Assembly: GCF_000772955.1 (NCBI RefSeq)
Contig: NZ_JPVO01000053.1
Coordinates: forward strand, 62,001-126,000
Origin: Ureibacillus sinduriensis BLB-1 = JCM 15800
GTDB taxonomy: Bacteria; Bacillota; Bacilli; Bacillales_A; Planococcaceae
Direction of reading: 5' to 3'
DNA length: 64,000 nt
The position numbers were made by a program, and so were the translations under genes. Position 1 is the stretch's first letter. Each line of letters begins with the position of its first letter. Of the stretch, positions 1-64,000 are shown in pieces. The notes under the pieces are model-generated. The model searched no databases and was not told the origin of the DNA. It saw nothing but the letters and a program-made list of their open reading frames with translations.

Positions 1-157
1 TAAATAATTCTTCCAAGGCTGAGTATGGTGTTGGTTCATATGGATGATAGTGTATAGAATGATTTATTTCTCTTTTATTTCCTCGTGTATTAATGTTAAG
101 CAAATCCTCATAATATTCTTCCAACACTTGCATTGTGCTCCCATCATCTATATTCAT
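1..157 (-). CDS. Partial gene, possible SAM-dependent methyltransferase (N-terminus only)
   Basis: An open frame starts at ATG 157 and runs off the left edge; 52 residues are visible. The segment HYHPYEPTPYSALEELF resembles the N-terminal 'RYEPTPYxALxxLF' region that I associate with a Bacillus class I methyltransferase family, but the SAM-binding motifs lie outside the window, so this is tentative. The start overlaps the end of the upstream flavin monooxygenase gene by 14 bp, so the two are probably co-transcribed and translationally coupled. The ribosome site is weak. Confidence 0.5.
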   Translation of the reverse strand, partial: MNIDDGSTMQVLEEYYEDLLNINTRGNKREINHSIHYHPYEPTPYSALEELF

Positions 158-1160
158 GGTTATAATTAGACAAAATTTCCTTAGCTATTAGACTATAAGA
201 TTGTATCCGATCAGTCGGGGAATGGGTGATTGTCAAAATCATGATTTCATCGACATCGTATATCGATTGCAGTTGGTGAAAAGCCTTTTTTACTTTCTGT
301 GGATCTCCAATAATCATTTTCTCTTTCAATCGATTTAGTTCCTCTTTTTCTTTGACTGTAAGTTCATAGTTCTTTGCTTCTTCTATTGAAGGAACGGACC
401 CAGCTTCTCCGCGATTTTGCTGTATTTGCCAAATAAGTGAGCTCCACGCTATTTCCTCAGCCTTTTCTGTAGTAGAAGCACAGACTACCGGAACTGTAAG
501 CAACACTTCCGGAACATGGTTAAATACACTGCTGTTAAAAGTCTTTCTATATTTATCAATAATCGAAACAGCATCCAAATCACTCATAAATAATCCAAAA
601 GCATACGATAAGCCATATTTGGCTGCGAGCAGGGCACTTTTTTCACTGGTACCCAGCATCCAGGGATTAGGCGGGATGGTTGGAACAGGGGAAGCTTTGA
701 TTTTGGCAAACTGGTGTTCATCAGGGAAATCGGAATTTAGAAAATGAAGTAAATCCTCCACTAAATGCTCCATCTTAAATACTTGCTGTAAGAAGTTATC
801 CGATAAAGCATTTGTAGCTTCTGCAGAACCACCAGGTGACCGGCCGATTCCCAAATCGACTCGATTCGGAAAGAGCGTTGCTAGCGTATTATAGATTTCT
901 GCAACTTTAAAAGGCTTGTAGTGAGGTAATAGTACTGCACCACAACCAATGCGGATCTGCTTTGTTTGTGCTCCTAATAAACCGAGCATCACTTCGGGAG
1001 CGGAGCATGCCAGTCCCGGTAAATCATGGTGCTCAGCCATCCAAAATCGCGTATAGCCCAACTCATCACAAGCTTTTGCCAGATTCAGTGACTCATTCAA
1101 GGCGTCACTTGCTGTTTGATTTGTTGAAATAGGGGATTGATCCAAGATACTCAGTTTCAA
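144..1160 (-). CDS. LLM-class flavin-dependent oxidoreductase (luciferase-like monooxygenase)
   Basis: A cytoplasmic flavin-dependent monooxygenase-like protein of 338 residues, normal length for the bacterial luciferase superfamily. Family features seen are the N-terminal LSILDQSPIS strand, the RFWMAEHH segment, GLLGAQTKQIRIGCGAVLLPH, and DLGIGRSPGG, which contributes to flavin binding. This is the alkanal-monooxygenase-like (MsnO8/YtoA type) subgroup; the substrate cannot be read from sequence. I chose the TTG at 1160 because AGGTGG lies five bases upstream; a GTG three codons earlier has no ribosome site. It is the first gene of a minus-strand pair with the partial gene that runs off the edge. 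Confidence 0.88.
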   Translation of the reverse strand: MKLSILDQSPISTNQTASDALNESLNLAKACDELGYTRFWMAEHHDLPGLACSAPEVMLGLLGAQTKQIRIGCGAVLLPHYKPFKVAEIYNTLATLFPNRVDLGIGRSPGGSAEATNALSDNFLQQVFKMEHLVEDLLHFLNSDFPDEHQFAKIKASPVPTIPPNPWMLGTSEKSALLAAKYGLSYAFGLFMSDLDAVSIIDKYRKTFNSSVFNHVPEVLLTVPVVCASTTEKAEEIAWSSLIWQIQQNRGEAGSVPSIEEAKNYELTVKEKEELNRLKEKMIIGDPQKVKKAFHQLQSIYDVDEIMILTITHSPTDRIQSYSLIAKEILSNYNHEYR

Positions 1161-1176
1161 TGTAACCACCTCATTT

Positions 1177-1461
1177 TTAATTCTTCACCTCTAGTAAAGA
1201 CACATGATAATCTCCAATTTGCCCTTCTTCATAAAGATTTGTGATGGATGTTGAATATTGCTGTATGGATCCTTTGAACATTAAGTCTTTTTCTGGAATA
1301 ACCACATTGAATGTCCCTTCGTATAATAAGACAGCAATGTCGTGATAATCTTCGCTTTTCACTTTAAAGTCAATAATAATATTATGTAAACCTTCCACGA
1401 TTCTTTCTTCATAATTCTCGATTGGAATCACCGTATCATTCAATTTAATCTTTTTAACCAA
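1177..1461 (-). CDS. DUF3219 family protein (YkvR-like)
   Basis: A 94-residue cytoplasmic protein. It resembles Bacillus YkvR/DUF3219 in its opening IKLNDTVIPI, the central DFKVKSEDYHDIAVLLYEG and the late QQYSTSITNLYEEGQIGDYH. The family has no known function; it appears to be a small beta-rich fold. It starts at TTG 1461 with AAGGAGGG upstream. It lies just before the flavin monooxygenase on the same strand, with a gap of 16 bases, so they may share a transcript. Confidence 0.75.
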   Translation of the reverse strand: MVKKIKLNDTVIPIENYEERIVEGLHNIIIDFKVKSEDYHDIAVLLYEGTFNVVIPEKDLMFKGSIQQYSTSITNLYEEGQIGDYHVSLLEVKN

Positions 1462-1473
1462 AAGTATCCCTCC

Positions 1474-1701
1474 TTAAAAAATTCGTAAAGAAATCATATC
1501 ACTGAACAGAAGGCTGGTAAAACAAAATGGATTAGAGGAAATCGATTCCTGACCGTCAATCTGGATTGCAAGCTGCATAAACTTCCAAAATGGATTTTTA
1601 GAAAGAAAGATGATTCCCATAATTGCCTGCCATTTCGTTTTTTCATTTTTAAAGTAGGTCACTTTTACGTCATATAAAATTTTCATAATAATGATATTCA
1701 A
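1474..1701 (-). CDS. Doubtful 75-residue open frame
   Basis: This is the only open frame in the roughly 330 bases between the YkvR-like gene and the coat gene cluster. It has no ribosome binding site before its first codons, an odd composition rich in Phe, Ile and Ser, and no family I recognise. It ends next to the ribosome site of the DUF3219 gene. It may be a decayed gene or chance; I would not rely on it. Confidence 0.2.
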   Translation of the reverse strand: MNIIIMKILYDVKVTYFKNEKTKWQAIMGIIFLSKNPFWKFMQLAIQIDGQESISSNPFCFTSLLFSDMISLRIF

Positions 1702-1705
1702 CTAT

Positions 1706-1732
1706 ACCAACAATTTAAATAACCATATTCTA
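1706..1732 (+). promoter_or_regulatory. Candidate sigma-K promoter for the coat genes
   Basis: CATATTCTA at 1724-1732 fits the mother-cell sigma-K -10 pattern CATA-N3-TA, and an AC at 1706-1707 lies about 16 bases upstream, as in the sigma-K -35. It is 60 bases before a spore coat gene, which fits late mother-cell expression. Such short motifs are common in AT-rich DNA, so this is suggestive only. Confidence 0.45.
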
Positions 1733-1791
1733 TTAGTGTCAAGTTGATAATAGGTTACAGCTTGAATCTACCAGGAAAGGAGGAGACATAA

Positions 1792-2370
1792 ATGGGACGT
1801 TGGAATTGTACAAATTGTTATCAAAAGAACTCTAGGAAGAAAACAAGATGTAGACATTGCAACACTCCTTGTCAAGTAATGGAGGAGGAAAGTGTAATGG
1901 CCATGGAAATGGAATCGGTAATGGCGATGAACACTGAATCAGTAATGGTAATGGAAGCTGATGCGGTGATGTCCAAGAGAAATCACTGGAGAGAGGACGC
2001 TCTGGTTGATCAAGAATATGATCAATTATTCGTAATGGAACAAGAATCCGATGAAGTAATCTGGATTAAAGATTCTTGTAACGTTGATGTGAAAACTACG
2101 GATAACCAAGGCGCAGTTTCACTTCAAGTTGGTCTGCAACTTGCGATTGCTTTAGTAATCAGCATTTCCCTTGGAGATTCAGAACAAGGGCGTGCGGTTG
2201 CACAGGAAATCTTCCAAAAATTTGATGACGAGCAAACAAATAGACAAAAAATTTATATCGACAATAGTAAAGATGTATGTATTCACACAACTGATACGGA
2301 TTTATCCGTTAACATCCAAGCGCTATTAGACGTATTACTTACGCTGGTAGTGAAAATCGATGTACTTTAA
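1792..2370 (+). CDS. Spore coat protein of the CotX/CotV family with an N-terminal zinc-finger motif
   Basis: 192 residues. The C-terminal part holds two CotX/V-type units: WIKDSCNVDVKTTDNQGAVS with LQVGLQLAIALVISISLGD (about 91-129), then IYIDNSKDVCIHTTDTDLSV ending in KIDVL. CotX-type proteins are insoluble outer-coat/crust components made in the mother cell. The N-terminus is unusual. W4-C6-C9-N13-C20-C23 matches the spacing of RanBP2-type zinc fingers (W-x-C-x2-C-x3-N-x6-C-x2-C). It is followed by four degenerate E-(S/A)-V-M repeats at about 32-60. AGGAGG lies before the ATG. The next CotX-type gene follows 25 bases later. Confidence 0.85.
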   Translation: MGRWNCTNCYQKNSRKKTRCRHCNTPCQVMEEESVMAMEMESVMAMNTESVMVMEADAVMSKRNHWREDALVDQEYDQLFVMEQESDEVIWIKDSCNVDVKTTDNQGAVSLQVGLQLAIALVISISLGDSEQGRAVAQEIFQKFDDEQTNRQKIYIDNSKDVCIHTTDTDLSVNIQALLDVLLTLVVKIDVL

Positions 2371-2395
2371 TCCAATCATAAAGGGGGGGAATAGG

Positions 2396-2824
2396 ATGCC
2401 GGAAACAAAGTGGAGAGCTTTGGATCATTGTGACAATCACAATAAACACGATGCAGACGTTGACCAAGAAAATGTCCAAAAACAAGTGACTAAGCAAATA
2501 TCCAACGAATGGATTATTGTTAGGGACTCCGAAGATGTCGAAGTTACGACTACCGATACACAAGTAGCTTTATCTTTGCAGCTCGGAATTCAAGCAGCAA
2601 TTGTCGCTGTCATCAGTATAACAATTGGCGATAATGAGCAAGGAAACAATGTGGCTCAAGACTTGAAGCAATTCATGAAAACGAAACAGAGCAACAAGCA
2701 AAAAACAATTATCGAAGGCAGCAAACATGTAAAAGTAAAAACAACTGATACTGATATCGCTGTAAATATTCAAGCTCTTCTTCAAATTCTTGTTGCAATC
2801 GTGGCTAAACTAGATGTGTTGTAG
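2396..2824 (+). CDS. Spore coat protein of the CotX/CotV family
   Basis: 142 residues with the same two-unit CotX/V layout as its neighbour: WIIVRDSEDVEVTTTDTQVA plus a hydrophobic LGIQAAIVAVISITIGD stretch, then IIEGSKHVKVKTTDTDIAV ending AKLDVL. I place the start at ATG 2396 after AGGGGGG; an in-frame ATG at 2360 lies inside the previous gene and has no ribosome site. The pair probably arose by tandem duplication, as in the cotVWXYZ cluster of Bacillus subtilis, and is likely co-transcribed from the sigma-K-type promoter upstream. It lacks the zinc-finger extension. Confidence 0.85.
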   Translation: MPETKWRALDHCDNHNKHDADVDQENVQKQVTKQISNEWIIVRDSEDVEVTTTDTQVALSLQLGIQAAIVAVISITIGDNEQGNNVAQDLKQFMKTKQSNKQKTIIEGSKHVKVKTTDTDIAVNIQALLQILVAIVAKLDVL

Positions 2825-2901
2825 CATCTTGCAATAAATACTGGTCATTTATGAAACATCGAATCCAAAAACAGACTATTCAAGTTTAAATATACGAGAC
2901 G

Positions 2902-2949
2902 TTTCCACGCAACGTACTTACGTTTTCCATGTTGCGTGGAAAACTCTTT
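2902..2949 (+). terminator. Rho-independent terminator after the CotX pair
   Basis: TTTCCACGCAAC at 2902-2913 pairs perfectly with GTTGCGTGGAAA at 2931-2942 across a 17-nt loop, followed by CTCTTTTTC. It separates the CotX pair from the CotW-like gene. Confidence 0.8.
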
Positions 2950-3066
2950 TTCTATGAACCTGCTTGGCAATTGAAAATGTTAAATGTACAAGACTGCATC
3001 ATCCACTCGTTTCATCCAAGAACTGCATATACTTTAAGGAGTGTCCATTTGAAAAGGAGTGATAAA

Positions 3067-3270
3067 ATGAGTGAGAGGCAAGAGGCAATTCCGAATAAGG
3101 TTGTGGATTTGCTAGTAAGTGAGGTTTTTCGGAAAAACAACGTGAATATTGACAATGCCAAATCAAAGTTGACAGATGAGCAAAAACGGGCAATCAGGGA
3201 ACTGGTCGATGAATTGAAATCGCAAGTAGAAACATTTGTAAAAGAATCTCCTTCTTCAAAAAAAGAATAA
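3067..3270 (+). CDS. CotW-like small spore coat protein
   Basis: 67 residues starting at ATG 3067 behind AAAAGGAGTG; an upstream in-frame extension to 2929 has no ribosome site and runs through the terminator. The pattern LLVSEVFRKNNVNIDNAKSKLTDEQKRAIRELVDELK resembles B. subtilis CotW (LVQNIFSKHGV, then SDEEKEMLLNLVKDLQ). The C-terminus is Ser/Lys rich. Position next to two CotX-type genes supports a coat role. Sequence identity to CotW looks low, so the call rests on length, pattern and context. Confidence 0.6.
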   Translation: MSERQEAIPNKVVDLLVSEVFRKNNVNIDNAKSKLTDEQKRAIRELVDELKSQVETFVKESPSSKKE

Positions 3271-3281
3271 GAGGTAGCATG

Positions 3282-3309
3282 AAACGTCTCGAAAAGGAGA
3301 CGTTTTCTT
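3282..3309 (+). terminator. Rho-independent terminator
   Basis: AAACGTCTC (3282-3290) and GAGACGTTT (3297-3305) form a perfect nine-base stem followed by TTCTT. It ends the CotW-like transcript. Confidence 0.75.
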
Positions 3310-3445
3310 AATGTAGCAAAAAAAATTTGGAACTTTACCGTGCTGGCATGTTCGAATCCCATCCATAAATAAGTATATCGAGGTTGAAAAATAATCTGAC
3401 TATTGGTCATAATAACTGTAGTAGGATACTTTTAGGAGGGCTTCC

Positions 3446-4102
3446 ATGAAAATTACAATTGAATGGACATATAAAACGAAGAATGGGATTGAAACAACAT
3501 TTCGTTCCGAAGAAATGCCGCCTGCCCATGCTTTAACAATTGGGGAAGATTTGGAGAAAACAGGACGTGTGAAAAAAATACAATTTATCGATCAACATGA
3601 CAGCACATGGATGGCCAAAGAGTTAAAAAAATACATCAAGGAAATCGAAACGGAGCCGCATAACGTCAAAGTTTATTTTGATGGGGGATATGATATTCAA
3701 ACAAGTCATGCCGGTTTGGGGATTGCCATATATTATGAGCAAAATGGTAAGCAATACAGATTGAGACGCAATGCACCGGCTTCTGGACTTAATTCGAATA
3801 ATGAAGCAGAGTATGCTGCACTCCATTTAGCTATCGTTGAGCTTGACTTGCTGGATGTACATCACCAGACTGTTCAATTTATTGGAGATTCACAGGTTGT
3901 CATTAACCAGATGAGCGGCGAATGGCCGGCTTATGAGAAGGAACTTGCAGGTTGGGCTGATCGAATTGATGAGAAATTGAACAATCTTGGAATCACTCCG
4001 GAATTTCAACTTGTTCCCCGTAAATCAAATTCCGAAGCGGATCGATTGGCTACTCAAAGCATGCAAGGCATTGAAATAACGGGTCAAATAGAACTTCAAT
4101 AA
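3446..4102 (+). CDS. RNase HI-like protein with an N-terminal extension
   Basis: 218 residues in two parts. Residues 1-70 form a small uncharacterised domain. Residues 75-205 are a type I RNase H fold with the full acidic set: D79 in VYFDGG, E122 in NEAEYAAL, D148 in IGDSQ and D199 in SEADRLA. RNase HI cleaves the RNA strand of RNA-DNA hybrids. Bacillus carries several such paralogues (YpeP/YpdQ type), at least one of which is reported to lack classical activity, so activity is not assured even with intact residues. AGGAGG precedes the ATG. No operon partner is visible. Confidence 0.82.
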   Translation: MKITIEWTYKTKNGIETTFRSEEMPPAHALTIGEDLEKTGRVKKIQFIDQHDSTWMAKELKKYIKEIETEPHNVKVYFDGGYDIQTSHAGLGIAIYYEQNGKQYRLRRNAPASGLNSNNEAEYAALHLAIVELDLLDVHHQTVQFIGDSQVVINQMSGEWPAYEKELAGWADRIDEKLNNLGITPEFQLVPRKSNSEADRLATQSMQGIEITGQIELQ

Positions 4103-4279
4103 GGAATGGTTTCGTATTTTAGTGCAGGTTTAATCGTTCGATAATATTATTATGTAAACCAAAATGCGCACTGTTAATCTCTTTTATCTCTTGTTTCAGT
4201 TCTATTTGTAACTCTATCAGCATAAATAAAAATGGTGAGAAAATCTATCATTATATATATGAGGGTAGGGGGAGAAGAA

Positions 4280-5785
4280 ATGGAAGAAACAGTTGTCAAA
4301 AGAATAGGAATCAATCGCCTAGTCGATAAAGTTTGTTCACCAGAAGAAGCTGCGGCATTAATACAAAATGGCAATATCGTAGGAATGAGTGGTTTTACTC
4401 GTGCGGGCGATGCAAAAGTAGTTCCGTTGGCTCTGGCGGAACGTGTTAAAAGTGAAGCGTTAAAAATCGATGTATATACAGGTGCATCTTTGGGACCTGA
4501 AGTCGACCAAGTTTTGGCGCAAGCGGGCGGGATCCGAAAACGTGGGCCCTATCAAGGAGACCCTGCCATACGAAATTTAATCAATACGGGGGAAGTTTTA
4601 TATGTGGATGCACATCTTTCCCATAATGCGGAGCTGGTCCGTCAAGGCATTATTGGTCCGATTGATTTTGCCATTATCGAGGCGACTGCCATTACAAGCG
4701 ACGGTTTACTTGTACCAACGACTTCTGTTGGAAACTCACCTATCTATGCAAAATACGCAAAGAATATTATCGTTGAATTGAATTTAGCACACTCCGAGTC
4801 ATTTGTCGGAGTGCATGATATATATATACCGGAAGACCAAGGAGAAAGAAAGCCGATTCCGATATTAAAACCTGTTGATCGTATCGGGGATATTGGCATA
4901 AAGATTGATACAGAAAAAATTATAGCGATTGTGGTATCCAACGAAAAGGATGCTCCATCTCTAATAGTCGATCCGGATGATGAAACACAAGAGATGGCGG
5001 AACATTTATTGAACTTCCTTCGGAGCGAGATAAGAGCAGGTCGCCTGACGAATAAATTGGCGCCCCTCCAATCGGGTGTCGGTTCGGTTGCAAATGCTGT
5101 ACTGGAAGGATTTAAAGATTCCGAATTTGAAGATTTGGTTATCTTTTCTGAAGTGCTGCAAGATGCAGTATTCAATTTAATTGATGCTGGAAAAGTATCA
5201 TTTGCATCATGTACCTCCATCACTATTTCAGAGGATTTGCAAAAAAAGGTGTACGGGAATATCGAAAATTATGCCGATAAAATCATCATTCGTCCACAAG
5301 AAATTTCAAATCATCCTGAAGTCATCCGCCGTTTGGGCTTGATTGCCATTAACGCAGCATTGGAAGTGGATATTTACGGGAACGTGAATTCCACTCATGT
5401 AGGTGGAACAAAAATGATGAACGGTATTGGCGGTTCCGGTGATTTCACTAGAAACTCGCGTTTAAGCATTTTTGTTACGAAATCATATGCCAAAGGCGGC
5501 AAGTTATCCTCTATCGTGCCGATGGTTGCACATCACGATCATACAGAGCATGATGTTCATGTTATTGTGACGGAGCAGGGAGTGGCAGATTTACGTGGCC
5601 TAGCACCGAAAGAAAGGGTTCCTTTAATTATCGAAAATTGTGTACACCCAGATTTTAAACAGCAGCTTTGGGATTATTATCATGAATCTGTCGCCTTAAC
5701 CGGTAACGCACATACTCCGCACAATATGGAAAAAGCGCTCTCATGGCATGTAAGTGCGGCTAAATCGGGGACAATGAAAATGTAA
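4280..5785 (+). CDS. Acetyl-CoA hydrolase/CoA-transferase family (succinyl-CoA:acetate CoA-transferase type)
   Basis: 501 residues, usual length for this group (Cat1/AarC). It moves CoA between acyl-CoA and a carboxylate, probably succinyl-CoA and acetate, through a glutamyl-CoA intermediate. Supporting segments are GMSGFTRAGDAK near the N-terminus, FSEVLQDAV, whose Glu aligns with the catalytic residue, and the C-terminal THVGGTKMMNGIGGSGDFTR. I choose ATG 4280 because AGGGGGAGAAGAA sits just before it; a longer frame from 4232 lacks a ribosome site. It is a single-gene unit with its own terminator. Substrate choice is inferred from family resemblance. Confidence 0.88.
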   Translation: MEETVVKRIGINRLVDKVCSPEEAAALIQNGNIVGMSGFTRAGDAKVVPLALAERVKSEALKIDVYTGASLGPEVDQVLAQAGGIRKRGPYQGDPAIRNLINTGEVLYVDAHLSHNAELVRQGIIGPIDFAIIEATAITSDGLLVPTTSVGNSPIYAKYAKNIIVELNLAHSESFVGVHDIYIPEDQGERKPIPILKPVDRIGDIGIKIDTEKIIAIVVSNEKDAPSLIVDPDDETQEMAEHLLNFLRSEIRAGRLTNKLAPLQSGVGSVANAVLEGFKDSEFEDLVIFSEVLQDAVFNLIDAGKVSFASCTSITISEDLQKKVYGNIENYADKIIIRPQEISNHPEVIRRLGLIAINAALEVDIYGNVNSTHVGGTKMMNGIGGSGDFTRNSRLSIFVTKSYAKGGKLSSIVPMVAHHDHTEHDVHVIVTEQGVADLRGLAPKERVPLIIENCVHPDFKQQLWDYYHESVALTGNAHTPHNMEKALSWHVSAAKSGTMKM

Positions 5786-5798
5786 ATTAGTAAACTAG

Positions 5799-5837
5799 AA
5801 ACCTTTTGTTGAAAGAAATTTCAATAAAAGGTTTTTT
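5799..5837 (+). terminator. Rho-independent terminator
   Basis: AACCTTTTGTTGAAA and TTTCAATAAAAGGTT pair around GAAA, followed by TTTTT. The remaining about 200 bases up to the next gene show no clear feature. Confidence 0.75.
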
Positions 5838-6050
5838 AAAAGCTCAAAATTCCATTCCACCCATCTTTTTGGCAGGCGTTTAAGAGGCATACGCTTCAGA
5901 TACTCCAATCTACCTAAATAAGGAAAATAACCTACAATTTAGTATAGCCAAGCTCCAGGTTATACATCAGGTCGTTTGTTTTGATTATTTAATCTCACAA
6001 TCATATTCTGCTACAATCAAGTTATCGAACAACTAGAAAGTAGGATTTAT

Positions 6051-7997
6051 ATGTATAAAACAATTGGAGTTCTTGCTCACGTGGACGCTGGCAAAACAAC
6101 TTTTTCAGAACAGCTTCTATATCATACAGAAAGCATTAAAGAACGGGGGCGGGTGGATCACCAGGACGCTTTTTTGGACAATCATTCAATTGAACGTAAG
6201 CGCGGTATTACGATTTTTGCTGAACAGGGCAGATTCGACTACAAAGGAGATACATATACTCTTATCGATACACCTGGGCATGTTGATTTCTCACCGGAGA
6301 TGGAAAGAGCAATCCATGCTATGGACTATGCCATTCTAATTATTAGTGCAATCGATGGAATTGAAGGGCATACGGTAACGGTTTGGAATCTACTAAGGAA
6401 ATATCATGTACCGACCTTCATCTTCATTAATAAAATGGATCGGGAAGGTGCAGTGATTGATGAGGTTATGCAGTCCATTCGGAGCGAGCTTTCCGAAAAC
6501 GCCATTTTGCTGGATGAACAAGTGAATCCAGACCAAATGCCGGATAAACATATTGAGTGGATTGCTGAAAGGGACGAACTATTATTGGAGCAATACATGG
6601 AAGGAAAGGTAGATGCCACATCCCTCTTTAATGCTTTGCTAACGTTAATCAAAACTGAACAGGCGTTTGTCTGCATGTCGGGCTCTGCCTTGAAGGATAT
6701 CGGGGTAAAGGAATTCTTAGAACAGTTATCACGATTGATGCCCACTGATTTTGATGCCGATTCATCCTTTAAAGGGCTAGTCTTTAAAATCAGGCATGAT
6801 GAAAAAAACCAGCGGCTCACTTTTATAAAAGCACTACAAGGTACTTTGAATGTTCGTGATGAGTTCAGCTTTGCGCTAACTACAGAAAAAATAACCGAAA
6901 TTCGACTGTACAACGGAAATCGCTATCATACAGTGCAAAAAGTTGAAGCAGGAGAAATCTTTGCAGTAAAGGGATTATCATACCCCCAAATTGGAACTAT
7001 TATTGGAAGTGAAAGTGTTCAAGAGAAGTTGGAACTTATACCAACTTTACAGGCAAAAGTCGTCTATAACGGAACGGAGCATATAAAAGATATTCTTCGG
7101 TATTTCCGGATATTGGAATCTGAAGAGCCTACATTAAAAGTAGTTTGGAGTGAAAAGTTCCAGGAAGTGAACGTTCATGTAATGGGGGTCATTCAATTGG
7201 AGGTCTTGATTGAAGTGGCCAAGGAGCGTTTTGGCATTGATATTCAATTTGATAATCCGAAAATATTATACATGGAAACAATTGAAAACAGCTGCGTTGG
7301 TTATGGTCATTTTGAACCGCTCAAGCACTATGCGGAAGTTCATCTGAAAATGGAGCCAGCTCCAAGGGGATCAGGTATTAAATTTCGAAATGAATGTCAT
7401 GCAGATGATTTATCTATCGGTCACCAAAGACTAATTGAGAAACATTTGTTCGAACGAGAACACCATGGCTTGCTCACAGGCTACCCTGTGACTGATATTT
7501 GCTTTACCTTATTAACAGGCCGTGCCCATGTTAAGCATACCGATGGTGGGGATTTCAGGGAAGCGACATTCCGGGCATTGCGTCAAGGACTTGAACAGGT
7601 GGAGAATAGGTTATTGGAGCCTTATTACCAATATAAAATGAAAGCTTCCACAGATTTTATGGGGCGCATGCTATCAGATATACAACAAGCAAGCGGCACA
7701 TTTGAAACACCAAACATTATGGGCGAACAAGTAACGATTTCTGGAAAAGTACCGGTATCAACATTTATGAATTACAGCGCAACCTTTGCTGCCTACACAA
7801 ATGGTAAAGGTGTACTGACTCTTCAATTCGGTGGCTATGATTTTTGCCACAATGCAGAAGAAGTAATAGAAGCTATCGGCTACGATAAAAATGCTGATCC
7901 GGAATATTCATCGTCAAGTATTTTTTGTGCAAAGGGAAAAGGATATTCGGTTCCGTGGAGTGAAGCCGAAGCAGCGATGCATTGCATAAAAAAATAA
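6051..7997 (+). CDS. TetM/EF-G-like translational GTPase (ribosomal protection family)
   Basis: 648 residues, the length of TetM/TetO. The GTPase motifs are intact: G1 AHVDAGKTT (9-17), RGIT (51-54), DTPGH (73-77), NKMD (127-130), SGSA. EF-G-type domains follow, with PAPRGSGIKF in domain IV. Ribosomal protection proteins bind the ribosome and displace tetracycline. Here the segment matching the drug-displacing loop of TetM (YSPVSTPADFR) reads GRAHVKHTDGGDFR (about residues 486-499), without the Tyr-Ser-Pro tip. Resistance is therefore uncertain; it may be a chromosomal relative with another ribosome role. Promoter and terminator are unclear. Confidence 0.85.
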   Translation: MYKTIGVLAHVDAGKTTFSEQLLYHTESIKERGRVDHQDAFLDNHSIERKRGITIFAEQGRFDYKGDTYTLIDTPGHVDFSPEMERAIHAMDYAILIISAIDGIEGHTVTVWNLLRKYHVPTFIFINKMDREGAVIDEVMQSIRSELSENAILLDEQVNPDQMPDKHIEWIAERDELLLEQYMEGKVDATSLFNALLTLIKTEQAFVCMSGSALKDIGVKEFLEQLSRLMPTDFDADSSFKGLVFKIRHDEKNQRLTFIKALQGTLNVRDEFSFALTTEKITEIRLYNGNRYHTVQKVEAGEIFAVKGLSYPQIGTIIGSESVQEKLELIPTLQAKVVYNGTEHIKDILRYFRILESEEPTLKVVWSEKFQEVNVHVMGVIQLEVLIEVAKERFGIDIQFDNPKILYMETIENSCVGYGHFEPLKHYAEVHLKMEPAPRGSGIKFRNECHADDLSIGHQRLIEKHLFEREHHGLLTGYPVTDICFTLLTGRAHVKHTDGGDFREATFRALRQGLEQVENRLLEPYYQYKMKASTDFMGRMLSDIQQASGTFETPNIMGEQVTISGKVPVSTFMNYSATFAAYTNGKGVLTLQFGGYDFCHNAEEVIEAIGYDKNADPEYSSSSIFCAKGKGYSVPWSEAEAAMHCIKK

Positions 7998-8107
7998 TAA
8001 ATCCTCTTTATAAGATATCCAAAAGAAATCGGATTATTTTAAGGAAGTATAAATGAATCAAAGAAAAACAAACTAATTTTGTAATTTAAAATTAGGAGGT
8101 TATTTCA

Positions 8108-8311
8108 ATGAAACAAAACCCACAAGACGTTCCAGGAAGACCAAAGAAATTTGTTAGCAAAGAAGAAATGATAAATAACACTAAAGATAACATGCGTGAA
8201 GCTGAGATCAGCATGGAATTTGCTGGTGAAGAAGAGCTGGAACATCTGCAAGAGAAAAACGAACGCAGGAAACATGCGATACAGCGAATGAAAAATGAGC
8301 CATTAACATAG
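8108..8311 (+). CDS. tlp: Small acid-soluble spore protein Tlp
   Basis: 67 residues. The central NNTKDNMREAEISMEFAGEE and KNERRKHAI match Tlp of Bacillus (TIENMEEAEASMEFA, KEKNERR), a minor spore-core protein made in the forespore late in sporulation. The C-terminus is shorter than in B. subtilis Tlp and ends soon after KNERRK. TTAGGAGG precedes the ATG. I could not find a clean sigma-G promoter. Confidence 0.82.
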   Translation: MKQNPQDVPGRPKKFVSKEEMINNTKDNMREAEISMEFAGEEELEHLQEKNERRKHAIQRMKNEPLT

Positions 8312-8435
8312 AAATTGAACTACTAATAAAGAAGAACCTGGCTGGATTGAAGGCACTTGTTGGATATGGCGGACGGCAAGATCCAAAATACAGGTTGAAC
8401 GAAACGTGCATGTGAGGGGACAGGGGCGCAAAAGA
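8312..8435. other. Intergenic stretch without a gene (8312-8669)
   Basis: Between tlp and the next gene are about 358 bases. The first 120 are more GC-rich than the surroundings and hold a short stop-bounded frame with no start or ribosome site. A terminator follows at 8436. The rest is AT-rich leader for the next gene with no recognised element. Confidence 0.5.
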
Positions 8436-8469
8436 AGCAGTGTTAAATAAAAATTAACACTGCTTTTTC
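8436..8469 (+). terminator. Rho-independent terminator after tlp
   Basis: AGCAGTGTTAA (8436-8446) and TTAACACTGCT (8454-8464) form a perfect 11-base stem with a seven-base loop and a TTTT tail. Confidence 0.85.
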
Positions 8470-8669
8470 ATATGTTCCTAAAATATTTATAAAAAATAAA
8501 AAGTGGAATGTAAGTGGCCACGTTTTATGTTAAAATAATTGAACGGCATAACCACATGAAATTTGTGTTTTCCTAAATTGCTTATTGAATATAACATACA
8601 CTTTCATGGTCCAGTGATTTTGGATGAATAGGACCGAACAAGTAGAGAAAGTTTTATTGGAGGCTTATG

Positions 8670-8945
8670 ATGAACTATAAAATTATTAACAAACCAGTAT
8701 TTGAACAAGCGCAGGTTCGTTCGGTATCAGATGTTGAGTTTACTGAAGAACAACAGAAAGAAGGGATGAAATTAGCGGTTTCCAAAGTGGACCCAACTCT
8801 AGCCCTTTATTTAATTGATTCCGAAGGTAAAAAGAAGTTTGAAGTTCGTTGGGACGACTCTTCCGAATTGTTCAACGGATGGTATTCTGCATGGGATAAC
8901 TTCACATGGTGTCTAGGCATTGTAGAACCACCAAAAGAACAATAA
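8670..8945 (+). CDS. Hypothetical protein, 91 residues
   Basis: A short soluble protein with no family that I recognise. It is acidic, with a Trp-rich C-terminal half (VRWDDSSELFNGWYSAWDNFTWCLGIVEPP). Two consecutive ATGs exist at 8667 and 8670; TGGAGG ends six bases before the second, which I take as the start. Good ribosome site, closed reading frame and a terminator just downstream make it a likely real gene, transcribed alone. Confidence 0.65.
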   Translation: MNYKIINKPVFEQAQVRSVSDVEFTEEQQKEGMKLAVSKVDPTLALYLIDSEGKKKFEVRWDDSSELFNGWYSAWDNFTWCLGIVEPPKEQ

Positions 8946-8976
8946 TATCTATTCTAGAATGACAATCATCGCAAGG

Positions 8977-9006
8977 GCTCCTGCTTTTATAAGTGGGAGC
9001 TTTTCT
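8977..9006 (+). terminator. Rho-independent terminator
   Basis: GCTCCTGCTT and AAGTGGGAGC pair with two G-T contacts, followed by TTTTCTC. It closes the 91-residue hypothetical gene. Confidence 0.7.
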
Positions 9007-9185
9007 CATTTTATAAATATCAAATGGAATAGGAACTCCAAATCTTTTATACATAAATGCTTGCTTACTCCAATGTACCACCCTCACAAAAAGTGTGAGT
9101 ATATAAAAACTTTCATAGTAAATGGAAGAAAGTTAAGAAGTTTTTTAAATTTAGTAGTAGAATAATAGAATAGAGCATAAATACA

Positions 9186-9224
9186 AAGTGTACCATCGGA
9201 ACTATGATGCGTACACTTCTTTTA
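9186..9224 (+). terminator. Hairpin with T-tract in the 8946-9302 gap
   Basis: AAGTGTAC (9186-9193) pairs with GTACACTT (9211-9218), with an inner CATC/GATG contact, followed by CTTTTAT. It could end a transcript reading in from the left, or act as an attenuator before the MBL-fold gene. Nothing else is recognised in the 357-base gap. Confidence 0.5.
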
Positions 9225-9302
9225 TACAATGAACACTTGGTATATACACAATCCAAGGTTATAGTATGGAACATATAACGGATTCTTTTGGGGTGAAGCT
9301 AT

Positions 9303-10118
9303 TTGATAAAATATCAAACAAATAATGTTACAGTTTTTCAAAGTGTTTTATATAAAACAACATCCCTTGTTATTCGAACTGAGGATTGCATAATCGTCGT
9401 CGATCCTAATTTACTTCCTGAAGAAGTGCTTGAAATTCGTCAGCATGTTGACAAACTCAAGGAAGATAAACCGATTTATTTAATTTTTACTCACTCTGAT
9501 TGGGATCACATTATCGGTTATGGCGCTTTTCAGGACGCAATCGTTATTGCCAGTGAAGCATTTCAAGCAAGAGAAGATAAAGAATGTATTTTAAGTCACA
9601 TTACTCGCTTTGATGACCAATACTATTTAGACCGTACTTACCCGGTTCTATACCCTGTTGTGGATATTCCTGTCCTATGCGACGGACAAATGTTAGAAAT
9701 CGGTCTTACAAAGCTTATCTTCTATAAAGCTGAGGGTCATACGGATGATGGGATCTTTGCAGTAGTTGAGCCGTTGGGAATTTGGATTGCAGGGGATTAT
9801 TTATCGGATGTTGAGTTCCCATTTATCTATCACGATAGCGGGATTTACGAACAAACAATCGGGAAAACAGACAAGATTTTAGAATGCCATAATATCAGAC
9901 TACTCGTACCGGGCCATGGAACAGCAACAGACATCAAGGAGGAAATAATTTTTAGAAAAGTGCTTTCCTACCGGTATATACAGGAACTTCGAAAGGCGGT
10001 AAATGAAAATGCCGATCATAGTTTCTTAATCCAGGGATATAAATATCGACAAGATCAAATGAAAAGTCATAACGAAAATGTAGAGTTGATAAAAAGAGAG
10101 CTTAAAGAGTTGAATTAA
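9303..10118 (+). CDS. MBL-fold metallo-hydrolase
   Basis: 271 residues of the metallo-beta-lactamase fold. The metal motif is H64-S-D66-W-D68-H69, so the usual second histidine of HxHxDH is Asp. Later ligands appear in AEGHTDDG, AGDYLSD and VPGHGT. The substrate is unknown; such proteins hydrolyse esters, thioesters or phosphodiesters. The start is TTG 9303 behind GGGGTGA. The HxDxDH variation could mean altered metal content. Confidence 0.8.
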   Translation: MIKYQTNNVTVFQSVLYKTTSLVIRTEDCIIVVDPNLLPEEVLEIRQHVDKLKEDKPIYLIFTHSDWDHIIGYGAFQDAIVIASEAFQAREDKECILSHITRFDDQYYLDRTYPVLYPVVDIPVLCDGQMLEIGLTKLIFYKAEGHTDDGIFAVVEPLGIWIAGDYLSDVEFPFIYHDSGIYEQTIGKTDKILECHNIRLLVPGHGTATDIKEEIIFRKVLSYRYIQELRKAVNENADHSFLIQGYKYRQDQMKSHNENVELIKRELKELN

Positions 10119-10214
10119 ATTTTCAGGCGTACGAAAGGGATCATTTTCTTTTAGTACCTCCCAGGCAAATGCCGCATAAACTATAGAGGTGTATAAAAGG
10201 GGGGTGTCCATGAA

Positions 10215-10976
10215 TTGGCTATTTACATCAACAAAGAACACCCAGGAGTGTTTTGCAATACGCAACGAATTCCAGAACCGAATCAAGTTGAATTCCGCAG
10301 AGATTATTTATCTGAACTGATTGAACAGCAAATACTTGATAGCCGCAAAATGCGGAATAGTTTCATTCATATGCAGTACTCACAAAATGATTGGAACCAG
10401 CATCAGGCTCGGCAAAATAAACAATTAAACAGACGATTGAATGAGCTGAAAGAAGTTCAGGAACAACAAGAGGCAATGGAGCATCGAGTAATTGAGTGGT
10501 TAGAAAAAATAGAGGACCAAAACAGCATTTTGCAACAAACCGTTAATTATGATCAACGCATTCATAATGATTTAGCGCAACAAATGAACGAGATGAGTCA
10601 AGCTCAAAAAACAGCAGTCCATCAGCTTAATGATATTGGAGCAGAACACAAAGAGATTGCAAAGCTCTTGGCGGATTTTACTTTGATGAATGAAGCATTC
10701 ATTTCCCGTTTGGAACAAGTGGTTTCGGCTAATGAGAAGATTGAAGCTCAGGTCGAAGGACATAGTAGTTTCAATGAACATTTGGCAAGCTATCTTGCAA
10801 GCATCGAAGACTCTCAAAAGGATGTATTAAGCCGTGTAGATAATCATGAAGGGCTCTTGGAAAAAGTGCTACGCCAAATCGACCATTTACGCGCCATTGT
10901 GTTTGAGCGCAGTAATTTCCTGGAGGAAAAAGTAGAAAAGGCGCTACAAAGTTCAGATGCCTATTTACAAAAATAA
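10215..10976 (+). CDS. Coiled-coil protein of unknown function
   Basis: 253 residues, Gln/Glu/Lys rich, with heptad-like spacing from about residue 35 to the end and no membrane segment or signal peptide. I recognise no family. The start is TTG 10215, eight bases after a GGGGTG ribosome site; an ATG at 10210 is in another frame and soon stops. It stands alone, about 100 bases after the MBL gene. Length and composition suggest a structural or scaffold protein, possibly spore-associated, but nothing proves it. Confidence 0.6.
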   Translation: MAIYINKEHPGVFCNTQRIPEPNQVEFRRDYLSELIEQQILDSRKMRNSFIHMQYSQNDWNQHQARQNKQLNRRLNELKEVQEQQEAMEHRVIEWLEKIEDQNSILQQTVNYDQRIHNDLAQQMNEMSQAQKTAVHQLNDIGAEHKEIAKLLADFTLMNEAFISRLEQVVSANEKIEAQVEGHSSFNEHLASYLASIEDSQKDVLSRVDNHEGLLEKVLRQIDHLRAIVFERSNFLEEKVEKALQSSDAYLQK

Positions 10977-11119
10977 AAAATTATTAATAGTAGGAACGAA
11001 TTGCAAAGAAAAAAACATACATTCCATACATTCCTGCCTTCTTTCAATAGAGAATATTGGGAGAAAAGAAAATATACCACTTAGATTGAATTAATTTCTT
11101 ATTTTTGATACAGTATAAG

Positions 11120-11386
11120 AAATATGGAATCAATGATGTGACCAAGTAAACGGGAATTGTGAGACAGAAAATATAGCATGTGCTGAGAGCTATATCACCT
11201 CTTCTCGTTGAAAACCTATCACGGAGATGCACAACTTGCCGAGTCGTTATCGTTACAAACGTGTAAAGGGTAATTGCATTTAAGCCTGCATGATGGCTAT
11301 AAAAAAATGCAGTTATCGAACTAAGGTGGTACCACGTCTATTTGCACAAAGACGTCCTTGTCATGAGGATTCTTTGTGCTTTTTAT
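11120..11386 (+). promoter_or_regulatory. T-box leader (proline) controlling proS
   Basis: The T-box sequence AAGGTGGTACCACG is at 11323-11336; its TGGT pairs with the NCCA end of uncharged tRNA. The specifier is probably CCT (Pro) at 11215-11217: it is followed by A, then TCAC (11219-11222), which pairs with GTGA (11138-11141) to close stem I. The terminator has arms GCACAAAGA and TCTTTGTGC and a TTTTT tail (11344-11386). Uncharged proline tRNA would favour the antiterminator. The terminator lies about 245 bases before proS, unusually far. Confidence 0.9.
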
Positions 11387-11629
11387 TTGTTGAAAAATAG
11401 GAGCTGCCATTTATTTGTTCATGTTAACATTGTTTACCGATGTTTAATCAAAGCATATGTAACCAAAGCTTAGGTTTACTGCCAAAATTTGTAGCTGATA
11501 GATAAGTACAACTAAATTGGACTTGGGGTATATTTAAACTGGATTCAAAGTTTTTGCATAGGGTGCGAGGATGGACAATATCATAATGATTCGTGATTAA
11601 CGAGTTTTCAAAATTTAGGAGGAAAAAAG

Positions 11630-13066
11630 ATGTCACAACAAACGAATGATTTTTCAAAATGGTATATCGATACAATTCAAAAAGCGGATTTAATGGACTA
11701 CACACCGGTTCGTGGATGTATCGCATTTAAACCTGATGGCTATGAGCTTTGGGAACACATTCAAGGGGAAATGGATCGCCGTTTTAAAGAAACAGGTCAC
11801 CGAAATGCATACTTCCCAATGTTAATCCCGGAATCTTTCTTTCAAAAAGAAAAAGATCATATCGAAGGTTTTTCACCTGAGCTACCATGGGTTACGGAAG
11901 CAGCTGGGGAACAATTGGAGGAGCGCTTGGCACTTCGTCCAACTTCAGAAACAATGATCGGTCATTTATATTCGGACTGGATTAAAAGCTATCGCGACTT
12001 GCCGGTATTAATTAACCAGTGGGCGAATGTATTCCGTTGGGAGAAGAAAACATTGCCATTCATCCGTACTTCCGAGTTTTTATGGCAAGAAGGACATACT
12101 GCACACGTCGATGAAGAGGATGCGCGAAAAGAAACAATGCAAATGCTGAATATCTATAAAGAAGTGGTAGAAAACTTCTTGGCCATTCCTGTATATGATG
12201 GTCAAAAAACACCTTCTGAACGTTTTGCCGGTGCGGTTGATACATACTCAATCGAGGCAATGATGAAGGATGGAAAAGCGGTTCAGGCAGGTACTTCCCA
12301 CTATTTAGGGACAAAATTTGCTGAAGCATTCGATATTAAGTATTTAAGCAGAGAAAACAAGCATGAATATGTTCATACAACATCTTGGGGTACGTCGACT
12401 CGTTTAATCGGTTCTGTCATTATGGTACATGGTGATGAGCAAGGTTTGGTATTGCCGCCAACAATTGCACCAACTCAAGTAGTGTTAATTCCAGTTGGAC
12501 CATGGAAAAAGAATCCGGCTATTATTGAAAAGTTAGATGAAATTTTTGCAAGCTTAAAAGCAAAAGGAATTCGTGTTCGTCTTGATGATTCAGATCAATC
12601 GCCAGGATACAAATTCAATGAATGGGAACTAAAAGGGGTACCAGTACGCATCGAGCTTGGACCACGTGACCTAGAAAATGGCCAAGTACTATTAAAGGCA
12701 CGTGACGAAGCCGATAAACAATCCGTAGAATTGGGCTCTGTTGTTGAAACAATTGAAAATGAACTAAAAGTGATGCAAACACGTCTTTTCGAAAAGGCAA
12801 AAGCATTCCGTGATGAAAACTCGCATACACATATTGATTCATTAGATCAGTTAAAACAGCACTTGGCTGATTCGGAGAAAAACGAAACGATTCCTGGATG
12901 GATTCTGGCTGGCTGGTGTGGTGATGACGCTTGTGAAACAAATGTAAAAGAAGAAACTAAGTTCACAACGCGCAATATCCCATTCAACCCGCCAACAGAA
13001 AAACATACTTGCATTAACTGCGGCAAAGAAGCGAAACACACAGTATGGTTCGGCCGCGCGTATTAA
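11630..13066 (+). CDS. proS: Prolyl-tRNA synthetase (short, archaeal/eukaryote-like type)
   Basis: 478 residues. It charges tRNA-Pro with proline in the cytoplasm. Length and layout are those of the ProS type without the bacterial editing insert: class II motifs around PMLIPESFFQKEKDHIEGF, LRPTSETMIGHLY, VFRWEKKTLPFIRTSEFLWQEG and TSWGTSTRLIGS, then an anticodon domain (VLIPVGPW onward). The C-terminal domain carries four cysteines (CGDDAC at about 429-434, CINC at about 461-464) and ends in Tyr, as in this subgroup. AGGAGG precedes the ATG. Expression is controlled by the proline T-box upstream. Many Bacillales hold this form beside the long one. Confidence 0.95.
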   Translation: MSQQTNDFSKWYIDTIQKADLMDYTPVRGCIAFKPDGYELWEHIQGEMDRRFKETGHRNAYFPMLIPESFFQKEKDHIEGFSPELPWVTEAAGEQLEERLALRPTSETMIGHLYSDWIKSYRDLPVLINQWANVFRWEKKTLPFIRTSEFLWQEGHTAHVDEEDARKETMQMLNIYKEVVENFLAIPVYDGQKTPSERFAGAVDTYSIEAMMKDGKAVQAGTSHYLGTKFAEAFDIKYLSRENKHEYVHTTSWGTSTRLIGSVIMVHGDEQGLVLPPTIAPTQVVLIPVGPWKKNPAIIEKLDEIFASLKAKGIRVRLDDSDQSPGYKFNEWELKGVPVRIELGPRDLENGQVLLKARDEADKQSVELGSVVETIENELKVMQTRLFEKAKAFRDENSHTHIDSLDQLKQHLADSEKNETIPGWILAGWCGDDACETNVKEETKFTTRNIPFNPPTEKHTCINCGKEAKHTVWFGRAY

Positions 13067-13071
13067 GAATA

Positions 13072-13274
13072 AAAAAAGTGTGGACAAAGTCGATCTTCGA
13101 CTTTGTCCACACTTTTTTTAGGCTATTTCCTACAATAAAAAATTACCCAGACGTCTTGAAAACGCTTGGCAGACAAGGCGGGCAGTCGAGTGAAGACCCG
13201 AATAGAACTGGACGTTCATGAGGGGACGAGCGAGACAACCAACGCAGGATGAAAGACTTTGTCAACAGTCTGAA
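13072..13274 (+). repeat. Repeat element, copy A (terminator hairpin plus conserved body)
   Basis: The first part is an almost perfect hairpin: AAGTGTGGACAAAGTCGA and its complement around TCT, with T7, so it also terminates proS. The body (13120-13274) is about 155 bases and closely matches copy C: TTGAAAACGCTTGGCAGACA, GGCGGGCAGTCGAGTGAAGA, CATGAGGGGACGAGCGAGAC and CAACAGTCTGAA. The outer arms CAGAC (13148-13152) and GTCTG (13268-13272) pair. It starts directly behind proS and shares its orientation. Confidence 0.85.
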
Positions 13275-13283
13275 CACTGCTCC

Positions 13284-13541
13284 CTCTCTAAAAGACAAAT
13301 TCTATTGAAGCAAGAAAAAGTTGTCCAATAGAAGAGGTCAAAGAGAGGGATTTCTAAGGAACAAAGGGATACTTGTCCAATAGGGGCTCTCTAAAAGACA
13401 ATTTTCTAAAAAACTCGGAAAACGTGTCCATTAGACGGTTTCAAAAAGACAAATTCTGCTGAACCAAGAAAAAGTTGTCCGATAAAAGGGCTCAAAAAGA
13501 CAGATTTTTAAGAAAAAAAGAAAATTTGTCCAATAGGGGCA
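13284..13541 (+). repeat. Five degenerate tandem repeats of about 51 bases
   Basis: Five units start near 13284, 13338, 13388, 13441 and 13491. Each carries a version of AAAGACAAATTCT, then an A-rich middle, then GTTGTCCAATAGGGGCTC. Within a unit GACAA and TTGTC can pair. Units differ by substitutions and one- to three-base indels. No open frame of note crosses them. They lie directly after repeat copy A. Their function is unknown. Confidence 0.8.
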
Positions 13542-13613
13542 CTCATAATAGAGGAAACAACGATAATAGCTATCTTGAAGTTTGGTCAAGATTCACTCAA
13601 ATAAACTCCTGAA

Positions 13614-13640
13614 AATATCCACCCAGCTGGGGTGGATATT
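13614..13640. terminator. Bidirectional hairpin
   Basis: AATATCCACCC and GGGTGGATATT form a perfect 11-base stem with a five-base loop, AT-rich on both sides. It looks like a terminator, but no gene abuts it; it may mark the end of a lost gene. From 13641 to 13850 I see nothing definite. Confidence 0.55.
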
Positions 13641-13852
13641 TGAATCCATACTATAGGCTCATTCTCTTAGCAGAGGGAATAAATTAAAGACATGATCAAT
13701 GATTCTAATCTTTCTTGTGTCATGATTATCAGCTCCCTTTAGTTGAAAAAATGACTTTCCTGCAAAGAAATGATGGGTTTAATAATAGTATGAACTACAC
13801 AGCTTAGTTTGCTTCTTGTAATAAATTACATACATTCATAGTGGAGTAAAAT

Positions 13853-13885
13853 AAAAAAAACACCTTATCATCATAGATGAAGGTG
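13853..13885 (-). terminator. Rho-independent terminator for the cation exporter
   Basis: On the minus strand ACACCTTCATC pairs with GATAAGGTGT around a short loop and is followed by TTTTTTTT. It lies about 20 bases after the stop of the exporter gene. Confidence 0.8.
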
Positions 13886-13905
13886 TAAGTATATCAATCT
13901 TAATC

Positions 13906-14838
13906 TTAGTTATATGAATTGCATCGATGATGTTCATATTGATCGAGTTGTGCATTGGCACGCTCAACTTGGATGGTAGCATGCTCGATATGAAAATCAT
14001 CATGCAAAATTCTCAAAGCTTCTTTCATCACTTTGTCATGTTCATTGCGTAAAATTTCTAAATGGCAGCTGACGGCAGGGAAGTCAGAACTAATGCTCCA
14101 TACATGAAAATCATGTATTCCAACAACCCCTTGAATATTTAGTAATGCATCCCGAATTTGCTTCACATCGATGTTCATCGGTATCCCTTCCATCAAAATG
14201 TGGAAGGAAATAGTTGTTATTTCAAATCCGTTTCTTAAAATAATGATCGAGATAAGGAGACTTGCGATTGGATCTGCAATTGACCAACCGAATAATAATA
14301 TTAGAATCGAGGCAATAATGGCACCGACAGAACCTAGCAAATCCCCTAGAACATGCATAAATGCAGCCCGTACATTGATATTTTCGCTTGTATCCGCTCG
14401 TGTTAAAATAAATGCGACAATAATATTTACAATAGCACCGGTTACCGCTACTGCCAGCATACCTAAACTTGAAATTTCCTCCGGATTCGCAAGTCTTTGC
14501 AATGCCTCGAAAATGATGATGAGAGCAATCACAACTAGTAAAATACCATTAAATAGGGCAGCTAGTATTTCCAATCGTTGATAGCCGAAAGTCATTTGAC
14601 TATTGACAGCTTTTTCCCCCAATTTAAAAGCCAGCAATCCAATACCCAATGACAATGCATCACTAAGCATATGCCCAGCGTCTGATAAAAGGGTTAAGCT
14701 ATTGGTTATTAAACCGCCGATAAAGACGACCAGTACAAATGAAGCAATGATGAAAAAGCTGATCAATAGCGCCTTTTTGTTTTTTGAATGATGATGGTTA
14801 TGAGAATGAGAATGAGAATGAGAATGAGAATGAGCCAT
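13906..14838 (-). CDS. Cation diffusion facilitator, CzcD/ZitB-like metal exporter
   Basis: 310 residues, usual for CDF proteins. It exports Zn, Cd or Co in exchange for protons across the cytoplasmic membrane. Six membrane segments lie between about 24 and 205, with metal-site pairs D53/H56...D60 in SDAGHMLSD and H162...D166 in HVLGD; a C-terminal cytoplasmic domain (VGIHDFHVWS) follows. The N-terminus is a His-Ser repeat encoded by a six-base DNA repeat, a likely metal-binding tail. It is a single gene with no metal regulator beside it and its own terminator. Confidence 0.92.
   Translation of the reverse strand: MAHSHSHSHSHSHNHHHSKNKKALLISFFIIASFVLVVFIGGLITNSLTLLSDAGHMLSDALSLGIGLLAFKLGEKAVNSQMTFGYQRLEILAALFNGILLVVIALIIIFEALQRLANPEEISSLGMLAVAVTGAIVNIIVAFILTRADTSENINVRAAFMHVLGDLLGSVGAIIASILILLFGWSIADPIASLLISIIILRNGFEITTISFHILMEGIPMNIDVKQIRDALLNIQGVVGIHDFHVWSISSDFPAVSCHLEILRNEHDKVMKEALRILHDDFHIEHATIQVERANAQLDQYEHHRCNSYN
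14802..14834. repeat. Hexanucleotide repeat in the exporter N-terminus
   Basis: Five tandem GAGAAT units encode alternating His and Ser on the minus strand. Slippage would change the number of His-Ser pairs without breaking the frame. Confidence 0.85.
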
Positions 14839-15067
14839 TAATAATCCTCCAATTTAGTTTTATTGTAGAGGGGAATAGTAGCTGATTCTGGTTTGTAGTT
14901 GTCCGCTCTTCGAAACGTGATTGACGTTATTTATAAAAGGTATTCGTTTATTAGGCCTTGTATGACTATTTAATAGAATTTAGTAGCACAATAATTTTAT
15001 CAATAATTTTATATACCATATTAAAGCTGAAGTTTACTAGAGCTGTCATATCATTTAAATAGAAAAA

Positions 15068-15087
15068 GACCTAATCTTGATTGGGCC
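15068..15087 (-). repeat. Direct repeat flanking element E, downstream copy with T-tract
   Basis: On the minus strand this reads GGCCCAATCAAGATTAGGTC followed by TTTTTCT, so it is a working-looking terminator for serC. A second copy is at 15283-15304, on the other side of element E. Confidence 0.8.
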
Positions 15088-15279
15088 CTGACTGTTGAAA
15101 AACGATTTCATCCTGTATTGGTTGTCTCCAGTCCTTCCTGAACGGTTTCTACTATTCGTGTTTTCACTCGCTGCTTGTGTAGTTGTGAAGCGTTATCAAG
15201 ACAGGCTGTAACACTTTCGTTTCGGGAATAACATAAAAAAAGGTGTAGACATTGTCGAATATCGACTTTATCTACACAC
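15088..15279 (-). repeat. Repeat element, copy E (minus strand)
   Basis: Read on the minus strand it begins with a hairpin (arms GTGTAGATAAAGTCGAT and its near-complement, then T7) and continues with a diverged body: CTGTCTTGATAACGCTT, GCGAGTGAAAACACGAATAG, GAGACAACCAATACAGGATG and CAACAGTCAG. It lies behind serC in the same orientation and is bracketed by direct repeats of the serC terminator hairpin. The gap from 14839 to 15067, upstream of the exporter, shows nothing else that I recognise. Confidence 0.8.
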
Positions 15280-15282
15280 TAA

Positions 15283-15304
15283 GACCGAAGATCTTGATTG
15301 GGCC
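15283..15304 (-). repeat. Direct repeat flanking element E, upstream copy
   Basis: Shares ATCTTGATTGGGCC (plus strand, 15291-15304) and an offset GACC with the copy at 15068-15087. On the serC side it has lost the T-tract. It sits 15 bases after the serC stop codon. Confidence 0.75.
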
Positions 15305-15319
15305 ACTTCAATCATACGG

Positions 15320-16414
15320 TTATGAATTTTTGTTTTGGAAAGCGACCATGAAATCTGCAAGTGCTTTACATGTTTCATATGGTACTGCATTATACGTTGA
15401 AGCACGGCAGCCTCCTACAGAACGGTGGCCATTAAGCCCGATGAAGCCCGCTTCTCTTGCCTCGGCTAAGAATTGCTTTTCAAGATTTTCATCACTGACT
15501 CGGAAAGTGATATTCATTAATGAACGTGACTCAGAATGAGCATGTCCATAATAGAAGCCGTTGCTGCAATCTATTACATCATAAATCAGTTTTGCCTTTT
15601 CCTCATTATTGCTTTCAATAGCTTCAAGGCCACCTTTTTCTTCTACCCATTTCAAAACTTCACCTAGCATATAGATGCCAAAAGTCGGGGGAGTATTGTA
15701 TAGAGAATTGGCTTCGGCATGTGTTGAATACTTTAATAAAGTTGGAATGTTGGTGTTTGCTTTTTCAAGTAAGTCTTTGCGAATGATGACCACCGTCACA
15801 CCGGAAGGTCCGAGGTTCTTTTGAGCTCCGGCATATATGATACCAAAGTTGCTTACATCCACTGGCTTGGAAAGAATGTCACTTGACATATCTGCGACTA
15901 GTGGAACTCCGCCGGTTTGAGGGAAATCCTTCCACTGAGTACCATAAATTGTATTATTCGAAGTGATGTGAACGTAAGAATCTGTTTGGCTGAATTGAAT
16001 TTCTTCTAATGCTGGGATATTTCGATAGTCGTTATCCTTTGTGCTAGCGGCCTCCCGTATTTGCCCAAAAAGTTTCGCTTCTTTGAAGGCTTTTTCAGAC
16101 CAAGACCCAGTTAAAATATAACTAGCGGTTTGATCACTGTTAAGGAAGTTCATAGGCACCATGGTGAACTGTAAACTGCCACCGCCCTGTAAAAATAGTA
16201 CCTCGTAATTATCAGGAATCGAATATAGAGACTTTAGACGAGCGATTGCATCATTATGTACAGCTTCATAATCCTTGCTGCGATGGCTCATTTCCATAAT
16301 GGACATCCCAGAGTGATTATAATTCACAAGTTCTTCTTGTGCTTTCTGTATAACTTCAATAGGTAGAGCAGATGGACCGGCATTAAAATTGTAAGCACGT
16401 TTTGTTGAATTCAA
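15320..16414 (-). CDS. serC: Phosphoserine aminotransferase
   Basis: 364 residues. A PLP enzyme that converts 3-phosphohydroxypyruvate and glutamate to phosphoserine in serine synthesis. Family signatures: YNFNAGPSALP at the start, GMSIMEMSHRSK, FLQGGGSLQF, and IYAGAQKNLGPSGVT with the PLP lysine; RSVGGCRASTYNA near the end binds the phosphate. I prefer the TTG at 16414, eight bases after AGGGAG; a GTG at 16423 overlaps that site. No serA is nearby. A weak CodY-like match (AATTTTTAGACATTT at 16504) lies upstream. Transcription runs into repeat element E. Confidence 0.95.
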   Translation of the reverse strand: MNSTKRAYNFNAGPSALPIEVIQKAQEELVNYNHSGMSIMEMSHRSKDYEAVHNDAIARLKSLYSIPDNYEVLFLQGGGSLQFTMVPMNFLNSDQTASYILTGSWSEKAFKEAKLFGQIREAASTKDNDYRNIPALEEIQFSQTDSYVHITSNNTIYGTQWKDFPQTGGVPLVADMSSDILSKPVDVSNFGIIYAGAQKNLGPSGVTVVIIRKDLLEKANTNIPTLLKYSTHAEANSLYNTPPTFGIYMLGEVLKWVEEKGGLEAIESNNEEKAKLIYDVIDCSNGFYYGHAHSESRSLMNITFRVSDENLEKQFLAEAREAGFIGLNGHRSVGGCRASTYNAVPYETCKALADFMVAFQNKNS

Positions 16415-16730
16415 ATAGAACACTCCCTGTAAAAGTTAATAAATTAATATATTGATTATATACCTTTTTTTCGCGAATGGATTTGATTTTTGTAAAAATG
16501 ATGAATTTTTAGACATTTTGCATTGCCAAGTCAATCTAGTTAGAAAAATTTGCTGAAACGCTACATTAGATTTTGAGAACTTTCCGCTTATGACCTAACT
16601 CACCTTGAAAAGATGACATTTAATACGGTATAGAAATCTCGTTCAGATTCTAGCGAAAATCGCAGTAACAATGAATCCTGAAATTTATAATAGATTTTCC
16701 AAAATGTCCATAGCATAATTTTTGGTTCGG

Positions 16731-16739
16731 CATAAAGTA
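16731..16739 (+). promoter_or_regulatory. Candidate sigma-K -10 for the first YjcZ-type gene
   Basis: CATAAAGTA fits CATA-N3-TA and sits about 15 bases before the ribosome site. No good -35 is seen. The rest of the 16415-16769 gap holds the serC leader and nothing else recognised. Confidence 0.35.
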
Positions 16740-16769
16740 TAAATATCTGAATGGAAAGGGGGTAAAGAC

Positions 16770-16925
16770 ATGGGATACTCTAGCAACGTAGGTGGAGTAG
16801 GCGACTACTGTAATGGTGGTAATAGCGGTGGTTATGGCAACGGCAGCGGTTTTGCATTACTTGTTGTTCTGTTCATTCTTTTAATCATCGTTGGGGCTTC
16901 ATTTTTTAACGGTGGAAGTTACTAA
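16770..16925 (+). CDS. YjcZ/SscA-type small sporulation peptide (51 residues)
   Basis: A tiny protein with a Gly/Tyr/Asn-rich head and one membrane-like segment, FALLVVLFILLIIVGASFF. This is the tiny-transmembrane family of Bacillus (YjcZ type; SscA of B. subtilis is a spore assembly factor). AAAGGGGG precedes the ATG at 16770. It is too short for routine gene finding. A second member follows at 17215 with nearly the same membrane segment, so this is a local duplication. Likely made in sporulation; membrane or coat location is inferred. Confidence 0.85.
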   Translation: MGYSSNVGGVGDYCNGGNSGGYGNGSGFALLVVLFILLIIVGASFFNGGSY

Positions 16926-17063
16926 TCTCTTATTTTAAGGTACTCTAGCTGAATAGGTGCCTTTGTGGAGTAAATTCGCAGTATTACCAATTGTCTACTG
17001 TGGATGGTGTCTGTACTTTTTCCGAATTCTAGGTATTCTCTTTTTACAATAATGCCTGGAAAT

Positions 17064-17106
17064 AAATGTAGGGAATGTCGATTATCGACTTCTCTACATT
17101 TTTACT
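17064..17106 (+). terminator. Terminator hairpin after the first YjcZ-type gene
   Basis: AATGTAGGGAATGTCGA pairs with TCGACTTCTCTACATT (one bulge) around TTA, followed by TTTTT. Its TGTCGA..TCGA core resembles the hairpins that begin repeat elements A-E, but no element body follows. Confidence 0.7.
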
Positions 17107-17176
17107 TTCCTTAAGAATAATTTTTATTTGATAACCAAAAACGGTACATTTGTCCCTGTCACAATGAAGGGATCGA

Positions 17177-17185
17177 CATAAATTA
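17177..17185 (+). promoter_or_regulatory. Candidate sigma-K -10 for the second YjcZ-type gene
   Basis: CATAAATTA fits CATA-N3-TA about 20 bases before AGGAGG. The -35 spacing to the nearest AC is short, so this is a weak call. Confidence 0.3.
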
Positions 17186-17214
17186 TAGTATATTGAACAA
17201 AGGAGGAGAAAGTT

Positions 17215-17319
17215 ATGTATTGCAACGCAGGCTATTCTAAAAATAACAGCGAGTTTGTTTTAATCGTTGTACTATTCATTCTTTTAATTATTGTTGGTGC
17301 TTACTACTTCAATAACTAA
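17215..17319 (+). CDS. YjcZ/SscA-type small sporulation peptide (34 residues)
   Basis: 34 residues: a short polar head, MYCNAGYSKNNSE, then FVLIVVLFILLIIVGAYYF, nearly the same membrane segment as the gene at 16770. AAAGGAGGAG lies a few bases before the ATG. Tiny-transmembrane (YjcZ) family. Terminators on both sides make it a monocistronic unit. Cys3 may be relevant to coat cross-linking, but that is a guess. Confidence 0.85.
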   Translation: MYCNAGYSKNNSEFVLIVVLFILLIIVGAYYFNN

Positions 17320-17340
17320 TAGGATTGCTCCAAATGTTGA

Positions 17341-17385
17341 AAAGTGGACTTTAAAGCGATTGAGCTTTAAGGCCCACTTTTTTTA
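17341..17385 (+). terminator. Rho-independent terminator
   Basis: AAAGTGG-ACTTTAAAGC and GCTTTAAGG-CCCACTTT pair with a small mismatch around a short loop, followed by T7. Confidence 0.8.
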
Positions 17386-17554
17386 TTGTCACTAAAACAA
17401 AAGTATTACTTCGAAACAGAGTTACGTAGAATAAATGAAATAAAAGAAGAGGACTTAAGGAAATATCGAATATCAATTACTTATTTATCCTTGAAATAGA
17501 ATTATTTTCAATTACAATAAAGGTGCAATCAATATTAGTTAAAGGGGCACTTAA

Positions 17555-19852
17555 ATGGGGAACGAAACGGAAAAGCGAATCGAAAAGCTGGAAGCAGAAG
17601 TTCGAGAGCTGCGTTTAGAATTGAATGAATTAAGGGGGAAGGATAATAGTATACACAATGCAGAAATTCTTGCGGGTGAAATGCCATCGCCAAAAATTAC
17701 CCGTGAAGAAGATGATCATTCGATCAAACTAATTAAGTCAGAAAATCAAACAGAGGAATTGCCAACAATAAAAAAGACTCGTGAAGAAGAGAGTCATTTG
17801 GTCAAATTAAACAAGGCTGAAACTCAATCGTTTCAAACAACTTCAGCAAAAGCGGGCTTTGAAGAAGAGAATCACTTGGTCAAATTGAATAGGGTGGCGT
17901 CCACAAAAAATGAACCGATGATAAGTAGGACGAACGACGAAGTGGAGCTGGACCAAACAAAAACACCTCAGAAACAACGGAGTTTCGAGGAAATCATACT
18001 ATGGTTACTACCAAAAGTCTTTATGCTAATTCTTGTTCTCGGTGTACTTTGGGGACTAAAGGTTATCAGCGATATTGGGTTATTCTCGAATGTATTAAAA
18101 ATTGTTTTGGCGTACTGTCTATCCGTTGGTTTAATTATTACAGCCACGTTAATGGATCAAAAAAGGCCGGAATCCTCACAGATTTTTACAATCGTGCTTT
18201 ACGGTGGGGCATTTATTATTGGAATACTAACAACAGCAGCAGGAGCTATCCTCTATGAAGTAATCGGTTTATATTTATCGTTACTTTTAGCTCTAGTTTA
18301 TATTGCTTATGGAATTGCCATTTGTTACGTTAAGAAAAATGAAGTTCTATCAATTTTCGTCATTTTCACTTCATTGTTATTGCCTTACTTATTAGAATAT
18401 ATGGATTTCAATGGAATGATTATTTTACTGTATATCCTTTTAGTATATGGGTCCATGCAAGTTATCTTTATCAAACACGTTCAGTCGATTGCCATGTACA
18501 TTTCATACTTCTTCTCGATCACGGCAGTTCAAATTGTTTGGGGTCTAAATGATGATAATGCACCACTGTATGTCTTAAGCTGCATCCTTTTGAATGTCAT
18601 ACTACTTCTCGTTTGGTGGCATTTTTATAAGCCGTTGAGTAAATTCAGGACGATTCACGAAGGCTTGCTATTTAGTTTAAGTGGACTGACGGTTCTCATG
18701 ATTAATGTAATAGCCGACGACTCCGCGCTGCCATTATTGCTTATGGCAGTCATTTATGGCAGTTTGGCGTTATTTGCATATCGACGCAGTGAATTAAGGG
18801 TCGTCGATATTGCTGGTACCCTCGCACTATTAATTGTTTTCAATATCATCATGGTAATCAATGCGATTGACCATCTGGAAATGATATTATTGCCATTGAG
18901 TGCATTCCTTGGTTTAATGGTTTCACTAAGGCTGGGTGCCAAGTTAATGAAAATTACTTATACTGTATTATTTAGTTTTTTTGTAATGATTCATCTATTA
19001 TTTGAAGAAATCGAGCCATTTTGGACTTTGGAACACTTAAATCATTTATTTATATTTATGTATTTAATCGCTTTATTCATCTATTTAAAGAAGCGATCCA
19101 AAGTAAAATTATCTGATGATGGAAAAGCCCAGCTGAATTTCACGTTGGATATTTTCCCAATTCTCTTGGCCACTTATTTCTTCTACTATGTATTTAAATT
19201 TGACATTACCTATCTATCAAATGATAATCATGCCTATTTAACTGCATTGGTACTTGCGTTTGTCATGCTGGTCTCATTGTTTGTTTCCGAAAAAATAATT
19301 GGCAGGGGACTTCGATACATCCTGATTTTCGCATTTTTACTTTCATTTATCACACTCATTCCGACTCATTTTGTGGAAGGGTTGGATATTTGGTTGAATC
19401 TAATCGTGCGAGTAATCTATACACTAATTCTCCTGGCAATAGTTGCGGATATTTATATGCAAGGATACTTATACCGAACTTGGATCTCGCAATTGAAAGT
19501 GGATGTGGAAGTTCTTTTAATAGTAGGGATACTGGGTTCAACACTGCTTGGCTACTCGATATTAAGTCAAACCTTATTTGATGGGTTAATCAGTTCGTTG
19601 CTTGTCGTTACGGGTAAAACTCTCCTTCTTTTCCTCACAGCGAGTCTCTCTCTTTGGATGAGTACGACGGGCAGCTATAGAAAAGTGAAAATTATGGGTT
19701 ATTGTATTCTGGCGGTAGCTATATTCAAACTTGTGTTCTCGGATCTCGCTTCTTTAAATCTAATCATCCGAGCTATATTATTCATGATTATTGGTGGGCT
19801 CGGACTATTCTTGTCAAACCGGCTTCTTTCGAGTAATAACGAAAAGAAATGA
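17555..19852 (+). CDS. Large polytopic membrane protein, DUF2339-like
   Basis: 765 residues. Residues 1-30 form a short coiled coil (EKRIEKLEAEVRELRLELNELRG). Residues 48-113 contain three imperfect copies of a unit like REE-x2-H-x2-KL-x-K. From about 148 to the end there are some 20 hydrophobic segments. This layout matches the DUF2339 family, whose function is unknown. The start ATG lies behind AAAGGGGCAC, a modest site. It is followed at 75 bases by the SDR gene on the same strand, without a terminator in between, so the two may be co-transcribed. Confidence 0.75.
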   Translation: MGNETEKRIEKLEAEVRELRLELNELRGKDNSIHNAEILAGEMPSPKITREEDDHSIKLIKSENQTEELPTIKKTREEESHLVKLNKAETQSFQTTSAKAGFEEENHLVKLNRVASTKNEPMISRTNDEVELDQTKTPQKQRSFEEIILWLLPKVFMLILVLGVLWGLKVISDIGLFSNVLKIVLAYCLSVGLIITATLMDQKRPESSQIFTIVLYGGAFIIGILTTAAGAILYEVIGLYLSLLLALVYIAYGIAICYVKKNEVLSIFVIFTSLLLPYLLEYMDFNGMIILLYILLVYGSMQVIFIKHVQSIAMYISYFFSITAVQIVWGLNDDNAPLYVLSCILLNVILLLVWWHFYKPLSKFRTIHEGLLFSLSGLTVLMINVIADDSALPLLLMAVIYGSLALFAYRRSELRVVDIAGTLALLIVFNIIMVINAIDHLEMILLPLSAFLGLMVSLRLGAKLMKITYTVLFSFFVMIHLLFEEIEPFWTLEHLNHLFIFMYLIALFIYLKKRSKVKLSDDGKAQLNFTLDIFPILLATYFFYYVFKFDITYLSNDNHAYLTALVLAFVMLVSLFVSEKIIGRGLRYILIFAFLLSFITLIPTHFVEGLDIWLNLIVRVIYTLILLAIVADIYMQGYLYRTWISQLKVDVEVLLIVGILGSTLLGYSILSQTLFDGLISSLLVVTGKTLLLFLTASLSLWMSTTGSYRKVKIMGYCILAVAIFKLVFSDLASLNLIIRAILFMIIGGLGLFLSNRLLSSNNEKK

Positions 19853-19926
19853 TAAGAAAATTCACACAATAAGATTCATTTCTTATATAATTTAGCTATT
19901 CATGATTATTAAAGGAGATATGGTAT

Positions 19927-20709
19927 ATGGAACTGGGACTAAAGAACAAAGTGGCAGTAATTACTGGGGCAAGTAAAGGAATCGGATTGTATACCGCTTT
20001 ACAGCTAGTTAAAGAGGGAGCAAAAGTTGCGATTGCTGCTAGACATAATGATACTTTGGAGGAAGCGAAAGCATTTATTCGTGAACAAACCGGAGAAGAG
20101 ATTCTGACAGTTTCAGCAGATGTGTCCATCGAGAAGGAATGTGAAAGACTAATTGAAGAAGTAGTTGCTCATTTTGGTAAGCTAAATATCGTCATTAACA
20201 ATGCCGGTACTTCGTCAGCCAATTCATTCGAAGATGTGGAAACGGATTTATGGCACTCTGACTTGAATTTGAAGTTATTCGGGGCCATCCATTGTTCGAA
20301 ATTTGCGCTTCCTTATTTAAAGGAACAGAATGGTGGATCGATTATTAACCTTACTGCAGTCTTGGCTAAAACGCCTCCTGCACAAAGTTTGCCAACCACG
20401 GTTAGCCGTTCTGCCGGCCTTGCACTGACAAAAGCGATGAGTAAAGATTTAGGTAAATATAATATACGAGTCAATTCGGTATGTATTGGTTTGATTCGAA
20501 GCCGACAAATCGAAAGCAGATGGCAGAATGAAATGCCGGAAGCTACTTGGGAAGAGTATTCCAGGGAAGTAGGGAAAATGATTCCTCTAGGCCGGATTGG
20601 CAATACAGAAGAAGCAGCAAATGTTATAGCCTTCTTAGCATCAGATGCCGCATCTTATGTATCGGGCACAGCCATCAATATAGATGGCGGGTCGGGTTCT
20701 GCTCTATAA
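19927..20709 (+). CDS. Short-chain dehydrogenase/reductase family protein, catalytic triad replaced
   Basis: 260 residues with the full SDR frame: cofactor motif TGASKGIG (13-20), NNAG (91-94), PLGRIGNTEEAANVIAFLASD and the closing SGTAINIDGG. The usual Ser-Tyr-x3-Lys triad is absent: the Tyr-Lys region reads T157-T-V-S-R161, and the Ser position is Ala144. It therefore probably binds NAD(P) but may not act as a normal dehydrogenase. I recall related Bacillus SDRs with a similar (S/T)-V-x-R segment, so this is a family trait rather than a decayed gene. AAAGGAG precedes the ATG. Confidence 0.82.
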   Translation: MELGLKNKVAVITGASKGIGLYTALQLVKEGAKVAIAARHNDTLEEAKAFIREQTGEEILTVSADVSIEKECERLIEEVVAHFGKLNIVINNAGTSSANSFEDVETDLWHSDLNLKLFGAIHCSKFALPYLKEQNGGSIINLTAVLAKTPPAQSLPTTVSRSAGLALTKAMSKDLGKYNIRVNSVCIGLIRSRQIESRWQNEMPEATWEEYSREVGKMIPLGRIGNTEEAANVIAFLASDAASYVSGTAINIDGGSGSAL

Positions 20710-20715
20710 GCCAAA

Positions 20716-20753
20716 ATAATAATCCTGTTTGTGAACAAGCAGGATTATTTATT
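20716..20753 (+). terminator. Rho-independent terminator
   Basis: AATAATCCTGTTT and AAGCAGGATTATT pair with one G-T contact, followed by TATTTATT. Confidence 0.75.
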
Positions 20754-20952
20754 TATGTTTAAATGGTTACATATTTATATACCTTAATTAGCTATATCTT
20801 GTTCAAATAGTGTTATGATAACTATAAAGGGAAATAAAAATGAAACTTTTTTACTTATTATTCGTATGGTTTTTATAAGCATTATATGGACATGAGGATT
20901 GTAATGTTATTTTGCCTTTTAAAAACTTATTTATATGGAACGGGGGATTTCA

Positions 20953-22101
20953 ATGTCAGAAATAAAAAACCCATTATTTGATGATTTAAATTCAAAAATG
21001 AATGCAGAAACCAATGCACTTTCCGAGTTACCACAGCAACAGCTTGTTAGCCAGGAAGAATTATCACAAATTAAGAAACGTCAACTTGCTCTAAGAGAAG
21101 AGCCTCAAGTACAAGCGCTCGCTGAAAAAATAGATGCAAAAAATCAAATAGCTGTACTAGAATTTGGCAAAGAAACTGCCACTGAAATCTCAAAGTTCTC
21201 GGATAAAATGCTGGCATCCATCAAAACAAGTAAGCTGGAGAAATCAAGTGAGCTTATTAATAACCTAAATAAAATTATGGATCGTTTTGACCCGCAGGAT
21301 TTCAAAGAAGAGAAAAAGGGCGGTTTCCTAAAACGTTTATTCAACAAGGGTAAAGAACAATTAGAAAAAATACTATCGAAGTACGATACAATGAACAAAG
21401 AGATTGATGTGATTTATAATGAAATTCAAAAATATGAGCTTGAAATGAAACGCAATACGATCGAATTAGAACAAATGTATGATCAAAACTTAAGCTATTT
21501 TCAAAGTTTGAGTGAGCACGTTGCAGCAATAGAGGTGAAATTGCAACAACTTCATCCACAAATCCCCGTTTTGGAACAAAGAGCGGGTGAAGGCGATCAA
21601 GAGGCCATGATGGAGTTGGAAACACTTAAAAGAAATATGGAATTGTTGGAGCAACGAAGATATGATCTTGAAATGGCACAACAAGTTTCCTTCCAAGCGG
21701 CACCTCAAATTCGAATGATTCAGCAGGGGAATAATCACTTAATCGGCAAGATCAACTCTGCATTTGTGACAACTATTCCAATATTCAAGCAAGGGTTAAT
21801 CCATGCGGTAACGATACAACGCCAGAAACTAGTGGCTGATTCCATGAATGAGCTTGATAAACGCACAAATGAAATGTTAATTCGAAATGCTGAAAATATT
21901 CGACAAAATAGCATCGATATCGCTCGATCAGCTGGCAATCCAAGCATTAAAATTGAAACGATCGAAACTACTTGGCAGACAATCATGTCAGGGATCGAAG
22001 AAACAAAACAAATTCAAGCTGAAACAGTTCGTAACCGTGAAGAAGGAAGAAAACGTATTGAACAGTTGCAGCTGGAGTATGAAAAATTAAAACGTATGTA
22101 A
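20953..22101 (+). CDS. Toxic anion resistance protein TelA/KlaA family (YaaN-like)
   Basis: 382 residues, usual for TelA. Supporting parts are NPLFDDLNSKMNAE, the RFDPQDF... GGFLKRLFNKG segment, and the C-terminal helical region QTIMSGIEETKQIQ. It is nearly all alpha-helical. The family was named from tellurite resistance on plasmids; in Bacillus such proteins occur in stress operons and their mechanism is unknown. The start is ATG 20953 behind GGGGG; an in-frame ATG at 20935 lacks a site. Here it stands alone, without TerD-type or YaaO-type partners, so a tellurite role cannot be assumed. Confidence 0.85.
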   Translation: MSEIKNPLFDDLNSKMNAETNALSELPQQQLVSQEELSQIKKRQLALREEPQVQALAEKIDAKNQIAVLEFGKETATEISKFSDKMLASIKTSKLEKSSELINNLNKIMDRFDPQDFKEEKKGGFLKRLFNKGKEQLEKILSKYDTMNKEIDVIYNEIQKYELEMKRNTIELEQMYDQNLSYFQSLSEHVAAIEVKLQQLHPQIPVLEQRAGEGDQEAMMELETLKRNMELLEQRRYDLEMAQQVSFQAAPQIRMIQQGNNHLIGKINSAFVTTIPIFKQGLIHAVTIQRQKLVADSMNELDKRTNEMLIRNAENIRQNSIDIARSAGNPSIKIETIETTWQTIMSGIEETKQIQAETVRNREEGRKRIEQLQLEYEKLKRM

Positions 22102-22103
22102 GC

Positions 22104-22146
22104 AAAATAGATTACCTTTCACTAAAAAGTGAAGGTAATCTATTTT
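22104..22146. terminator. Bidirectional terminator between telA and cotD
   Basis: AAAATAGATTACCTTTCACT and its complement form a near-perfect stem, A-rich before and T-rich after, serving telA on the plus strand and possibly cotD on the minus strand. Confidence 0.85.
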
Positions 22147-22186
22147 CTTTTGGAAAAAATAGTTTAGTTTTGCTAAAGATTATCGA

Positions 22187-22576
22187 TTAAAAAAATCCTC
22201 TTCTTCTACGAACTGGAGCACCCATAAAACCAGTATTACCTGCAAAGCCAGTATTACCAGCAAAGCCAGTGTTGCCAGTGAATCCAGCATTACCCCTAGT
22301 TCCAGCATTATATGGTGGGAAGAACTCTTGTGTCTCATTATAGTCATTCACAACAGATTGTGTACGTGGGAAGAAATGCTGATTATGAGTATTGTATCTA
22401 TTGACCGTTGTCGTGTGAACTGGGTGATAATGCGGTACAACTGTGTTGAAAACGTTCGTTCTTACAACTTGTTGAGTTGGTGATACACGTGCTGGTGCAA
22501 CTTGTGTTGGAAATACATTTGGCGGACAGCAGATGGGGTTATTGCAACGCCCACCGCAGTGATGGCGACGATTCAT
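22187..22576 (-). CDS. cotD: Inner spore coat protein CotD family
   Basis: 129 residues. The core VVPHYHPVHTTTVNRYNTHN and HFFPRT resembles B. subtilis CotD (IVPHIHPQHTTNVNHQH, HYFPHT), a His/Cys-rich inner coat protein. The N-terminus MNRRHHCGGRCNNPICCPP is Cys-rich. The C-terminus carries four GNxGFx repeats and ends RRRRGFF, an extension not seen in the short B. subtilis form. GAGGAGGG precedes the ATG. A sigma-K -10 candidate lies 27 bases upstream, as expected for a mother-cell coat gene. Confidence 0.85.
   Translation of the reverse strand: MNRRHHCGGRCNNPICCPPNVFPTQVAPARVSPTQQVVRTNVFNTVVPHYHPVHTTTVNRYNTHNQHFFPRTQSVVNDYNETQEFFPPYNAGTRGNAGFTGNTGFAGNTGFAGNTGFMGAPVRRRRGFF
22229..22300. repeat. 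18-base tandem repeats inside cotD
   Basis: Four tandem 18-base units, reading for example GCCAGTATTACCAGCAAA on the plus strand, encode the GNxGFx hexapeptide repeats on the minus strand. Confidence 0.8.
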
Positions 22577-22602
22577 AAACTTTACCCTCCTCTTTTTCGG
22601 AA

Positions 22603-22611
22603 TATCTTATG
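22603..22611 (-). promoter_or_regulatory. Candidate sigma-K -10 for cotD
   Basis: On the minus strand CATAAGATA fits CATA-N3-TA, 27 bases before the cotD start. No clear -35 AC is seen at the expected distance. The remaining bases up to 22880 are AT-rich leader of the cupin gene with no other recognised element. Confidence 0.4.
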
Positions 22612-22880
22612 CATTACTAATCTATTCAAAAACAAGAATTGGAACTAGATAAATACCTATTATCGAGTAAGAAGTTTATAAGTAGAGTGATTATTTACGG
22701 TACTTAATGTCTTTGTTTTGAAAATATACGAGAACTTTAATTGATAAATTACATAATATAGATGGAGGAAGTCGGGCTAATGTCATGTATCGGAATTGTA
22801 AAGAGGTGCCTTACTCTAAAGTGTCTGTTTGCTTTTCGAGGGGCATGATATCTCAAAAACAAAAGAAGGAGTAAAAACAG

Positions 22881-23507
22881 ATGAGTTCATCAATTGACTT
22901 TTCTTCACCATCCATTCAATTTTACTTTGATCTTAACAAAAGTCAGCTTTTTAAGAAGGATTCACAAAATTTTATCAATGTTCTCGGCGTGAGTGAATTA
23001 AACTCATTAAAGGGTACCTCAATGCTTGATACATTTTTGAGTAAAGGTAATATTGTCGAGCCTCATTACCATCAAAATGCGGCAGAACTCGTTTACTGTA
23101 TTTCTGGATGTGCTATTGTTTCAATCTACAACCCGTTCATGAAACAATTAATGCAGTTTACAATAACTCCTGGTCAAGTAACGAACGTACCGCAGGGCTG
23201 GTGGCATTATATTGAAGCACAAACAGATCATACTCACTTTTTGGCCATATTTGATTCGAACACTCCCGAAGTGATATTGGGCTCTGATATCTTGAAGTTT
23301 ACTCCACCAAACATTATGGCGAAAACATATTGCCTTGATGAACAGCTTTGGAAGCAAGCTGTTGGGCCGGTAAAGCCAGGCACATTTATTGGTCCACATA
23401 AAGATTGTCGTCCAAATTATCACTATCAACAACCTTACCCCCTATACGCTCCACATTACTCCAATCCTGTAAACCATCAACAAAAGAATCACCCATTCTA
23501 TTCTTAA
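22881..23507 (+). CDS. Cupin-domain protein with Pro/Tyr/His-rich tail
   Basis: 208 residues. A single cupin barrel spans about 45-140, with metal-site residues in EPHYHQNAAELVY (two His and a Glu) and a second motif PGQVTNVPQGWWHYIEA. It resembles one half of oxalate-decarboxylase-type bicupins. The C-terminal 40 residues are rich in His, Tyr, Pro, Gln and Asn, like coat proteins, and the gene is divergent from cotD, so a spore role is possible. Enzymatic activity cannot be judged. AAGAAGGAG precedes the ATG. Confidence 0.78.
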   Translation: MSSSIDFSSPSIQFYFDLNKSQLFKKDSQNFINVLGVSELNSLKGTSMLDTFLSKGNIVEPHYHQNAAELVYCISGCAIVSIYNPFMKQLMQFTITPGQVTNVPQGWWHYIEAQTDHTHFLAIFDSNTPEVILGSDILKFTPPNIMAKTYCLDEQLWKQAVGPVKPGTFIGPHKDCRPNYHYQQPYPLYAPHYSNPVNHQQKNHPFYS

Positions 23508-23521
23508 ACCAAAAGGCATGG

Positions 23522-23546
23522 GACATGGGGGACCATGTCTTTTTTG
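23522..23546 (+). terminator. Rho-independent terminator
   Basis: GACATGG (23522-23528) and CCATGTC (23533-23539) form a tight stem with a four-base loop, followed by T6. Confidence 0.8.
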
Positions 23547-23697
23547 ATTTGAACAAAAGGACTTATAAAAATAGGCCCCGGTATAGATGTCGTACTTAGC
23601 ATGTATCTTATATTTGATAATTCCTATCTATTTACTTATAATTAAAATCAATAGCTGGGCTTTAACTGTAAATAACTGTATAAGGAGTGTGGTTTGG

Positions 23698-24624
23698 ATG
23701 GCATATCTATCGGAAAGCAGTAGGAGATATTTAAAGCAAGTGAATCGGCAGCAAGCAATACATACAATGACTCCAAATGAAGTGCGAAGTTTACGAGCCA
23801 ATGACCGGAAAATTCAATTATCAACACGAACTTCTTTAAAGGAGAAGGTGGACAAACTCATTCCTATGCGTGATGGCGAACAAATACCTATTCGAATCTA
23901 TACGCCGAATGGCAATGGACCGTTTCCACTGATCATTTATTATCATGGGGGAGGATGGGTTTTAAACGATATTGATACGTGTGATGCAACCTGTCAGCTT
24001 CTCGCTGAGAGAACGAAGTCAATCGTCATTTCAGTCGGTTACCGATTGGCCCCGGAATACCAATTTCCTATACCGGTGCATGATGCCTATGACGCATTTC
24101 TCTGGGCTGTCGATTGTTCGAAAGAGTTGAACGGGCTTCAAAGTGAGGTAACAGTAATGGGTGATAGTGCCGGCGGGAACTTAGCAACGGTTGTCGCAAT
24201 ATTAAATAATGAGCTTCAAGGTCCGGCCATAACTTCTCAGGTATTACTTTACCCGGTAACCGATTTAAATTTTTCTACAGATTCGTATCGTCAATTTTCA
24301 GAAGGCTATGGATTACAGAAAAAAGATATGGAATGGTTTGCTCATTTCTATTTACAAGAAAAGGAGCTACGGGAACATCCATATGTGGCCCCATTAAAAG
24401 CAAGCAATTTAAATCACTTACCCAAAGCTTGTATTGTCGTTGCAGAAAATGATGTACTAAGAGATGAAGGTACAGCATATGCACAAAAACTTGTAAAGCA
24501 TGGCAATCATGTTGAATTTCACACTGCAAATGGTTTAGTGCACAGTTTTTTCACTAAAAATGATTTTTTTAATAAAGAAATTGAGGAGACTCTAAATATC
24601 ATCCATGCATTTTTGGAAAACTAA
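23698..24624 (+). CDS. Alpha/beta-hydrolase, hormone-sensitive-lipase (HSL) family esterase
   Basis: 308 residues. The HSL pattern is complete: oxyanion HGGGW, nucleophile GDSAGG, acid in AENDVLRDEG and histidine in GLVHSF. Such enzymes hydrolyse short-chain esters in the cytoplasm; the natural substrate is unknown. I start it at ATG 23698 behind AAGGAG. The frame extends upstream to 23587 with a hydrophobic stretch but has no ribosome site there. It is a single gene with a terminator on each side. Confidence 0.87.
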   Translation: MAYLSESSRRYLKQVNRQQAIHTMTPNEVRSLRANDRKIQLSTRTSLKEKVDKLIPMRDGEQIPIRIYTPNGNGPFPLIIYYHGGGWVLNDIDTCDATCQLLAERTKSIVISVGYRLAPEYQFPIPVHDAYDAFLWAVDCSKELNGLQSEVTVMGDSAGGNLATVVAILNNELQGPAITSQVLLYPVTDLNFSTDSYRQFSEGYGLQKKDMEWFAHFYLQEKELREHPYVAPLKASNLNHLPKACIVVAENDVLRDEGTAYAQKLVKHGNHVEFHTANGLVHSFFTKNDFFNKEIEETLNIIHAFLEN

Positions 24625-24636
24625 TATTTTAACAAG

Positions 24637-24668
24637 AGAGAAGCGAACATATTATGCTTCTCTTTTTC
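24637..24668 (+). terminator. Rho-independent terminator
   Basis: AGAGAAGC (24637-24644) and GCTTCTCT (24656-24663) form a perfect eight-base stem followed by TTTTC. Confidence 0.8.
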
Positions 24669-24722
24669 TTATGGTAATAAAGTGATGCCATTCTAACAAG
24701 AGTTATGAATTGCAAATTTTAT

Positions 24723-24773
24723 TTGACAACTATATCGTTGGCTGATATATTCAATGTATCAACAGTCGATATA
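24723..24773 (+). promoter_or_regulatory. Promoter with overlapping PadR-type operator
   Basis: The promoter is TTGACA (24723-24728), 17 bases, TATATT (24746-24751). A nested dyad centred at 24752 covers it: outer arms TATATCG (24731-24737) and CGATATA (24767-24773), inner arms TGATA (24743-24747) and TATCA (24757-24761). The dyad covers the spacer and -10, so binding would block polymerase. The likely ligand protein is the PadR regulator encoded directly downstream, giving autoregulation of the whole operon. Confidence 0.75.
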
Positions 24774-24804
24774 CCGTTCGACAATATAGAAAGGACAGAA
24801 TGAT

Positions 24805-25122
24805 ATGACTCAGGAACATCCTCCTTTAACTGAAGGAGTCTACTATATCCTGCTTTCTCTATTTGAACCTCGACATGGTTACGGTATTATCCAACTTACC
24901 GAAGAAATGACTGCGGGCCGCGTCAAATTAGGGGCAGGAACAATTTATGGAGCGATTAAAACATTACTGGATAAGGGGTGGATTCAGACTTTTGAAGATG
25001 ATGGACGGAAAAAAGAATACATTATTACCGATGAAGGAAAAAAAGTGATTTATTCAGAAATTTCAAGATTAAGGGAACTTTTTGACAACGGTGTCCGTAT
25101 AACAGGAGGCGGCAAAATTTGA
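24805..25122 (+). CDS. PadR-family transcriptional regulator
   Basis: 105 residues with the PadR winged-helix pattern: GVYYILLSLFEPRHGYGIIQ, VKLGAGTIYGAIKTLLDKGWI, then GRKKEYIITDEGK. PadR repressors often control drug-efflux operons and release DNA when they bind a toxic compound. This is the first gene of a four-gene operon (PadR, DUF2812, ABC ATPase, ABC permease) behind a promoter with a nested dyad. Its stop overlaps the next start by four bases. The likely role is ligand-sensing repressor of its own operon; the ligand is unknown. Confidence 0.92.
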   Translation: MTQEHPPLTEGVYYILLSLFEPRHGYGIIQLTEEMTAGRVKLGAGTIYGAIKTLLDKGWIQTFEDDGRKKEYIITDEGKKVIYSEISRLRELFDNGVRITGGGKI

Positions 25123-25667
25123 GTGGAAGAAAAATAAAAATTCGGCTCTTTTTCGATTATGAAAAGGAGGAAGAATGGGTAAACCGAATGGCCAAAAAAG
25201 GCTGGAATTTATCCTCCTTTTGGTTAGTATACTATTGTTTTGAGAAAGGTGAACCGGGAGAGTTTACATACCGCAACGAAATGATAGGAGGGCTGGGTTC
25301 AAAGAAAGAAAGCAAAGAATATATAGATTTTTTGCAGACGTCCGGTATTGAACTTGTAAAGGTTGTATTTAACTGGGCATATTTTAGAAAAAAAGCCGCT
25401 GATGGCCCCTTTGAATTATATAGCGATACTACTTCGAAGCTAGCTTACCTGAACAGGATATTCTACCTTTTCTTAACAGTGCTTCTTATTAATTTGTTCA
25501 TTGGAATCATTAATTCAACTTTGTTGATTCCGATAAATGGGGAGAGTTTTAATCATTTCGTAGGGGGAGTTAACATCGGATGCGCAATCACACTACTATT
25601 CCCTATGTTAAAAATTATGAAAAAAAGAAAAAATTTAAAGCAACAGTTAGAAATTTTTAATGATTAG
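25119..25667 (+). CDS. DUF2812 membrane protein
   Basis: 182 residues. The N-terminal half is soluble (RLFFDYEKEEEWVNRMAKKGWNLSSF), a pattern typical of DUF2812; two hydrophobic segments follow at about 112-132 and 143-163. DUF2812 proteins very often lie beside PadR genes, and their role is unknown. The start is TTG 25119, nine bases after AGGAGG, overlapping the PadR stop. It may take part in sensing or regulation of the adjoining ABC exporter. Confidence 0.82.
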   Translation: MSGRKIKIRLFFDYEKEEEWVNRMAKKGWNLSSFWLVYYCFEKGEPGEFTYRNEMIGGLGSKKESKEYIDFLQTSGIELVKVVFNWAYFRKKAADGPFELYSDTTSKLAYLNRIFYLFLTVLLINLFIGIINSTLLIPINGESFNHFVGGVNIGCAITLLFPMLKIMKKRKNLKQQLEIFND

Positions 25668-25681
25668 AAAGGAGTTCTAAA

Positions 25682-26581
25682 ATGACATTAACATTAGAGC
25701 ATGTTGTGAAAAAATATAAAGATTTCACAGCGGTGAATGATCTATCCTTCACCATCGGGAAAGGTGAAATATTCGGTCTGATCGGCCAAAATGGTGCCGG
25801 AAAAACAACCACCTTCCGCATGATATTAGATCTTCAAGAGCAAACGTCAGGGACGATTACTTGGGATGGTACGCCAATAAAAAAAATCAACAGTGATTAT
25901 TTAGGTTATTTACCCGAAGAGCGTGGTATTTTTCCTCAAATGAAAGTGGAGGAACAATTACTTTTCTTTGGTGAATTGCGTGGGATGAAACGCCATGAGA
26001 TAAAAAAGGAAATCGACTTCTGGATTGCCCGCTTCGATTTGGAAGAAAAACGCAACAGCAAAGCTGAAACGCTATCAAAAGGGAATCAACAAAAAGTGCA
26101 ACTGATTGCGAGTTTTATTCACAAGCCGAAATTCCTCATACTCGATGAACCATTCAGTGGGCTAGATCCAGTAAATCGGGACTTGCTGAAAAGTGCTATT
26201 TTATTATTGAAAGAGAAAGGGGTAACAATTCTATTCTCCAGTCATCAGATGGATAATGTTGAAGAATTGTGCGATCATCTATGCCTTTTGAAACGTGGAG
26301 TCTCTCTTTTTTCGGGTAGTCTGCTAGATTTGAAAAAACAATATGGCAAAACGAAGTTGACACTCCGTACGCATATTCCGTTGAATGAGTTGGAAAAAAT
26401 GGCCGGCGTAAAAGAAGTTAAAAAGGATCGCGATGAATATATTTTGACTTTACTCGATGAATCGTTTGCGGAATCTATTTTCGATGTTGTTTCAAATGGA
26501 CAATATATCGAAAAATTCAGTCTGGATTATCTATCATTGGATGAGATATTCAAAGATAAGGTGGGTGGCAACGTTGAATAA
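25682..26581 (+). CDS. ABC transporter ATP-binding protein (YhaQ/NatA-like)
   Basis: 299 residues. Walker A GQNGAGKTT, signature LSKGNQQ (a variant of LSGGQ), Walker B FLILDEP and switch His in SSHQMDN are present, plus a C-terminal extension of about 80 residues typical of DrrA/YhaQ-type exporters. It would energise the permease encoded next. GAAAGGAG precedes the ATG. The last codons overlap the next gene by eight bases, which points to translational coupling. Confidence 0.9.
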   Translation: MTLTLEHVVKKYKDFTAVNDLSFTIGKGEIFGLIGQNGAGKTTTFRMILDLQEQTSGTITWDGTPIKKINSDYLGYLPEERGIFPQMKVEEQLLFFGELRGMKRHEIKKEIDFWIARFDLEEKRNSKAETLSKGNQQKVQLIASFIHKPKFLILDEPFSGLDPVNRDLLKSAILLLKEKGVTILFSSHQMDNVEELCDHLCLLKRGVSLFSGSLLDLKKQYGKTKLTLRTHIPLNELEKMAGVKEVKKDRDEYILTLLDESFAESIFDVVSNGQYIEKFSLDYLSLDEIFKDKVGGNVE

Positions 26582-27812
26582 ATTATGGATTCTAATAAAA
26601 CAGCTATATAAACAAAAGGTGCGTGCAAAATCTTTTATCCTTATGACCCTATTATACATAGCCATAATCGCGGTTGTAATGTTTTGGTCAGAGATTAAAG
26701 GAATCTTTGTGGATGAAGAGGCGCTTGAAATTGCATTGGTCAATGAAACTTCCGTAGAATTGGACCCAATATTTGTATCAAATGAAGACATTAATTTCAG
26801 TTTCCCGAAGGAGTCGACCGAATCTTTATATAAACAACTTGAGGATGAAAAATTTGATGCCGTCGTGGTAGTGTCAGAGGAAGAAGAGAGATTAAAAGCG
26901 GATATTGCAACTTTTGTTCCTCTAAAATTAAACGATCAATCTACTATCTCTTCCTATGTGCAATATGCAGGAAAGATTTACGGGATCCAACAGCTGAACT
27001 TAACAGCTGATGAAGCTGATAAAATCCTGAACTCTGAAGCAATCATTACGAATACAAACTTGAACGAGAGTGTCGCGGATGGAAAAAGCGAGGATCAAAA
27101 ACAATCAGGGATTTGGGCCTCCTACTTCGTGGGGATTGTTATTTACTTCTTTATTATGGCGTTCCTATCCATGATAACAACAGATGTGGCATCGGAAAAA
27201 GGGTCCAGGGCACTTGAGATGCTATTGGTCAGTGTGAAACCAGGTACACATTTCCAATCTAAAATTATTGGTATAACGTTGCTGGCACTTACTCAATTTG
27301 TCATCATATTCGGTTTCCTATTCGTTATGCTGCGGGTAACGGATGATGGGGCAAAATGGGAAATAGTGCAATCCATTTTAAATGAACTTTCCTATTCTTA
27401 CGTATTCTATGTAATTGCATTCTTATTTTTAACAATTGTCCTATTCTTAATTATCGGTGCACTATTTGGTTCACTTGTATCGAAGGTAGAGGAAGCTTCC
27501 CAAGTAATGACTCCTGGAATCATGGTTGCCCTAGTAGGTTTTTATGTCATGATTTCTGGTGTAGCGAATCCGGATACTATACTCATTAAAGTCTTCTCAT
27601 ATATCCCTTTAACTTCAGGGATGGTCATGCCATTGCGTATTGGTGCCACGGATATAGCGACGATAGAACCTATTATCTCATTGGCCCTGCTGGCTTTGAC
27701 GGTATTAGTTTTATATATTGTTAGTTTATCGTTCTACAAACGCAGTGTACTAACATATAGCTCCGGTGGGGTTATTCAAAAAATAAAAACGGTGTTCAAA
27801 GTGACAACATAA
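26574..27812 (+). CDS. ABC-2 type permease (YhaP/NatB-like)
   Basis: 412 residues. One N-terminal membrane segment (FILMTLLYIAIIAVVMFW), a large extracytoplasmic loop of about 140 residues, then six membrane segments in the C-terminal half, with the family motif VASEKGSRALEMLLVSVKP. This is the NatB/YhaP layout; NatAB exports sodium, while others export drugs or peptides. I choose TTG 26574, eight bases after AGGTGGG and overlapping the ATPase stop. It completes the PadR-controlled operon and is followed by a terminator. The substrate is unknown. Confidence 0.88.
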   Translation: MNKLWILIKQLYKQKVRAKSFILMTLLYIAIIAVVMFWSEIKGIFVDEEALEIALVNETSVELDPIFVSNEDINFSFPKESTESLYKQLEDEKFDAVVVVSEEEERLKADIATFVPLKLNDQSTISSYVQYAGKIYGIQQLNLTADEADKILNSEAIITNTNLNESVADGKSEDQKQSGIWASYFVGIVIYFFIMAFLSMITTDVASEKGSRALEMLLVSVKPGTHFQSKIIGITLLALTQFVIIFGFLFVMLRVTDDGAKWEIVQSILNELSYSYVFYVIAFLFLTIVLFLIIGALFGSLVSKVEEASQVMTPGIMVALVGFYVMISGVANPDTILIKVFSYIPLTSGMVMPLRIGATDIATIEPIISLALLALTVLVLYIVSLSFYKRSVLTYSSGGVIQKIKTVFKVTT

Positions 27813-27827
27813 CTATTCAAGCTCTGG

Positions 27828-27871
27828 CTGTAAAGTGATTCGATTTTTTGAATTCCTTTACAGTCTTTTTT
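27828..27871 (+). terminator. Rho-independent terminator of the PadR operon
   Basis: CTGTAAAG (27828-27835) and CTTTACAG (27856-27863) form a perfect stem, with inner pairing, followed by T7. Confidence 0.8.
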
Positions 27872-28021
27872 TGTTGCCTACAACTTTTGGAGGAAATGTT
27901 TCGATTATTGAATTATTTTTAGAAATTGTCTTCACGAGTAATTTAATATTTGCTAAAATAAATTGGTCTTTATAAGAACGGAATTTTTTAAAAATTAGCA
28001 CTTTTAGAAGAAGGTGGATAA

Positions 28022-29785
28022 ATGAAAGTTTTTTTCAAGTTAAATTGGTTTTTTAAGTTGAGGAAAAAAGAATATGTGATTGGTTTGACCATGCTCGCAC
28101 TGGTCGCAATTCTAAATCTGATCCCTCCAAAAGTGATCGGCTATGTAATTGATGAAATGGGAAGCGGGGAGTTATCCCCCAGATCACTTGCAAAATGGAT
28201 AGGGATCATAGTTGCTGTTGCGATTCTGATCTACATCATGCGTTACTATTGGAGACGTATGATATTTGGCTCATCGAATTATTTAGCAAAAATACTGCGT
28301 CAAAAACTTTTCCGCCATTTTACAAATATGAGTCCGTCATTTTATCAACAGCGACGAGTTGGTGATTTAATGGCACACGCCACAAATGATATTGCAGCAG
28401 TTCAGCAAACGGCAGGCGGGGGTGTCCTAACTCTATTCGACTCAGTTACTACAGGAGGTTTCGTCATTTTGGCCATGGCATTCACAATCGATTGGCGTTT
28501 AACTCTAATTGCCTTGATTCCCATGCCGTTGATGGCCGTATCGACAAGCTACTATGGTAAGCTGCTTCATTCCAGGTTTCGGGAAGCTCAAGCAGCATTC
28601 TCCGATCTAAATGACAAAACACAGGAGAGCATATCGGGAATCAAAGTTATCAAAACCTTTGGGCAGCAAGAGGAAGATACAGCCGATTTCACTCGTTTAT
28701 CAAATGATGTAGTGGATAAAAACATGAAGGTTGCTCGCATTGATTCATTGTTTGATCCAACCATCAGTTTAGTCATAGGTCTTAGTTTTATGCTGAGTCT
28801 TGGATTTGGTGCAAAGTTTATTTATGAAGATACCATGACGATAGGTGATCTGGTCGCGTTTAATACGTACCTGGGCTTGCTCGTTTGGCCGATGCTGGCC
28901 TTTGGCATGCTTTTTAATATTATGGAACGTGGCTCAGCTTCCTATTACAGAATTGAGCAGCTTCTTTCGGTTCCAGTTGAAATCGATGATATGGTAGATG
29001 CTCTTGATGTAAAACCGAATGGAGATATTTTATTTGACATACAGCAATTCAAGTTCCCCGGCGATCAAGCAAATGCATTGCACAATGTCCACTTTATGTT
29101 AAAACGCGGGGAAACATTAGGGATTGTAGGCAAAACCGGTTCTGGAAAAACAGCCATTCTGAAGCTTTTATTACGTGAATTTGAAGGCTATACAGGGGAA
29201 ATCAAATTTGGCAGCCATTCAATAGCTCAATATAAAAAACAAAGACTAAGAGAGTCTATAGGATATGTTCCGCAAGATCACTTTTTATTTTCCGCCTCCA
29301 TTTTCGAAAATATCGCATTCAATAACCCGAATGAGAAAATGGAACAGGTGGAACGCATCGCAAGAATTGCACATATACACGAAGATATTCTGCGTTTCTC
29401 TGAAGGGTATGAAACGGTTGTAGGTGAACGTGGTGTTTCCTTGTCAGGTGGACAAAAACAAAGAATATCTATAGCCCGTGCACTGATGTTGAACCCCGAA
29501 CTCCTGATATTGGATGATTCATTATCAGCCGTGGATGCAAAAACCGAAGAAGCAATACTTAAATCACTAAAGGAAGCAAGAGAGGATGCTACAACAATTA
29601 TTACTTCCCATCGTTTAAGTGCGATAGAACACGCCCATTTAATCATTGTCATGCATGAAGGAACAATTGTGGAAAAAGGCAGCCATAACGAACTGATGTC
29701 ATTACGAGGTAAATATTTTGAAATGTATCAATTGCAGCAACTGGAAAGACTCGTGGAAAAGGGAGGGGAAGTGAATGAAAAATAA
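28022..29785 (+). CDS. ABC exporter half-transporter, BmrC/YheI-like
   Basis: 587 residues: six membrane helices (about 20-300) then an ATPase domain with Walker A VGKTGSGKT, signature LSGGQKQR and switch His in TSHRLS. Walker B reads LLILDDS, with Asp where the catalytic Glu normally stands. This is the degenerate-site subunit of heterodimeric exporters such as BmrC/BmrD, which expel drugs. The next gene encodes the partner; the two overlap by 11 bases. The substrate here is unknown. Confidence 0.9.
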   Translation: MKVFFKLNWFFKLRKKEYVIGLTMLALVAILNLIPPKVIGYVIDEMGSGELSPRSLAKWIGIIVAVAILIYIMRYYWRRMIFGSSNYLAKILRQKLFRHFTNMSPSFYQQRRVGDLMAHATNDIAAVQQTAGGGVLTLFDSVTTGGFVILAMAFTIDWRLTLIALIPMPLMAVSTSYYGKLLHSRFREAQAAFSDLNDKTQESISGIKVIKTFGQQEEDTADFTRLSNDVVDKNMKVARIDSLFDPTISLVIGLSFMLSLGFGAKFIYEDTMTIGDLVAFNTYLGLLVWPMLAFGMLFNIMERGSASYYRIEQLLSVPVEIDDMVDALDVKPNGDILFDIQQFKFPGDQANALHNVHFMLKRGETLGIVGKTGSGKTAILKLLLREFEGYTGEIKFGSHSIAQYKKQRLRESIGYVPQDHFLFSASIFENIAFNNPNEKMEQVERIARIAHIHEDILRFSEGYETVVGERGVSLSGGQKQRISIARALMLNPELLILDDSLSAVDAKTEEAILKSLKEAREDATTIITSHRLSAIEHAHLIIVMHEGTIVEKGSHNELMSLRGKYFEMYQLQQLERLVEKGGEVNEK

Positions 29786-31544
29786 GCTTGCCTTTTCAAG
29801 TAAAGAACAAACACAGATACTCTTTAGGCTGCTTTCTTATTTGAAACCGCATAAAAAAGCAGTAGTACTTGCCCTGTCCTTGTTGATGCTGACCGTGATA
29901 GGGGACGTACTGGGTCCATACCTCATTGGTATATTTCTTGATGATCATGTGGCAAAGAATCAATTCGAGCTAGAGCCTATCATTTTTCTGGCAGTTTCTT
30001 ATTTTGTTATTCAAATTCTGAATGTAGTCATTTCCTATATACAATTAGTAAAATTTCAGGAGATTGCTTTAAAAGTTATTCAGCAATTGCGGATAGATGT
30101 CTTCTCGAAAATTCATAGGCTTGGCATGAAATATTTTGATGAAACACCTTCAGGATCCATTGTTTCAAGAGCTACAAATGATACGGAAGCCATAAAGGAA
30201 TTATTCGTCTCCGTATTAAGTTCCTTCGTACAAGCGGCATTTCTGATTGTCGGTGTGTACATTGCAATGTTCATCTTAAATCCGTTGCTGGCACTGTATG
30301 CCCTTGTTTTGTTGCCATTAATATTTTTGGTTATTTATTTGTACAGAAAATATAGTTCAGTTATATTCATGACAATGCGTGAGAAGCTAAGTCAGCTAAA
30401 TGCAAGGCTGGCAGAAAGTTTATCGGGGATGGGGATCATTCAAACATTTCGTCAGGAACAGCGTTTTTCCGATGAATTCGATAAAATCAATGAAGAGCAT
30501 TATGATGCAATGATGAACAATATTAAGTTAAATAGCCTTTTACTAAGACCCGTGATAGATTTAATCTTTTTCTTGGCAATCATTATCATTTTAACTTATT
30601 TTGGGATAACTTCATTCGATACAGCAATTGAAATTGGGGTTGTTTATGTGTTCATCACTTATATCAATCGATTCTTTGAACCAATCAATAATGTAATGGA
30701 ACGGTTGGCTTTCTATCAACAAGCAATCGTAGCTGCCTCACGGGTGTTTGATTTACTGGATGACGATGTAGTAGAGCCCGGTCAACAAGGACATGACTTG
30801 ACGATTACGGATGGTTTCATCGAGTTCAAAAATGTCACTTTTAGCTACGATGGCAAGACGGATATATTGAAAAATATATCGTTCACTGTAAAACCTGGTG
30901 AAACGGTCGCTTTGGTGGGGCATACCGGAAGCGGAAAAAGTTCCATTATCAATCTTTTAATGCGTTTCTATGAATTTAAAGAAGGGGATATTTTAATAGA
31001 TGGGAATTCCATCAAGTCCTACCCCAAGAAGGAGTTAAGAAGCAAACTTGGCTTGGTGCTGCAAGATCCATTCCTTTTTTATGGCACAATCGCAAGCAAC
31101 ATACGATTATTGAATCCAGATATGACAAATGAACATGTAATGGAAGCAGCCAAGTTTGTTCAAGCCGATAAATTTATCGAACAACTACCGGGGCAATACG
31201 AACAAAAGGTTTCTGAGCGGGGCTCTACCTTCTCAAGTGGACAAAGACAACTTGTTGCTTTTGCCCGTACGATTGCCACCAATCCAAAAATTCTGGTGCT
31301 GGATGAGGCGACAGCATCCATAGACACAGAAACCGAAGCGGCAATTCAAACGTCGCTGGAAAAAATGAGAAAAGGCCGTACCACGATTGCCATTGCACAC
31401 CGTCTTTCAACTATTCAGGATGCAGAGCAGATACTGGTATTACATCAAGGCGAGATTATTGAAAGAGGGACACACCAGGAACTACTTGCCAAAAAAGGCC
31501 TGTATCATAAAATGTATTTATTGCAAAATGGAATTGTAGAGTAG
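29775..31544 (+). CDS. ABC exporter half-transporter, BmrD/YheH-like
   Basis: 589 residues with six membrane helices then an ATPase domain: Walker A GHTGSGKSS, Walker B ILVLDEA with the catalytic Glu, switch His in AHRLS. Its signature motif is FSSGQRQL, diverged from LSGGQ. Together with the Asp in its partner's Walker B this places one degenerate and one competent ATP site in the heterodimer, as in BmrCD and TM287/288. GGGAGGGGAAGTGA precedes the ATG. It lacks the N-terminal insertion of the longer YheH. Confidence 0.9.
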   Translation: MKNKLAFSSKEQTQILFRLLSYLKPHKKAVVLALSLLMLTVIGDVLGPYLIGIFLDDHVAKNQFELEPIIFLAVSYFVIQILNVVISYIQLVKFQEIALKVIQQLRIDVFSKIHRLGMKYFDETPSGSIVSRATNDTEAIKELFVSVLSSFVQAAFLIVGVYIAMFILNPLLALYALVLLPLIFLVIYLYRKYSSVIFMTMREKLSQLNARLAESLSGMGIIQTFRQEQRFSDEFDKINEEHYDAMMNNIKLNSLLLRPVIDLIFFLAIIIILTYFGITSFDTAIEIGVVYVFITYINRFFEPINNVMERLAFYQQAIVAASRVFDLLDDDVVEPGQQGHDLTITDGFIEFKNVTFSYDGKTDILKNISFTVKPGETVALVGHTGSGKSSIINLLMRFYEFKEGDILIDGNSIKSYPKKELRSKLGLVLQDPFLFYGTIASNIRLLNPDMTNEHVMEAAKFVQADKFIEQLPGQYEQKVSERGSTFSSGQRQLVAFARTIATNPKILVLDEATASIDTETEAAIQTSLEKMRKGRTTIAIAHRLSTIQDAEQILVLHQGEIIERGTHQELLAKKGLYHKMYLLQNGIVE

Positions 31545-31553
31545 CCATGTAAG

Positions 31554-31588
31554 AGAGGATGCCGCATGATTTTAGGTATCCTCTTCTT
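31554..31588 (+). terminator. Rho-independent terminator
   Basis: AGAGGATGCC (31554-31563) and GGTATCCTCT (31575-31584) pair with one G-T contact and are followed by TCTT. The T-tract is modest. Confidence 0.65.
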
Positions 31589-31703
31589 GATTCGTGATGG
31601 AAACAAACAGCATTCATATCAATGATAACTTATACTTCCAATAGCTAGAGTACTATAATTGTTTTATCTTTATCGGAACAAAATCATTTAAGAAGGTGAA
31701 ATA

Positions 31704-32633
31704 ATGAATATTGATCGTAAAGGGATACTTTATGCGGTCCTCGCATACGGTATATGGGGTGTTTTTCCGCTCTATTGGAAGCTGCTGGCCCATGTCGATA
31801 GTTTGGAAGTGTTAGTTTCAAGAGTAATTTGGTCATTTGTCTTTACTTTCCTACTGATTATTGTCATTCAGCAAAGAAAACGATTAATAGAAGACTTGAA
31901 ATCGTTATGGCAAGATAAAAAACTATTCCTGTCCCTATTAGCAGCATCTTTTGTAATATCATGCAACTGGTTCCTTTACATTTATGCCGTGAACAACAAT
32001 CACGTCGTTGATGCAAGTTTAGGTTACTATATCAATCCATTAATAACGATTGTATTTGGCATGATTTTCTTCAAAGAGAAACTCTCCAGACTGCAAATTG
32101 GTGCTGTAATCGTGGCATTTATCGGGGTTCTATCATTGACGGTGGGATACGGGGAAATACCATGGTTGGCTTTATTGATTGCACTAAGCTTTGCCACTTA
32201 TAGCGCACTGAAAAAACAAGCTACACTCAATGCGACTCGTGGCTTGGTTATTGAGACGATGTTGATGCTTCCTGTTGCGGTTGTTTACTATATTTATATT
32301 ATGTCTACTAATGATGTTTCCTTTTTACAGGTTAACTGGCAAACAGATTTTCTTCTAATACTGGGAGGAATCGTGACGGCGTTCCCATTAGTTTTATTTG
32401 CTAAAGGTGCAAAATTACTCCCACAATATGTGATTGGTTTCATCCAATATATGACTCCAACAATTGTGCTGATTTTAGGTGTGGTACTGTACGATGAACC
32501 GTTTACAAAAACAGAATTAATCTCATTTATGTTTATCTGGGGGTCAATCATATTGTTCACTTTCTCGACTATTCTTGAGACTAGGAAGAGAAACGCAATT
32601 CAACAGGAAACAGTAAATGTCGAAAGTTTATAA
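31704..32633 (+). CDS. rarD: EamA-family transporter RarD
   Basis: 309 residues with ten predicted membrane segments. RarD signatures: GILYAVLAYGIWGVFPLYWK at the start, NWFLYIYAVNNNHVVDASLG, YYINPLI and GFIQYMTPT. RarD belongs to the drug/metabolite transporter superfamily; the name comes from a chloramphenicol-sensitivity locus, and the true substrate is not settled. AAGGTG precedes the ATG. Single gene; the 188 bases after it show no clear terminator. Confidence 0.9.
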   Translation: MNIDRKGILYAVLAYGIWGVFPLYWKLLAHVDSLEVLVSRVIWSFVFTFLLIIVIQQRKRLIEDLKSLWQDKKLFLSLLAASFVISCNWFLYIYAVNNNHVVDASLGYYINPLITIVFGMIFFKEKLSRLQIGAVIVAFIGVLSLTVGYGEIPWLALLIALSFATYSALKKQATLNATRGLVIETMLMLPVAVVYYIYIMSTNDVSFLQVNWQTDFLLILGGIVTAFPLVLFAKGAKLLPQYVIGFIQYMTPTIVLILGVVLYDEPFTKTELISFMFIWGSIILFTFSTILETRKRNAIQQETVNVESL

Positions 32634-32821
32634 AGTTGGTTGAATTATTAGAATTCTATATGACTACTATTAAGTATATGTTATGATTTTGATATAAAGA
32701 AACTGCATCTTTCTCATTCATATATCTTTCACAATTTAGACAAAAATCTTCGAACCCATTTCAAAGCATTATGAATGGAATTTTGGTACGATAAAGATAT
32801 TAATTGTAGGGAGAGAACACC

Positions 32822-33532
32822 ATGAATTCAGATGTAAATTTCTTTCTAGCGTTCGGTGCAGGCTTCTTAAGCTTCATTTCACCTTGTACGCTACCGCTTT
32901 ATCCTGCATTTTTGTCTTATATAACAGGCATGAGCTACGATGAATTGAAAAACGAAAAGGGTATGTTGCAAAAACGTGCGATTTTACATACGTTATTTTT
33001 TTTAATAGGTTTTTCTATTATTTTTATTGCTATTGGCTTTGGTGCATCGCTCGCACAAGAGTTTTTCTTGAACTATCAGGATTTAATGCGGCAAATCGGG
33101 GCCATTTTGATCGTAGTATTTGGCTTGATGATTGTCGGGTTATTACAAGTCGACTTTTTAATGAAGGATCGTAAGTTTCAGTTTAAAAATAGACCATCAG
33201 GCTACCTAGGATCATTATTGATCGGTATCGCATTTGCTGCAGGATGGACGCCTTGTACAGGGCCTATTCTTGCTTCAATCATTGCATTGGCCAGTACAAA
33301 CCCCGAGTCGGCTATGGGATATATGCTCGCGTATTACTTTGGTTTTGCTATACCATTCTTTGTGTTATCTTTCTTCATTTCGAAACTGGGATGGATTCGC
33401 AACAACAGCCAGAAAATCGTCAAAGTGGGCGGGTATATCATGATTGCTGTCGGAATTTTATTATTCTTCAATGGACTGGATTACATTATTCGTATTTTAT
33501 CTCCAATTTTTGGTGGATTTACAGGCTTCTAA
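32822..33532 (+). CDS. ccdA: Cytochrome c biogenesis protein CcdA
   Basis: 236 residues with six membrane helices. The two redox cysteines lie in SPCTLPLYP (C22) and GWTPCTGP (about C144). CcdA carries electrons from cytoplasmic thioredoxin across the membrane to outside thiol-disulfide proteins, needed for haem attachment to c-type cytochromes and, in Bacillus, for spore formation. Order ccdA-ccdB-ccdC-yneK is as in B. subtilis, which supports the call. GGGAG precedes the ATG. Confidence 0.95.
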
Positions 33533-33596
33533 ATAAATTTACATGACTACTTCTAACAAACTAGTAGCTAGAATTTTTACAGAAGGGGAATGAACT

Positions 33597-33965
33597 ATGC
33601 CAACAGTATTAATAGTAGATGATGCGCTTTTTATGAGGGTAGCGGTCGGTAATATGTTTAAAGAGTGGGGATTTGAAGTGGTGGGGGAAGCATCAAATGG
33701 CAGGGAGGCTGTCGAGTTTTACAATCAATTCAAGCCTGACCTTGTAACGATGGATATTACAATGCCCGTCATGTCAGGATTGGATGCGGTTAAGGAAATT
33801 ATACCTATGCATCCGGATGCTAATATTATTATGATGACAGCTCTTGGACAACAGAGAATCATTGTTGAAGCTATTGAAGCTGGCGCTAAGGACTTTATCA
33901 CCAAACCATTTGAAAAAAATCAGCTAAAAACAGTCGTGGATAACATATTGGGATATGACGATTAG
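33597..33965 (+). CDS. ccdB: CcdB (YneI-like) single-domain response regulator
   Basis: 122 residues: a receiver domain only, with acidic pocket D8-D9, phosphorylation site D53 in TMDITMP, T81 and K103 in FITKPF. It resembles CheY. In B. subtilis the same position is held by yneI, called ccdB, which is not needed for cytochrome c synthesis. No kinase is adjacent. GAAGGGG precedes the ATG. A terminator follows before ccdC. Confidence 0.88.
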   Translation: MPTVLIVDDALFMRVAVGNMFKEWGFEVVGEASNGREAVEFYNQFKPDLVTMDITMPVMSGLDAVKEIIPMHPDANIIMMTALGQQRIIVEAIEAGAKDFITKPFEKNQLKTVVDNILGYDD

Positions 33966-33994
33966 TAGAGATAGTGTTATTTCTACAGATAACA

Positions 33995-34037
33995 GTGTAG
34001 GCAAAGTTGACATTCCGCTTTGCCTGCACGTTTTTTT
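33995..34037 (+). terminator. Terminator between ccdB and ccdC
   Basis: GTGTAGGCAAAG (33995-34006) and CTTTGCCTGCAC (34018-34029) form a 12-base stem with one G-T pair, then G and T7. The sequence is close to the hairpin that starts repeat elements A-E, but no body follows. Confidence 0.85.
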
Positions 34038-34215
34038 AATCGTTTCAGTATAATTTTCATTTATGTTATATGGAACTTTGCTATTTGTGGAAAAATGTTG
34101 TTAAATACGGTATTATCAATACGTTATTTATCATTCATGCAATAAAAGGATATATAGCAAGAAAAAAGGTAATGATAATACCAGTAGAGAGAGATTGACA
34201 GAGGAGGGAAGAGTT

Positions 34216-34707
34216 ATGTTGGCAAATATACCTTCTCAATATTTTATTATTGGATCAACAATAATGGCATTTTTAATGGGTTTATTTGTGATGGTTGTTC
34301 GAATTCGTTCTCAAAAGAAACCTGTTAATGCGAAAAAAATTTTAATTCCCCCAATAGCCATGTCATCGGGGGGGCTAATGTTTATTTTCGAAGAGTTTCG
34401 CGTTACACCTATTCAAATTTTAGAAGCGGTTGCAGTAGGGGTTTTATTTTCAACGATCTTGATTGCCACGTCAAAATTTGAAGTACGAGATGCCGAAATT
34501 TATATGAAACGTTCCAAGGCATTTTTCTTTATTTTAGCCGGTTTATTGATCTTCCGAGTTCTATTGAAGGTGTACCTATCGGATTCGTTTGATGTCGGGG
34601 AACTTGCTGGAATGTTCTGGATATTGGCATTTTCCATGCTCTGGCCTTGGCGGATAGCTATGTACTTCCGATATAAGAAAGTTGAAAAGTCTTTAATTGC
34701 AGCTTAA
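34216..34707 (+). CDS. ccdC: CcdC (YneJ-like) membrane protein
   Basis: 163 residues with about five membrane segments and the family core VRSQKK-type loop followed by KKILIPPIAMSSGGLMF. In B. subtilis the gene (yneJ) lies in the same position after ccdA and ccdB; deletion there does not abolish cytochrome c, so its function is not known. I choose ATG 34216 right after AGGAGGGAAGAG rather than the ATG at 34195. A terminator between ccdB and ccdC suggests partly separate transcription. Confidence 0.88.
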   Translation: MLANIPSQYFIIGSTIMAFLMGLFVMVVRIRSQKKPVNAKKILIPPIAMSSGGLMFIFEEFRVTPIQILEAVAVGVLFSTILIATSKFEVRDAEIYMKRSKAFFFILAGLLIFRVLLKVYLSDSFDVGELAGMFWILAFSMLWPWRIAMYFRYKKVEKSLIAA

Positions 34708-34750
34708 AACGAAATGGGACCTTCTATATTGGAAGGTCCCATTTCGTTTT
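34708..34750. terminator. Bidirectional terminator between ccdC and yneK
   Basis: AACGAAATGGGACCTTC and GAAGGTCCCATTTCGTT form a perfect stem around TATATTG-type loop bases, with AAAA before and TTTT after. It serves both converging genes. Confidence 0.9.
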
Positions 34751-34765
34751 AGCTATGTAACAATG

Positions 34766-35200
34766 TTACTCAAAATAATGTTCAAATGGCGTAACATCAA
34801 TATTTAGTTCATCTAGTTTCTTTCTCAGAAATTTATGGTCGCGTTTTGGAGTTGCGATAATGTAACCTCTGATTAGTAAATCATTTGTAATCGATTTCGC
34901 TTTTTCTTTTAAAGCAATTTCCCCGATCGTCCCTGCGATTTTCTCTTTAGCAACCTGACGGAAAATATCAGGTACCGGGCTGACTAACTCATTTAGCAAT
35001 TCCTTTGCATCGTCTCCCCATAAATGAATTGTTTTATCTAAATAATATTTCTGCCAATCTAAATCCGATTTACCATCTTTCTTAGGTAATGCTTTTAAAA
35101 ATTTACGGAACATAAAGAATCCGCCAATCCCCATTAATGTAATTAAGACGACTACCCAAAATAGGATAAACCACAAAAACCAACCTTCTAAGTTGCTCAA
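34766..35200 (-). CDS. YneK-like DUF2621 membrane protein
   Basis: 144 residues. One N-terminal membrane segment (WFLWFILFWVVVLITLMGIG) then a soluble domain with FRKFLKALPKKDGKSDLDWQ and RGYIIATPKRDHKFL, matching B. subtilis YneK, which also lies next to ccdC. Function unknown. I use TTG 35200, six bases after GAGGTG; the frame extends further upstream to 35323 but without a site and across the start of the next gene. Convergent with ccdC. Confidence 0.85.
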   Translation of the reverse strand: MSNLEGWFLWFILFWVVVLITLMGIGGFFMFRKFLKALPKKDGKSDLDWQKYYLDKTIHLWGDDAKELLNELVSPVPDIFRQVAKEKIAGTIGEIALKEKAKSITNDLLIRGYIIATPKRDHKFLRKKLDELNIDVTPFEHYFE

Positions 35201-35321
35201 TCCGTTCACCTCTTTAATTTCACTATTTCTTATTATAAAAGGAACTAGAAAAGTTTTCACTTTAAATGTCTCTTTTTTTAAAGAAAATAGATATTTATTT
35301 AAGTGAAAGGAGGTGATGAAC

Positions 35322-35540
35322 ATGGCAGCATTTAATTTTGATAGTGCCTCACTAAAAATCTCTTATGTAACAGGAGTAAACGAACAAGGCAAGGCAATCG
35401 TCACTTCAAAAACGTATCGCAATGTGCGCGATAATGTTGAAGCTTCAGTAGTGTTATCAGTTGTACAAGCTATTGCAAGTCTATCAAGATATGATTTTTT
35501 ATTAGCTGAAAAAACCGAGACAGAAACTGTGGATGCGTAA
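35322..35540 (+). CDS. DUF1659 small protein
   Basis: 72 residues starting at ATG 35322 after AAAGGAGGTG. The pattern LKISYVTGVNEQGKAIVTSKTYRNV and ASVVLSVVQAIASLSRY fits DUF1659, small cytoplasmic proteins of Firmicutes with no known role. It is the first of three tiny genes (DUF1659, DUF2922, YvrJ) that commonly occur together. It is divergent from yneK, whose start is only about 120 bases away. Confidence 0.85.
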   Translation: MAAFNFDSASLKISYVTGVNEQGKAIVTSKTYRNVRDNVEASVVLSVVQAIASLSRYDFLLAEKTETETVDA

Positions 35541-35566
35541 AAATAATAATGAAAGGGAAGATTTAA

Positions 35567-35794
35567 TTGACACAAGTATTGGTATTAAAGTTTGATGCGG
35601 GAAACGGCAAAACGATGACATTGACCGTAGATGAACCAAGGGATAACCTAACTCCAACGGAAGTTGAAGATGTCATGCAAAAAATTATTGCTTCAAATAT
35701 TTTTCACCATAGCGGAAGCAGTCTGATTGCTATAAACCAAGCACGAATTGTGGAACGTACGGTCTCTGAAATTCAATTCATTGATAGGAATTAA
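35567..35794 (+). CDS. DUF2922 small protein
   Basis: 75 residues from TTG 35567 behind AAAGGGAAG. LVLKFDAGNGKTMTLTVDEP and PTEVEDVMQKIIASNIF match DUF2922, the usual partner of DUF1659. Function unknown. It is 26 bases after the DUF1659 gene and almost surely on the same transcript. A terminator-like hairpin separates it from the YvrJ gene. Confidence 0.85.
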   Translation: MTQVLVLKFDAGNGKTMTLTVDEPRDNLTPTEVEDVMQKIIASNIFHHSGSSLIAINQARIVERTVSEIQFIDRN

Positions 35795-35805
35795 TGAATA
35801 AGAGT

Positions 35806-35847
35806 CAGTCGACAAAATCCTTTGCAGGTTTTGTCGGCTTTCTCTTT
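35806..35847 (+). terminator. Hairpin between DUF2922 and YvrJ genes
   Basis: TCGACAAAATCC and GGTTTTGTCGGC pair around TTTGCA, followed by TTTCTCTTT. It may end transcription or only reduce YvrJ expression. Confidence 0.65.
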
Positions 35848-35873
35848 AGTATAAACTTGAAGGAGGGGTTGAT

Positions 35874-36002
35874 TTGGAAGAATGGGTTCGTTTCATTCAA
35901 GAAATAGGTTTTCCAATCGTGGTTTCTTTTTATTTGTTGTACCGCATTGAAACCAAGCTTGAAGCAATACACTCCGTTCTCGTTTCAATCAATCATCAAT
36001 AA
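35874..36002 (+). CDS. YvrJ-family membrane peptide (42 residues)
   Basis: 42 residues from TTG 35874 behind GAAGGAGGGG. WVRFIQEIGFPIVVSFYLLYRIETKLEAI is the YvrJ family pattern: one membrane segment with the GFPIVV core and a short charged tail. These peptides usually lie beside DUF1659 and DUF2922 genes, as here. The function is unknown. It is too short for routine gene finding. Confidence 0.85.
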   Translation: MEEWVRFIQEIGFPIVVSFYLLYRIETKLEAIHSVLVSINHQ

Positions 36003-36127
36003 TCTATAAGTTCAATTCAAATTGCAAGATGTGTTTCAGTCACAAATTTGTTCGATATGTACGATTTGATTGGTTGTGTGTCTCCAAATATTCCGATAAG
36101 ATGATAGAGGGAAAGAGGAGTTGAATA

Positions 36128-36733
36128 ATGGTGAAGAAGAAATTAATAGGTCTTTTCGGAATACTGATACTTTCTGTAGTATTAAGTGCATGCAGCAATT
36201 ATAAATTTAAAGCAGATACAGAATACGTGATTGAAGATTTCACTGTAACCAACCATAAAGGTGAAGAAGTATCTCTGGATACCTTTAAAGGAAAGCCTTG
36301 GTTAGCTATGTTCATTTTTACGAATTGTACAACGATTTGTCAGCCGATGACATTCAATATGACTGAAATTCAAGCAGCATTGAAAGAACGTGGAGTAGAA
36401 GATTATAATATTGTTGGATTCTCTGTGGATCCTGCAAATGATACACCTGAAGTGTTATCTGGATATCTAAGTCATTTCACGCTAACAGATGAATCTAAAT
36501 GGAACTTAGTGACGGGTTATGACCAAAAGTGGATCGAACAATTCGCTTTAAACTCTTTCAAATCATTGGTAAAAATGCCGACTGAAGGAGATCAGGTTAT
36601 ACATGGCTCCAGCTTTTACCTAGTCGATGAAAATGGCGTGGCCGTCAAAAGCTATGCAGGTTCTGAGGATGTACCGGTGGATACAATTGCCATTGATATC
36701 GAAACTTTAATTGAAGAACGGTTAGGAAAATAA
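36128..36733 (+). CDS. Sco1/SenC/PrrC-family copper-binding lipoprotein (YpmQ-like)
   Basis: 201 residues. The lipobox LSAC gives a lipid-modified C22, so the mature protein is anchored on the outer face of the membrane. A thioredoxin fold carries the copper ligands C67-x3-C71 in NCTTIC and H159 in VIHGSS. Sco proteins deliver copper to the CuA centre of cytochrome c oxidase. AAGAGGAG precedes the ATG. It is near the ccd genes, which fits a respiratory role. Transcription runs into repeat element B. Confidence 0.92.
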   Translation: MVKKKLIGLFGILILSVVLSACSNYKFKADTEYVIEDFTVTNHKGEEVSLDTFKGKPWLAMFIFTNCTTICQPMTFNMTEIQAALKERGVEDYNIVGFSVDPANDTPEVLSGYLSHFTLTDESKWNLVTGYDQKWIEQFALNSFKSLVKMPTEGDQVIHGSSFYLVDENGVAVKSYAGSEDVPVDTIAIDIETLIEERLGK

Positions 36734-36744
36734 AATGAATTTAA

Positions 36745-36771
36745 AAAGCCAGAATTCTTATAATTTGGCTT
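36745..36771 (+). terminator. Hairpin after the Sco-like gene, lacking a T-tract
   Basis: AAGCC-A-AATT arms pair across CTTAT with GGCTT, but the next bases are CTGTGTG instead of T. Element B begins at once, so the original T-tract may have been displaced. Confidence 0.6.
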
Positions 36772-36774
36772 CTG

Positions 36775-36979
36775 TGTGTAGGCAATGTCGATATTTGACA
36801 ACGTCTACACATTTTTTTGGGGGGTTCTTTCTATAAATGAAAGATTATTACCCAGACAGTCGAGGAAACGCATCGGATACAAGATGGACAAGTAAGTGTA
36901 GTCCTGACTAGTGAGATGTTTGTGACGGGGTGGATCGTGACAACCAACGCGAGATCCAAGCGTTTATCAACAGTCTGAA
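36775..36979 (+). repeat. Repeat element, copy B
   Basis: It starts with a hairpin (GTGTAG...CTACAC with TGTC/GACA core) and a T7 run at 36812. The body is the most diverged copy in the middle, but its ends are clear: ATTACCCAGAC at 36848-36858 and GCGTTTATCAACAGTCTGAA at its end. Outer arms CAGAC/GTCTG and AAACGC/GCGTTT pair. It lies about 40 bases after the Sco-like gene in the same orientation. From 36980 to 37100 nothing else is seen. Confidence 0.75.
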
Positions 36980-37100
36980 GGTCAACTTTTTAGAGTCTGC
37001 ATTATATTGTTCAACATATATTTGATGCATCGAATCCGTGATAATACAGTTAGAGCCTTGATGGAACCTACAAACATATGTGTCCCATATAAAGGGATTA

Positions 37101-37138
37101 AAAAAAGCATGCAATTCATTTAGTTGCATGCTTTTTTA
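37101..37138. terminator. Bidirectional terminator
   Basis: AAAAAAGCATGCAA and TTGCATGCTTTTTT form a perfect stem around a short loop. It serves metI on the minus strand. Confidence 0.85.
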
Positions 37139-37164
37139 TTATTTAACCCGAACTTAAGGGTGAT

Positions 37165-38274
37165 TTATTGAAATTCTGTTCTTAACTGTTCGAATACTTG
37201 ATTTAAATCGGCGATGATGTCCTCGGTTTCTTCTATACCAACAGAAAAGCGGAGTAAACGATCATCCACGCCACGAGCAATACGTTCTTCGTATGGAATG
37301 TCTGCATGTGTTTGAGTGGCAGGGTATGTAATAAAGCTTTCAACTCCGCCCAGGCTCTCTGCAAATGTAATCAATTGAATTTTTTGAAGAAATGGATTTA
37401 TCATCTCGGCACTCTTTAAGCGGAAAGAAAGCATACCGCCTTTGCCAGTGTATAGCACATCTGTAACTAGTGGCTCTGTTTCTAAATAAGCGGCTACTTT
37501 TTTGGCGTTTGAATCATGCTGTTTCAAACGCAAATGCATTGTCTTCAAACCACGGATTACTAACCAACTATCCATCGGTGACAGCACCAGTCCCACCCCG
37601 TTATGTGCAAATGCCAGCTTTTCACATAATTCTTTTCCTTTTGCCACTACTAAACCTGCTAATACATCGTTATGTCCTGCAATATACTTCGTTGCACTAT
37701 GAAGTACAATGTCGGCGCCATGTTTGATAGGTCGTTGGAAGTATGGAGTATAGAAAGTGTTGTCTACAATAAATAGCAAATTATGTTGTTTGCATATACT
37801 TGCAAAGCTGTCGAGATTGAATTCAATCATCAACGGGTTTGTCGGTGTCTCCAAAAGAATTGCTTTTGTATTTTCATTAATTAATCCTTCCACATCTTCC
37901 AGTGAGGAGAAATAGACAGGATTAATATTATAGGTTTCACCGAACGTTTTTAATAATCGATATGTACCGCCATAAATATCGTCCGGAACGATAATTTCAT
38001 CACCGGGCTTGAATAGAGATAAGATGAGCTGTACTGCGGCCATCCCGGAGCTGCATGCAAAAGCTGCATCCCCATTTTCCAAGTCGGCAATACCATTTTC
38101 CAAAATCTCACGTGTAGGATTTTTCGTGCGGGTATAGTCATAGCCAGTGGATTGTCCAATTCCAGCATGCTTATACGCTGTTGACATGTAGATTGGAGGA
38201 TTGACAGCTCCTGTTTTAGGATCGCTTAAGTTACCTAATTGCACTAGTTTCGTTTCGATTGAACGTTTCGTCAC
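37165..38274 (-). CDS. metI: Cystathionine gamma-synthase/O-acetylhomoserine thiolyase, MetI-like
   Basis: 369 residues, a PLP enzyme of the Cys/Met metabolism family. It joins activated homoserine to cysteine or sulfide for methionine synthesis. Close to B. subtilis MetI: ETKLVQLGN at the start, IYMSTAYKHAGIGQSTGYDY, TRTKNPTRE, SATKYIAGHND with the PLP lysine, and ESLGGVESFITYPATQTH. I choose GTG 38274, which matches the MetI start; the frame reaches an ATG at 38304 without a ribosome site. Unlike in B. subtilis there is no metC beside it and no S-box riboswitch in the short upstream gap. Confidence 0.9.
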   Translation of the reverse strand: MTKRSIETKLVQLGNLSDPKTGAVNPPIYMSTAYKHAGIGQSTGYDYTRTKNPTREILENGIADLENGDAAFACSSGMAAVQLILSLFKPGDEIIVPDDIYGGTYRLLKTFGETYNINPVYFSSLEDVEGLINENTKAILLETPTNPLMIEFNLDSFASICKQHNLLFIVDNTFYTPYFQRPIKHGADIVLHSATKYIAGHNDVLAGLVVAKGKELCEKLAFAHNGVGLVLSPMDSWLVIRGLKTMHLRLKQHDSNAKKVAAYLETEPLVTDVLYTGKGGMLSFRLKSAEMINPFLQKIQLITFAESLGGVESFITYPATQTHADIPYEERIARGVDDRLLRFSVGIEETEDIIADLNQVFEQLRTEFQ

Positions 38275-38425
38275 TTTTCTCACTCTTTTCTTAAATACAT
38301 TCACACAATATTGTGATATATCAATTTTATTGATTATTAATACAATTTATCATGTTAAAGTGCTGAAGACAATACTCTCCGTGCAGAATTAATTAGTTAT
38401 ACCTCAAAAATCAATAAAAATTAAT

Positions 38426-38461
38426 AAAAGGGCGGAGAAACCGTTTCGGTTAGCGCCGCCT
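38426..38461 (-). terminator. Terminator hairpin for mscL
   Basis: On the minus strand GGCGG-CGCTAACCG and CGGTTTCT-CCGCC form an interrupted stem, followed by CTTTTATT. It lies seven bases after the mscL stop. Confidence 0.7.
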
Positions 38462-38467
38462 CATTTT

Positions 38468-38860
38468 TTATGCTTGTTGTTTTTTCAGCAAGTCTCTGAT
38501 TTCCTTTAAAAGTTCTTCTTTCGAATCCAATTCCGGTGTTGCAGGTTCTTCTGCAACTTCCTCTTTCTTTTTGCGGTTGATTCGATTAATGATTCGGAGG
38601 GCCATAAAGATTGAAAAGGCGATAATTAAAAAATCGAGTATCGATTGAATAAAGACACCCAATTTCACTTGAGCTTCACCAGAACCAAACATAAAACTTT
38701 CAGTTAGATCAATTCCGCCTGTCAACACTCCGACAATAGGCATAATAACGTTTTCAACCAGAGAGGTGACAATTTTACCGAAAGCACCTCCGATCACAAC
38801 CCCGATTGCCAGATCAAGTATATTTCCCTTCATTGCAAATTCTTTGAATTCGTTCCACAT
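38468..38860 (-). CDS. mscL: Large-conductance mechanosensitive channel
   Basis: 130 residues, a pentameric membrane channel that opens under hypo-osmotic stress. Signatures: [24 protein letters not shown], the first helix with [18 protein letters not shown], and a second helix [19 protein letters not shown], ending in a charged helix ([14 protein letters not shown]). I choose ATG 38860 after AAGGAGATGCTAAAA; an ATG seven codons earlier lacks a site. Single gene. Confidence 0.96.
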
Positions 38861-39002
38861 TTTTAGCATCTCCTTGCACATTCATATTTACTTAGTATAA
38901 AATTGTATTTTCAAAGAATCTACAAATCATTCATATAATTGCTTTTAAACATACCGAAAGTCATAAAAACATTAACGAAACTACTGTGGGTGTCAAATAA
39001 GG

Positions 39003-39689
39003 ATGAATCATAAAAAAAAGAAGAGAAAAAAACCATTATTAAGTGCGGGTGTAAAAATATTCCTAATCATGTTATTAATCCCCATCTCGATTATCGTTTA
39101 TTCACTCGTCTTCCTTACATGGGAGAACATAAGGAATTTGCCCATAATCCAAAACCTATCTCCAAATGAAATGGAAAACGTCCAAGAGGATTTTGATCTT
39201 CAAATACCAGAGGAATATATCCCTGTTTATATGTCTGCAGCGGAAACCTATAGTATCCCTTGGACACTTTTGGCTGCTCATCATCGTGTGGAAACAAGAT
39301 TTTCTACAATGAAATCCCTAGTGTCGCCCGTTGGTGCGGAAGGGCATATGCAATTTATGCCTTGCACATTTGTCGGCTGGAGTCATCCGACATGTTCGGG
39401 TTTGGGTGAAGGCGACATACCAGAAGAAGAAAAAACAGATCCTAAAATCATTGAAAAATATGGTGGATACGGTGTTGATGCAAATGGGGATGGTATTGCA
39501 GATCCATTTGATATTGAGGATGCAATTTTTAGTGCAGCAAATTATCTATCCCAATCAGGCGCCTCAAAAGGGGAATTGAAAAAGGCAATATTCAATTATA
39601 ACCATAGTGAAGAGTATGTGGATAATATTTTATACTACTACCATCAATATGAGGAACTTAGTGGTGAATTGATCCAAAAGGTTTATTGA
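39003..39689 (+). CDS. Membrane-anchored lytic transglycosylase (SLT-like)
   Basis: 228 residues. A Lys-rich start and one membrane segment (about 14-38) anchor it; the rest is outside. The transglycosylase domain has the catalytic Glu in AAHHRVETRF, the GAEGHMQFMPCTFVGW motif and DIEDAIFSAANYL with a following Asn-Tyr-Asn-His. This matches the Slt/CwlT-type N-terminal domain. It cleaves peptidoglycan glycan strands. Its ribosome site is poor (AAGG directly before the ATG), so expression may be low. Confidence 0.85.
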   Translation: MNHKKKKRKKPLLSAGVKIFLIMLLIPISIIVYSLVFLTWENIRNLPIIQNLSPNEMENVQEDFDLQIPEEYIPVYMSAAETYSIPWTLLAAHHRVETRFSTMKSLVSPVGAEGHMQFMPCTFVGWSHPTCSGLGEGDIPEEEKTDPKIIEKYGGYGVDANGDGIADPFDIEDAIFSAANYLSQSGASKGELKKAIFNYNHSEEYVDNILYYYHQYEELSGELIQKVY

Positions 39690-39720
39690 CATTGACCAGA
39701 TTGTGCCTTTTGGCAACTTA

Positions 39721-39758
39721 AAAAAACCCAACTGCTGTTTAATGCAGTTGGGTTTTTT
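39721..39758. terminator. Bidirectional terminator
   Basis: AAAAAACCCAACTGC and GCAGTTGGGTTTTTT form a perfect stem around TGTTTAAT. It serves the transglycosylase and the converging GlsB-like gene. Confidence 0.9.
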
Positions 39759-39769
39759 ACTTCATTCAT

Positions 39770-40027
39770 TCAAGTTGCTTTACGCATTGAACGCATGATT
39801 AAGCTTACGATAAAGATAAGAACGATTGCACCAATTAGAGCAGGGAAGACGTGGAAATCAGAGACTTGCCAACCCCAGTTTCCTAAAACTGCACTACCTA
39901 TCCAAGAACCAACAATCCCTGCTACGATATTACCAATAATTCCACCAGGAACATCTCTACCGATAATCACTCCTGCTAACCAACCTAGTACTCCACCAAT
40001 AATTAAATACCAAATGAAACTCATCAT
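39770..40027 (-). CDS. GlsB/YeaQ/YmgE-family small membrane protein
   Basis: 85 residues with three Gly-rich membrane segments: FIWYLIIGGVLGWLAGVIIG, GGIIGNIVAGIVGSWIG and FPALIGAIVLIFIVSLI. This is the transglycosylase-associated family, often stress-induced; the name is historical and no enzyme activity is known. AAGGAG lies 11 bases before the first ATG. Two consecutive ATGs occur at 40027 and 40024. Confidence 0.9.
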   Translation of the reverse strand: MMSFIWYLIIGGVLGWLAGVIIGRDVPGGIIGNIVAGIVGSWIGSAVLGNWGWQVSDFHVFPALIGAIVLIFIVSLIMRSMRKAT

Positions 40028-40244
40028 ATGATTGTCAACTCCTTTTTCTTTATTAAAAGCGTGTAGTAACTTATATCCATAATTCCGTAAGGTTAAACTT
40101 AATTAATTTACACGTACTAGTTAATACAGCTTTTCAATATGTAATATGCACAATTTTTAGTAAACAAATGCATAAAGATTTTCTGTTAAGATTAATATTT
40201 ATAGCTTCTAAAAAATATGATGTTCACAATTTGTTCAAAATATT

Positions 40245-40273
40245 TTGATTTTTCAAAAACAAAGGAGTATAAT
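40245..40273 (+). promoter_or_regulatory. Promoter for a small membrane peptide
   Basis: TTGATT (40245-40250), 17 bases, TATAAT (40268-40273): a good sigma-A promoter, with the ribosome site and start about 35-45 bases downstream. Confidence 0.65.
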
Positions 40274-40317
40274 TTCTTCAAGCAGTAAAAATAATCTATT
40301 ATAATGAGGTGTTTTAT

Positions 40318-40425
40318 ATGAACATGAAAGTAATGAAAAAGTTAAATCGCCAAGGATTTGCTATTGCTTTGCTCCACGCCGTCATATTGCTAAACCTCTC
40401 ATTTGATCTGTTATATGTGAACTAA
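40318..40425 (+). CDS. Putative 35-residue membrane peptide
   Basis: 35 residues, MNMKVMKKLNRQGF then a hydrophobic stretch AIALLHAVILLNLSFDLLYV. GAGGTG lies six bases before the ATG and a good promoter is 45 bases upstream. No known family. A basic head and single hydrophobic helix would fit a membrane peptide. It is followed by a hairpin and then repeat element C. Confidence 0.55.
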   Translation: MNMKVMKKLNRQGFAIALLHAVILLNLSFDLLYVN

Positions 40426-40438
40426 AAAAATCTAGAAG

Positions 40439-40463
40439 AGCCTAGCTTAACATAGCTAGGCTT
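40439..40463 (+). repeat. Direct repeat left of element C (hairpin)
   Basis: A 25-base sequence with arms AGCCTAGCT and AGCTAGGCT, a terminator-like hairpin without a T-tract. It recurs at 40666-40690 with one mismatch. Confidence 0.85.
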
Positions 40464-40466
40464 CAG

Positions 40467-40666
40467 CGTTTAGACAAAGTCGATCTTCGACTTTGACTAA
40501 ACGTTTTTTTAGGATTTTTCCTTCAATGAAAGTTTATCCAGACTGTCTTGAAAACGCTTGGCAGACAAGGCGGGCAGTCGAGTGAAGAGATGAATAGAAC
40601 AAAACGTTCATGAGGGGACGAACGAGACAACTAACGCAGGATGAAAGCGTTTGGCAACAGTCTGAA
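40467..40666 (+). repeat. Repeat element, copy C
   Basis: The hairpin has arms CGTTTAGACAAAGTCGA and its near-complement, then T7. The body is nearly the same as copy A. Its ends form the clearest stem of the family: CAGACTGT (40539-40546) with ACAGTCTG (40657-40664), and AAACGCTT (40552-40559) with AAGCGTTT (40645-40652). An inner hairpin CGTTC/GAACG lies in between. It follows the 35-residue peptide gene in the same orientation and is bracketed by direct repeats. Confidence 0.88.
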
Positions 40667-40690
40667 GCCTAGCTTAGCATAGCTAGGCTT
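40666..40690 (+). repeat. Direct repeat right of element C (hairpin)
   Basis: Same 25-base hairpin as at 40439-40463, one substitution, here followed by TATTAATT. The rest of the gap up to ilvD (40691-41071) holds the ilvD promoter region. Confidence 0.85.
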
Positions 40691-40876
40691 TATTAATTAC
40701 GAAGACTTTGGAATCTTACACCTCTATGGTACTAAAGTCGATTTTAAAAACGCAATGAACAATAGTACGTGTATGGAAGTTCACGGTAAAAGTATTTATT
40801 GCAATTTTGTGAAAAAATTAACTAAAACAGAAAAATATATACAATAGCAAGTATGTAAACGATTTCATTATTTATG

Positions 40877-40943
40877 AATTTTTAGAATTTTATAAATAAT
40901 TGCAAAAATCATATTGACTATGCACTCTTTTTTGTACTATGAT
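40877..40943 (+). promoter_or_regulatory. ilvD promoter with candidate CodY box
   Basis: TTGACT (40914-40919), 18 bases, TATGAT (40938-40943) is a likely sigma-A promoter. AATTTTTAGAATTTT at 40877-40891 matches the CodY consensus AATTTTCWGAAAATT with three mismatches and lies just upstream. CodY represses ilv genes in rich medium in related species. The site is a candidate only. Confidence 0.5.
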
Positions 40944-41071
40944 AGCAACAATTTAAGAAGTTCGTTAATTGGAAAACGAACAAAATCAAGTAAGACAATA
41001 GTGGCTGATTTAAACAATAATTCTATCTATCTCTTTTTAAAGTAATAGATATTCATGAGGGGCGTTTCAAA

Positions 41072-42742
41072 ATGAGAAGTGACATGATTAAAGTAGGGGT
41101 TGATCGTGCTCCTCACCGTAGTCTTTTATATGCTACAGGGAAAGTGAAGGCTAAAGATCTAGGAAAGCCATTTATCGGTGTATGCAATTCATATATCGAT
41201 ATCATTCCAGGACATGTACATTTACGTGGGTTTGCGGATGTGGTAAAAGAAGCGATTATTGAAGCAGGTGGAATTCCATTCGAATTTAACACGATCGGCG
41301 TTGATGATGGAATTGCGATGGGCCACATTGGTATGCGTTATTCATTGCCAAGCCGGGAATTAATTGCTGACTCGGCTGAAACAGTCATTAATGCACATTG
41401 GTTTGATGGGGTATTTTACATACCAAATTGCGATAAAATTACACCAGGAATGCTTATGGCTGCTGTACGTACAAATGTACCATCCATCTTTGTATCAGGT
41501 GGACCTATGGAAGCGGGGGTTTCCGCTTCAGGCAAGCAACTATCTTTAACATCTGTTTTTGAAGGGGTAGGAGCCCATAAATCCGGTAACATGTCTGCTG
41601 AGGAGTTGCTGGATATCGAGAATAATGCATGTCCAACATGCGGTTCCTGCTCGGGGATGTTTACAGCCAACTCAATGAACTGCTTAATGGAAATGCTTGG
41701 GGTAGCTCTTCCCGGGAACGGTACGATTGTGGCAACAAGTGAACAGCGCCATGAACTAATTAAAGAAGCGGCCAAACAATTGGTCCGCATGGTCAAAGAA
41801 GATATTAAGCCTCGAGATATCATCACTAAAGAGGCGATCGACGATGCTTTTGCTTTGGATATGGCAATGGGTGGATCCACCAATACGGTTCTCCATACTT
41901 TAGCGATTGCAAACGAAGCGGAAATAGATTACAACCTGGAAGATATTAACGCGGTTGCTTCACGTGTTCCTTACTTGGCTAAAATTATGCCCGCATCCGA
42001 TATTTCAATGGATGATATAAATAAAGCGGGCGGTGTCAGTTCTATCATCAATGAGTTAACAAAGATACCTGGAGCAATTCATCCAGATCGAATTACGGTG
42101 GCTGGGCAAACAATGCGTGAACTTGTGAAAGACCATAGGATAACGAATGACCAAGTGATTCGTACAGTAGATAATCCATATAGTCCAGTCGGTGGTTTAT
42201 CGGTGCTGTTTGGCAACCTTGCACCTGAAGGTTCTGTTATTAAGGTAGGGGCTGTTGATCCTTCAATCCAAACTTTTGTTGGAGATGCTATTGTGTTTGA
42301 TTCGCAAGATGAAGCACAAGCCGCAATAGATGAAGGGATAGTGAAAGAAGGGCATGTGGTTGTCATACGCTATGAAGGGCCAAAAGGTGGACCGGGTATG
42401 CCTGAAATGCTCGCGCCAACATCAGCAATTATGGGGCGCGGCTTGGGAACGAAGGTAGCTTTGATTACAGATGGACGTTTTAGCGGGGCATCCCGTGGTA
42501 TTTCAATTGGTCACATTTCACCTGAAGCAGCTGAAGGCGGTCCAATTGCACTAATCGAGAACGGTGATAAAATTATCATTGACTTGCCGAACAGAACGAT
42601 AAATTTAGATGTATCAGAAGAAGTATTATCTGAACGTCGTAAGAGCTTAAAGCCATTTGAGCCAAAAATTAAAACTGGTTGGCTGGCAAGATATTCAAAA
42701 CTTGTAACAAACGCTTCTAAAGGCGGCGTAATGAAAATATAA
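41072..42742 (+). CDS. ilvD: Dihydroxy-acid dehydratase
   Basis: 556 residues. An iron-sulfur enzyme that converts dihydroxy acids to the keto acids in valine, isoleucine and leucine synthesis. The cluster cysteines are in [10 protein letters not shown] and [28 protein letters not shown] and the C-terminal region are typical. GAGGGGCG precedes the ATG. It lies before the T-box-controlled ilv-leu operon but has its own promoter, about 445 bases of leader separating the two. Confidence 0.97.
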
Positions 42743-42814
42743 TTCATCTGATTAAAGTTTTAATCGTATAATTGATTAAAGTGATGCTTATAAAGTTGTA
42801 AATGAATAGATTGA

Positions 42815-43160
42815 ATTCGATGATGAGGTAAAAGGGTATAGAGCCTTGTATCTACCAGAGAGTCGGTATTGCTGGAAGCCGACGATACAACTATATTCGA
42901 CATCCCCTCGGAGTGAGCTATTAAACGCTTAAGCCATTAGATAGCTCCGGGCATATTTCGAAATGCTCGTTATCAATGAATAGTCTGCCTAATCTGGTTG
43001 CATACTGAATTTTTTATCTATTTAAAATGTTCAGTACAGATAGGTAATCCTGCTATTCACGAGGTAGCTTTTTAGCTATGAACAAGGGTGGTACCATGAA
43101 AGTCTTTTTCATCCCTACGTAAAGGTTTTCTTTGCGTTGGATAAAAGGGCTTTTTTATTT
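42815..43160 (+). promoter_or_regulatory. T-box leader (isoleucine) controlling ilvB to leuD
   Basis: AGAGAGTCGGTA and GCTGGAAGCCGA mark the upper stem I. The specifier is probably ATC (Ile) at 42902-42904: GAGG (42825-42828) pairs with CCTC (42906-42909), leaving the codon and one base in the loop. The T-box core GGTGGTACCATG is at 43087-43098, with TGGT at 43089-43092. The terminator runs from about 43099 to 43159 (CGTAAAG/CTTTGCG inside ATCC/GGAT) with T6. Uncharged isoleucine tRNA would switch the operon on. Confidence 0.9.
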
Positions 43161-43187
43161 TTCTAAGATTAAGGGAGGAGTTAACAA

Positions 43188-44960
43188 ATGGCTGCTAACG
43201 TATCCACAACAAATGAAAAAACAGATAAAACTGAAACAAGTCAAATGCATAGTGAAGAAAAAAATAAACCGAGAAACGGTGCAGATATTTTAATTCAAGC
43301 ACTGCATGATCAAAATGTCGACATTGTTTTTGGTTATCCTGGTGGTGCCGTCCTGCATGTATATGATGCACTGTACAGAAATCCAATACGGCATATTCTT
43401 ACACGTCATGAACAAGGTGCAATCCATGCAGCAGAAGGTTATGCCCGTGTTCTAAATAAAACGGGGGTTGTCATCGCAACGAGCGGTCCCGGTGCTACAA
43501 ACCTCGTAACAGGGATTGCAGATGCGATGATCGATTCAATTCCATTGGTAGTTTTTACTGGCCAAGTAGCTACACACGTTATTGGTTCAGATGCATTCCA
43601 GGAAGCGGACATCATGGGCATTACGACACCCATTACGAAGCATAATTATCAAGTCCAAGATGTAAACGACATTCCGAGGATTGTTAAAGAGGCATTTCAT
43701 ATTGCAAACAGTGGCCGCAAAGGTCCTGTCTTGATTGACTTTCCTAAAAATATATCCGCTTCGATCTTCGATGAGGCATTGGCCGAAGCAAATAGGGAAG
43801 AAGAATTATATTTACCGGGTTACCAGCCGAATATAAAGCCAAATTTCCTGCAAATTCAAAAAGCAATCCAGGCTATCGGCGGCTCAAAACAACCATTGAT
43901 TTTAGCAGGCGCAGGTGTTTTATTTGCAGATGCACGTCATGAATTAACTGAATTTGCTGAAAAGTACAAATTACCTGTTATCAACACATTGCTCGGTTTG
44001 GGAAGTATCCACGGACAACATGAATTAAACTTTGGAATGGCAGGAATGCACGGCGCTGCTGTTGCAAATGATGCGATACAAAAAGCGGATCTGCTCATCA
44101 ATATCGGAGCCAGGTTCGATGATCGTCTCACAGGGGATACAAAGCTATTTGCTCCAAAAGCAACCATCATTCATATTGATATCGATCCTGCTGAGATCGG
44201 CAAGAATATACCAACCGATATACCAATTGTTGCCGATGCGAAAGAAGCTTTAAAAGCCCTTTTAAAGAATGATTTTGATGGACCGGATACGTCGGAGTGG
44301 TTATCTTACTTAAACGAAAAACAACAAGACACTCCTTACTGGTATGTAGAGGATGAAAATGAAATTTTGCCGCAGCAAATCATCGAGATGGTCCACTCCA
44401 TCACTAATGGGGATGCAGTAGTAACTACCGATGTAGGTCAGCATCAAATGTGGGCTGCTCAATATTATAAATTGAATCATGATCATCAATGGGTTACTTC
44501 CGGAGGGCTTGGAACGATGGGCTTTGGCTTCCCAGCCGCAATTGGTGCTCAATTTGCCAAACCTGATAAAAAAGTAATTACGTTTTGTGGTGATGCCGGC
44601 TTTCAAATGACGCTACAAGAACTTGCTTTGCTAAATGAATATAACTTGCCGGTAAAAGTTGTCATTGTCAACAACGGTGCACTTGGCATGGTGCGCCAAT
44701 GGCAAGAATTATTCTATGACGGACGCTATTCCCAAAGTCTAATGCCGGTTCAACCAGACTTCGTTAAATTAGCAGAAGCTTATGGAGTAAAAGGTTACCG
44801 CATTAACACGATGGAAGAAGCACAATCGATTTTGGAAGAGGCATTAAATTCTGATGAGCCTGTAGTGATTGATGCACGAGTGAAACAATTAGAAAACGTC
44901 TATCCAATGGTACCAGCAGGAAAATCTCTGGATGATATTGTAGGGGTGAAGAAATTTTGA
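43188..44960 (+). CDS. ilvB: Acetolactate synthase large subunit
   Basis: 590 residues. A thiamine-diphosphate and FAD enzyme that joins pyruvate to pyruvate or 2-ketobutyrate, the first common step to Val, Leu and Ile. Seen: [30 protein letters not shown] with the catalytic Glu, [11 protein letters not shown] and GDAGFQM-type ThDP motif. The first about 28 residues are a polar extension ([18 protein letters not shown]). GGGAGGAG precedes the ATG. First gene of the T-box operon; overlaps ilvN by four bases. Confidence 0.97.
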
Positions 44961-45472
44961 AACGAGTGATAACAGTTACGGTTTTAAACCAAAGCGGTGT
45001 ACTAAACAGAGTGACGGGTCTTTTGATGAAACGTCAATTTAATATTGAATCAATCACGGTTGGTCATACAGAACAAATAAATATATCAAAAATGACGTTT
45101 GTTGTCCACGTTGCAGATGAAACAAAGCTGGAGCAGTTAATCAAGCAATTATCCAAGCAAATTGATGTCTTGAAAGTAAACGATATTACTGAAAAATCAA
45201 TTGTTTTAAGAGAATTAGCCTTAATTAAAGTTGTTTCTCCGGCTAATCTCAGAAATGAAATGAACTCCATCGTGGATCCTTTTAGACCACAAATTGTTGA
45301 TACTTCCAAAAATTTTGTCACCTATCAAGTAGTCGGTCAACCTGACAAAATCGATGCTTTTATTGAATTGATTCGACCGTATGGCATCAAGGAGCTGACT
45401 CGAACAGGTGTTACGGCATCTGTTCGTGAAACTCAACCAGTTGAAACACCGCAACTTTCTATTCTTAAGTAA
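44957..45472 (+). CDS. ilvN: Acetolactate synthase small (regulatory) subunit
   Basis: 171 residues. The N-terminal ACT domain ([30 protein letters not shown]) gives feedback control by valine; the C-terminal half is the activation domain ([16 protein letters not shown]). Starts with TTG 44957, inside the ilvB stop (TTGA overlap), so it is translationally coupled to ilvB. Also called ilvH in B. subtilis. Confidence 0.95.
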
Positions 45473-45558
45473 CTGTTACTTAATTGATAGTTAGGATATA
45501 TCGATGACACGTTTTACAGCGTGTTATCTAGCATTAAAAAAATAGAACCCAATATTAG

Positions 45559-46583
<1,025 letters not shown>

Positions 46584-46584
<1 letters not shown>

Positions 46585-48128
46585 TGCGCAAGATTGATAT
46601 TTTTGATACAACGCTGCGTGATGGAGAACAATCAGCCGGCATTAACTTGAATACAGCAGAGAAAATTGAGATTGCCAAGCAACTGGAACGCCTAGGTGTC
46701 AGTATTATTGAAGCAGGATTTCCAGCAGCAAGCCCGGGCGATTTCGAAGCGGTCAATAAAATTGCAAAAACAGTAAAGAATTCCATTGTTACTGGTCTTG
46801 CACGCTGTGTGAAAAGTGATATTGATGCCACTTGGGAAGCGATAAAAGAAGCCGAACAACCTCATATTCATGTATTTTTGGCGACAAGTCCGATTCATAT
46901 GGAATATAAATTGAAAAAATCGCCAGACCAGGTTGTCGAACAAGCGGTTGAAGCTGTGAAGTATGCAAAGAAATTGTTCCCGCTTGTTCAATGGTCTGCC
47001 GAAGATGGGTTCCGCTCAGACCGGGAATTTTTAGTCCGCATTATTGAAAAAGTCATTGAGGCTGGAGCAACAACAATCAATGTGCCTGATACTGTTGGCT
47101 ATGCATCACCACAAGAGTATGGAGAACTTTTCAAATTCTTGCGTGAAAATGTCCATGGTTCAGAAAAAGTGAAGTTTTCGGCACACTGCCATGATGATCT
47201 AGGAATGGCTGTAGCCAACTCAATTGCTGCGATTCAAAATGGTGCTGACCAGGTTGAATGTACAATCAATGGGATTGGGGAACGTGCCGGTAATGCGTCA
47301 TTAGAGGAAATCGGTGTTGCCATGCATATAAGAAATGATTTCTACCAAGTGGAAACTGGATTGAACCTTAAAGAAATCAAACGAACTTCCCAATTGGTCA
47401 GCAGATTAACGGGCGTTGTCATTCAGCCAAATAAAGCGGTAGTAGGGAAAAATGCCTTTGCACATGAATCAGGCATACACCAAGATGGTGTCCTGAAAAA
47501 TAAAGAAACTTATGAAATTATATCACCTGAACTAGTCGGAGAAGCTGAAGTTCCTTTAGTGCTGGGTAAACACTCCGGTCGCGCTGCATTCCGCGATCGC
47601 GCCGAAAAAATGGGCTTTGACCTATCGGACGAAAAACTAAATAAAGCCTTCCAGGAATTCAAAAAACTAGCTGACCGCAAAAAGGAAATTACGGAAGTAG
47701 ATTTAATGACATTACTGACGGAGCAGCAGGTTTCCGTCGAAGATGTGCCATTATTCGAATTGAAATCAGTTCAAGTTTCTTATGGTACAGAAAATATTCC
47801 TACCGCGACTGCTTCTGTAGTAACGCCGGAAGGAGAGTTGAAAACTTTGGCTGCCACTGGTTCCGGATCAGTCGAAGCAATTTGCAATACACTTGAGCAA
47901 TTGGTGAATGGCACAGTCAATATCCTAGATTTCCGTGTGAAATCGGTAAGTAAAGGTAGAGATGCGCTTGGGGAAGCAGTCGTGAATTTACGATACAACG
48001 GCTATACCTCAACTGGTCGTGATGCTTCTCAGGACGTTCTTGAAGCAACCGCGAAGGCGTATTTAAATGCCATCAATCGCCATCTTATTCAAGAAAGCAT
48101 TCGAGGAAAACAAACTGCAGAGGTCTAA
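46584..48128 (+). CDS. leuA: 2-isopropylmalate synthase
   Basis: 514 residues. Condenses ketoisovalerate with acetyl-CoA, the first step specific to leucine. Seen: [29 protein letters not shown], metal site [25 protein letters not shown], and a C-terminal regulatory domain from about 390. Starts with GTG 46584, sharing one base with the ilvC stop. Leucine feedback through the C-terminal domain is expected from the family. Confidence 0.96.
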
Positions 48129-48208
48129 ATCGATTGTCTCTAGTAAGACAAGGGCTGTTGATTATCGAATTTGCTATAAAGAATTTTGAATTCAATTAAA
48201 AAGGAGAC

Positions 48209-48240
48209 GCCATCAAAGATTAAGCTTTGATGGCATTTCT
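48209..48240 (+). terminator. Hairpin between leuA and leuB
   Basis: GCCATCAAAG (48209-48218) and CTTTGATGGC (48225-48234) form a perfect ten-base stem with a six-base loop, followed by ATTTCTTTC. In an operon this may be a weak terminator or an mRNA processing/stability site that separates ilv-leuA from leuBCD expression. Confidence 0.65.
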
Positions 48241-48286
48241 TTCAACTAACATTTTAGCGATAAAGCAAAGAAGGGTGTTGTTGCAG

Positions 48287-49384
48287 GTGGAAAAGAAAAT
48301 AACGGTACTTCCTGGAGACGGTATTGGACCAGAGGTTGTTGCAGCTGCGGTAAGAGTCTTACAAGTCATCGCAAAAAGATACAAACATGATTTCCAACTG
48401 GGTTATGCAGCAATCGGTGGAGCGGCAATCGACCAATTCCATGATCCACTTCCGGAAGAAACGATTAAAATGTGCAAAGAAAGTGATGCCATTCTTCTAG
48501 GAGCGGTAGGAGGTCCGAAATGGGATAACAATCCTGCTGAATTACGTCCTGAAATTGGTTTGCTTCGAATTCGTAAAACCTTTGACTTATATGCAAATTT
48601 GAGACCGGTTAAGGCATTCCCGAGCTTGCTTGATGCCTCTCCATTGAAGCGCGAAGTGGCAGAACATGTCGATTTAATGATTGTGCGCGAACTGACTGGA
48701 GGTATCTACTTCGGTGAAAAAAACCGAACTCAATCAGAGGCAAGTGATTTGAACGTATACACTCGGGAAGAGATTGAACGAATTGTTGATAATGCATTTG
48801 CTCTGGCAAAAGTACGAAAAGGGAAGCTTTGCTCTGTTGATAAAGCAAATGTTCTGGAAACTTCCAGACTGTGGCGTCAAATTGTAGAAGAGAAAAAAGT
48901 TCAATACCCGGAAGTGACAGTCGAACATAATTTGGTTGACTCTGTTGCAATGAAGTTGATAACAAATCCAGGGCATTATGATGTTGTGGTAACAGATAAT
49001 ATGTTCGGAGATATCTTGAGTGATGAAGCTTCTGTTATTACCGGCTCACTGGGAGTGTTGCCTTCTGCATCCATTCGCAGTGATAATTTTGGACTTTATG
49101 AGCCTGTTCATGGTTCTGCTCCTGAAATCGCAGGCGCAGGAATTGCAAACCCAGCAGCGACCATTCTTTCCGTTGCAATGATGCTAAGGTATTCTTTTAA
49201 TCTTCAAGATGAAGCGGCAGAAATTGAACGTGCCGTAAGCAGTGTATTTGATGATGGCTACTTCACAGCTGATTTAGTGAAAGATAAAGCCCGCGCATTA
49301 ACGACAGATGAATGGACGGATAAAGTGATCGCTGAGATTGATACAAATTTTGTCGCAGATAGTATTATGGAATCTTATATTTAA
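48287..49384 (+). CDS. leuB: 3-isopropylmalate dehydrogenase
   Basis: 365 residues, as in B. subtilis LeuB. NAD-dependent oxidative decarboxylation in leucine synthesis. Seen: ITVLPGDGIGPEVV, LLGAVGGPKWDNN, LRIRKTFDLYANLRPVK, ELTGGIYFG and the NAD region HGSAPEIAGAGIANP. I choose GTG 48287; the frame is open upstream to 48227 through the hairpin, but the family start is at VEKKITVLPG. The ribosome site (AAGGGTG) is moderate. Confidence 0.95.
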   Translation: MEKKITVLPGDGIGPEVVAAAVRVLQVIAKRYKHDFQLGYAAIGGAAIDQFHDPLPEETIKMCKESDAILLGAVGGPKWDNNPAELRPEIGLLRIRKTFDLYANLRPVKAFPSLLDASPLKREVAEHVDLMIVRELTGGIYFGEKNRTQSEASDLNVYTREEIERIVDNAFALAKVRKGKLCSVDKANVLETSRLWRQIVEEKKVQYPEVTVEHNLVDSVAMKLITNPGHYDVVVTDNMFGDILSDEASVITGSLGVLPSASIRSDNFGLYEPVHGSAPEIAGAGIANPAATILSVAMMLRYSFNLQDEAAEIERAVSSVFDDGYFTADLVKDKARALTTDEWTDKVIAEIDTNFVADSIMESYI

Positions 49385-49400
49385 GGGTTGGTGAAGGTAA

Positions 49401-50810
49401 ATGGCAAAGAATATCATAGAAAAAATTTGGGATTCACACATCGTCCATCAAGAAGCTGGGAAACCGGACTTGCTTTATATTGATCTTCATCTAATTCATG
49501 AAGTTACGTCTCCTCAAGCTTTTGAAGGACTTCGTTTAGCGGGGCGTAAAGTGCGTCGGCCAGATCTTTGTTTTGCAACGATGGACCATAATGTGCCAAC
49601 AAAAAATCTGCCGATCATTAATGACCCGATTGCGAAAAAACAAATTATGACATTAGCTGAAAATGCGAAAGAATTCGGAATCCAGCTTGCTGATATGGGA
49701 CATCCAGATCAAGGTATTGTACACGTGATTGGGCCGGAGCTAGGGTTGACGCAGCCTGGTAAAACAATCGTTTGCGGAGACTCACATACTTCAACCCACG
49801 GTGCTTTTGGCGCTTTGGCCTTTGGTATCGGAACTTCGGAAGTTGAACACGTATTATCTACTCAAACGTTATGGCAAACAAAGCCGCCAACAATGGAAAT
49901 CCGTGTGAATGGCAAATTGGGTGTCGGTGTCTCAGCGAAAGACATCATTTTGGCGATTATCGCCAAATGGGGGATTGGTGTAGGTACCGGTCACATAGTT
50001 GAATATACGGGCGAGGCAATACGCAGTCTGACAATGGAAGAACGAATGACTATCTGCAATATGTCAATTGAAGCAGGGGCAAAAGCAGGACTGATATCGC
50101 CAGATCAAACAACTGTGGATTTCATTCGAGGCCGCCGTTTCGCTCCAAAAAGCGAAAACTTTGAAACAGCAGCCAATTACTGGCTAAGTTTGGCTTCGGA
50201 TGAAGGTTGTTCATATGATGTGGTGCTGGAAATCGATGCATCGGAAATTGAACCGATTGTTACTTGGGGAACAAACCCTTCAATGGGTTCTGGTGTTTCG
50301 AAAACTGTTCCATCAGCGGCAGATTTTGAATCGGAATCAGATAAAGCTGCACTGCAAAAAGCACTCTCTTATATGGGATTAAAAGAAGGGCAACCTATTT
50401 CTTCTATTGAGATACAACATGTATTTATCGGTTCGTGCACAAACTCTCGCCTATCGGACTTGCGTACGGCTGCAAGTATAATAGAAGGAAAAAAAGTGGC
50501 TCCGGGTGTGAAAGCGATCGTGGTACCTGGCTCTTACTCAACAAAAGCAGCAGCTGAAAAAGAAGGGCTGGACAAAATATTCTTGGAAGCCGGCTTTGAA
50601 TGGCGTGAATCAGGTTGTTCCGCATGCCTTGGAATGAACGAAGATATAGTTCCTTCAGGGGAACGTTGTGCTTCTACATCCAATCGTAACTTCGAAGGTC
50701 GCCAAGGTGCTGGGGCACGTACACATTTAGTTAGTCCTGCTATGGCGGCAGCCGCCGCTATCGAAGGTCACTTTGTCGACGTACGCAATTATGCAACTCA
50801 AGAAGTTTAA
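49401..50810 (+). CDS. leuC: 3-isopropylmalate dehydratase large subunit
   Basis: 469 residues. Iron-sulfur aconitase-fold enzyme that isomerises 2- to 3-isopropylmalate with LeuD. Cluster cysteines lie in [12 protein letters not shown] and [29 protein letters not shown] is the family signature. GGTTGGTGAAGG precedes the ATG. 16 bases after leuB, 20 before leuD. Confidence 0.97.
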
Positions 50811-50830
50811 GAGGGTAGGAGTGAGGATAA

Positions 50831-51424
50831 ATGGAACCTATTAATATTGTGAATAGTATTATTACACCGTTAGATCGAAAAAATGTCGATACAGACCAAA
50901 TTATTTCGAAAGAATTTTTAAAACGAATCGAACGTACCGGTTTTGGTCGTTATTTATTCCATCATTGGCGATTTGATGAAGATGGCAAACCGAATGCAGA
51001 TTTCGTTTTAAACAAACCAGAATATAAAGGTTCACAAATACTTGTTGCGCAAGATAACTTTGGTTGCGGTTCATCGAGGGAGCATGCGCCGTGGGCTATT
51101 TTGGACTACGGATTCCGGGTGGTAATAGCGCCAAGTTTTGCGGATATTTTCCATAATAATTGTTTCAAGAATGGAATTTTACCTATCAAGTTATCAGAAA
51201 CCGAGTGTGATGAACTTCTGGCAAAAGGACTACAAACTCCTTATAATGTGGAAGTCGACTTGGAGTCCCAAACTGTAACGGCATCAGATGGGAAAGTTTA
51301 TCGTTTTAACATCGATCCTTACTACAAACAAATGCTTCTAAATGGCTGGGATGAGATTTCACTTACTTTCCAATATGAGTATCAGATTAAAGCGTATGAA
51401 GAAAAACGGATTGTATTTCAATAA
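50831..51424 (+). CDS. leuD: 3-isopropylmalate dehydratase small subunit
   Basis: 197 residues, the swivelling domain partner of LeuC. Seen: [20 protein letters not shown], and the substrate loop [28 protein letters not shown] precedes the ATG. Last gene of the operon; repeat element D starts six bases after the stop and provides a terminator. Confidence 0.97.
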
Positions 51425-51430
51425 ATTAGA

Positions 51431-51622
51431 GTGTAGACAAAGTTGGTATTCCACTTTGTCTACACGTTTTTTTAGGTTATTCTCCTAAATGTATGATTAC
51501 CCAGATTGTTTTGGAGATGCTAGGCAGGAAAGGAGGTCAGTCGAGTGAAAACCCGAATAGAATAAAACACACGGGACGTACGAGACAATCAACCAATATG
51601 AAAGCGTATTCAACAGTTTGAA
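51431..51622 (+). repeat. Repeat element, copy D
   Basis: The hairpin GTGTAGACAAAG (51431-51442) / CTTTGTCTACAC (51454-51465) is followed by G and T7, so it ends the ilv-leu transcript. The body is shorter and diverged but keeps GATTACCCAGATTGT, CAGTCGAGTGAA, CCCGAATAGAA, and CAACAGTTTGAA. CAGATTGT (51502-51509) still pairs fully with ACAGTTTG (51613-51620) through two G-T contacts, although both arms have changed from copy C. Same orientation as leuD. Confidence 0.82.
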
Positions 51623-51656
51623 GTCGCTTCACACTATCTAAAGGGAAGTGGCTTTA
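51621..51656. terminator. Hairpin between element D and the MFS gene
   Basis: AAGTCGCTTC and GAAGTGGCTT pair with G-T contacts around a long loop. It lies just after the MFS stop on the minus strand and may be the old leuD/MFS terminator. Confidence 0.6.
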
Positions 51657-51658
51657 GT

Positions 51659-53047
51659 TTAGAATCGAATCGCAGTTGGGTTCGATAATTGCTTTTGTTT
51701 TTCTATATCTTCCCGATAATGATTGATCAACTCTTTTTTGGCCAGCATTTCCGCATTTTTCTCAGAGGTTGGTTTAATGTATTTTCTCTCATTTTCCAAT
51801 TCAGGATAAACGTCCTTAATGATGGAGGAAGGAAGCAAAAGTAAAGTGATCATTACCAATAATACACTGCACACTATTAGAATGATTTCTGCCGGAACAA
51901 AATCATAAAGTATGCCGAATATCAAGGAACCAATAGGCATTAGTCCCATGGCCATCATTTCAAGGATACCAAACACTCTTCCGCGATAGTGTTCATCAAC
52001 CTCTTTTTGCATCATGATTCCGATAGGGGTATTTGTCAAAACAGTGAAACTACCGAATAAGAACATTACCGCTAAAAAGTAGACAAATAGCAAGGTTTCT
52101 GGGAAATGGAACATAAGCGGGATGGCAATCGTTCCAACAAGCATTGATAGCCCCAAAACTGCACGTTTGGAAAATAGTAACGGGTACTTAACGTTTGATC
52201 TTGCAGCGAAGTAGACTGAAATAAGCAGCATGCCGATTGCTCCTGAGGCCTCAATAATTCCTATGAAAGAATACTCCATACTTAAAACTTCCACCAATAT
52301 AAAATTCGTTCCAACACTTACAGAAGTGAAAAATAAATTCAGCCACAGAACTACCATGAGCAGGCGGGAAATGACTGGTTTAGTTTTTAAGTATCGAACC
52401 CCCTCCTTAAAGCTATTGAGCATGGACTCTTCATCTTTATTTTCACTCCGCTCTTTTGAATACAAGTTGAAATTCATGGTCGATTCCAATAAAAATGCGA
52501 TCAAATACGAAATGATGTTGATAATTAAAAACATTTCCATGGACACGAATCCAAACAGCATCCCGCCTACAATGGGACCCCCGATTCCCGAAACAGACAG
52601 GGACATTTGATTGAATGACATCGCTTTTTGGAGTCTTTCCTGATCGACTAAGTTAGAGATTGAAGCAGAAAAGGCGATTGATGAAAAAGTGCTGCTAATT
52701 GTATAAAATACCGTGGTTACATAAATAGCAGCAATTGATAACTCGAAAATGAGACTGTATGCCAATAGCCCTGTAACTGATAAAACAACTCCACCCTGAC
52801 CAATTAATACCACTAGTTTTCTTGGGAGACGATCGGTTAATATCCCGGCAACTGGTGATAAAATGACGCGGGGGATTATTGAAAAAACCAAGTTTGCTGC
52901 AAAGCTCAAAGCAGAGCCGGTGATTGATAAGATAAACATGCTCATTCCAAACGAATAGACATTGGCGCCTAGTGAAGAAATCATTTTACTTACTAAAAAA
53001 GTATATAAATGATAGGTAGCGCGCCTTTGTTTCATACCTTCAGCCAT
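51659..53047 (-). CDS. MFS efflux transporter
   Basis: 462 residues with 12 predicted membrane segments. The family motif GILTDRLPRK after helix 2 and SFNQMSLSVSGIGGPIVGG in helix 5 resemble macrolide/drug efflux members (MefA/YfmO type). A polar C-terminal tail of about 60 residues is unusual. I choose ATG 53047 after AAAGGATGG; the frame extends further upstream through an operator. It is divergent from an HTH-TPR regulator, with three shared operator-like boxes between them. The substrate is unknown. Confidence 0.85.
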   Translation of the reverse strand: MAEGMKQRRATYHLYTFLVSKMISSLGANVYSFGMSMFILSITGSALSFAANLVFSIIPRVILSPVAGILTDRLPRKLVVLIGQGGVVLSVTGLLAYSLIFELSIAAIYVTTVFYTISSTFSSIAFSASISNLVDQERLQKAMSFNQMSLSVSGIGGPIVGGMLFGFVSMEMFLIINIISYLIAFLLESTMNFNLYSKERSENKDEESMLNSFKEGVRYLKTKPVISRLLMVVLWLNLFFTSVSVGTNFILVEVLSMEYSFIGIIEASGAIGMLLISVYFAARSNVKYPLLFSKRAVLGLSMLVGTIAIPLMFHFPETLLFVYFLAVMFLFGSFTVLTNTPIGIMMQKEVDEHYRGRVFGILEMMAMGLMPIGSLIFGILYDFVPAEIILIVCSVLLVMITLLLLPSSIIKDVYPELENERKYIKPTSEKNAEMLAKKELINHYREDIEKQKQLSNPTAIRF

Positions 53048-53068
53048 TTGACCATCCTTTCGCATTAT

Positions 53069-53187
53069 GTTTAATTTAATTAAACTCATCATATTCCTTA
53101 CTTTGGAAAAAATCAACCGGTAAGTTTAATTTAATTTAACTTATTTGATAAATATAGATAATTAGGTTATTATTTGTTTAATTAAAC
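53069..53187. promoter_or_regulatory. Three GTTTAAT-ATTAAAC boxes between MFS and regulator genes
   Basis: GTTTAATTTAATTAAAC (53069-53085), GTTTAATTTAATTTAAC (53124-53140) and the perfect palindrome GTTTAATTAAAC (53176-53187). The first lies just before the MFS start, the third before the regulator start. They are probable operators for the neighbouring regulator. The two 17-base boxes keep an arm-TTA-arm spacing; the third lacks the centre. Confidence 0.6.
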
Positions 53188-53233
53188 TGAAAAAATGCCG
53201 AATATTCAGATTTTTTAATAGGGGGAAGGCTAC

Positions 53234-54493
53234 TTGAATTCACTTGGAGAACGAATTAAACAACTAAGAAAGCAAAAGAGGATGACCTTAGAAGAGCTTG
53301 CCGGTAATCGTTTAACTAAAGGGATGTTAAGCTTGATAGAAAATGGGAAAGCCCAACCCTCCATGGAAAGTTTAAGATATATAGCAGAGAGGGTGGGAGT
53401 GGAAATGGCCACCTTGCTTGATGAGGGGAATGTAGAAGAACTTCGTGAACTGCTTTTAGAAATTGAAACATTGTATAAGTCAACCTATTTTCCATATTCC
53501 GAAGAAGAGAAGGAAAAATTTGAAGCAATTTATGAAAAACTTTCTGCGAAAAAAGATGAGTTGCAAGGGAAGAAATATGAAGAAGTCAGGTTACTTGAAT
53601 ACTATATAAGGTTATCTGCTCATTTAAAATATGAGCAAGAGGATGTGACAATGTTCGATATCATAAATCATTATGAAAAAATACACGCTTATAGCCGAAT
53701 TATCGATTGTTATAGTTTCTTGGCAGGCGATGCCTTTTACCGGAATGACTATAAAATCGCCTTGCAATTCATTCTTGATGCCGAACAGAGAATTCAGCCT
53801 TATAAACATTTAATCGACCATATTGCATTATTGGATATGCATTATATATTAACCGTTCTCTATGCAGCCATTGATAACACTACAAAGACTCAGGAACATC
53901 TTGATCTCGCCCTGGAAATCGCCCATAAAAATAAAATTTATTATCGTTTGGATGATTTTTATCGTTTTACATTTATCCAGGCAATTGGACGAGGGGATAA
54001 AGAAAAGAGCGATTATTATTTAACAAAGTTAAAACAGCATGCAGATTTTACGGAAGACAAGCTATCTATAGCCGGCCTAGCATTTGCCTTCGCTCATTAT
54101 ACGAATCTTATCGAGAAAGACTATGCGAAAGTGCCAAGTTTTAGAAAGTATATAAGCTCAGAAGGAATGGAAAAAGAAGCATTTGACGACCATATATTAT
54201 ATAGAATGGAGGAAACCTACGCTTATTGGGCGCTTGGCGACTTTAAAAAGGCTCTTGATGCAAGCGAGGGCGTCGCGATTCCTGATTATGTACATCATCC
54301 GGTCGATCTTTCCATCATGCTAAGATGTTTTGCTGTACGTGCTTTATGTTTCCATGGACTTGGTGAGAAGGAAGCAGCAAAAACGGAAGTTTTATATGCT
54401 TATCATGGTGTTGCCGAATTTCCAAACTCAATTTATAAGTCGTTCATCCAAGAGGCTTATGAAAAAATACAATATGGAAAAAAGGTTAAGTAG
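53234..54493 (+). CDS. HTH (XRE) regulator with TPR-like helical domain, RRNPP-like
   Basis: 419 residues. Residues 4-60 form an XRE helix-turn-helix (LGERIKQLRKQKRMTLEELA, LSLIENGKAQPSMESLRYIA). The remaining about 340 residues are helical repeats of the TPR type (ALQFILDAEQRI, TQEHLDLALEIAHKN, YWALGDFKKALDASEG). This is the layout of the peptide-sensing PlcR/NprR/Rgg group, though no signal-peptide gene is visible. It starts with TTG 53234 after GGGGGAAGG. Divergent from the MFS gene, which it probably controls together with itself. Confidence 0.8.
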   Translation: MNSLGERIKQLRKQKRMTLEELAGNRLTKGMLSLIENGKAQPSMESLRYIAERVGVEMATLLDEGNVEELRELLLEIETLYKSTYFPYSEEEKEKFEAIYEKLSAKKDELQGKKYEEVRLLEYYIRLSAHLKYEQEDVTMFDIINHYEKIHAYSRIIDCYSFLAGDAFYRNDYKIALQFILDAEQRIQPYKHLIDHIALLDMHYILTVLYAAIDNTTKTQEHLDLALEIAHKNKIYYRLDDFYRFTFIQAIGRGDKEKSDYYLTKLKQHADFTEDKLSIAGLAFAFAHYTNLIEKDYAKVPSFRKYISSEGMEKEAFDDHILYRMEETYAYWALGDFKKALDASEGVAIPDYVHHPVDLSIMLRCFAVRALCFHGLGEKEAAKTEVLYAYHGVAEFPNSIYKSFIQEAYEKIQYGKKVK

Positions 54494-54515
54494 GGAGGCT
54501 CCGCCTCTACTTAAC
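54484..54515. terminator. Bidirectional terminator over the regulator stop codon
   Basis: GGTTAAGTAGGGAGGC and GCCTCTACTTAACC pair around TCC; the stop TAG of the regulator lies within the left arm. T6 follows on the plus strand, and the minus strand also has a T-run for the converging yfkAB. Confidence 0.85.
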
Positions 54516-54530
54516 CCTTTTTTATGCTTA

Positions 54531-55640
54531 CTATTTTACTGAACCGCTCACAAATTCAGCATCGTTATAGTACATATTTTTAACCAAGACATTAGGTCCC
54601 AAGCATTTCACTGCAGGGCAATGGCAATTTAGTGATTTTGCTAAATCGGTAGCTAACCATTTATTAAAAACTTCCGTCAAGGAATCGGTTTGGATATTGC
54701 CAAGTGCGGGTGTATCGCCGAAATCTGTAACAATGACATCACCGGAAAAGATATTCACGTTAAGTCGCGAACGACCATCCGGATCATTGCGCAATGTGAC
54801 ATTTTTTGCTTCACGTAGGCGTTTTAATAATGCTTGATCCTCCGCATGTGGGCTGCAAGGATAAAGGGGTAGCGTACCAAATAACATCCAAGTGTCTTCG
54901 TCACGGATGTCCAGTAAGTGATTGATTGCACCGCGTGTTTCTTCCAAGGAAAGTGAAGTGAGACTTGATGCAAAATCGGAAGGGTACATCGGATGCACTT
55001 CGTGTCTTGCGCACTTCATCTCATGGACAATCTGGTGGTGTATATGTTCAATAAAAGGGATCGTTTTTTTATTTAACATCGTTTCAGCCGAAACCATTAC
55101 GCCTTGTTCTGACAGCATGCGGGAGTTTTCGATCATTCGATTGAAAAGGGCGGCTCTTTGGTCGAACGATGGTTTTCTTTCCATCATGGCGAATCCAGTT
55201 TCGACAAATTCCTCCATCGTCCCCCAGTTATGGGAAATATGAAGGACATCAAGGTATGGTGCGATCTCCAAATATCTTTCACCGTCAATTGTTAAGTTTG
55301 AGTTCATCTGCGTTCTTACGCCGCGTTCATGTGCATATTGCAGAAGTGGCTTCACATAATTTGCGACCGATTTTTTGCTCAACATCGGTTCGCCCCCGGT
55401 AATACTTAGGGTTCTTAAATTCGGAATCTCATCTAATCGTTTCAGGACCAGCTCTATTGGCAGTGCGGAGGGATCCTTTGTTTGCAAAGTGTAGCCTACT
55501 GCACAGTGTGCGCATCTCATATTACATAAATTGGTTGTTGTAAACTCAATATTTGAAAGTGTCAATTTCCCGTATTGTTCTACATCTAAATAAGCTTCCC
55601 ATGGATCGAACTTAGGAGTAATCTTTTCCAATGTTTTCAT
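54531..55640 (-). CDS. yfkAB: Radical SAM/CxCxxxxC protein YfkAB
   Basis: 369 residues. Radical SAM cysteines C39, C43 and C46 in LCNMRCAHC bind the 4Fe-4S cluster, followed by the SAM motif SITGGEPML. Near the C-terminus CHCPAVKC (about 339-346) gives the CxCxxxxC motif that defines the YfkAB family. The reaction is unknown. Conserved in Bacillales as a single protein. It stands alone, convergent with the regulator. The ribosome site (GGAAGG) is moderate. Confidence 0.88.
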   Translation of the reverse strand: MKTLEKITPKFDPWEAYLDVEQYGKLTLSNIEFTTTNLCNMRCAHCAVGYTLQTKDPSALPIELVLKRLDEIPNLRTLSITGGEPMLSKKSVANYVKPLLQYAHERGVRTQMNSNLTIDGERYLEIAPYLDVLHISHNWGTMEEFVETGFAMMERKPSFDQRAALFNRMIENSRMLSEQGVMVSAETMLNKKTIPFIEHIHHQIVHEMKCARHEVHPMYPSDFASSLTSLSLEETRGAINHLLDIRDEDTWMLFGTLPLYPCSPHAEDQALLKRLREAKNVTLRNDPDGRSRLNVNIFSGDVIVTDFGDTPALGNIQTDSLTEVFNKWLATDLAKSLNCHCPAVKCLGPNVLVKNMYYNDAEFVSGSVK

Positions 55641-55764
55641 AGTTTATGATCTTCCTTTCCAAAACTACATTTTCTCACAACAGGACCTTTTAGAAAACTA
55701 ATTTTGCCTCATAAAGAAGATTTAACTGTTTACGCGAGAATCTATACTGCTTTCCAGCTACAGA

Positions 55765-57687
55765 TTAAGCGTCTAATTGCTTGATGAAACTATGATTTTC
55801 ACTATAATAGACATCTCCATAAATATTTTCGATGACGGTTTTACTTATTTCAATCTTGGAAAAGTTAACTGCCTGCACATTAAAACGGGATCTATTGTTT
55901 CGGATGACACTATCCGATACATAAACGGAAGATTGGTTTTGTGCAAAAATATCGGAAAGGGAGCCATCCGTAATTTGCACACTTTTTAGTTCAACCGTCG
56001 ATTCAAAATCTATCCATAATTGGTGTTGATCGTGTTTTGAAATAAAGCAATCCGTAACAAATACTTCGCTATGATTTTGGATATACAAAGCATTTCGGTT
56101 GCCATCAAATAATTCACTGTTTTTCAAAATGACAGAACTATCATTTATTACCATCTGGGAAAGTTCATGGTTGAAAATTTGGCTATCAAATAAATATAGG
56201 CTTGAATTTCGCAAAACCTTTACCCCATATGATTTCCCATTATAGATTTGGCAATTTTCAAAGCGGGCATTTGACAAATCACAAATTTCAATCTGCACGT
56301 TTTGACTATCATAAAATTGGCAATCGATCGCTGTAAGTTCGCACTCATTCACGATAAATAAACTTTTTCCATTATAGAGCTCGCTTTGGATAATGTAAAT
56401 TTCCACATTTGACTTACAAGCAATATGCGGCATTTCGTTATCGAATATTTGACACATATCCACCTCAACTTTTGAATGGGACATGGCCAGTATTCCATTT
56501 CCTGCATTTTGGGATAAAATCGATTTGAAAACAGATAGCTCCGATTTGAATAATGTAATGGCAGAATTAGCGTTATGTGTGATTTCACAATCTACAATTG
56601 AACAATTGGCGCTATCTTCGACACAAATCCCGACATGATAGCCGCCTGTAACTGCACAATTTTTAATTGAACAAATCGATTTATCCGCTATAGAAACTTG
56701 GGAGGATCGATGCCCCTTAATTGTAGTCTCATATATATTGACAATCGATTGGTCTCCGATCTGAACACCGATATTCTCCCCATTATGAATATGGCAATAT
56801 TCAATATTTAACTTTGAGTCTTTTGTCACCACAATATTGGACTTTTTACTTTGAGCAATTTCACAATAAAAAATTTGGGCTTCTGCCTTTTGAGTAATCG
56901 AGATACCCGCATCTTTCCCTTGTTGAATCGAACAATAGCGTGCTGTCAGCACCCCTCTTTGTACGCAAATTTGCGTTTGTGTGTTGTATTGAAGAACGGT
57001 GGATTGAATTGAGGCATCTCCTTCGTGATAAACATGAATACCCATTCCATCCCCGTGTTCAATAACACTTTCATGGTCGATGAACCGTGAATCCTCCACA
57101 ACAATTTGGGCACTTGTATGGTGATGGAAATGGCCGTTCCTGGATTGCAAAAAGGACCCATTTTTTATGCATAAGGCATGCTTGGCATAGGAAAATTCAC
57201 ATTTTTCTATACATACTTGGGATGATTCCGCTAAAATTTGAACTTTGCCATTATGATGGAATGCGCAGTTTTCAAAAGTTGCCTTACTATTATTGATGAT
57301 GGAAATTGCCATATCTTTTGCATATTCGAAAGTACAGTGATAAGCATTTATTTTTCCTCCGTCAACCGTGGCATGAGTATCACTTTTCCCACCTTTAAAA
57401 TGGCAATTTTGAAGCACAACATCTCCTTCAATATACATTTGGGCGGTTGGGGAGATAGTCAAGTTTTGCAATGTAACCGATACATTTTTGGGGATGATGA
57501 TTAGACCTTCGATAATTGTCTCATCATGCATATCGCCGGCAAGTACCATATTTTTATTGAAATGAATAGATTCTCTATATTGCCCAGGTTTTAGTTGGAT
57601 AAAATTCCCTGTCTTTGAGTGTTGGATGCTCTTCTGGATTGTTTTTACTTTTTTAAATACCCTTGAGATGAAACGATAGATCGACAT
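55765..57687 (-). CDS. Large right-handed parallel beta-helix repeat protein
   Basis: 640 residues. After an opening amphipathic region (SIYRFISRVFKKVKTIQKSIQ) and a PGQYRESIHFNKNMVLAGD strand set, about 23 repeats of some 22 residues follow, with a pattern like V-x-I-x-x-C-x-[IF]-x-x-[GA]-x-x-x-[GA]-[IV]-x-[IV]. This is the pectate-lyase-like beta-helix fold. Cys is frequent at one repeat position, forming a probable Cys ladder. There is no signal peptide, so it seems cytoplasmic or spore-located. I choose ATG 57687 after AGGAGG. Function unknown. Confidence 0.78.
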   Translation of the reverse strand: MSIYRFISRVFKKVKTIQKSIQHSKTGNFIQLKPGQYRESIHFNKNMVLAGDMHDETIIEGLIIIPKNVSVTLQNLTISPTAQMYIEGDVVLQNCHFKGGKSDTHATVDGGKINAYHCTFEYAKDMAISIINNSKATFENCAFHHNGKVQILAESSQVCIEKCEFSYAKHALCIKNGSFLQSRNGHFHHHTSAQIVVEDSRFIDHESVIEHGDGMGIHVYHEGDASIQSTVLQYNTQTQICVQRGVLTARYCSIQQGKDAGISITQKAEAQIFYCEIAQSKKSNIVVTKDSKLNIEYCHIHNGENIGVQIGDQSIVNIYETTIKGHRSSQVSIADKSICSIKNCAVTGGYHVGICVEDSANCSIVDCEITHNANSAITLFKSELSVFKSILSQNAGNGILAMSHSKVEVDMCQIFDNEMPHIACKSNVEIYIIQSELYNGKSLFIVNECELTAIDCQFYDSQNVQIEICDLSNARFENCQIYNGKSYGVKVLRNSSLYLFDSQIFNHELSQMVINDSSVILKNSELFDGNRNALYIQNHSEVFVTDCFISKHDQHQLWIDFESTVELKSVQITDGSLSDIFAQNQSSVYVSDSVIRNNRSRFNVQAVNFSKIEISKTVIENIYGDVYYSENHSFIKQLDA

Positions 57688-57859
57688 AAGGGGTGCCTCC
57701 TCCATTAAAAAATCAATACTTCTATTCTCACTTAAAATTCGGAATCTTAATCGCTTATTTACAAATCTTTCTAAAAGAGTGGAAATTATTTTACTTTTTG
57801 CTAAAAGCAAAAGAGAAGGTTACAATTAACTTTATTTACACACTAGGAGGATTACACCT

Positions 57860-58690
57860 TTGAAAGCTACATTCAACGAACTATTGACTATGAATGAAAC
57901 CGAAAGACAAGCATACATGAATGAAAACGGGGAGCAATTAATCGAAACGATGATTGCCCATATCGGCCATCCCGAAGATGAACTTCGTGATAAACTGATT
58001 TACCGATTATTTATCGAATTATTGGCTGCCCAACTTTTTACCCGCAAGCAGATGGCCCAAATTGCCAGCACGCTAAAAGGCGATCACTACCTATTTTGTT
58101 CCATCGGTGAGCGTGAGACCGATACTGTATTTACACGTTCATTTTCAGCACTTTGGCTAAGCGACCTAATTAATGCAGACGGTCAACTTCGATTCCTGAG
58201 TGAGCAAGAAGCAACCAGCATTTTAGATGCTGCCTCCATTTATTTAACAAAAGAAAAAGATGTGCGTGGATTTGTTGGCGAGAAAGGCTGGGCTCATAGT
58301 ATTGCACATGGTGCGGATCTATCAAGCGCAATTATCGCCCATCCTTTATTCAGTGTTCGGCTTGCTCCTGTCATTTTGCAAGGCATCAAGGATGGTTTCT
58401 GGAAAGGAACGGTTTATGTTGACGATGAAGAAGAACGGTTAGTAACAATTGTAGAAAAGTTGATTGCGAAAGATTTCCCGGAAGAAGTATTAATTGAATG
58501 GGTGGAACAAACATTTGATAAATTGCAATTTTATTTAATGGAAGTAGGTTATACTCCTCAGTATTTTGCAGCCCGAACAAATACTCTTCATTTTATGAAA
58601 ACTTTATACTTCACATTAAAGTTTTCTCAAAAATCACCGCAATTAATGGGGATTGTTTCGTTATTCGTTGCAAAATGGATGAAACAATAA
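57860..58690 (+). CDS. DUF2785 family protein
   Basis: 276 residues, all-helical, soluble. The segment RGFVGEKGWAHSIAHGADL is the DUF2785 signature; FTRSFSALWLSDLI is also typical. The function is unknown; in other species such genes lie near spore or antibiotic-related genes, without proof. Starts with TTG 57860 after CTAGGAGG. The next gene follows at 24 bases, so the two likely share a transcript. Confidence 0.83.
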   Translation: MKATFNELLTMNETERQAYMNENGEQLIETMIAHIGHPEDELRDKLIYRLFIELLAAQLFTRKQMAQIASTLKGDHYLFCSIGERETDTVFTRSFSALWLSDLINADGQLRFLSEQEATSILDAASIYLTKEKDVRGFVGEKGWAHSIAHGADLSSAIIAHPLFSVRLAPVILQGIKDGFWKGTVYVDDEEERLVTIVEKLIAKDFPEEVLIEWVEQTFDKLQFYLMEVGYTPQYFAARTNTLHFMKTLYFTLKFSQKSPQLMGIVSLFVAKWMKQ

Positions 58691-58714
58691 TAAATTGTAA
58701 CTTGAGGTGATCCT

Positions 58715-59269
58715 ATGAGGAAGCGTATTATACGAATTCTGGTTTTTCCATTTATCCTCATTTGCTTAGGTGTGGGATACAATCTATTTTTAGTTCACTT
58801 TTCAGGTGAAGGAAAAGCGACGCCTGAGGAGGCACTTCCGCAGGATGCAAGATATGAATGGATCGAAGGGCCAAAAAGCGAGAAAGAGCACAGGTATTTC
58901 TTCCTTTCGAGCGGCAATCAATTTGGAACTGAGGTTGTTGAGAGGAATTTCAAAGGTTGGAGTTCGAGCAATGGCACATCCACTAAGTTACCCAAATCTT
59001 TGGAAGAAAACGAAATAGCTGGCGCTTACTCCGATGGCAAAATCTTGTTCGGGCTATTTAAACCGAATGGGGAAGTAAAGGTCACGGTGAACAATGATTC
59101 TACCAAACGCATTGACCTAAGCTCTATTTCAGCAGAATTCAAAAGGACTTATCCTATTGCAGGGTATGAAATTTGGTACATCGATTTAGCAGATTTGAAT
59201 GATCAAAAAAACTATTTAATAAAAGTATTGGATGAAAATGAAACTGTAATAAATGAGTTATCAATCTAA
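58715..59269 (+). CDS. Membrane-anchored hypothetical protein, 184 residues
   Basis: One N-terminal membrane segment (IIRILVFPFILICLGVGYNLFLV, without a lipobox) and an extracytoplasmic domain of about 155 residues rich in beta-strand patterns (YEWIEGPKSEKEHRYFFL, EVKVTVNNDSTKRIDLS). No family recognised. TTGAGGTG precedes the ATG. It follows the DUF2785 gene closely. No clear terminator after it. Confidence 0.65.
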   Translation: MRKRIIRILVFPFILICLGVGYNLFLVHFSGEGKATPEEALPQDARYEWIEGPKSEKEHRYFFLSSGNQFGTEVVERNFKGWSSSNGTSTKLPKSLEENEIAGAYSDGKILFGLFKPNGEVKVTVNNDSTKRIDLSSISAEFKRTYPIAGYEIWYIDLADLNDQKNYLIKVLDENETVINELSI

Positions 59270-59379
59270 TAATAATTGTCCACAATTTAAATGTTACATA
59301 TAATGATGAATTAAAATATTCACTTTGCTATTTTACAATAGTAAGTTATAATACTCTTCGCATAGTAAATGGCTAGGTC

Positions 59380-59446
59380 ATAAAAATAACTTATCACAAA
59401 AGATAATATTAATGTAATTTACTTATGTATATAAATCGTTTATGAT
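59380..59446 (+). promoter_or_regulatory. Aconitase promoter with CcpC-like site
   Basis: TTTACT (59418-59423), 17 bases, TATGAT (59441-59446). ATAAAAATAACTTAT at 59380-59394 is an ATAA-N7-TTAT dyad, the CcpC pattern known from citB and citZ of B. subtilis, and a half-site ATAA lies at 59431-59434 in the spacer. The spacing of dyad and half-site is close to that in B. subtilis, where citrate controls CcpC. Confidence 0.65.
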
Positions 59447-59502
59447 GATTTATGGAGAAAGCTTTGCAAGCATTTCAATTAATTAATAGGGGGAGTACAA
59501 TA

Positions 59503-62205
59503 ATGGCAAGTAACTTACACAACAGCCGTTCTTCATTTGATGTTAATGGTAAAACATATAACTTCTACCGTTTATCTGCACTTGAAGAAGCTGGCGTAGC
59601 AAACGTATCACGCCTACCTTACTCAATTAAAGTTTTATTAGAATCTGTATTACGTCAATTTGATGATTATGTAATTAAAGAAGAACACGTAAACAATTTA
59701 GCGAAATTTGGTGCTGGTGCTGATGTTGATGGTGAAGTACCATTCAAGCCATCACGTGTAGTATTACAAGATTTCACTGGTGTTCCAGTAGTAGTTGACT
59801 TAGCGTCTTTACGTTCGGCTATGAAAGAATTGGGCGGAAATCCAGACAAAATCAACCCAGCAATTCCAGTTGACCTTGTAATTGACCACTCAGTACAAGT
59901 AGACAAATATGGTAATGCTTCTGCATTACAAGCTAACATGGATCTTGAGTTCGAACGTAACGCAGAACGTTACAACTTCTTAAAATGGGCTCAAACTGCA
60001 TACGATAACTTCCGTGCTGTTCCTCCAGCAACGGGTATCGTACACCAAGTAAACTTGGAATATTTAGCGCCAGTTGTTCACGTAAAACAGAACGAAGATG
60101 GCACTTTTGAAACTTTCCCTGACTCAGTAGTAGGTACTGACTCACATACAACAATGATTAACGGTATCGGCGTTCTTGGATGGGGCGTTGGTGGTATCGA
60201 AGCAGAAGCTGGTATGTTAGGTCAAGCTTCATACTTCCCAATTCCGGAAGTAATCGGGGTTAAATTAACTGGTGATCTTCCAAACGGTGCAACTGCAATG
60301 GACTTAGCATTAAAAGTAACTCAAGTTTTACGTCAACGCGGTGTTGTAGGTAAATTCGTTGAGTTCTTCGGTCCTGGTGTATCGAAATTACCATTAGCTG
60401 ACCGTGCAACAATTTCAAACATGGCTCCTGAATATGGTGCAACATGCGGTTACTTCGCTATTGACGAAGAATCTTTAAATTACATGCGTTTAACTGGACG
60501 TGAAGAAGAACACATCGCAGTAGTTGAAGCTTACTTAAAAGCAAACAACATGTTCTTCGATCCAACATTAGAGCCTGTTTACACTGATGTATTAGAAATT
60601 AAATTAGAGGACATCCAACCAAACCTTTCTGGTCCGAAACGTCCACAAGATTTAATTCCTCTTACTGAAATGAAAGCTCGTTACCATGAAGCAGTAACTG
60701 CTCCAATGGGCGTACAAGGCTTTGGTTTAACAGAAGATGAATTCGCTAAAAAAGCCACAATTAAATTTGCAGATGGCGATGTGGAAATGCCAACAGGTGC
60801 TGTAGCAATCGCTGCAATCACTTCTTGTACAAACACATCTAACCCATACGTTCTTTTAGCTGCTGGTTTAGTTGCGAAAAAAGCGGTTGAAAAAGGTATC
60901 CAACCACCTTCATGGGTTAAAACTTCTTTAGCACCAGGTTCTAAAGTAGTAACTGGTTACTTGGAAGAGTCAGGTTTACAATCTTACCTTGACCAAATCG
61001 GTTTCAACACTGTAGGTTACGGTTGTACAACATGTATCGGTAACTCAGGTCCATTATTACCTGAAATCGAAGAAGCTATCAAAGACAATGACTTATTCGT
61101 AACGTCAGTACTTTCTGGTAACCGTAACTTCGAAGGCCGTGTACATCCGCTTGTAAAAGCTAACTACTTAGCATCACCACCACTTGTTGTTGCTTATGCA
61201 TTAGCTGGTACTGTAGATATCGACCTACAAAAAGATTCTTTAGGTAAAGACAAAGATGGTAACGATGTATTCTTCGCTGACATCTGGCCTTCAACTGAAG
61301 AAGTAAACGCTGTACTAAACAAAGTTGTAACTCGTGAATTATTCCAAAAAGAATATGAAACAGTGTTCACAGCGAACGAAAAATGGAATGCAATTGAAAC
61401 ATCAACTGAGTCTCTATACACATTTGATGAAAAATCAACTTACATCCAAAACCCACCATTCTTCCAAGGATTATCTAAAACTCCAGAACCAATCAAAGGT
61501 CTTGATGGTTTACGTGTAATCGCGAAGTTCGGTGATTCAATCACAACTGACCACATTTCACCAGCTGGTGCAATTGGTAAAGATACACCTGCAGGTAAAT
61601 ACCTACAAGAAAATGGTGTAGCAATCCGTGACTTCAACTCTTACGGAAGCCGTCGTGGTAACCACGAAGTTATGATGCGCGGTACATTCGCTAACATCCG
61701 TATCCGTAACCAAGTTGCTCCTGGTACAGAAGGTGGATTCACTACTTACTGGCCAACTGGTGAAGTTGAATACATTTACGATGCTTGTATGAAATACCAA
61801 GAAAACGGCACTGGCTTAGTAGTACTTGCTGGTAACGATTATGGTATGGGATCTTCTCGTGACTGGGCTGCTAAAGGTACATTCTTATTGGGTGTCAAAA
61901 CAGTTATCGCTCAAAGTTACGAACGTATCCACCGTTCGAACCTTGTAATGATGGGTGTATTACCACTTCAATACTTACCAGGTGAAAGCGCTGATACATT
62001 AGGATTAACGGGTAAAGAAGAAATCTCAGTAAATCTTACTGACGATGTAAAACCACGTGATATCTTAACTGTAACTGCAAAAGCTGAAGACGGAACTGTG
62101 AAAACATTCCAAGCTCTTGCTCGTTTCGATTCAGAAGTAGAAGTAGACTACTACCGTCATGGTGGTATCCTTCAAATGGTTCTTCGCGCAAAAGCAGCTG
62201 AATAA
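59503..62205 (+). CDS. citB: Aconitate hydratase (aconitase A)
   Basis: 900 residues. Interconverts citrate and isocitrate in the TCA cycle with a 4Fe-4S cluster; in Bacillus the apo-form also binds RNA (iron regulatory protein type). Cluster cysteines are in [12 protein letters not shown] (about 443) and [13 protein letters not shown] (about 508 and 511). [20 protein letters not shown] and [13 protein letters not shown] are further signatures. I choose ATG 59503 after GGGGGAG; a longer frame from 59452 overlaps the promoter. Codon use is strongly biased to a few codons, as in highly expressed genes. Confidence 0.97.
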
Positions 62206-62210
62206 TATAA

Positions 62211-62250
62211 AAAAAACTGATAAGTTCAATTTGAACTTATCGGTTTTTTT
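62211..62250 (+). terminator. Rho-independent terminator after aconitase
   Basis: AAAACTGATAAGTTCAA and TTGAACTTATCGGTTTT form a near-perfect stem, followed by TTT. Confidence 0.9.
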
Positions 62251-62325
62251 GCGCTATATTAAGAAGAATCAAACAGAATTTCCAAATATAACCTCTATTT
62301 TCGGAATTTTATAATAAGTAACACC

Positions 62326-62340
62326 AATTTTTTGAAAATT
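62326..62340 (+). promoter_or_regulatory. Strong CodY-like box before the nucleotidase
   Basis: AATTTTTTGAAAATT differs from the CodY consensus AATTTTCWGAAAATT at one position. It lies about 90 bases before the start codon, in an AT-rich leader with several possible -10 boxes. It suggests repression in nutrient-rich conditions. Confidence 0.6.
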
Positions 62341-62429
62341 TATAGATTTTTAGATTTATATCGTATAAAATATAATAAAATTATAACAATACATAATTTT
62401 AAAATTATTTTCTCGGAGGTTTTATTTGA

Positions 62430-64000
62430 ATGACATTTTCTAAAAGCAGCAAGATCTTCATCGCATCCGCAACAACCGCGGCTCTGGCATCTTCCGTTTT
62501 AGTTATCACGCCTGAACAAACACAGGCAGCAAGTTCATTTAAGGACGTTTCTACGTCAGATACTCATTATGAATCTATTTTAAAATTATCGGAACTAGGC
62601 ATTGTTAACGGTTTCAAAGATGGTACATATAAACCAAAAGCGGATGTTACTCGCGGACAGGTAGCGCAACTATTGGCCAAGATTCTAAAACTGGATACAG
62701 AAAACCAAAAAGATCCCGGTTTTACTGATGTCTCAAAATCCAATGGTTATTATGGTGCGATTGCTGCATTGAAAGAAGCGAAAATTATCGAAGGTTATGA
62801 AGATAAAACCTTCAAAGCAAATGAAAAGATTTCTCGCGCACATTTAGCAAAAATGATCTCTACTGCCTTAAAAATCTACCCCAAAAATAAAGAAGCATTA
62901 CCATTTACAGATGTGAAATTGTTCAACGATGAAATTAAAGCACTATATGATTTCGGAATAACACTTGGCACATCAAAAACAACATTTGCCCCGAATAAAA
63001 ATGTTACGCGTGGTGAAGTAGCATCTTTCCTTTATCGTGCTCTAAATGTATATGACTCTACATTCTCTCTATCAATTATGCATAGCAACGATACACATAG
63101 TGCGGTTGAGATGGCACCAAAACGTGCTGCAGCGGTAAAAGAACAACGCGCTAAAAATCCTGATGCACTATTGCTAGATGCAGGCGATGCAAACACTGGA
63201 ACACTTTACTACAATGAATTTAAAGGACAAGCAGATGTTGCATTCATGAATTATATGCAATATGATGCCATGACATTTGGGAATCACGAATTTGATGCAG
63301 GTTCAACACCGGAAGGCCACCAAGCTTTAGTGGACTTTATCAATTCGGCTGATTTCCCATTAGTAAATGTAAATATTGACTTTTCGGCTGATGCGAAATT
63401 TACAGGTTTATTTACCGATTTGATCACCAGCGAACCTGAAAATGGAAAAATATACAACGGCATTGTGAAAGAAGTGAATGGTGAGAAAGTTGGTATCTTT
63501 GGATTAACAACTGCTGAAACTGCTGATATTTCTTCACCAGGTAGTATTGCTTTCCAGAACTATATAGAAGAGGCTAATAAAGCTGTTAAAGCATTTGAAG
63601 ATCTTGGAGTGGACAAAATTATTGCGCTATCTCATTTAGGTTTTGATGATAACCCTACTGTAGATAACGATGTCGTTTTAGCAGAAACTGTTAAGGGCAT
63701 TGACGTTATTGTTGGTGGCCACTCACATACAACATTAAACGAGCCATATGTAGTAAACACGAACACAACAGGTGAAGCAAAAAACACAACGTTAATCGTA
63801 CAAGCTGCCAATGCGAGCAACTATTTAGGTACACTCGACGTAACATTTGACACGGATGGGGCAGTTGTAGCATATAAAGGGGAATTATTGGACCTTGGCA
63901 AATATAATTATGATCCAGGGGCACTTAAACTTTTACAACCATATAAAACACGTGTTGATGAAGTGGGGAGCACAGAAATCAAAGCTTCAACAACTGAAGC
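62430..64000 (+). CDS. S-layer-homology 5'-nucleotidase/metallophosphatase, C-terminus beyond the window
   Basis: 523 residues are visible; the frame is open at the right edge. A signal peptide (ending near TQAAS) leads to three SLH domains (about 35-205) that bind secondary cell wall polymers, then a 5'-nucleotidase metallophosphatase domain with MHSNDTH (about 217-223), DAGD, GNHEFD and GGHSHT. It would hydrolyse extracellular nucleotides or UDP-sugars at the cell surface to recover phosphate and nucleosides. CGGAGG lies ten bases before ATG 62430. An upstream CodY-like box suggests starvation control. Confidence 0.9.
   Translation, partial: MTFSKSSKIFIASATTAALASSVLVITPEQTQAASSFKDVSTSDTHYESILKLSELGIVNGFKDGTYKPKADVTRGQVAQLLAKILKLDTENQKDPGFTDVSKSNGYYGAIAALKEAKIIEGYEDKTFKANEKISRAHLAKMISTALKIYPKNKEALPFTDVKLFNDEIKALYDFGITLGTSKTTFAPNKNVTRGEVASFLYRALNVYDSTFSLSIMHSNDTHSAVEMAPKRAAAVKEQRAKNPDALLLDAGDANTGTLYYNEFKGQADVAFMNYMQYDAMTFGNHEFDAGSTPEGHQALVDFINSADFPLVNVNIDFSADAKFTGLFTDLITSEPENGKIYNGIVKEVNGEKVGIFGLTTAETADISSPGSIAFQNYIEEANKAVKAFEDLGVDKIIALSHLGFDDNPTVDNDVVLAETVKGIDVIVGGHSHTTLNEPYVVNTNTTGEAKNTTLIVQAANASNYLGTLDVTFDTDGAVVAYKGELLDLGKYNYDPGALKLLQPYKTRVDEVGSTEIKASTTE

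Follow-up and report, generated by a model that had tools for sequence, protein, structure and literature searches.

Elements of probable IS1182 type inserted in terminator hairpins of Ureibacillus sinduriensis, with whole-hairpin target duplications and a body fold also found in T-box leaders

Five copies of a dispersed element

Five elements (A to E) of approximately 200 bp lie in the 64-kb window, i.e., the whole stretch of DNA analyzed here, from Ureibacillus sinduriensis. As listed in Table 1, each has a CAG end, which may be decayed, its own terminator at the left end (a hairpin followed by a T-run), a 128-nt body, and a CTG end; no transposase gene is present inside the element, in which about 200 bp leaves no room for one. 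The places and strands given in the original prediction are correct, and all five copies belong to one family. The hairpin from which each element was said to start is also present, but the true start is the CAG upstream of it.

Many more copies had been expected in the genome, and 48 distinct matches to the family were found in its 4.02 Mb; the 43 beyond A to E scored at least 60 bits in the loci fetched from this genome. At least one adjacent ORF ends towards the element at 47 of the 48 copies, and a gene end is faced by the left end in 38 copies and by the right end alone in 9; both orientations relative to adjacent genes occur. The family had been described as not recognized; in the Rfam comparison of the 64-kb window, no family reached the gathering score. 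A permissive Rfam scan of copy D gave a single match (E = 4.5), and copy D had no match when compared with plasmids and phages.

Table 1. Positions of copies A to E, their parts, and the duplicated host hairpins in the window
Feature	Start	End	Strand	Remark
Copy A, element	13074	13272	+	First CAG decayed to AAA; starts 7 bp past the stop of ORF 11630-13066
Copy A, left-end hairpin and T7	13078	13119	+	Own terminator
Copy A, body	13147	13273	+	Rod fold
Copy B, one copy of duplicated host hairpin	15066	15087
Copy B, body	15087	15209	-
Copy B, element	15088	15281	-
Copy B, other copy of duplicated host hairpin	15282	15304		Boundary +/- one base
Copy C, element	36772	36977	+
Copy C, left-end hairpin and T-run	36776	36817	+
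Copy C, body	36852	36978	+
Copy D, left copy of duplicated host terminator hairpin	40439	40463
Copy D, element	40464	40664	+
Copy D, left-end hairpin and T-run	40468	40509	+
Copy D, body	40538	40665	+
Copy D, right copy of duplicated host terminator hairpin	40666	40690
Copy E, element	51427	51620	+	Starts 2 bp past the stop of ORF 50831-51424
Copy E, left-end hairpin and T-run	51431	51472	+
Copy E, body	51501	51621	+

Terminator hairpins as targets and IS1182-family relatives

The flanks, absent from the original prediction, are the most informative part of the observation. The elements sit in intrinsic-terminator hairpins, and the target-site duplication is a complete hairpin, with repeat ends that coincide with the base of the stem or lie no more than a few bases from it. 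When the flank pair was required to score above 99% of mismatched flank pairs, a whole-hairpin repeat was found at 31 of the 48 copies in the U. sinduriensis genome; in the window, the duplication is clear at B and D. The script found no repeat at the other 17 copies, including A, C, and E, at which duplicated flanking hairpins were not detected. Three of these 17, which have internal deletions, show a hairpin repeat by eye. At the site of copy D, all four relatives examined lack the element and have a single hairpin. Whole-hairpin repeats also flank the element in named Bacillales, at 22 of 32 loci (4 overlap with loci already fetched), and in the genome G073, at 9 of 11 loci.

IS1182-family insertion sequences (ISs) in relatives have ends similar to those of the short elements and the same target, i.e., terminator hairpins at gene 3' ends. 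The terminal sequences (CAGAGTGTAGACAAAG and CAGACTGTTGACAAAC in the short elements, CAGACTGTAGACAAAG and CAGATTGTCGACAAAA in the ISs) are similar, not identical, and the left-end hairpin with a T-run is common to both, whereas the body of the short element is not homologous to the IS. The IS transposase scores 474 bits against NF033551 (cut-off, 270) and also matches PF13751, PF05598, and PF01609. A whole-hairpin repeat of 20 to 35 bp is present at 34 of 44 IS1182-family loci; 31 of the 32 in the main set are without mismatch, and L210 and L211 make up the 34. Three ISs (L098, L201, and L205) have unlike hairpins on their two sides, and seven of the 44 loci have a hairpin on one side or none. 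Among plasmid ISs, three of six have the whole-hairpin repeat. Nine ISs of equal length in the complete genome G005 each have an exact repeat, which differs in sequence and loop from one IS to another.

We consider A to E to be, very probably, non-autonomous DNA transposons (MITEs) of the IS1182 type. The short mobile element carrying its own terminator, which was one of the two readings offered originally, is well supported by the terminal repeats, the hairpin target-site duplications, the empty site, and a plausible autonomous partner.

Body fold and its occurrence in T-box leaders

The fold of the MITE body is a rod that shows covariation, and the view that it has been selected or kept as a structure is supported. 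RNAalifold gave no structure with default scoring; the rod was obtained with RIBOSUM scoring and then tested for covariation, and the structure therefore derives from the same alignment on which covariation was counted. Alignment A2 was fitted to the rod structure and is biased towards it. Pairs changed on both sides numbered 16, compared with 10.0 in shuffles, and slid versions gave 13 to 20, so this count does not favor the rod. In single-sequence folding, bodies D (z = -2.65) and E (z = -2.42) were better than shuffles, whereas bodies A (z = -0.98), B (z = +0.40), and C (z = -0.88) were not. G-T exceeded A-C in cells (118 versus 62) and columns (21 versus 13), as well as in changes counted on a tree built from 61 MITE rows (70 versus 35, in 20 versus 11 columns). 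Rows from T-box leaders (15) and rows that were decayed or carried an insert (9) were excluded from this tree. Selection at the RNA level had been claimed; covariation and the G-T excess support structural selection on the body, but they do not completely distinguish RNA from DNA, because G-T is steadier than A-C in DNA hairpins too.

The reported pairing of the body ends is real, but the arms that were ascribed to copy C (CAGACTGT with ACAGTCTG and AAACGCTT with AAGCGTTT) belong to copy D; those of copy C read CAGACAGT and AAACGCAT. Likewise, the outer stem is kept via G-T contacts as described, but the arms concerned (CAGATTGT and ACAGTTTG) are those of copy E, not D.

A model trained on the MITEs alone retrieves the same fold within T-box leaders. 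The fold lies 8 to 12 nt 5' of the antiterminator sequence in 27 leaders from 27 genomes (glyS, 12; valS, 12; alaS, 3), the U. sinduriensis genome among them, and 10 more single loci fit neither the MITE nor the T-box setting. It is extra to the RF00230 model; the uncut leader matches measure 338 to 490 nt for 219 model positions. We infer a common origin for the MITE body and a domain present in some T-box leaders; the tree (128 columns, no outgroup) does not indicate which way the exchange went. The Stem III hairpin in T-box leaders of aminoacyl-tRNA synthetase genes may have been the target of a MITE, whose folded body was then kept as a new Stem III; alternatively, an IS1182 element may have captured a T-box domain as the body of a MITE that is now in several Bacillales families. 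That one RNA domain is in either way common to a mobile element and a riboswitch, together with whole stem-loop duplication as a mode of transposition, seems to us a probable reading. No report of a MITE-like domain in T-box leaders was found in the open-licence literature.

Transposition, alternatives, and known systems

In the mechanism that we propose, an IS1182-family transposase would recognize its target as a hairpin or cruciform, the element ends would be joined to the stem-loop at its two 5' feet, and the complete hairpin would then be copied onto both sides by repair. Because the left end is a hairpin with a T-run and a hairpin is kept in each flank, transcription could still stop and the insertion would be cheap for the host; an element equipped with its own terminator may find in terminators a niche of almost no cost. 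With complete-hairpin duplications whose length follows the stem-loop (20 to 35 bp), the choice of targets by their structure can be tested directly.

The position of copies after gene ends, the covariation of the body, and the excess of G-T over A-C changes are also what might be seen in a host-owned family of structured 3'-UTR RNAs, in which the terminator and body would stabilize mRNAs or yield small RNAs. Since the copies lie in both orientations and the forward orientation places the element's own terminator ahead of the body, the new structured 3'-UTR RNA initially suggested is unsupported as a host element; the hairpin target duplications, the empty site, and the patchy occurrence of the family (29/101, 21/121, and 54/261 genomes in three genome sets) make it very improbable. 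Template switching occurs readily at inverted repeats and some flanks are imperfect, and the paired flank hairpins could have arisen by that route, or by terminator duplication around older repeats, instead of by transposition. We give this hardly any credence because the repeats are exact at near-identical copies, as at the nine G005 ISs with their differing hairpins, and the empty site of copy D has a single hairpin. A hairpin-replacing element like IS1272 does not fit the hairpin on both sides and the one at the empty site.

A MITE that duplicates hairpins might instead be moved by a transposase that is not of the IS1182 group described here. The draft assemblies of Bacillus timonensis, the holder of the most recent-looking MITE copies, and of the MITE-bearing genome G004 yielded no related transposase, and the nonhomologous body and nonidentical ends point the same way. 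An intact partner was not found in every genome with recent copies, which is not required for membership but lowers certainty; in the U. sinduriensis genome, there is no intact IS1182, only broken or degenerate pieces, none above the cut-off. Against another mover stand these degenerate copies in the genome itself, the presence of both MITE and IS in G005, and the end type, left-end hairpin with T-run, target, and whole-hairpin duplication that the MITE shares with IS1182 copies. Such a mover is therefore unlikely, and an IS1182-type transposase is preferred.

Group IIC introns insert after terminator hairpins; the MITEs, unlike these introns, have terminal inverted repeats and target duplications. 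No group II intron matched at the Rfam gathering score in the window. T-box leaders (RF00230) have a body fold homologous to that of the MITE in 27 cases, but the MITE itself is no T-box; its identity with a T-box leader was rejected, with no RF00230 match over gathering in the 64-kb window. The pneumococcal BOX, RUP, and SPRITE are short interspersed structured repeats, of which SPRITE is terminator-like and lies near gene 3' ends; according to the available passages of the pneumococcal study, its target duplications could not be established (PMC3049150). Compared by description, not by sequence, the MITE family differs from SPRITE in its hairpin duplications and IS1182-type partner.

IS1272 and TnSha1, of the IS1182 family, target inverted repeats, including transcription terminators, without sequence specificity and in both orientations, and the available passages report that the hairpin is deleted or replaced, with no target duplication (PMC4923244, PMC5678879). 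In the passages available, whole-hairpin duplication enters the model drawn by Wan and colleagues only as a branch that might be followed, and it was only as this hypothetical branch that we found stem-loop duplication as a mode of transposition (PMC5678879); a report of IS1182 elements duplicating whole terminators was not found in the open-licence literature. The stem-loop-length duplications described here point to one branch of that model. As far as those passages go, the MITEs are like IS1272 and TnSha1 in their IS1182 type, terminator-hairpin target, and occurrence in both orientations, whereas IS1272 and TnSha1 are ISs and composite transposons that remove or replace the hairpin, and the MITE has its own body and duplicates the whole hairpin.

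MITE copies and their hairpin targets

All five copies (A to E) originally claimed are present in the window, and we assign them to an IS1182-type MITE family that inserts at hairpins in a duplicating mode. The expectation of many copies in the genome is borne out: in the Ureibacillus sinduriensis assembly (G000; 4.02 Mb, 55 contigs), BLASTN gave 40 matches to copy C, including copy C itself, and a profile search, with loci fetched around matches to the terminal repeats, gave a nonexhaustive set of 48 distinct matches of at least 60 bits. The stem arms quoted in the original prediction for copies C and D are really those of D and E, and the comparison with Rfam that it proposed returned no family at gathering score within the window. 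Positions in the window are collected in the table.

The element is approximately 200 bp long and is limited by CAG at its start and CTG at its end. At the left end, CAGAGTGTAGACAAAGTCGA supplies one arm of a hairpin; this hairpin is followed by a T-run and resembles an intrinsic terminator, and the right end, CAGACTGTTGACAAACGC in the inward reading, is the 3' arm of the 128-nt rod that forms the body. Shortened copies exist, and three of them in G000 (L035, L040, and L044) share one internal deletion, the model being matched up to position 107 and resumed at 164. In a short form without the left hairpin (L108 in genome G004; the same place as L254), the T-rich stretch of the element directly follows the host hairpin.

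The target is a hairpin, which is duplicated as a whole, and elements are inserted in both orientations. The two flanks of a given MITE repeat one another, and both form hairpins. The left-versus-right flank score lies beyond the 99% point of mismatched pairs (2256 flank pairs; largest mismatched score, 14) in 31 of the 48 G000 copies. Beyond these, the repeat is visible by eye at L035, L037, and L040, which were misframed in the scoring because of internal deletions. Within the window, copies B and D carry the hairpin repeat, and it was not seen at copies A, C, and E by flank scoring. The flanks of copy D are matched in several relatives, and in the four examined (G004, G005, G008, and G015), the same gene junction has a single hairpin and no element. 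At least one adjoining ORF ends towards the element in 47 of the 48 copies (an ORF end is faced by the left end in 38 and by the right end only in 9); next to copy D, this survey found no ORF above the cut-off.

Selected features of the window
Feature	Position (nt)	Strand	Remarks
MITE copy D	40464-40664	+	Duplicated host terminator hairpin at 40439-40463 and 40666-40690
Lone left-end-like hairpin and T-run, GTGTAGGCAAAGTTGACATTCCGCTTTGCCTGCACGTTTTTT	33995-34036		No recognisable body
T-box match	11124-11362		82.8 bits, below gathering score
T-box match	42811-43119		75.1 bits, below gathering score
Degenerate repeats, TTGTCCAATAG...	13287-13544		Spacing of ~51 bp; directly 3' of copy A
Direct repeat, 56 bp	16844-16899 and 17247-17302		80% identity; 403 bp separation

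The probable autonomous IS1182-family partner, other hosts, and insertion

G000 holds four degenerate IS1182-family IS copies (L056, L058, L059, and L060), which have a left end of the MITE kind and hairpins in their flanks; its five transposase pieces all fall short of the family cut-off. Relatives carry intact copies; against NF033551, the transposase of G020 (454 aa) reaches 474 bits. A related transposase was not detected in Bacillus timonensis or G004. Among the 44 IS loci examined (L097-L100 and L177-L216), the hairpin stands as a direct repeat of 20 to 35 bp on both sides in 34, including L210 and L211, and 31 of the first-found 32 of these are mismatch-free. The limits of the repeat lie at the stem foot or a few bases off at both ends, and the repeat length thus tracks the hairpin. 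The hairpins of the two sides differ at L098, L201, and L205, which could reflect recombination between copies; a hairpin is found on one side only at L204 and L208 and on neither side at L212-L216, five loci that are broken or more distant. Three of six plasmid ISs have the repeat (L270, L272, and L273), and three do not (L271, L274, and L275).

The right-end pattern was found in 33 stretches from B. timonensis, Bacillus sp. HNG, Lysinibacillus fusiformis S4, L. odysseyi, Ureibacillus aquaedulcis, and a Lysinibacillus MAG, and flank repeats score at least 19 at 22 of 32 matches in those hosts (largest mismatched score in the G000 test, 14). The model R1, which was trained on MITE bodies alone, places the body 38 times in B. 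timonensis and 18 times in Bacillus sp. HNG. G073, a genome that belongs to another family of the class, has clean hairpin repeats at 9 of 11 copies, the exceptions being L325, without a repeat, and L327, whose flank matches its own left hairpin. With R2, a model trained on T-box copies, hairpin repeats were found at six of eight non-T-box loci in one set; in a later set of 11, L374 alone is clear and L373 is doubtful.

During insertion, the transposase would read an extruded hairpin and attach the ends of the element at the two 5' feet of this hairpin, which would then be copied by repair. In the model of Wan and colleagues, a duplicating route is one of three branches, and the hairpin-removing branch is argued for IS1272 (PMC5678879), whereas the MITE and IS described here duplicate the whole hairpin. 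For TnSha1, blunt deletion of terminator hairpins is described by Furi and colleagues (PMC4923244). No published report of the duplicating branch was found in the open-licence papers searched.

The body fold and T-box leaders

The body shows covariation, for which the original prediction proposed a test. In A1, a structure-free alignment of 62 bodies with shuffles and slid partners as controls, the 42-pair rod keeps its pairing in 90.2% of cells (31 to 38% slid), and double-change cells are in excess (61, versus 19.4 shuffled and 19 to 30 slid), whereas 16 of the pairs have a double change, a value inside the slid range of 13 to 20. An alignment of 85 matches from more genomes, which was fitted to the structure, has double changes at 31 of the 42 pairs (17 to 24 slid) and 321 double-change cells (83 shuffled; 40 to 82 slid). 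On the tree of 61 MITE rows, 70 changes to or from G-T were counted versus 35 for A-C. Folded singly, window copies D and E are better than shuffles, and copies A, B, and C are no better.

Twelve genomes besides G000 have a single R1 match apiece. In 10 of them (G001, G002, G003, G006, G007, G013, G019, G020, G054, and G110), of which the first eight are all the same-genus genomes of the 12, the match falls in a T-box leader; in G038 and G104, it lies outside one. An antiterminator sequence is located 8 to 12 nt 3' of the fold on the same strand in 13 of 19 loci (glyS, 9; valS, 2; alaS, 2). With L336, seven new genomes (9 of 17 loci, two of which repeat counted genomes), and six of a further 17 loci, the fold and antiterminator occur together in 27 genomes (glyS, 12; valS, 12; alaS, 3), the genes of L358 and L367 being presumed from leader likeness. 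An Rfam scan of such loci found a T-box in 12 of 12, above gathering in 5, with the glyS ones below. In G000, 1 of 24 T-box matches contains the fold, i.e., the glyS leader (66.4 bits, short of the 93-bit cut-off).

Among 261 genomes from the order, R2 has matches in 54 overall, and it picks up MITEs with scores up to 118.8 bits. Because the T-box-trained model finds MITEs and the MITE-trained model finds T-box leaders, we take the MITE body and the T-box fold to be homologous. In a tree of 128 columns, for which the program warned of few columns, 14 T-box rows form one clade (support 97/98), and the valS row L283 lies outside with weak support. Tandem T-box folds were observed in L358 (G017; three copies), L359 (G018; two), and L336 (G059; two). 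Bacillaceae-1 RNA (RF01690) lies within the apical part of the fold in L284 (1550-1614; G024), and, by eye, inserts of similar appearance occupy the corresponding position in two glyS T-box copies, L359 and L367 (G018 and G011).

Single fold copies in nine or ten genomes and in G038 and G104 have neither a recognised T-box nor flanking hairpin repeats; they may be decayed MITEs or represent a further setting. The lone copy in G038 (L371), which has no T-box, is immediately 5' of a gene starting MSLRSNRVAEQMKKELGEIIGR, which we take to be rbfA.

Judging from its position, the fold would replace Stem III of the T-box leaders, which is described in a review as a variable stem and loop, yet indispensable (PMC7583486). 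More unusual than the MITE family and its duplicating mode is the RNA domain that the MITE shares with T-box leaders. A precedent is a BOX element of the pneumococcus that is joined to T-boxes (PMC3049150).
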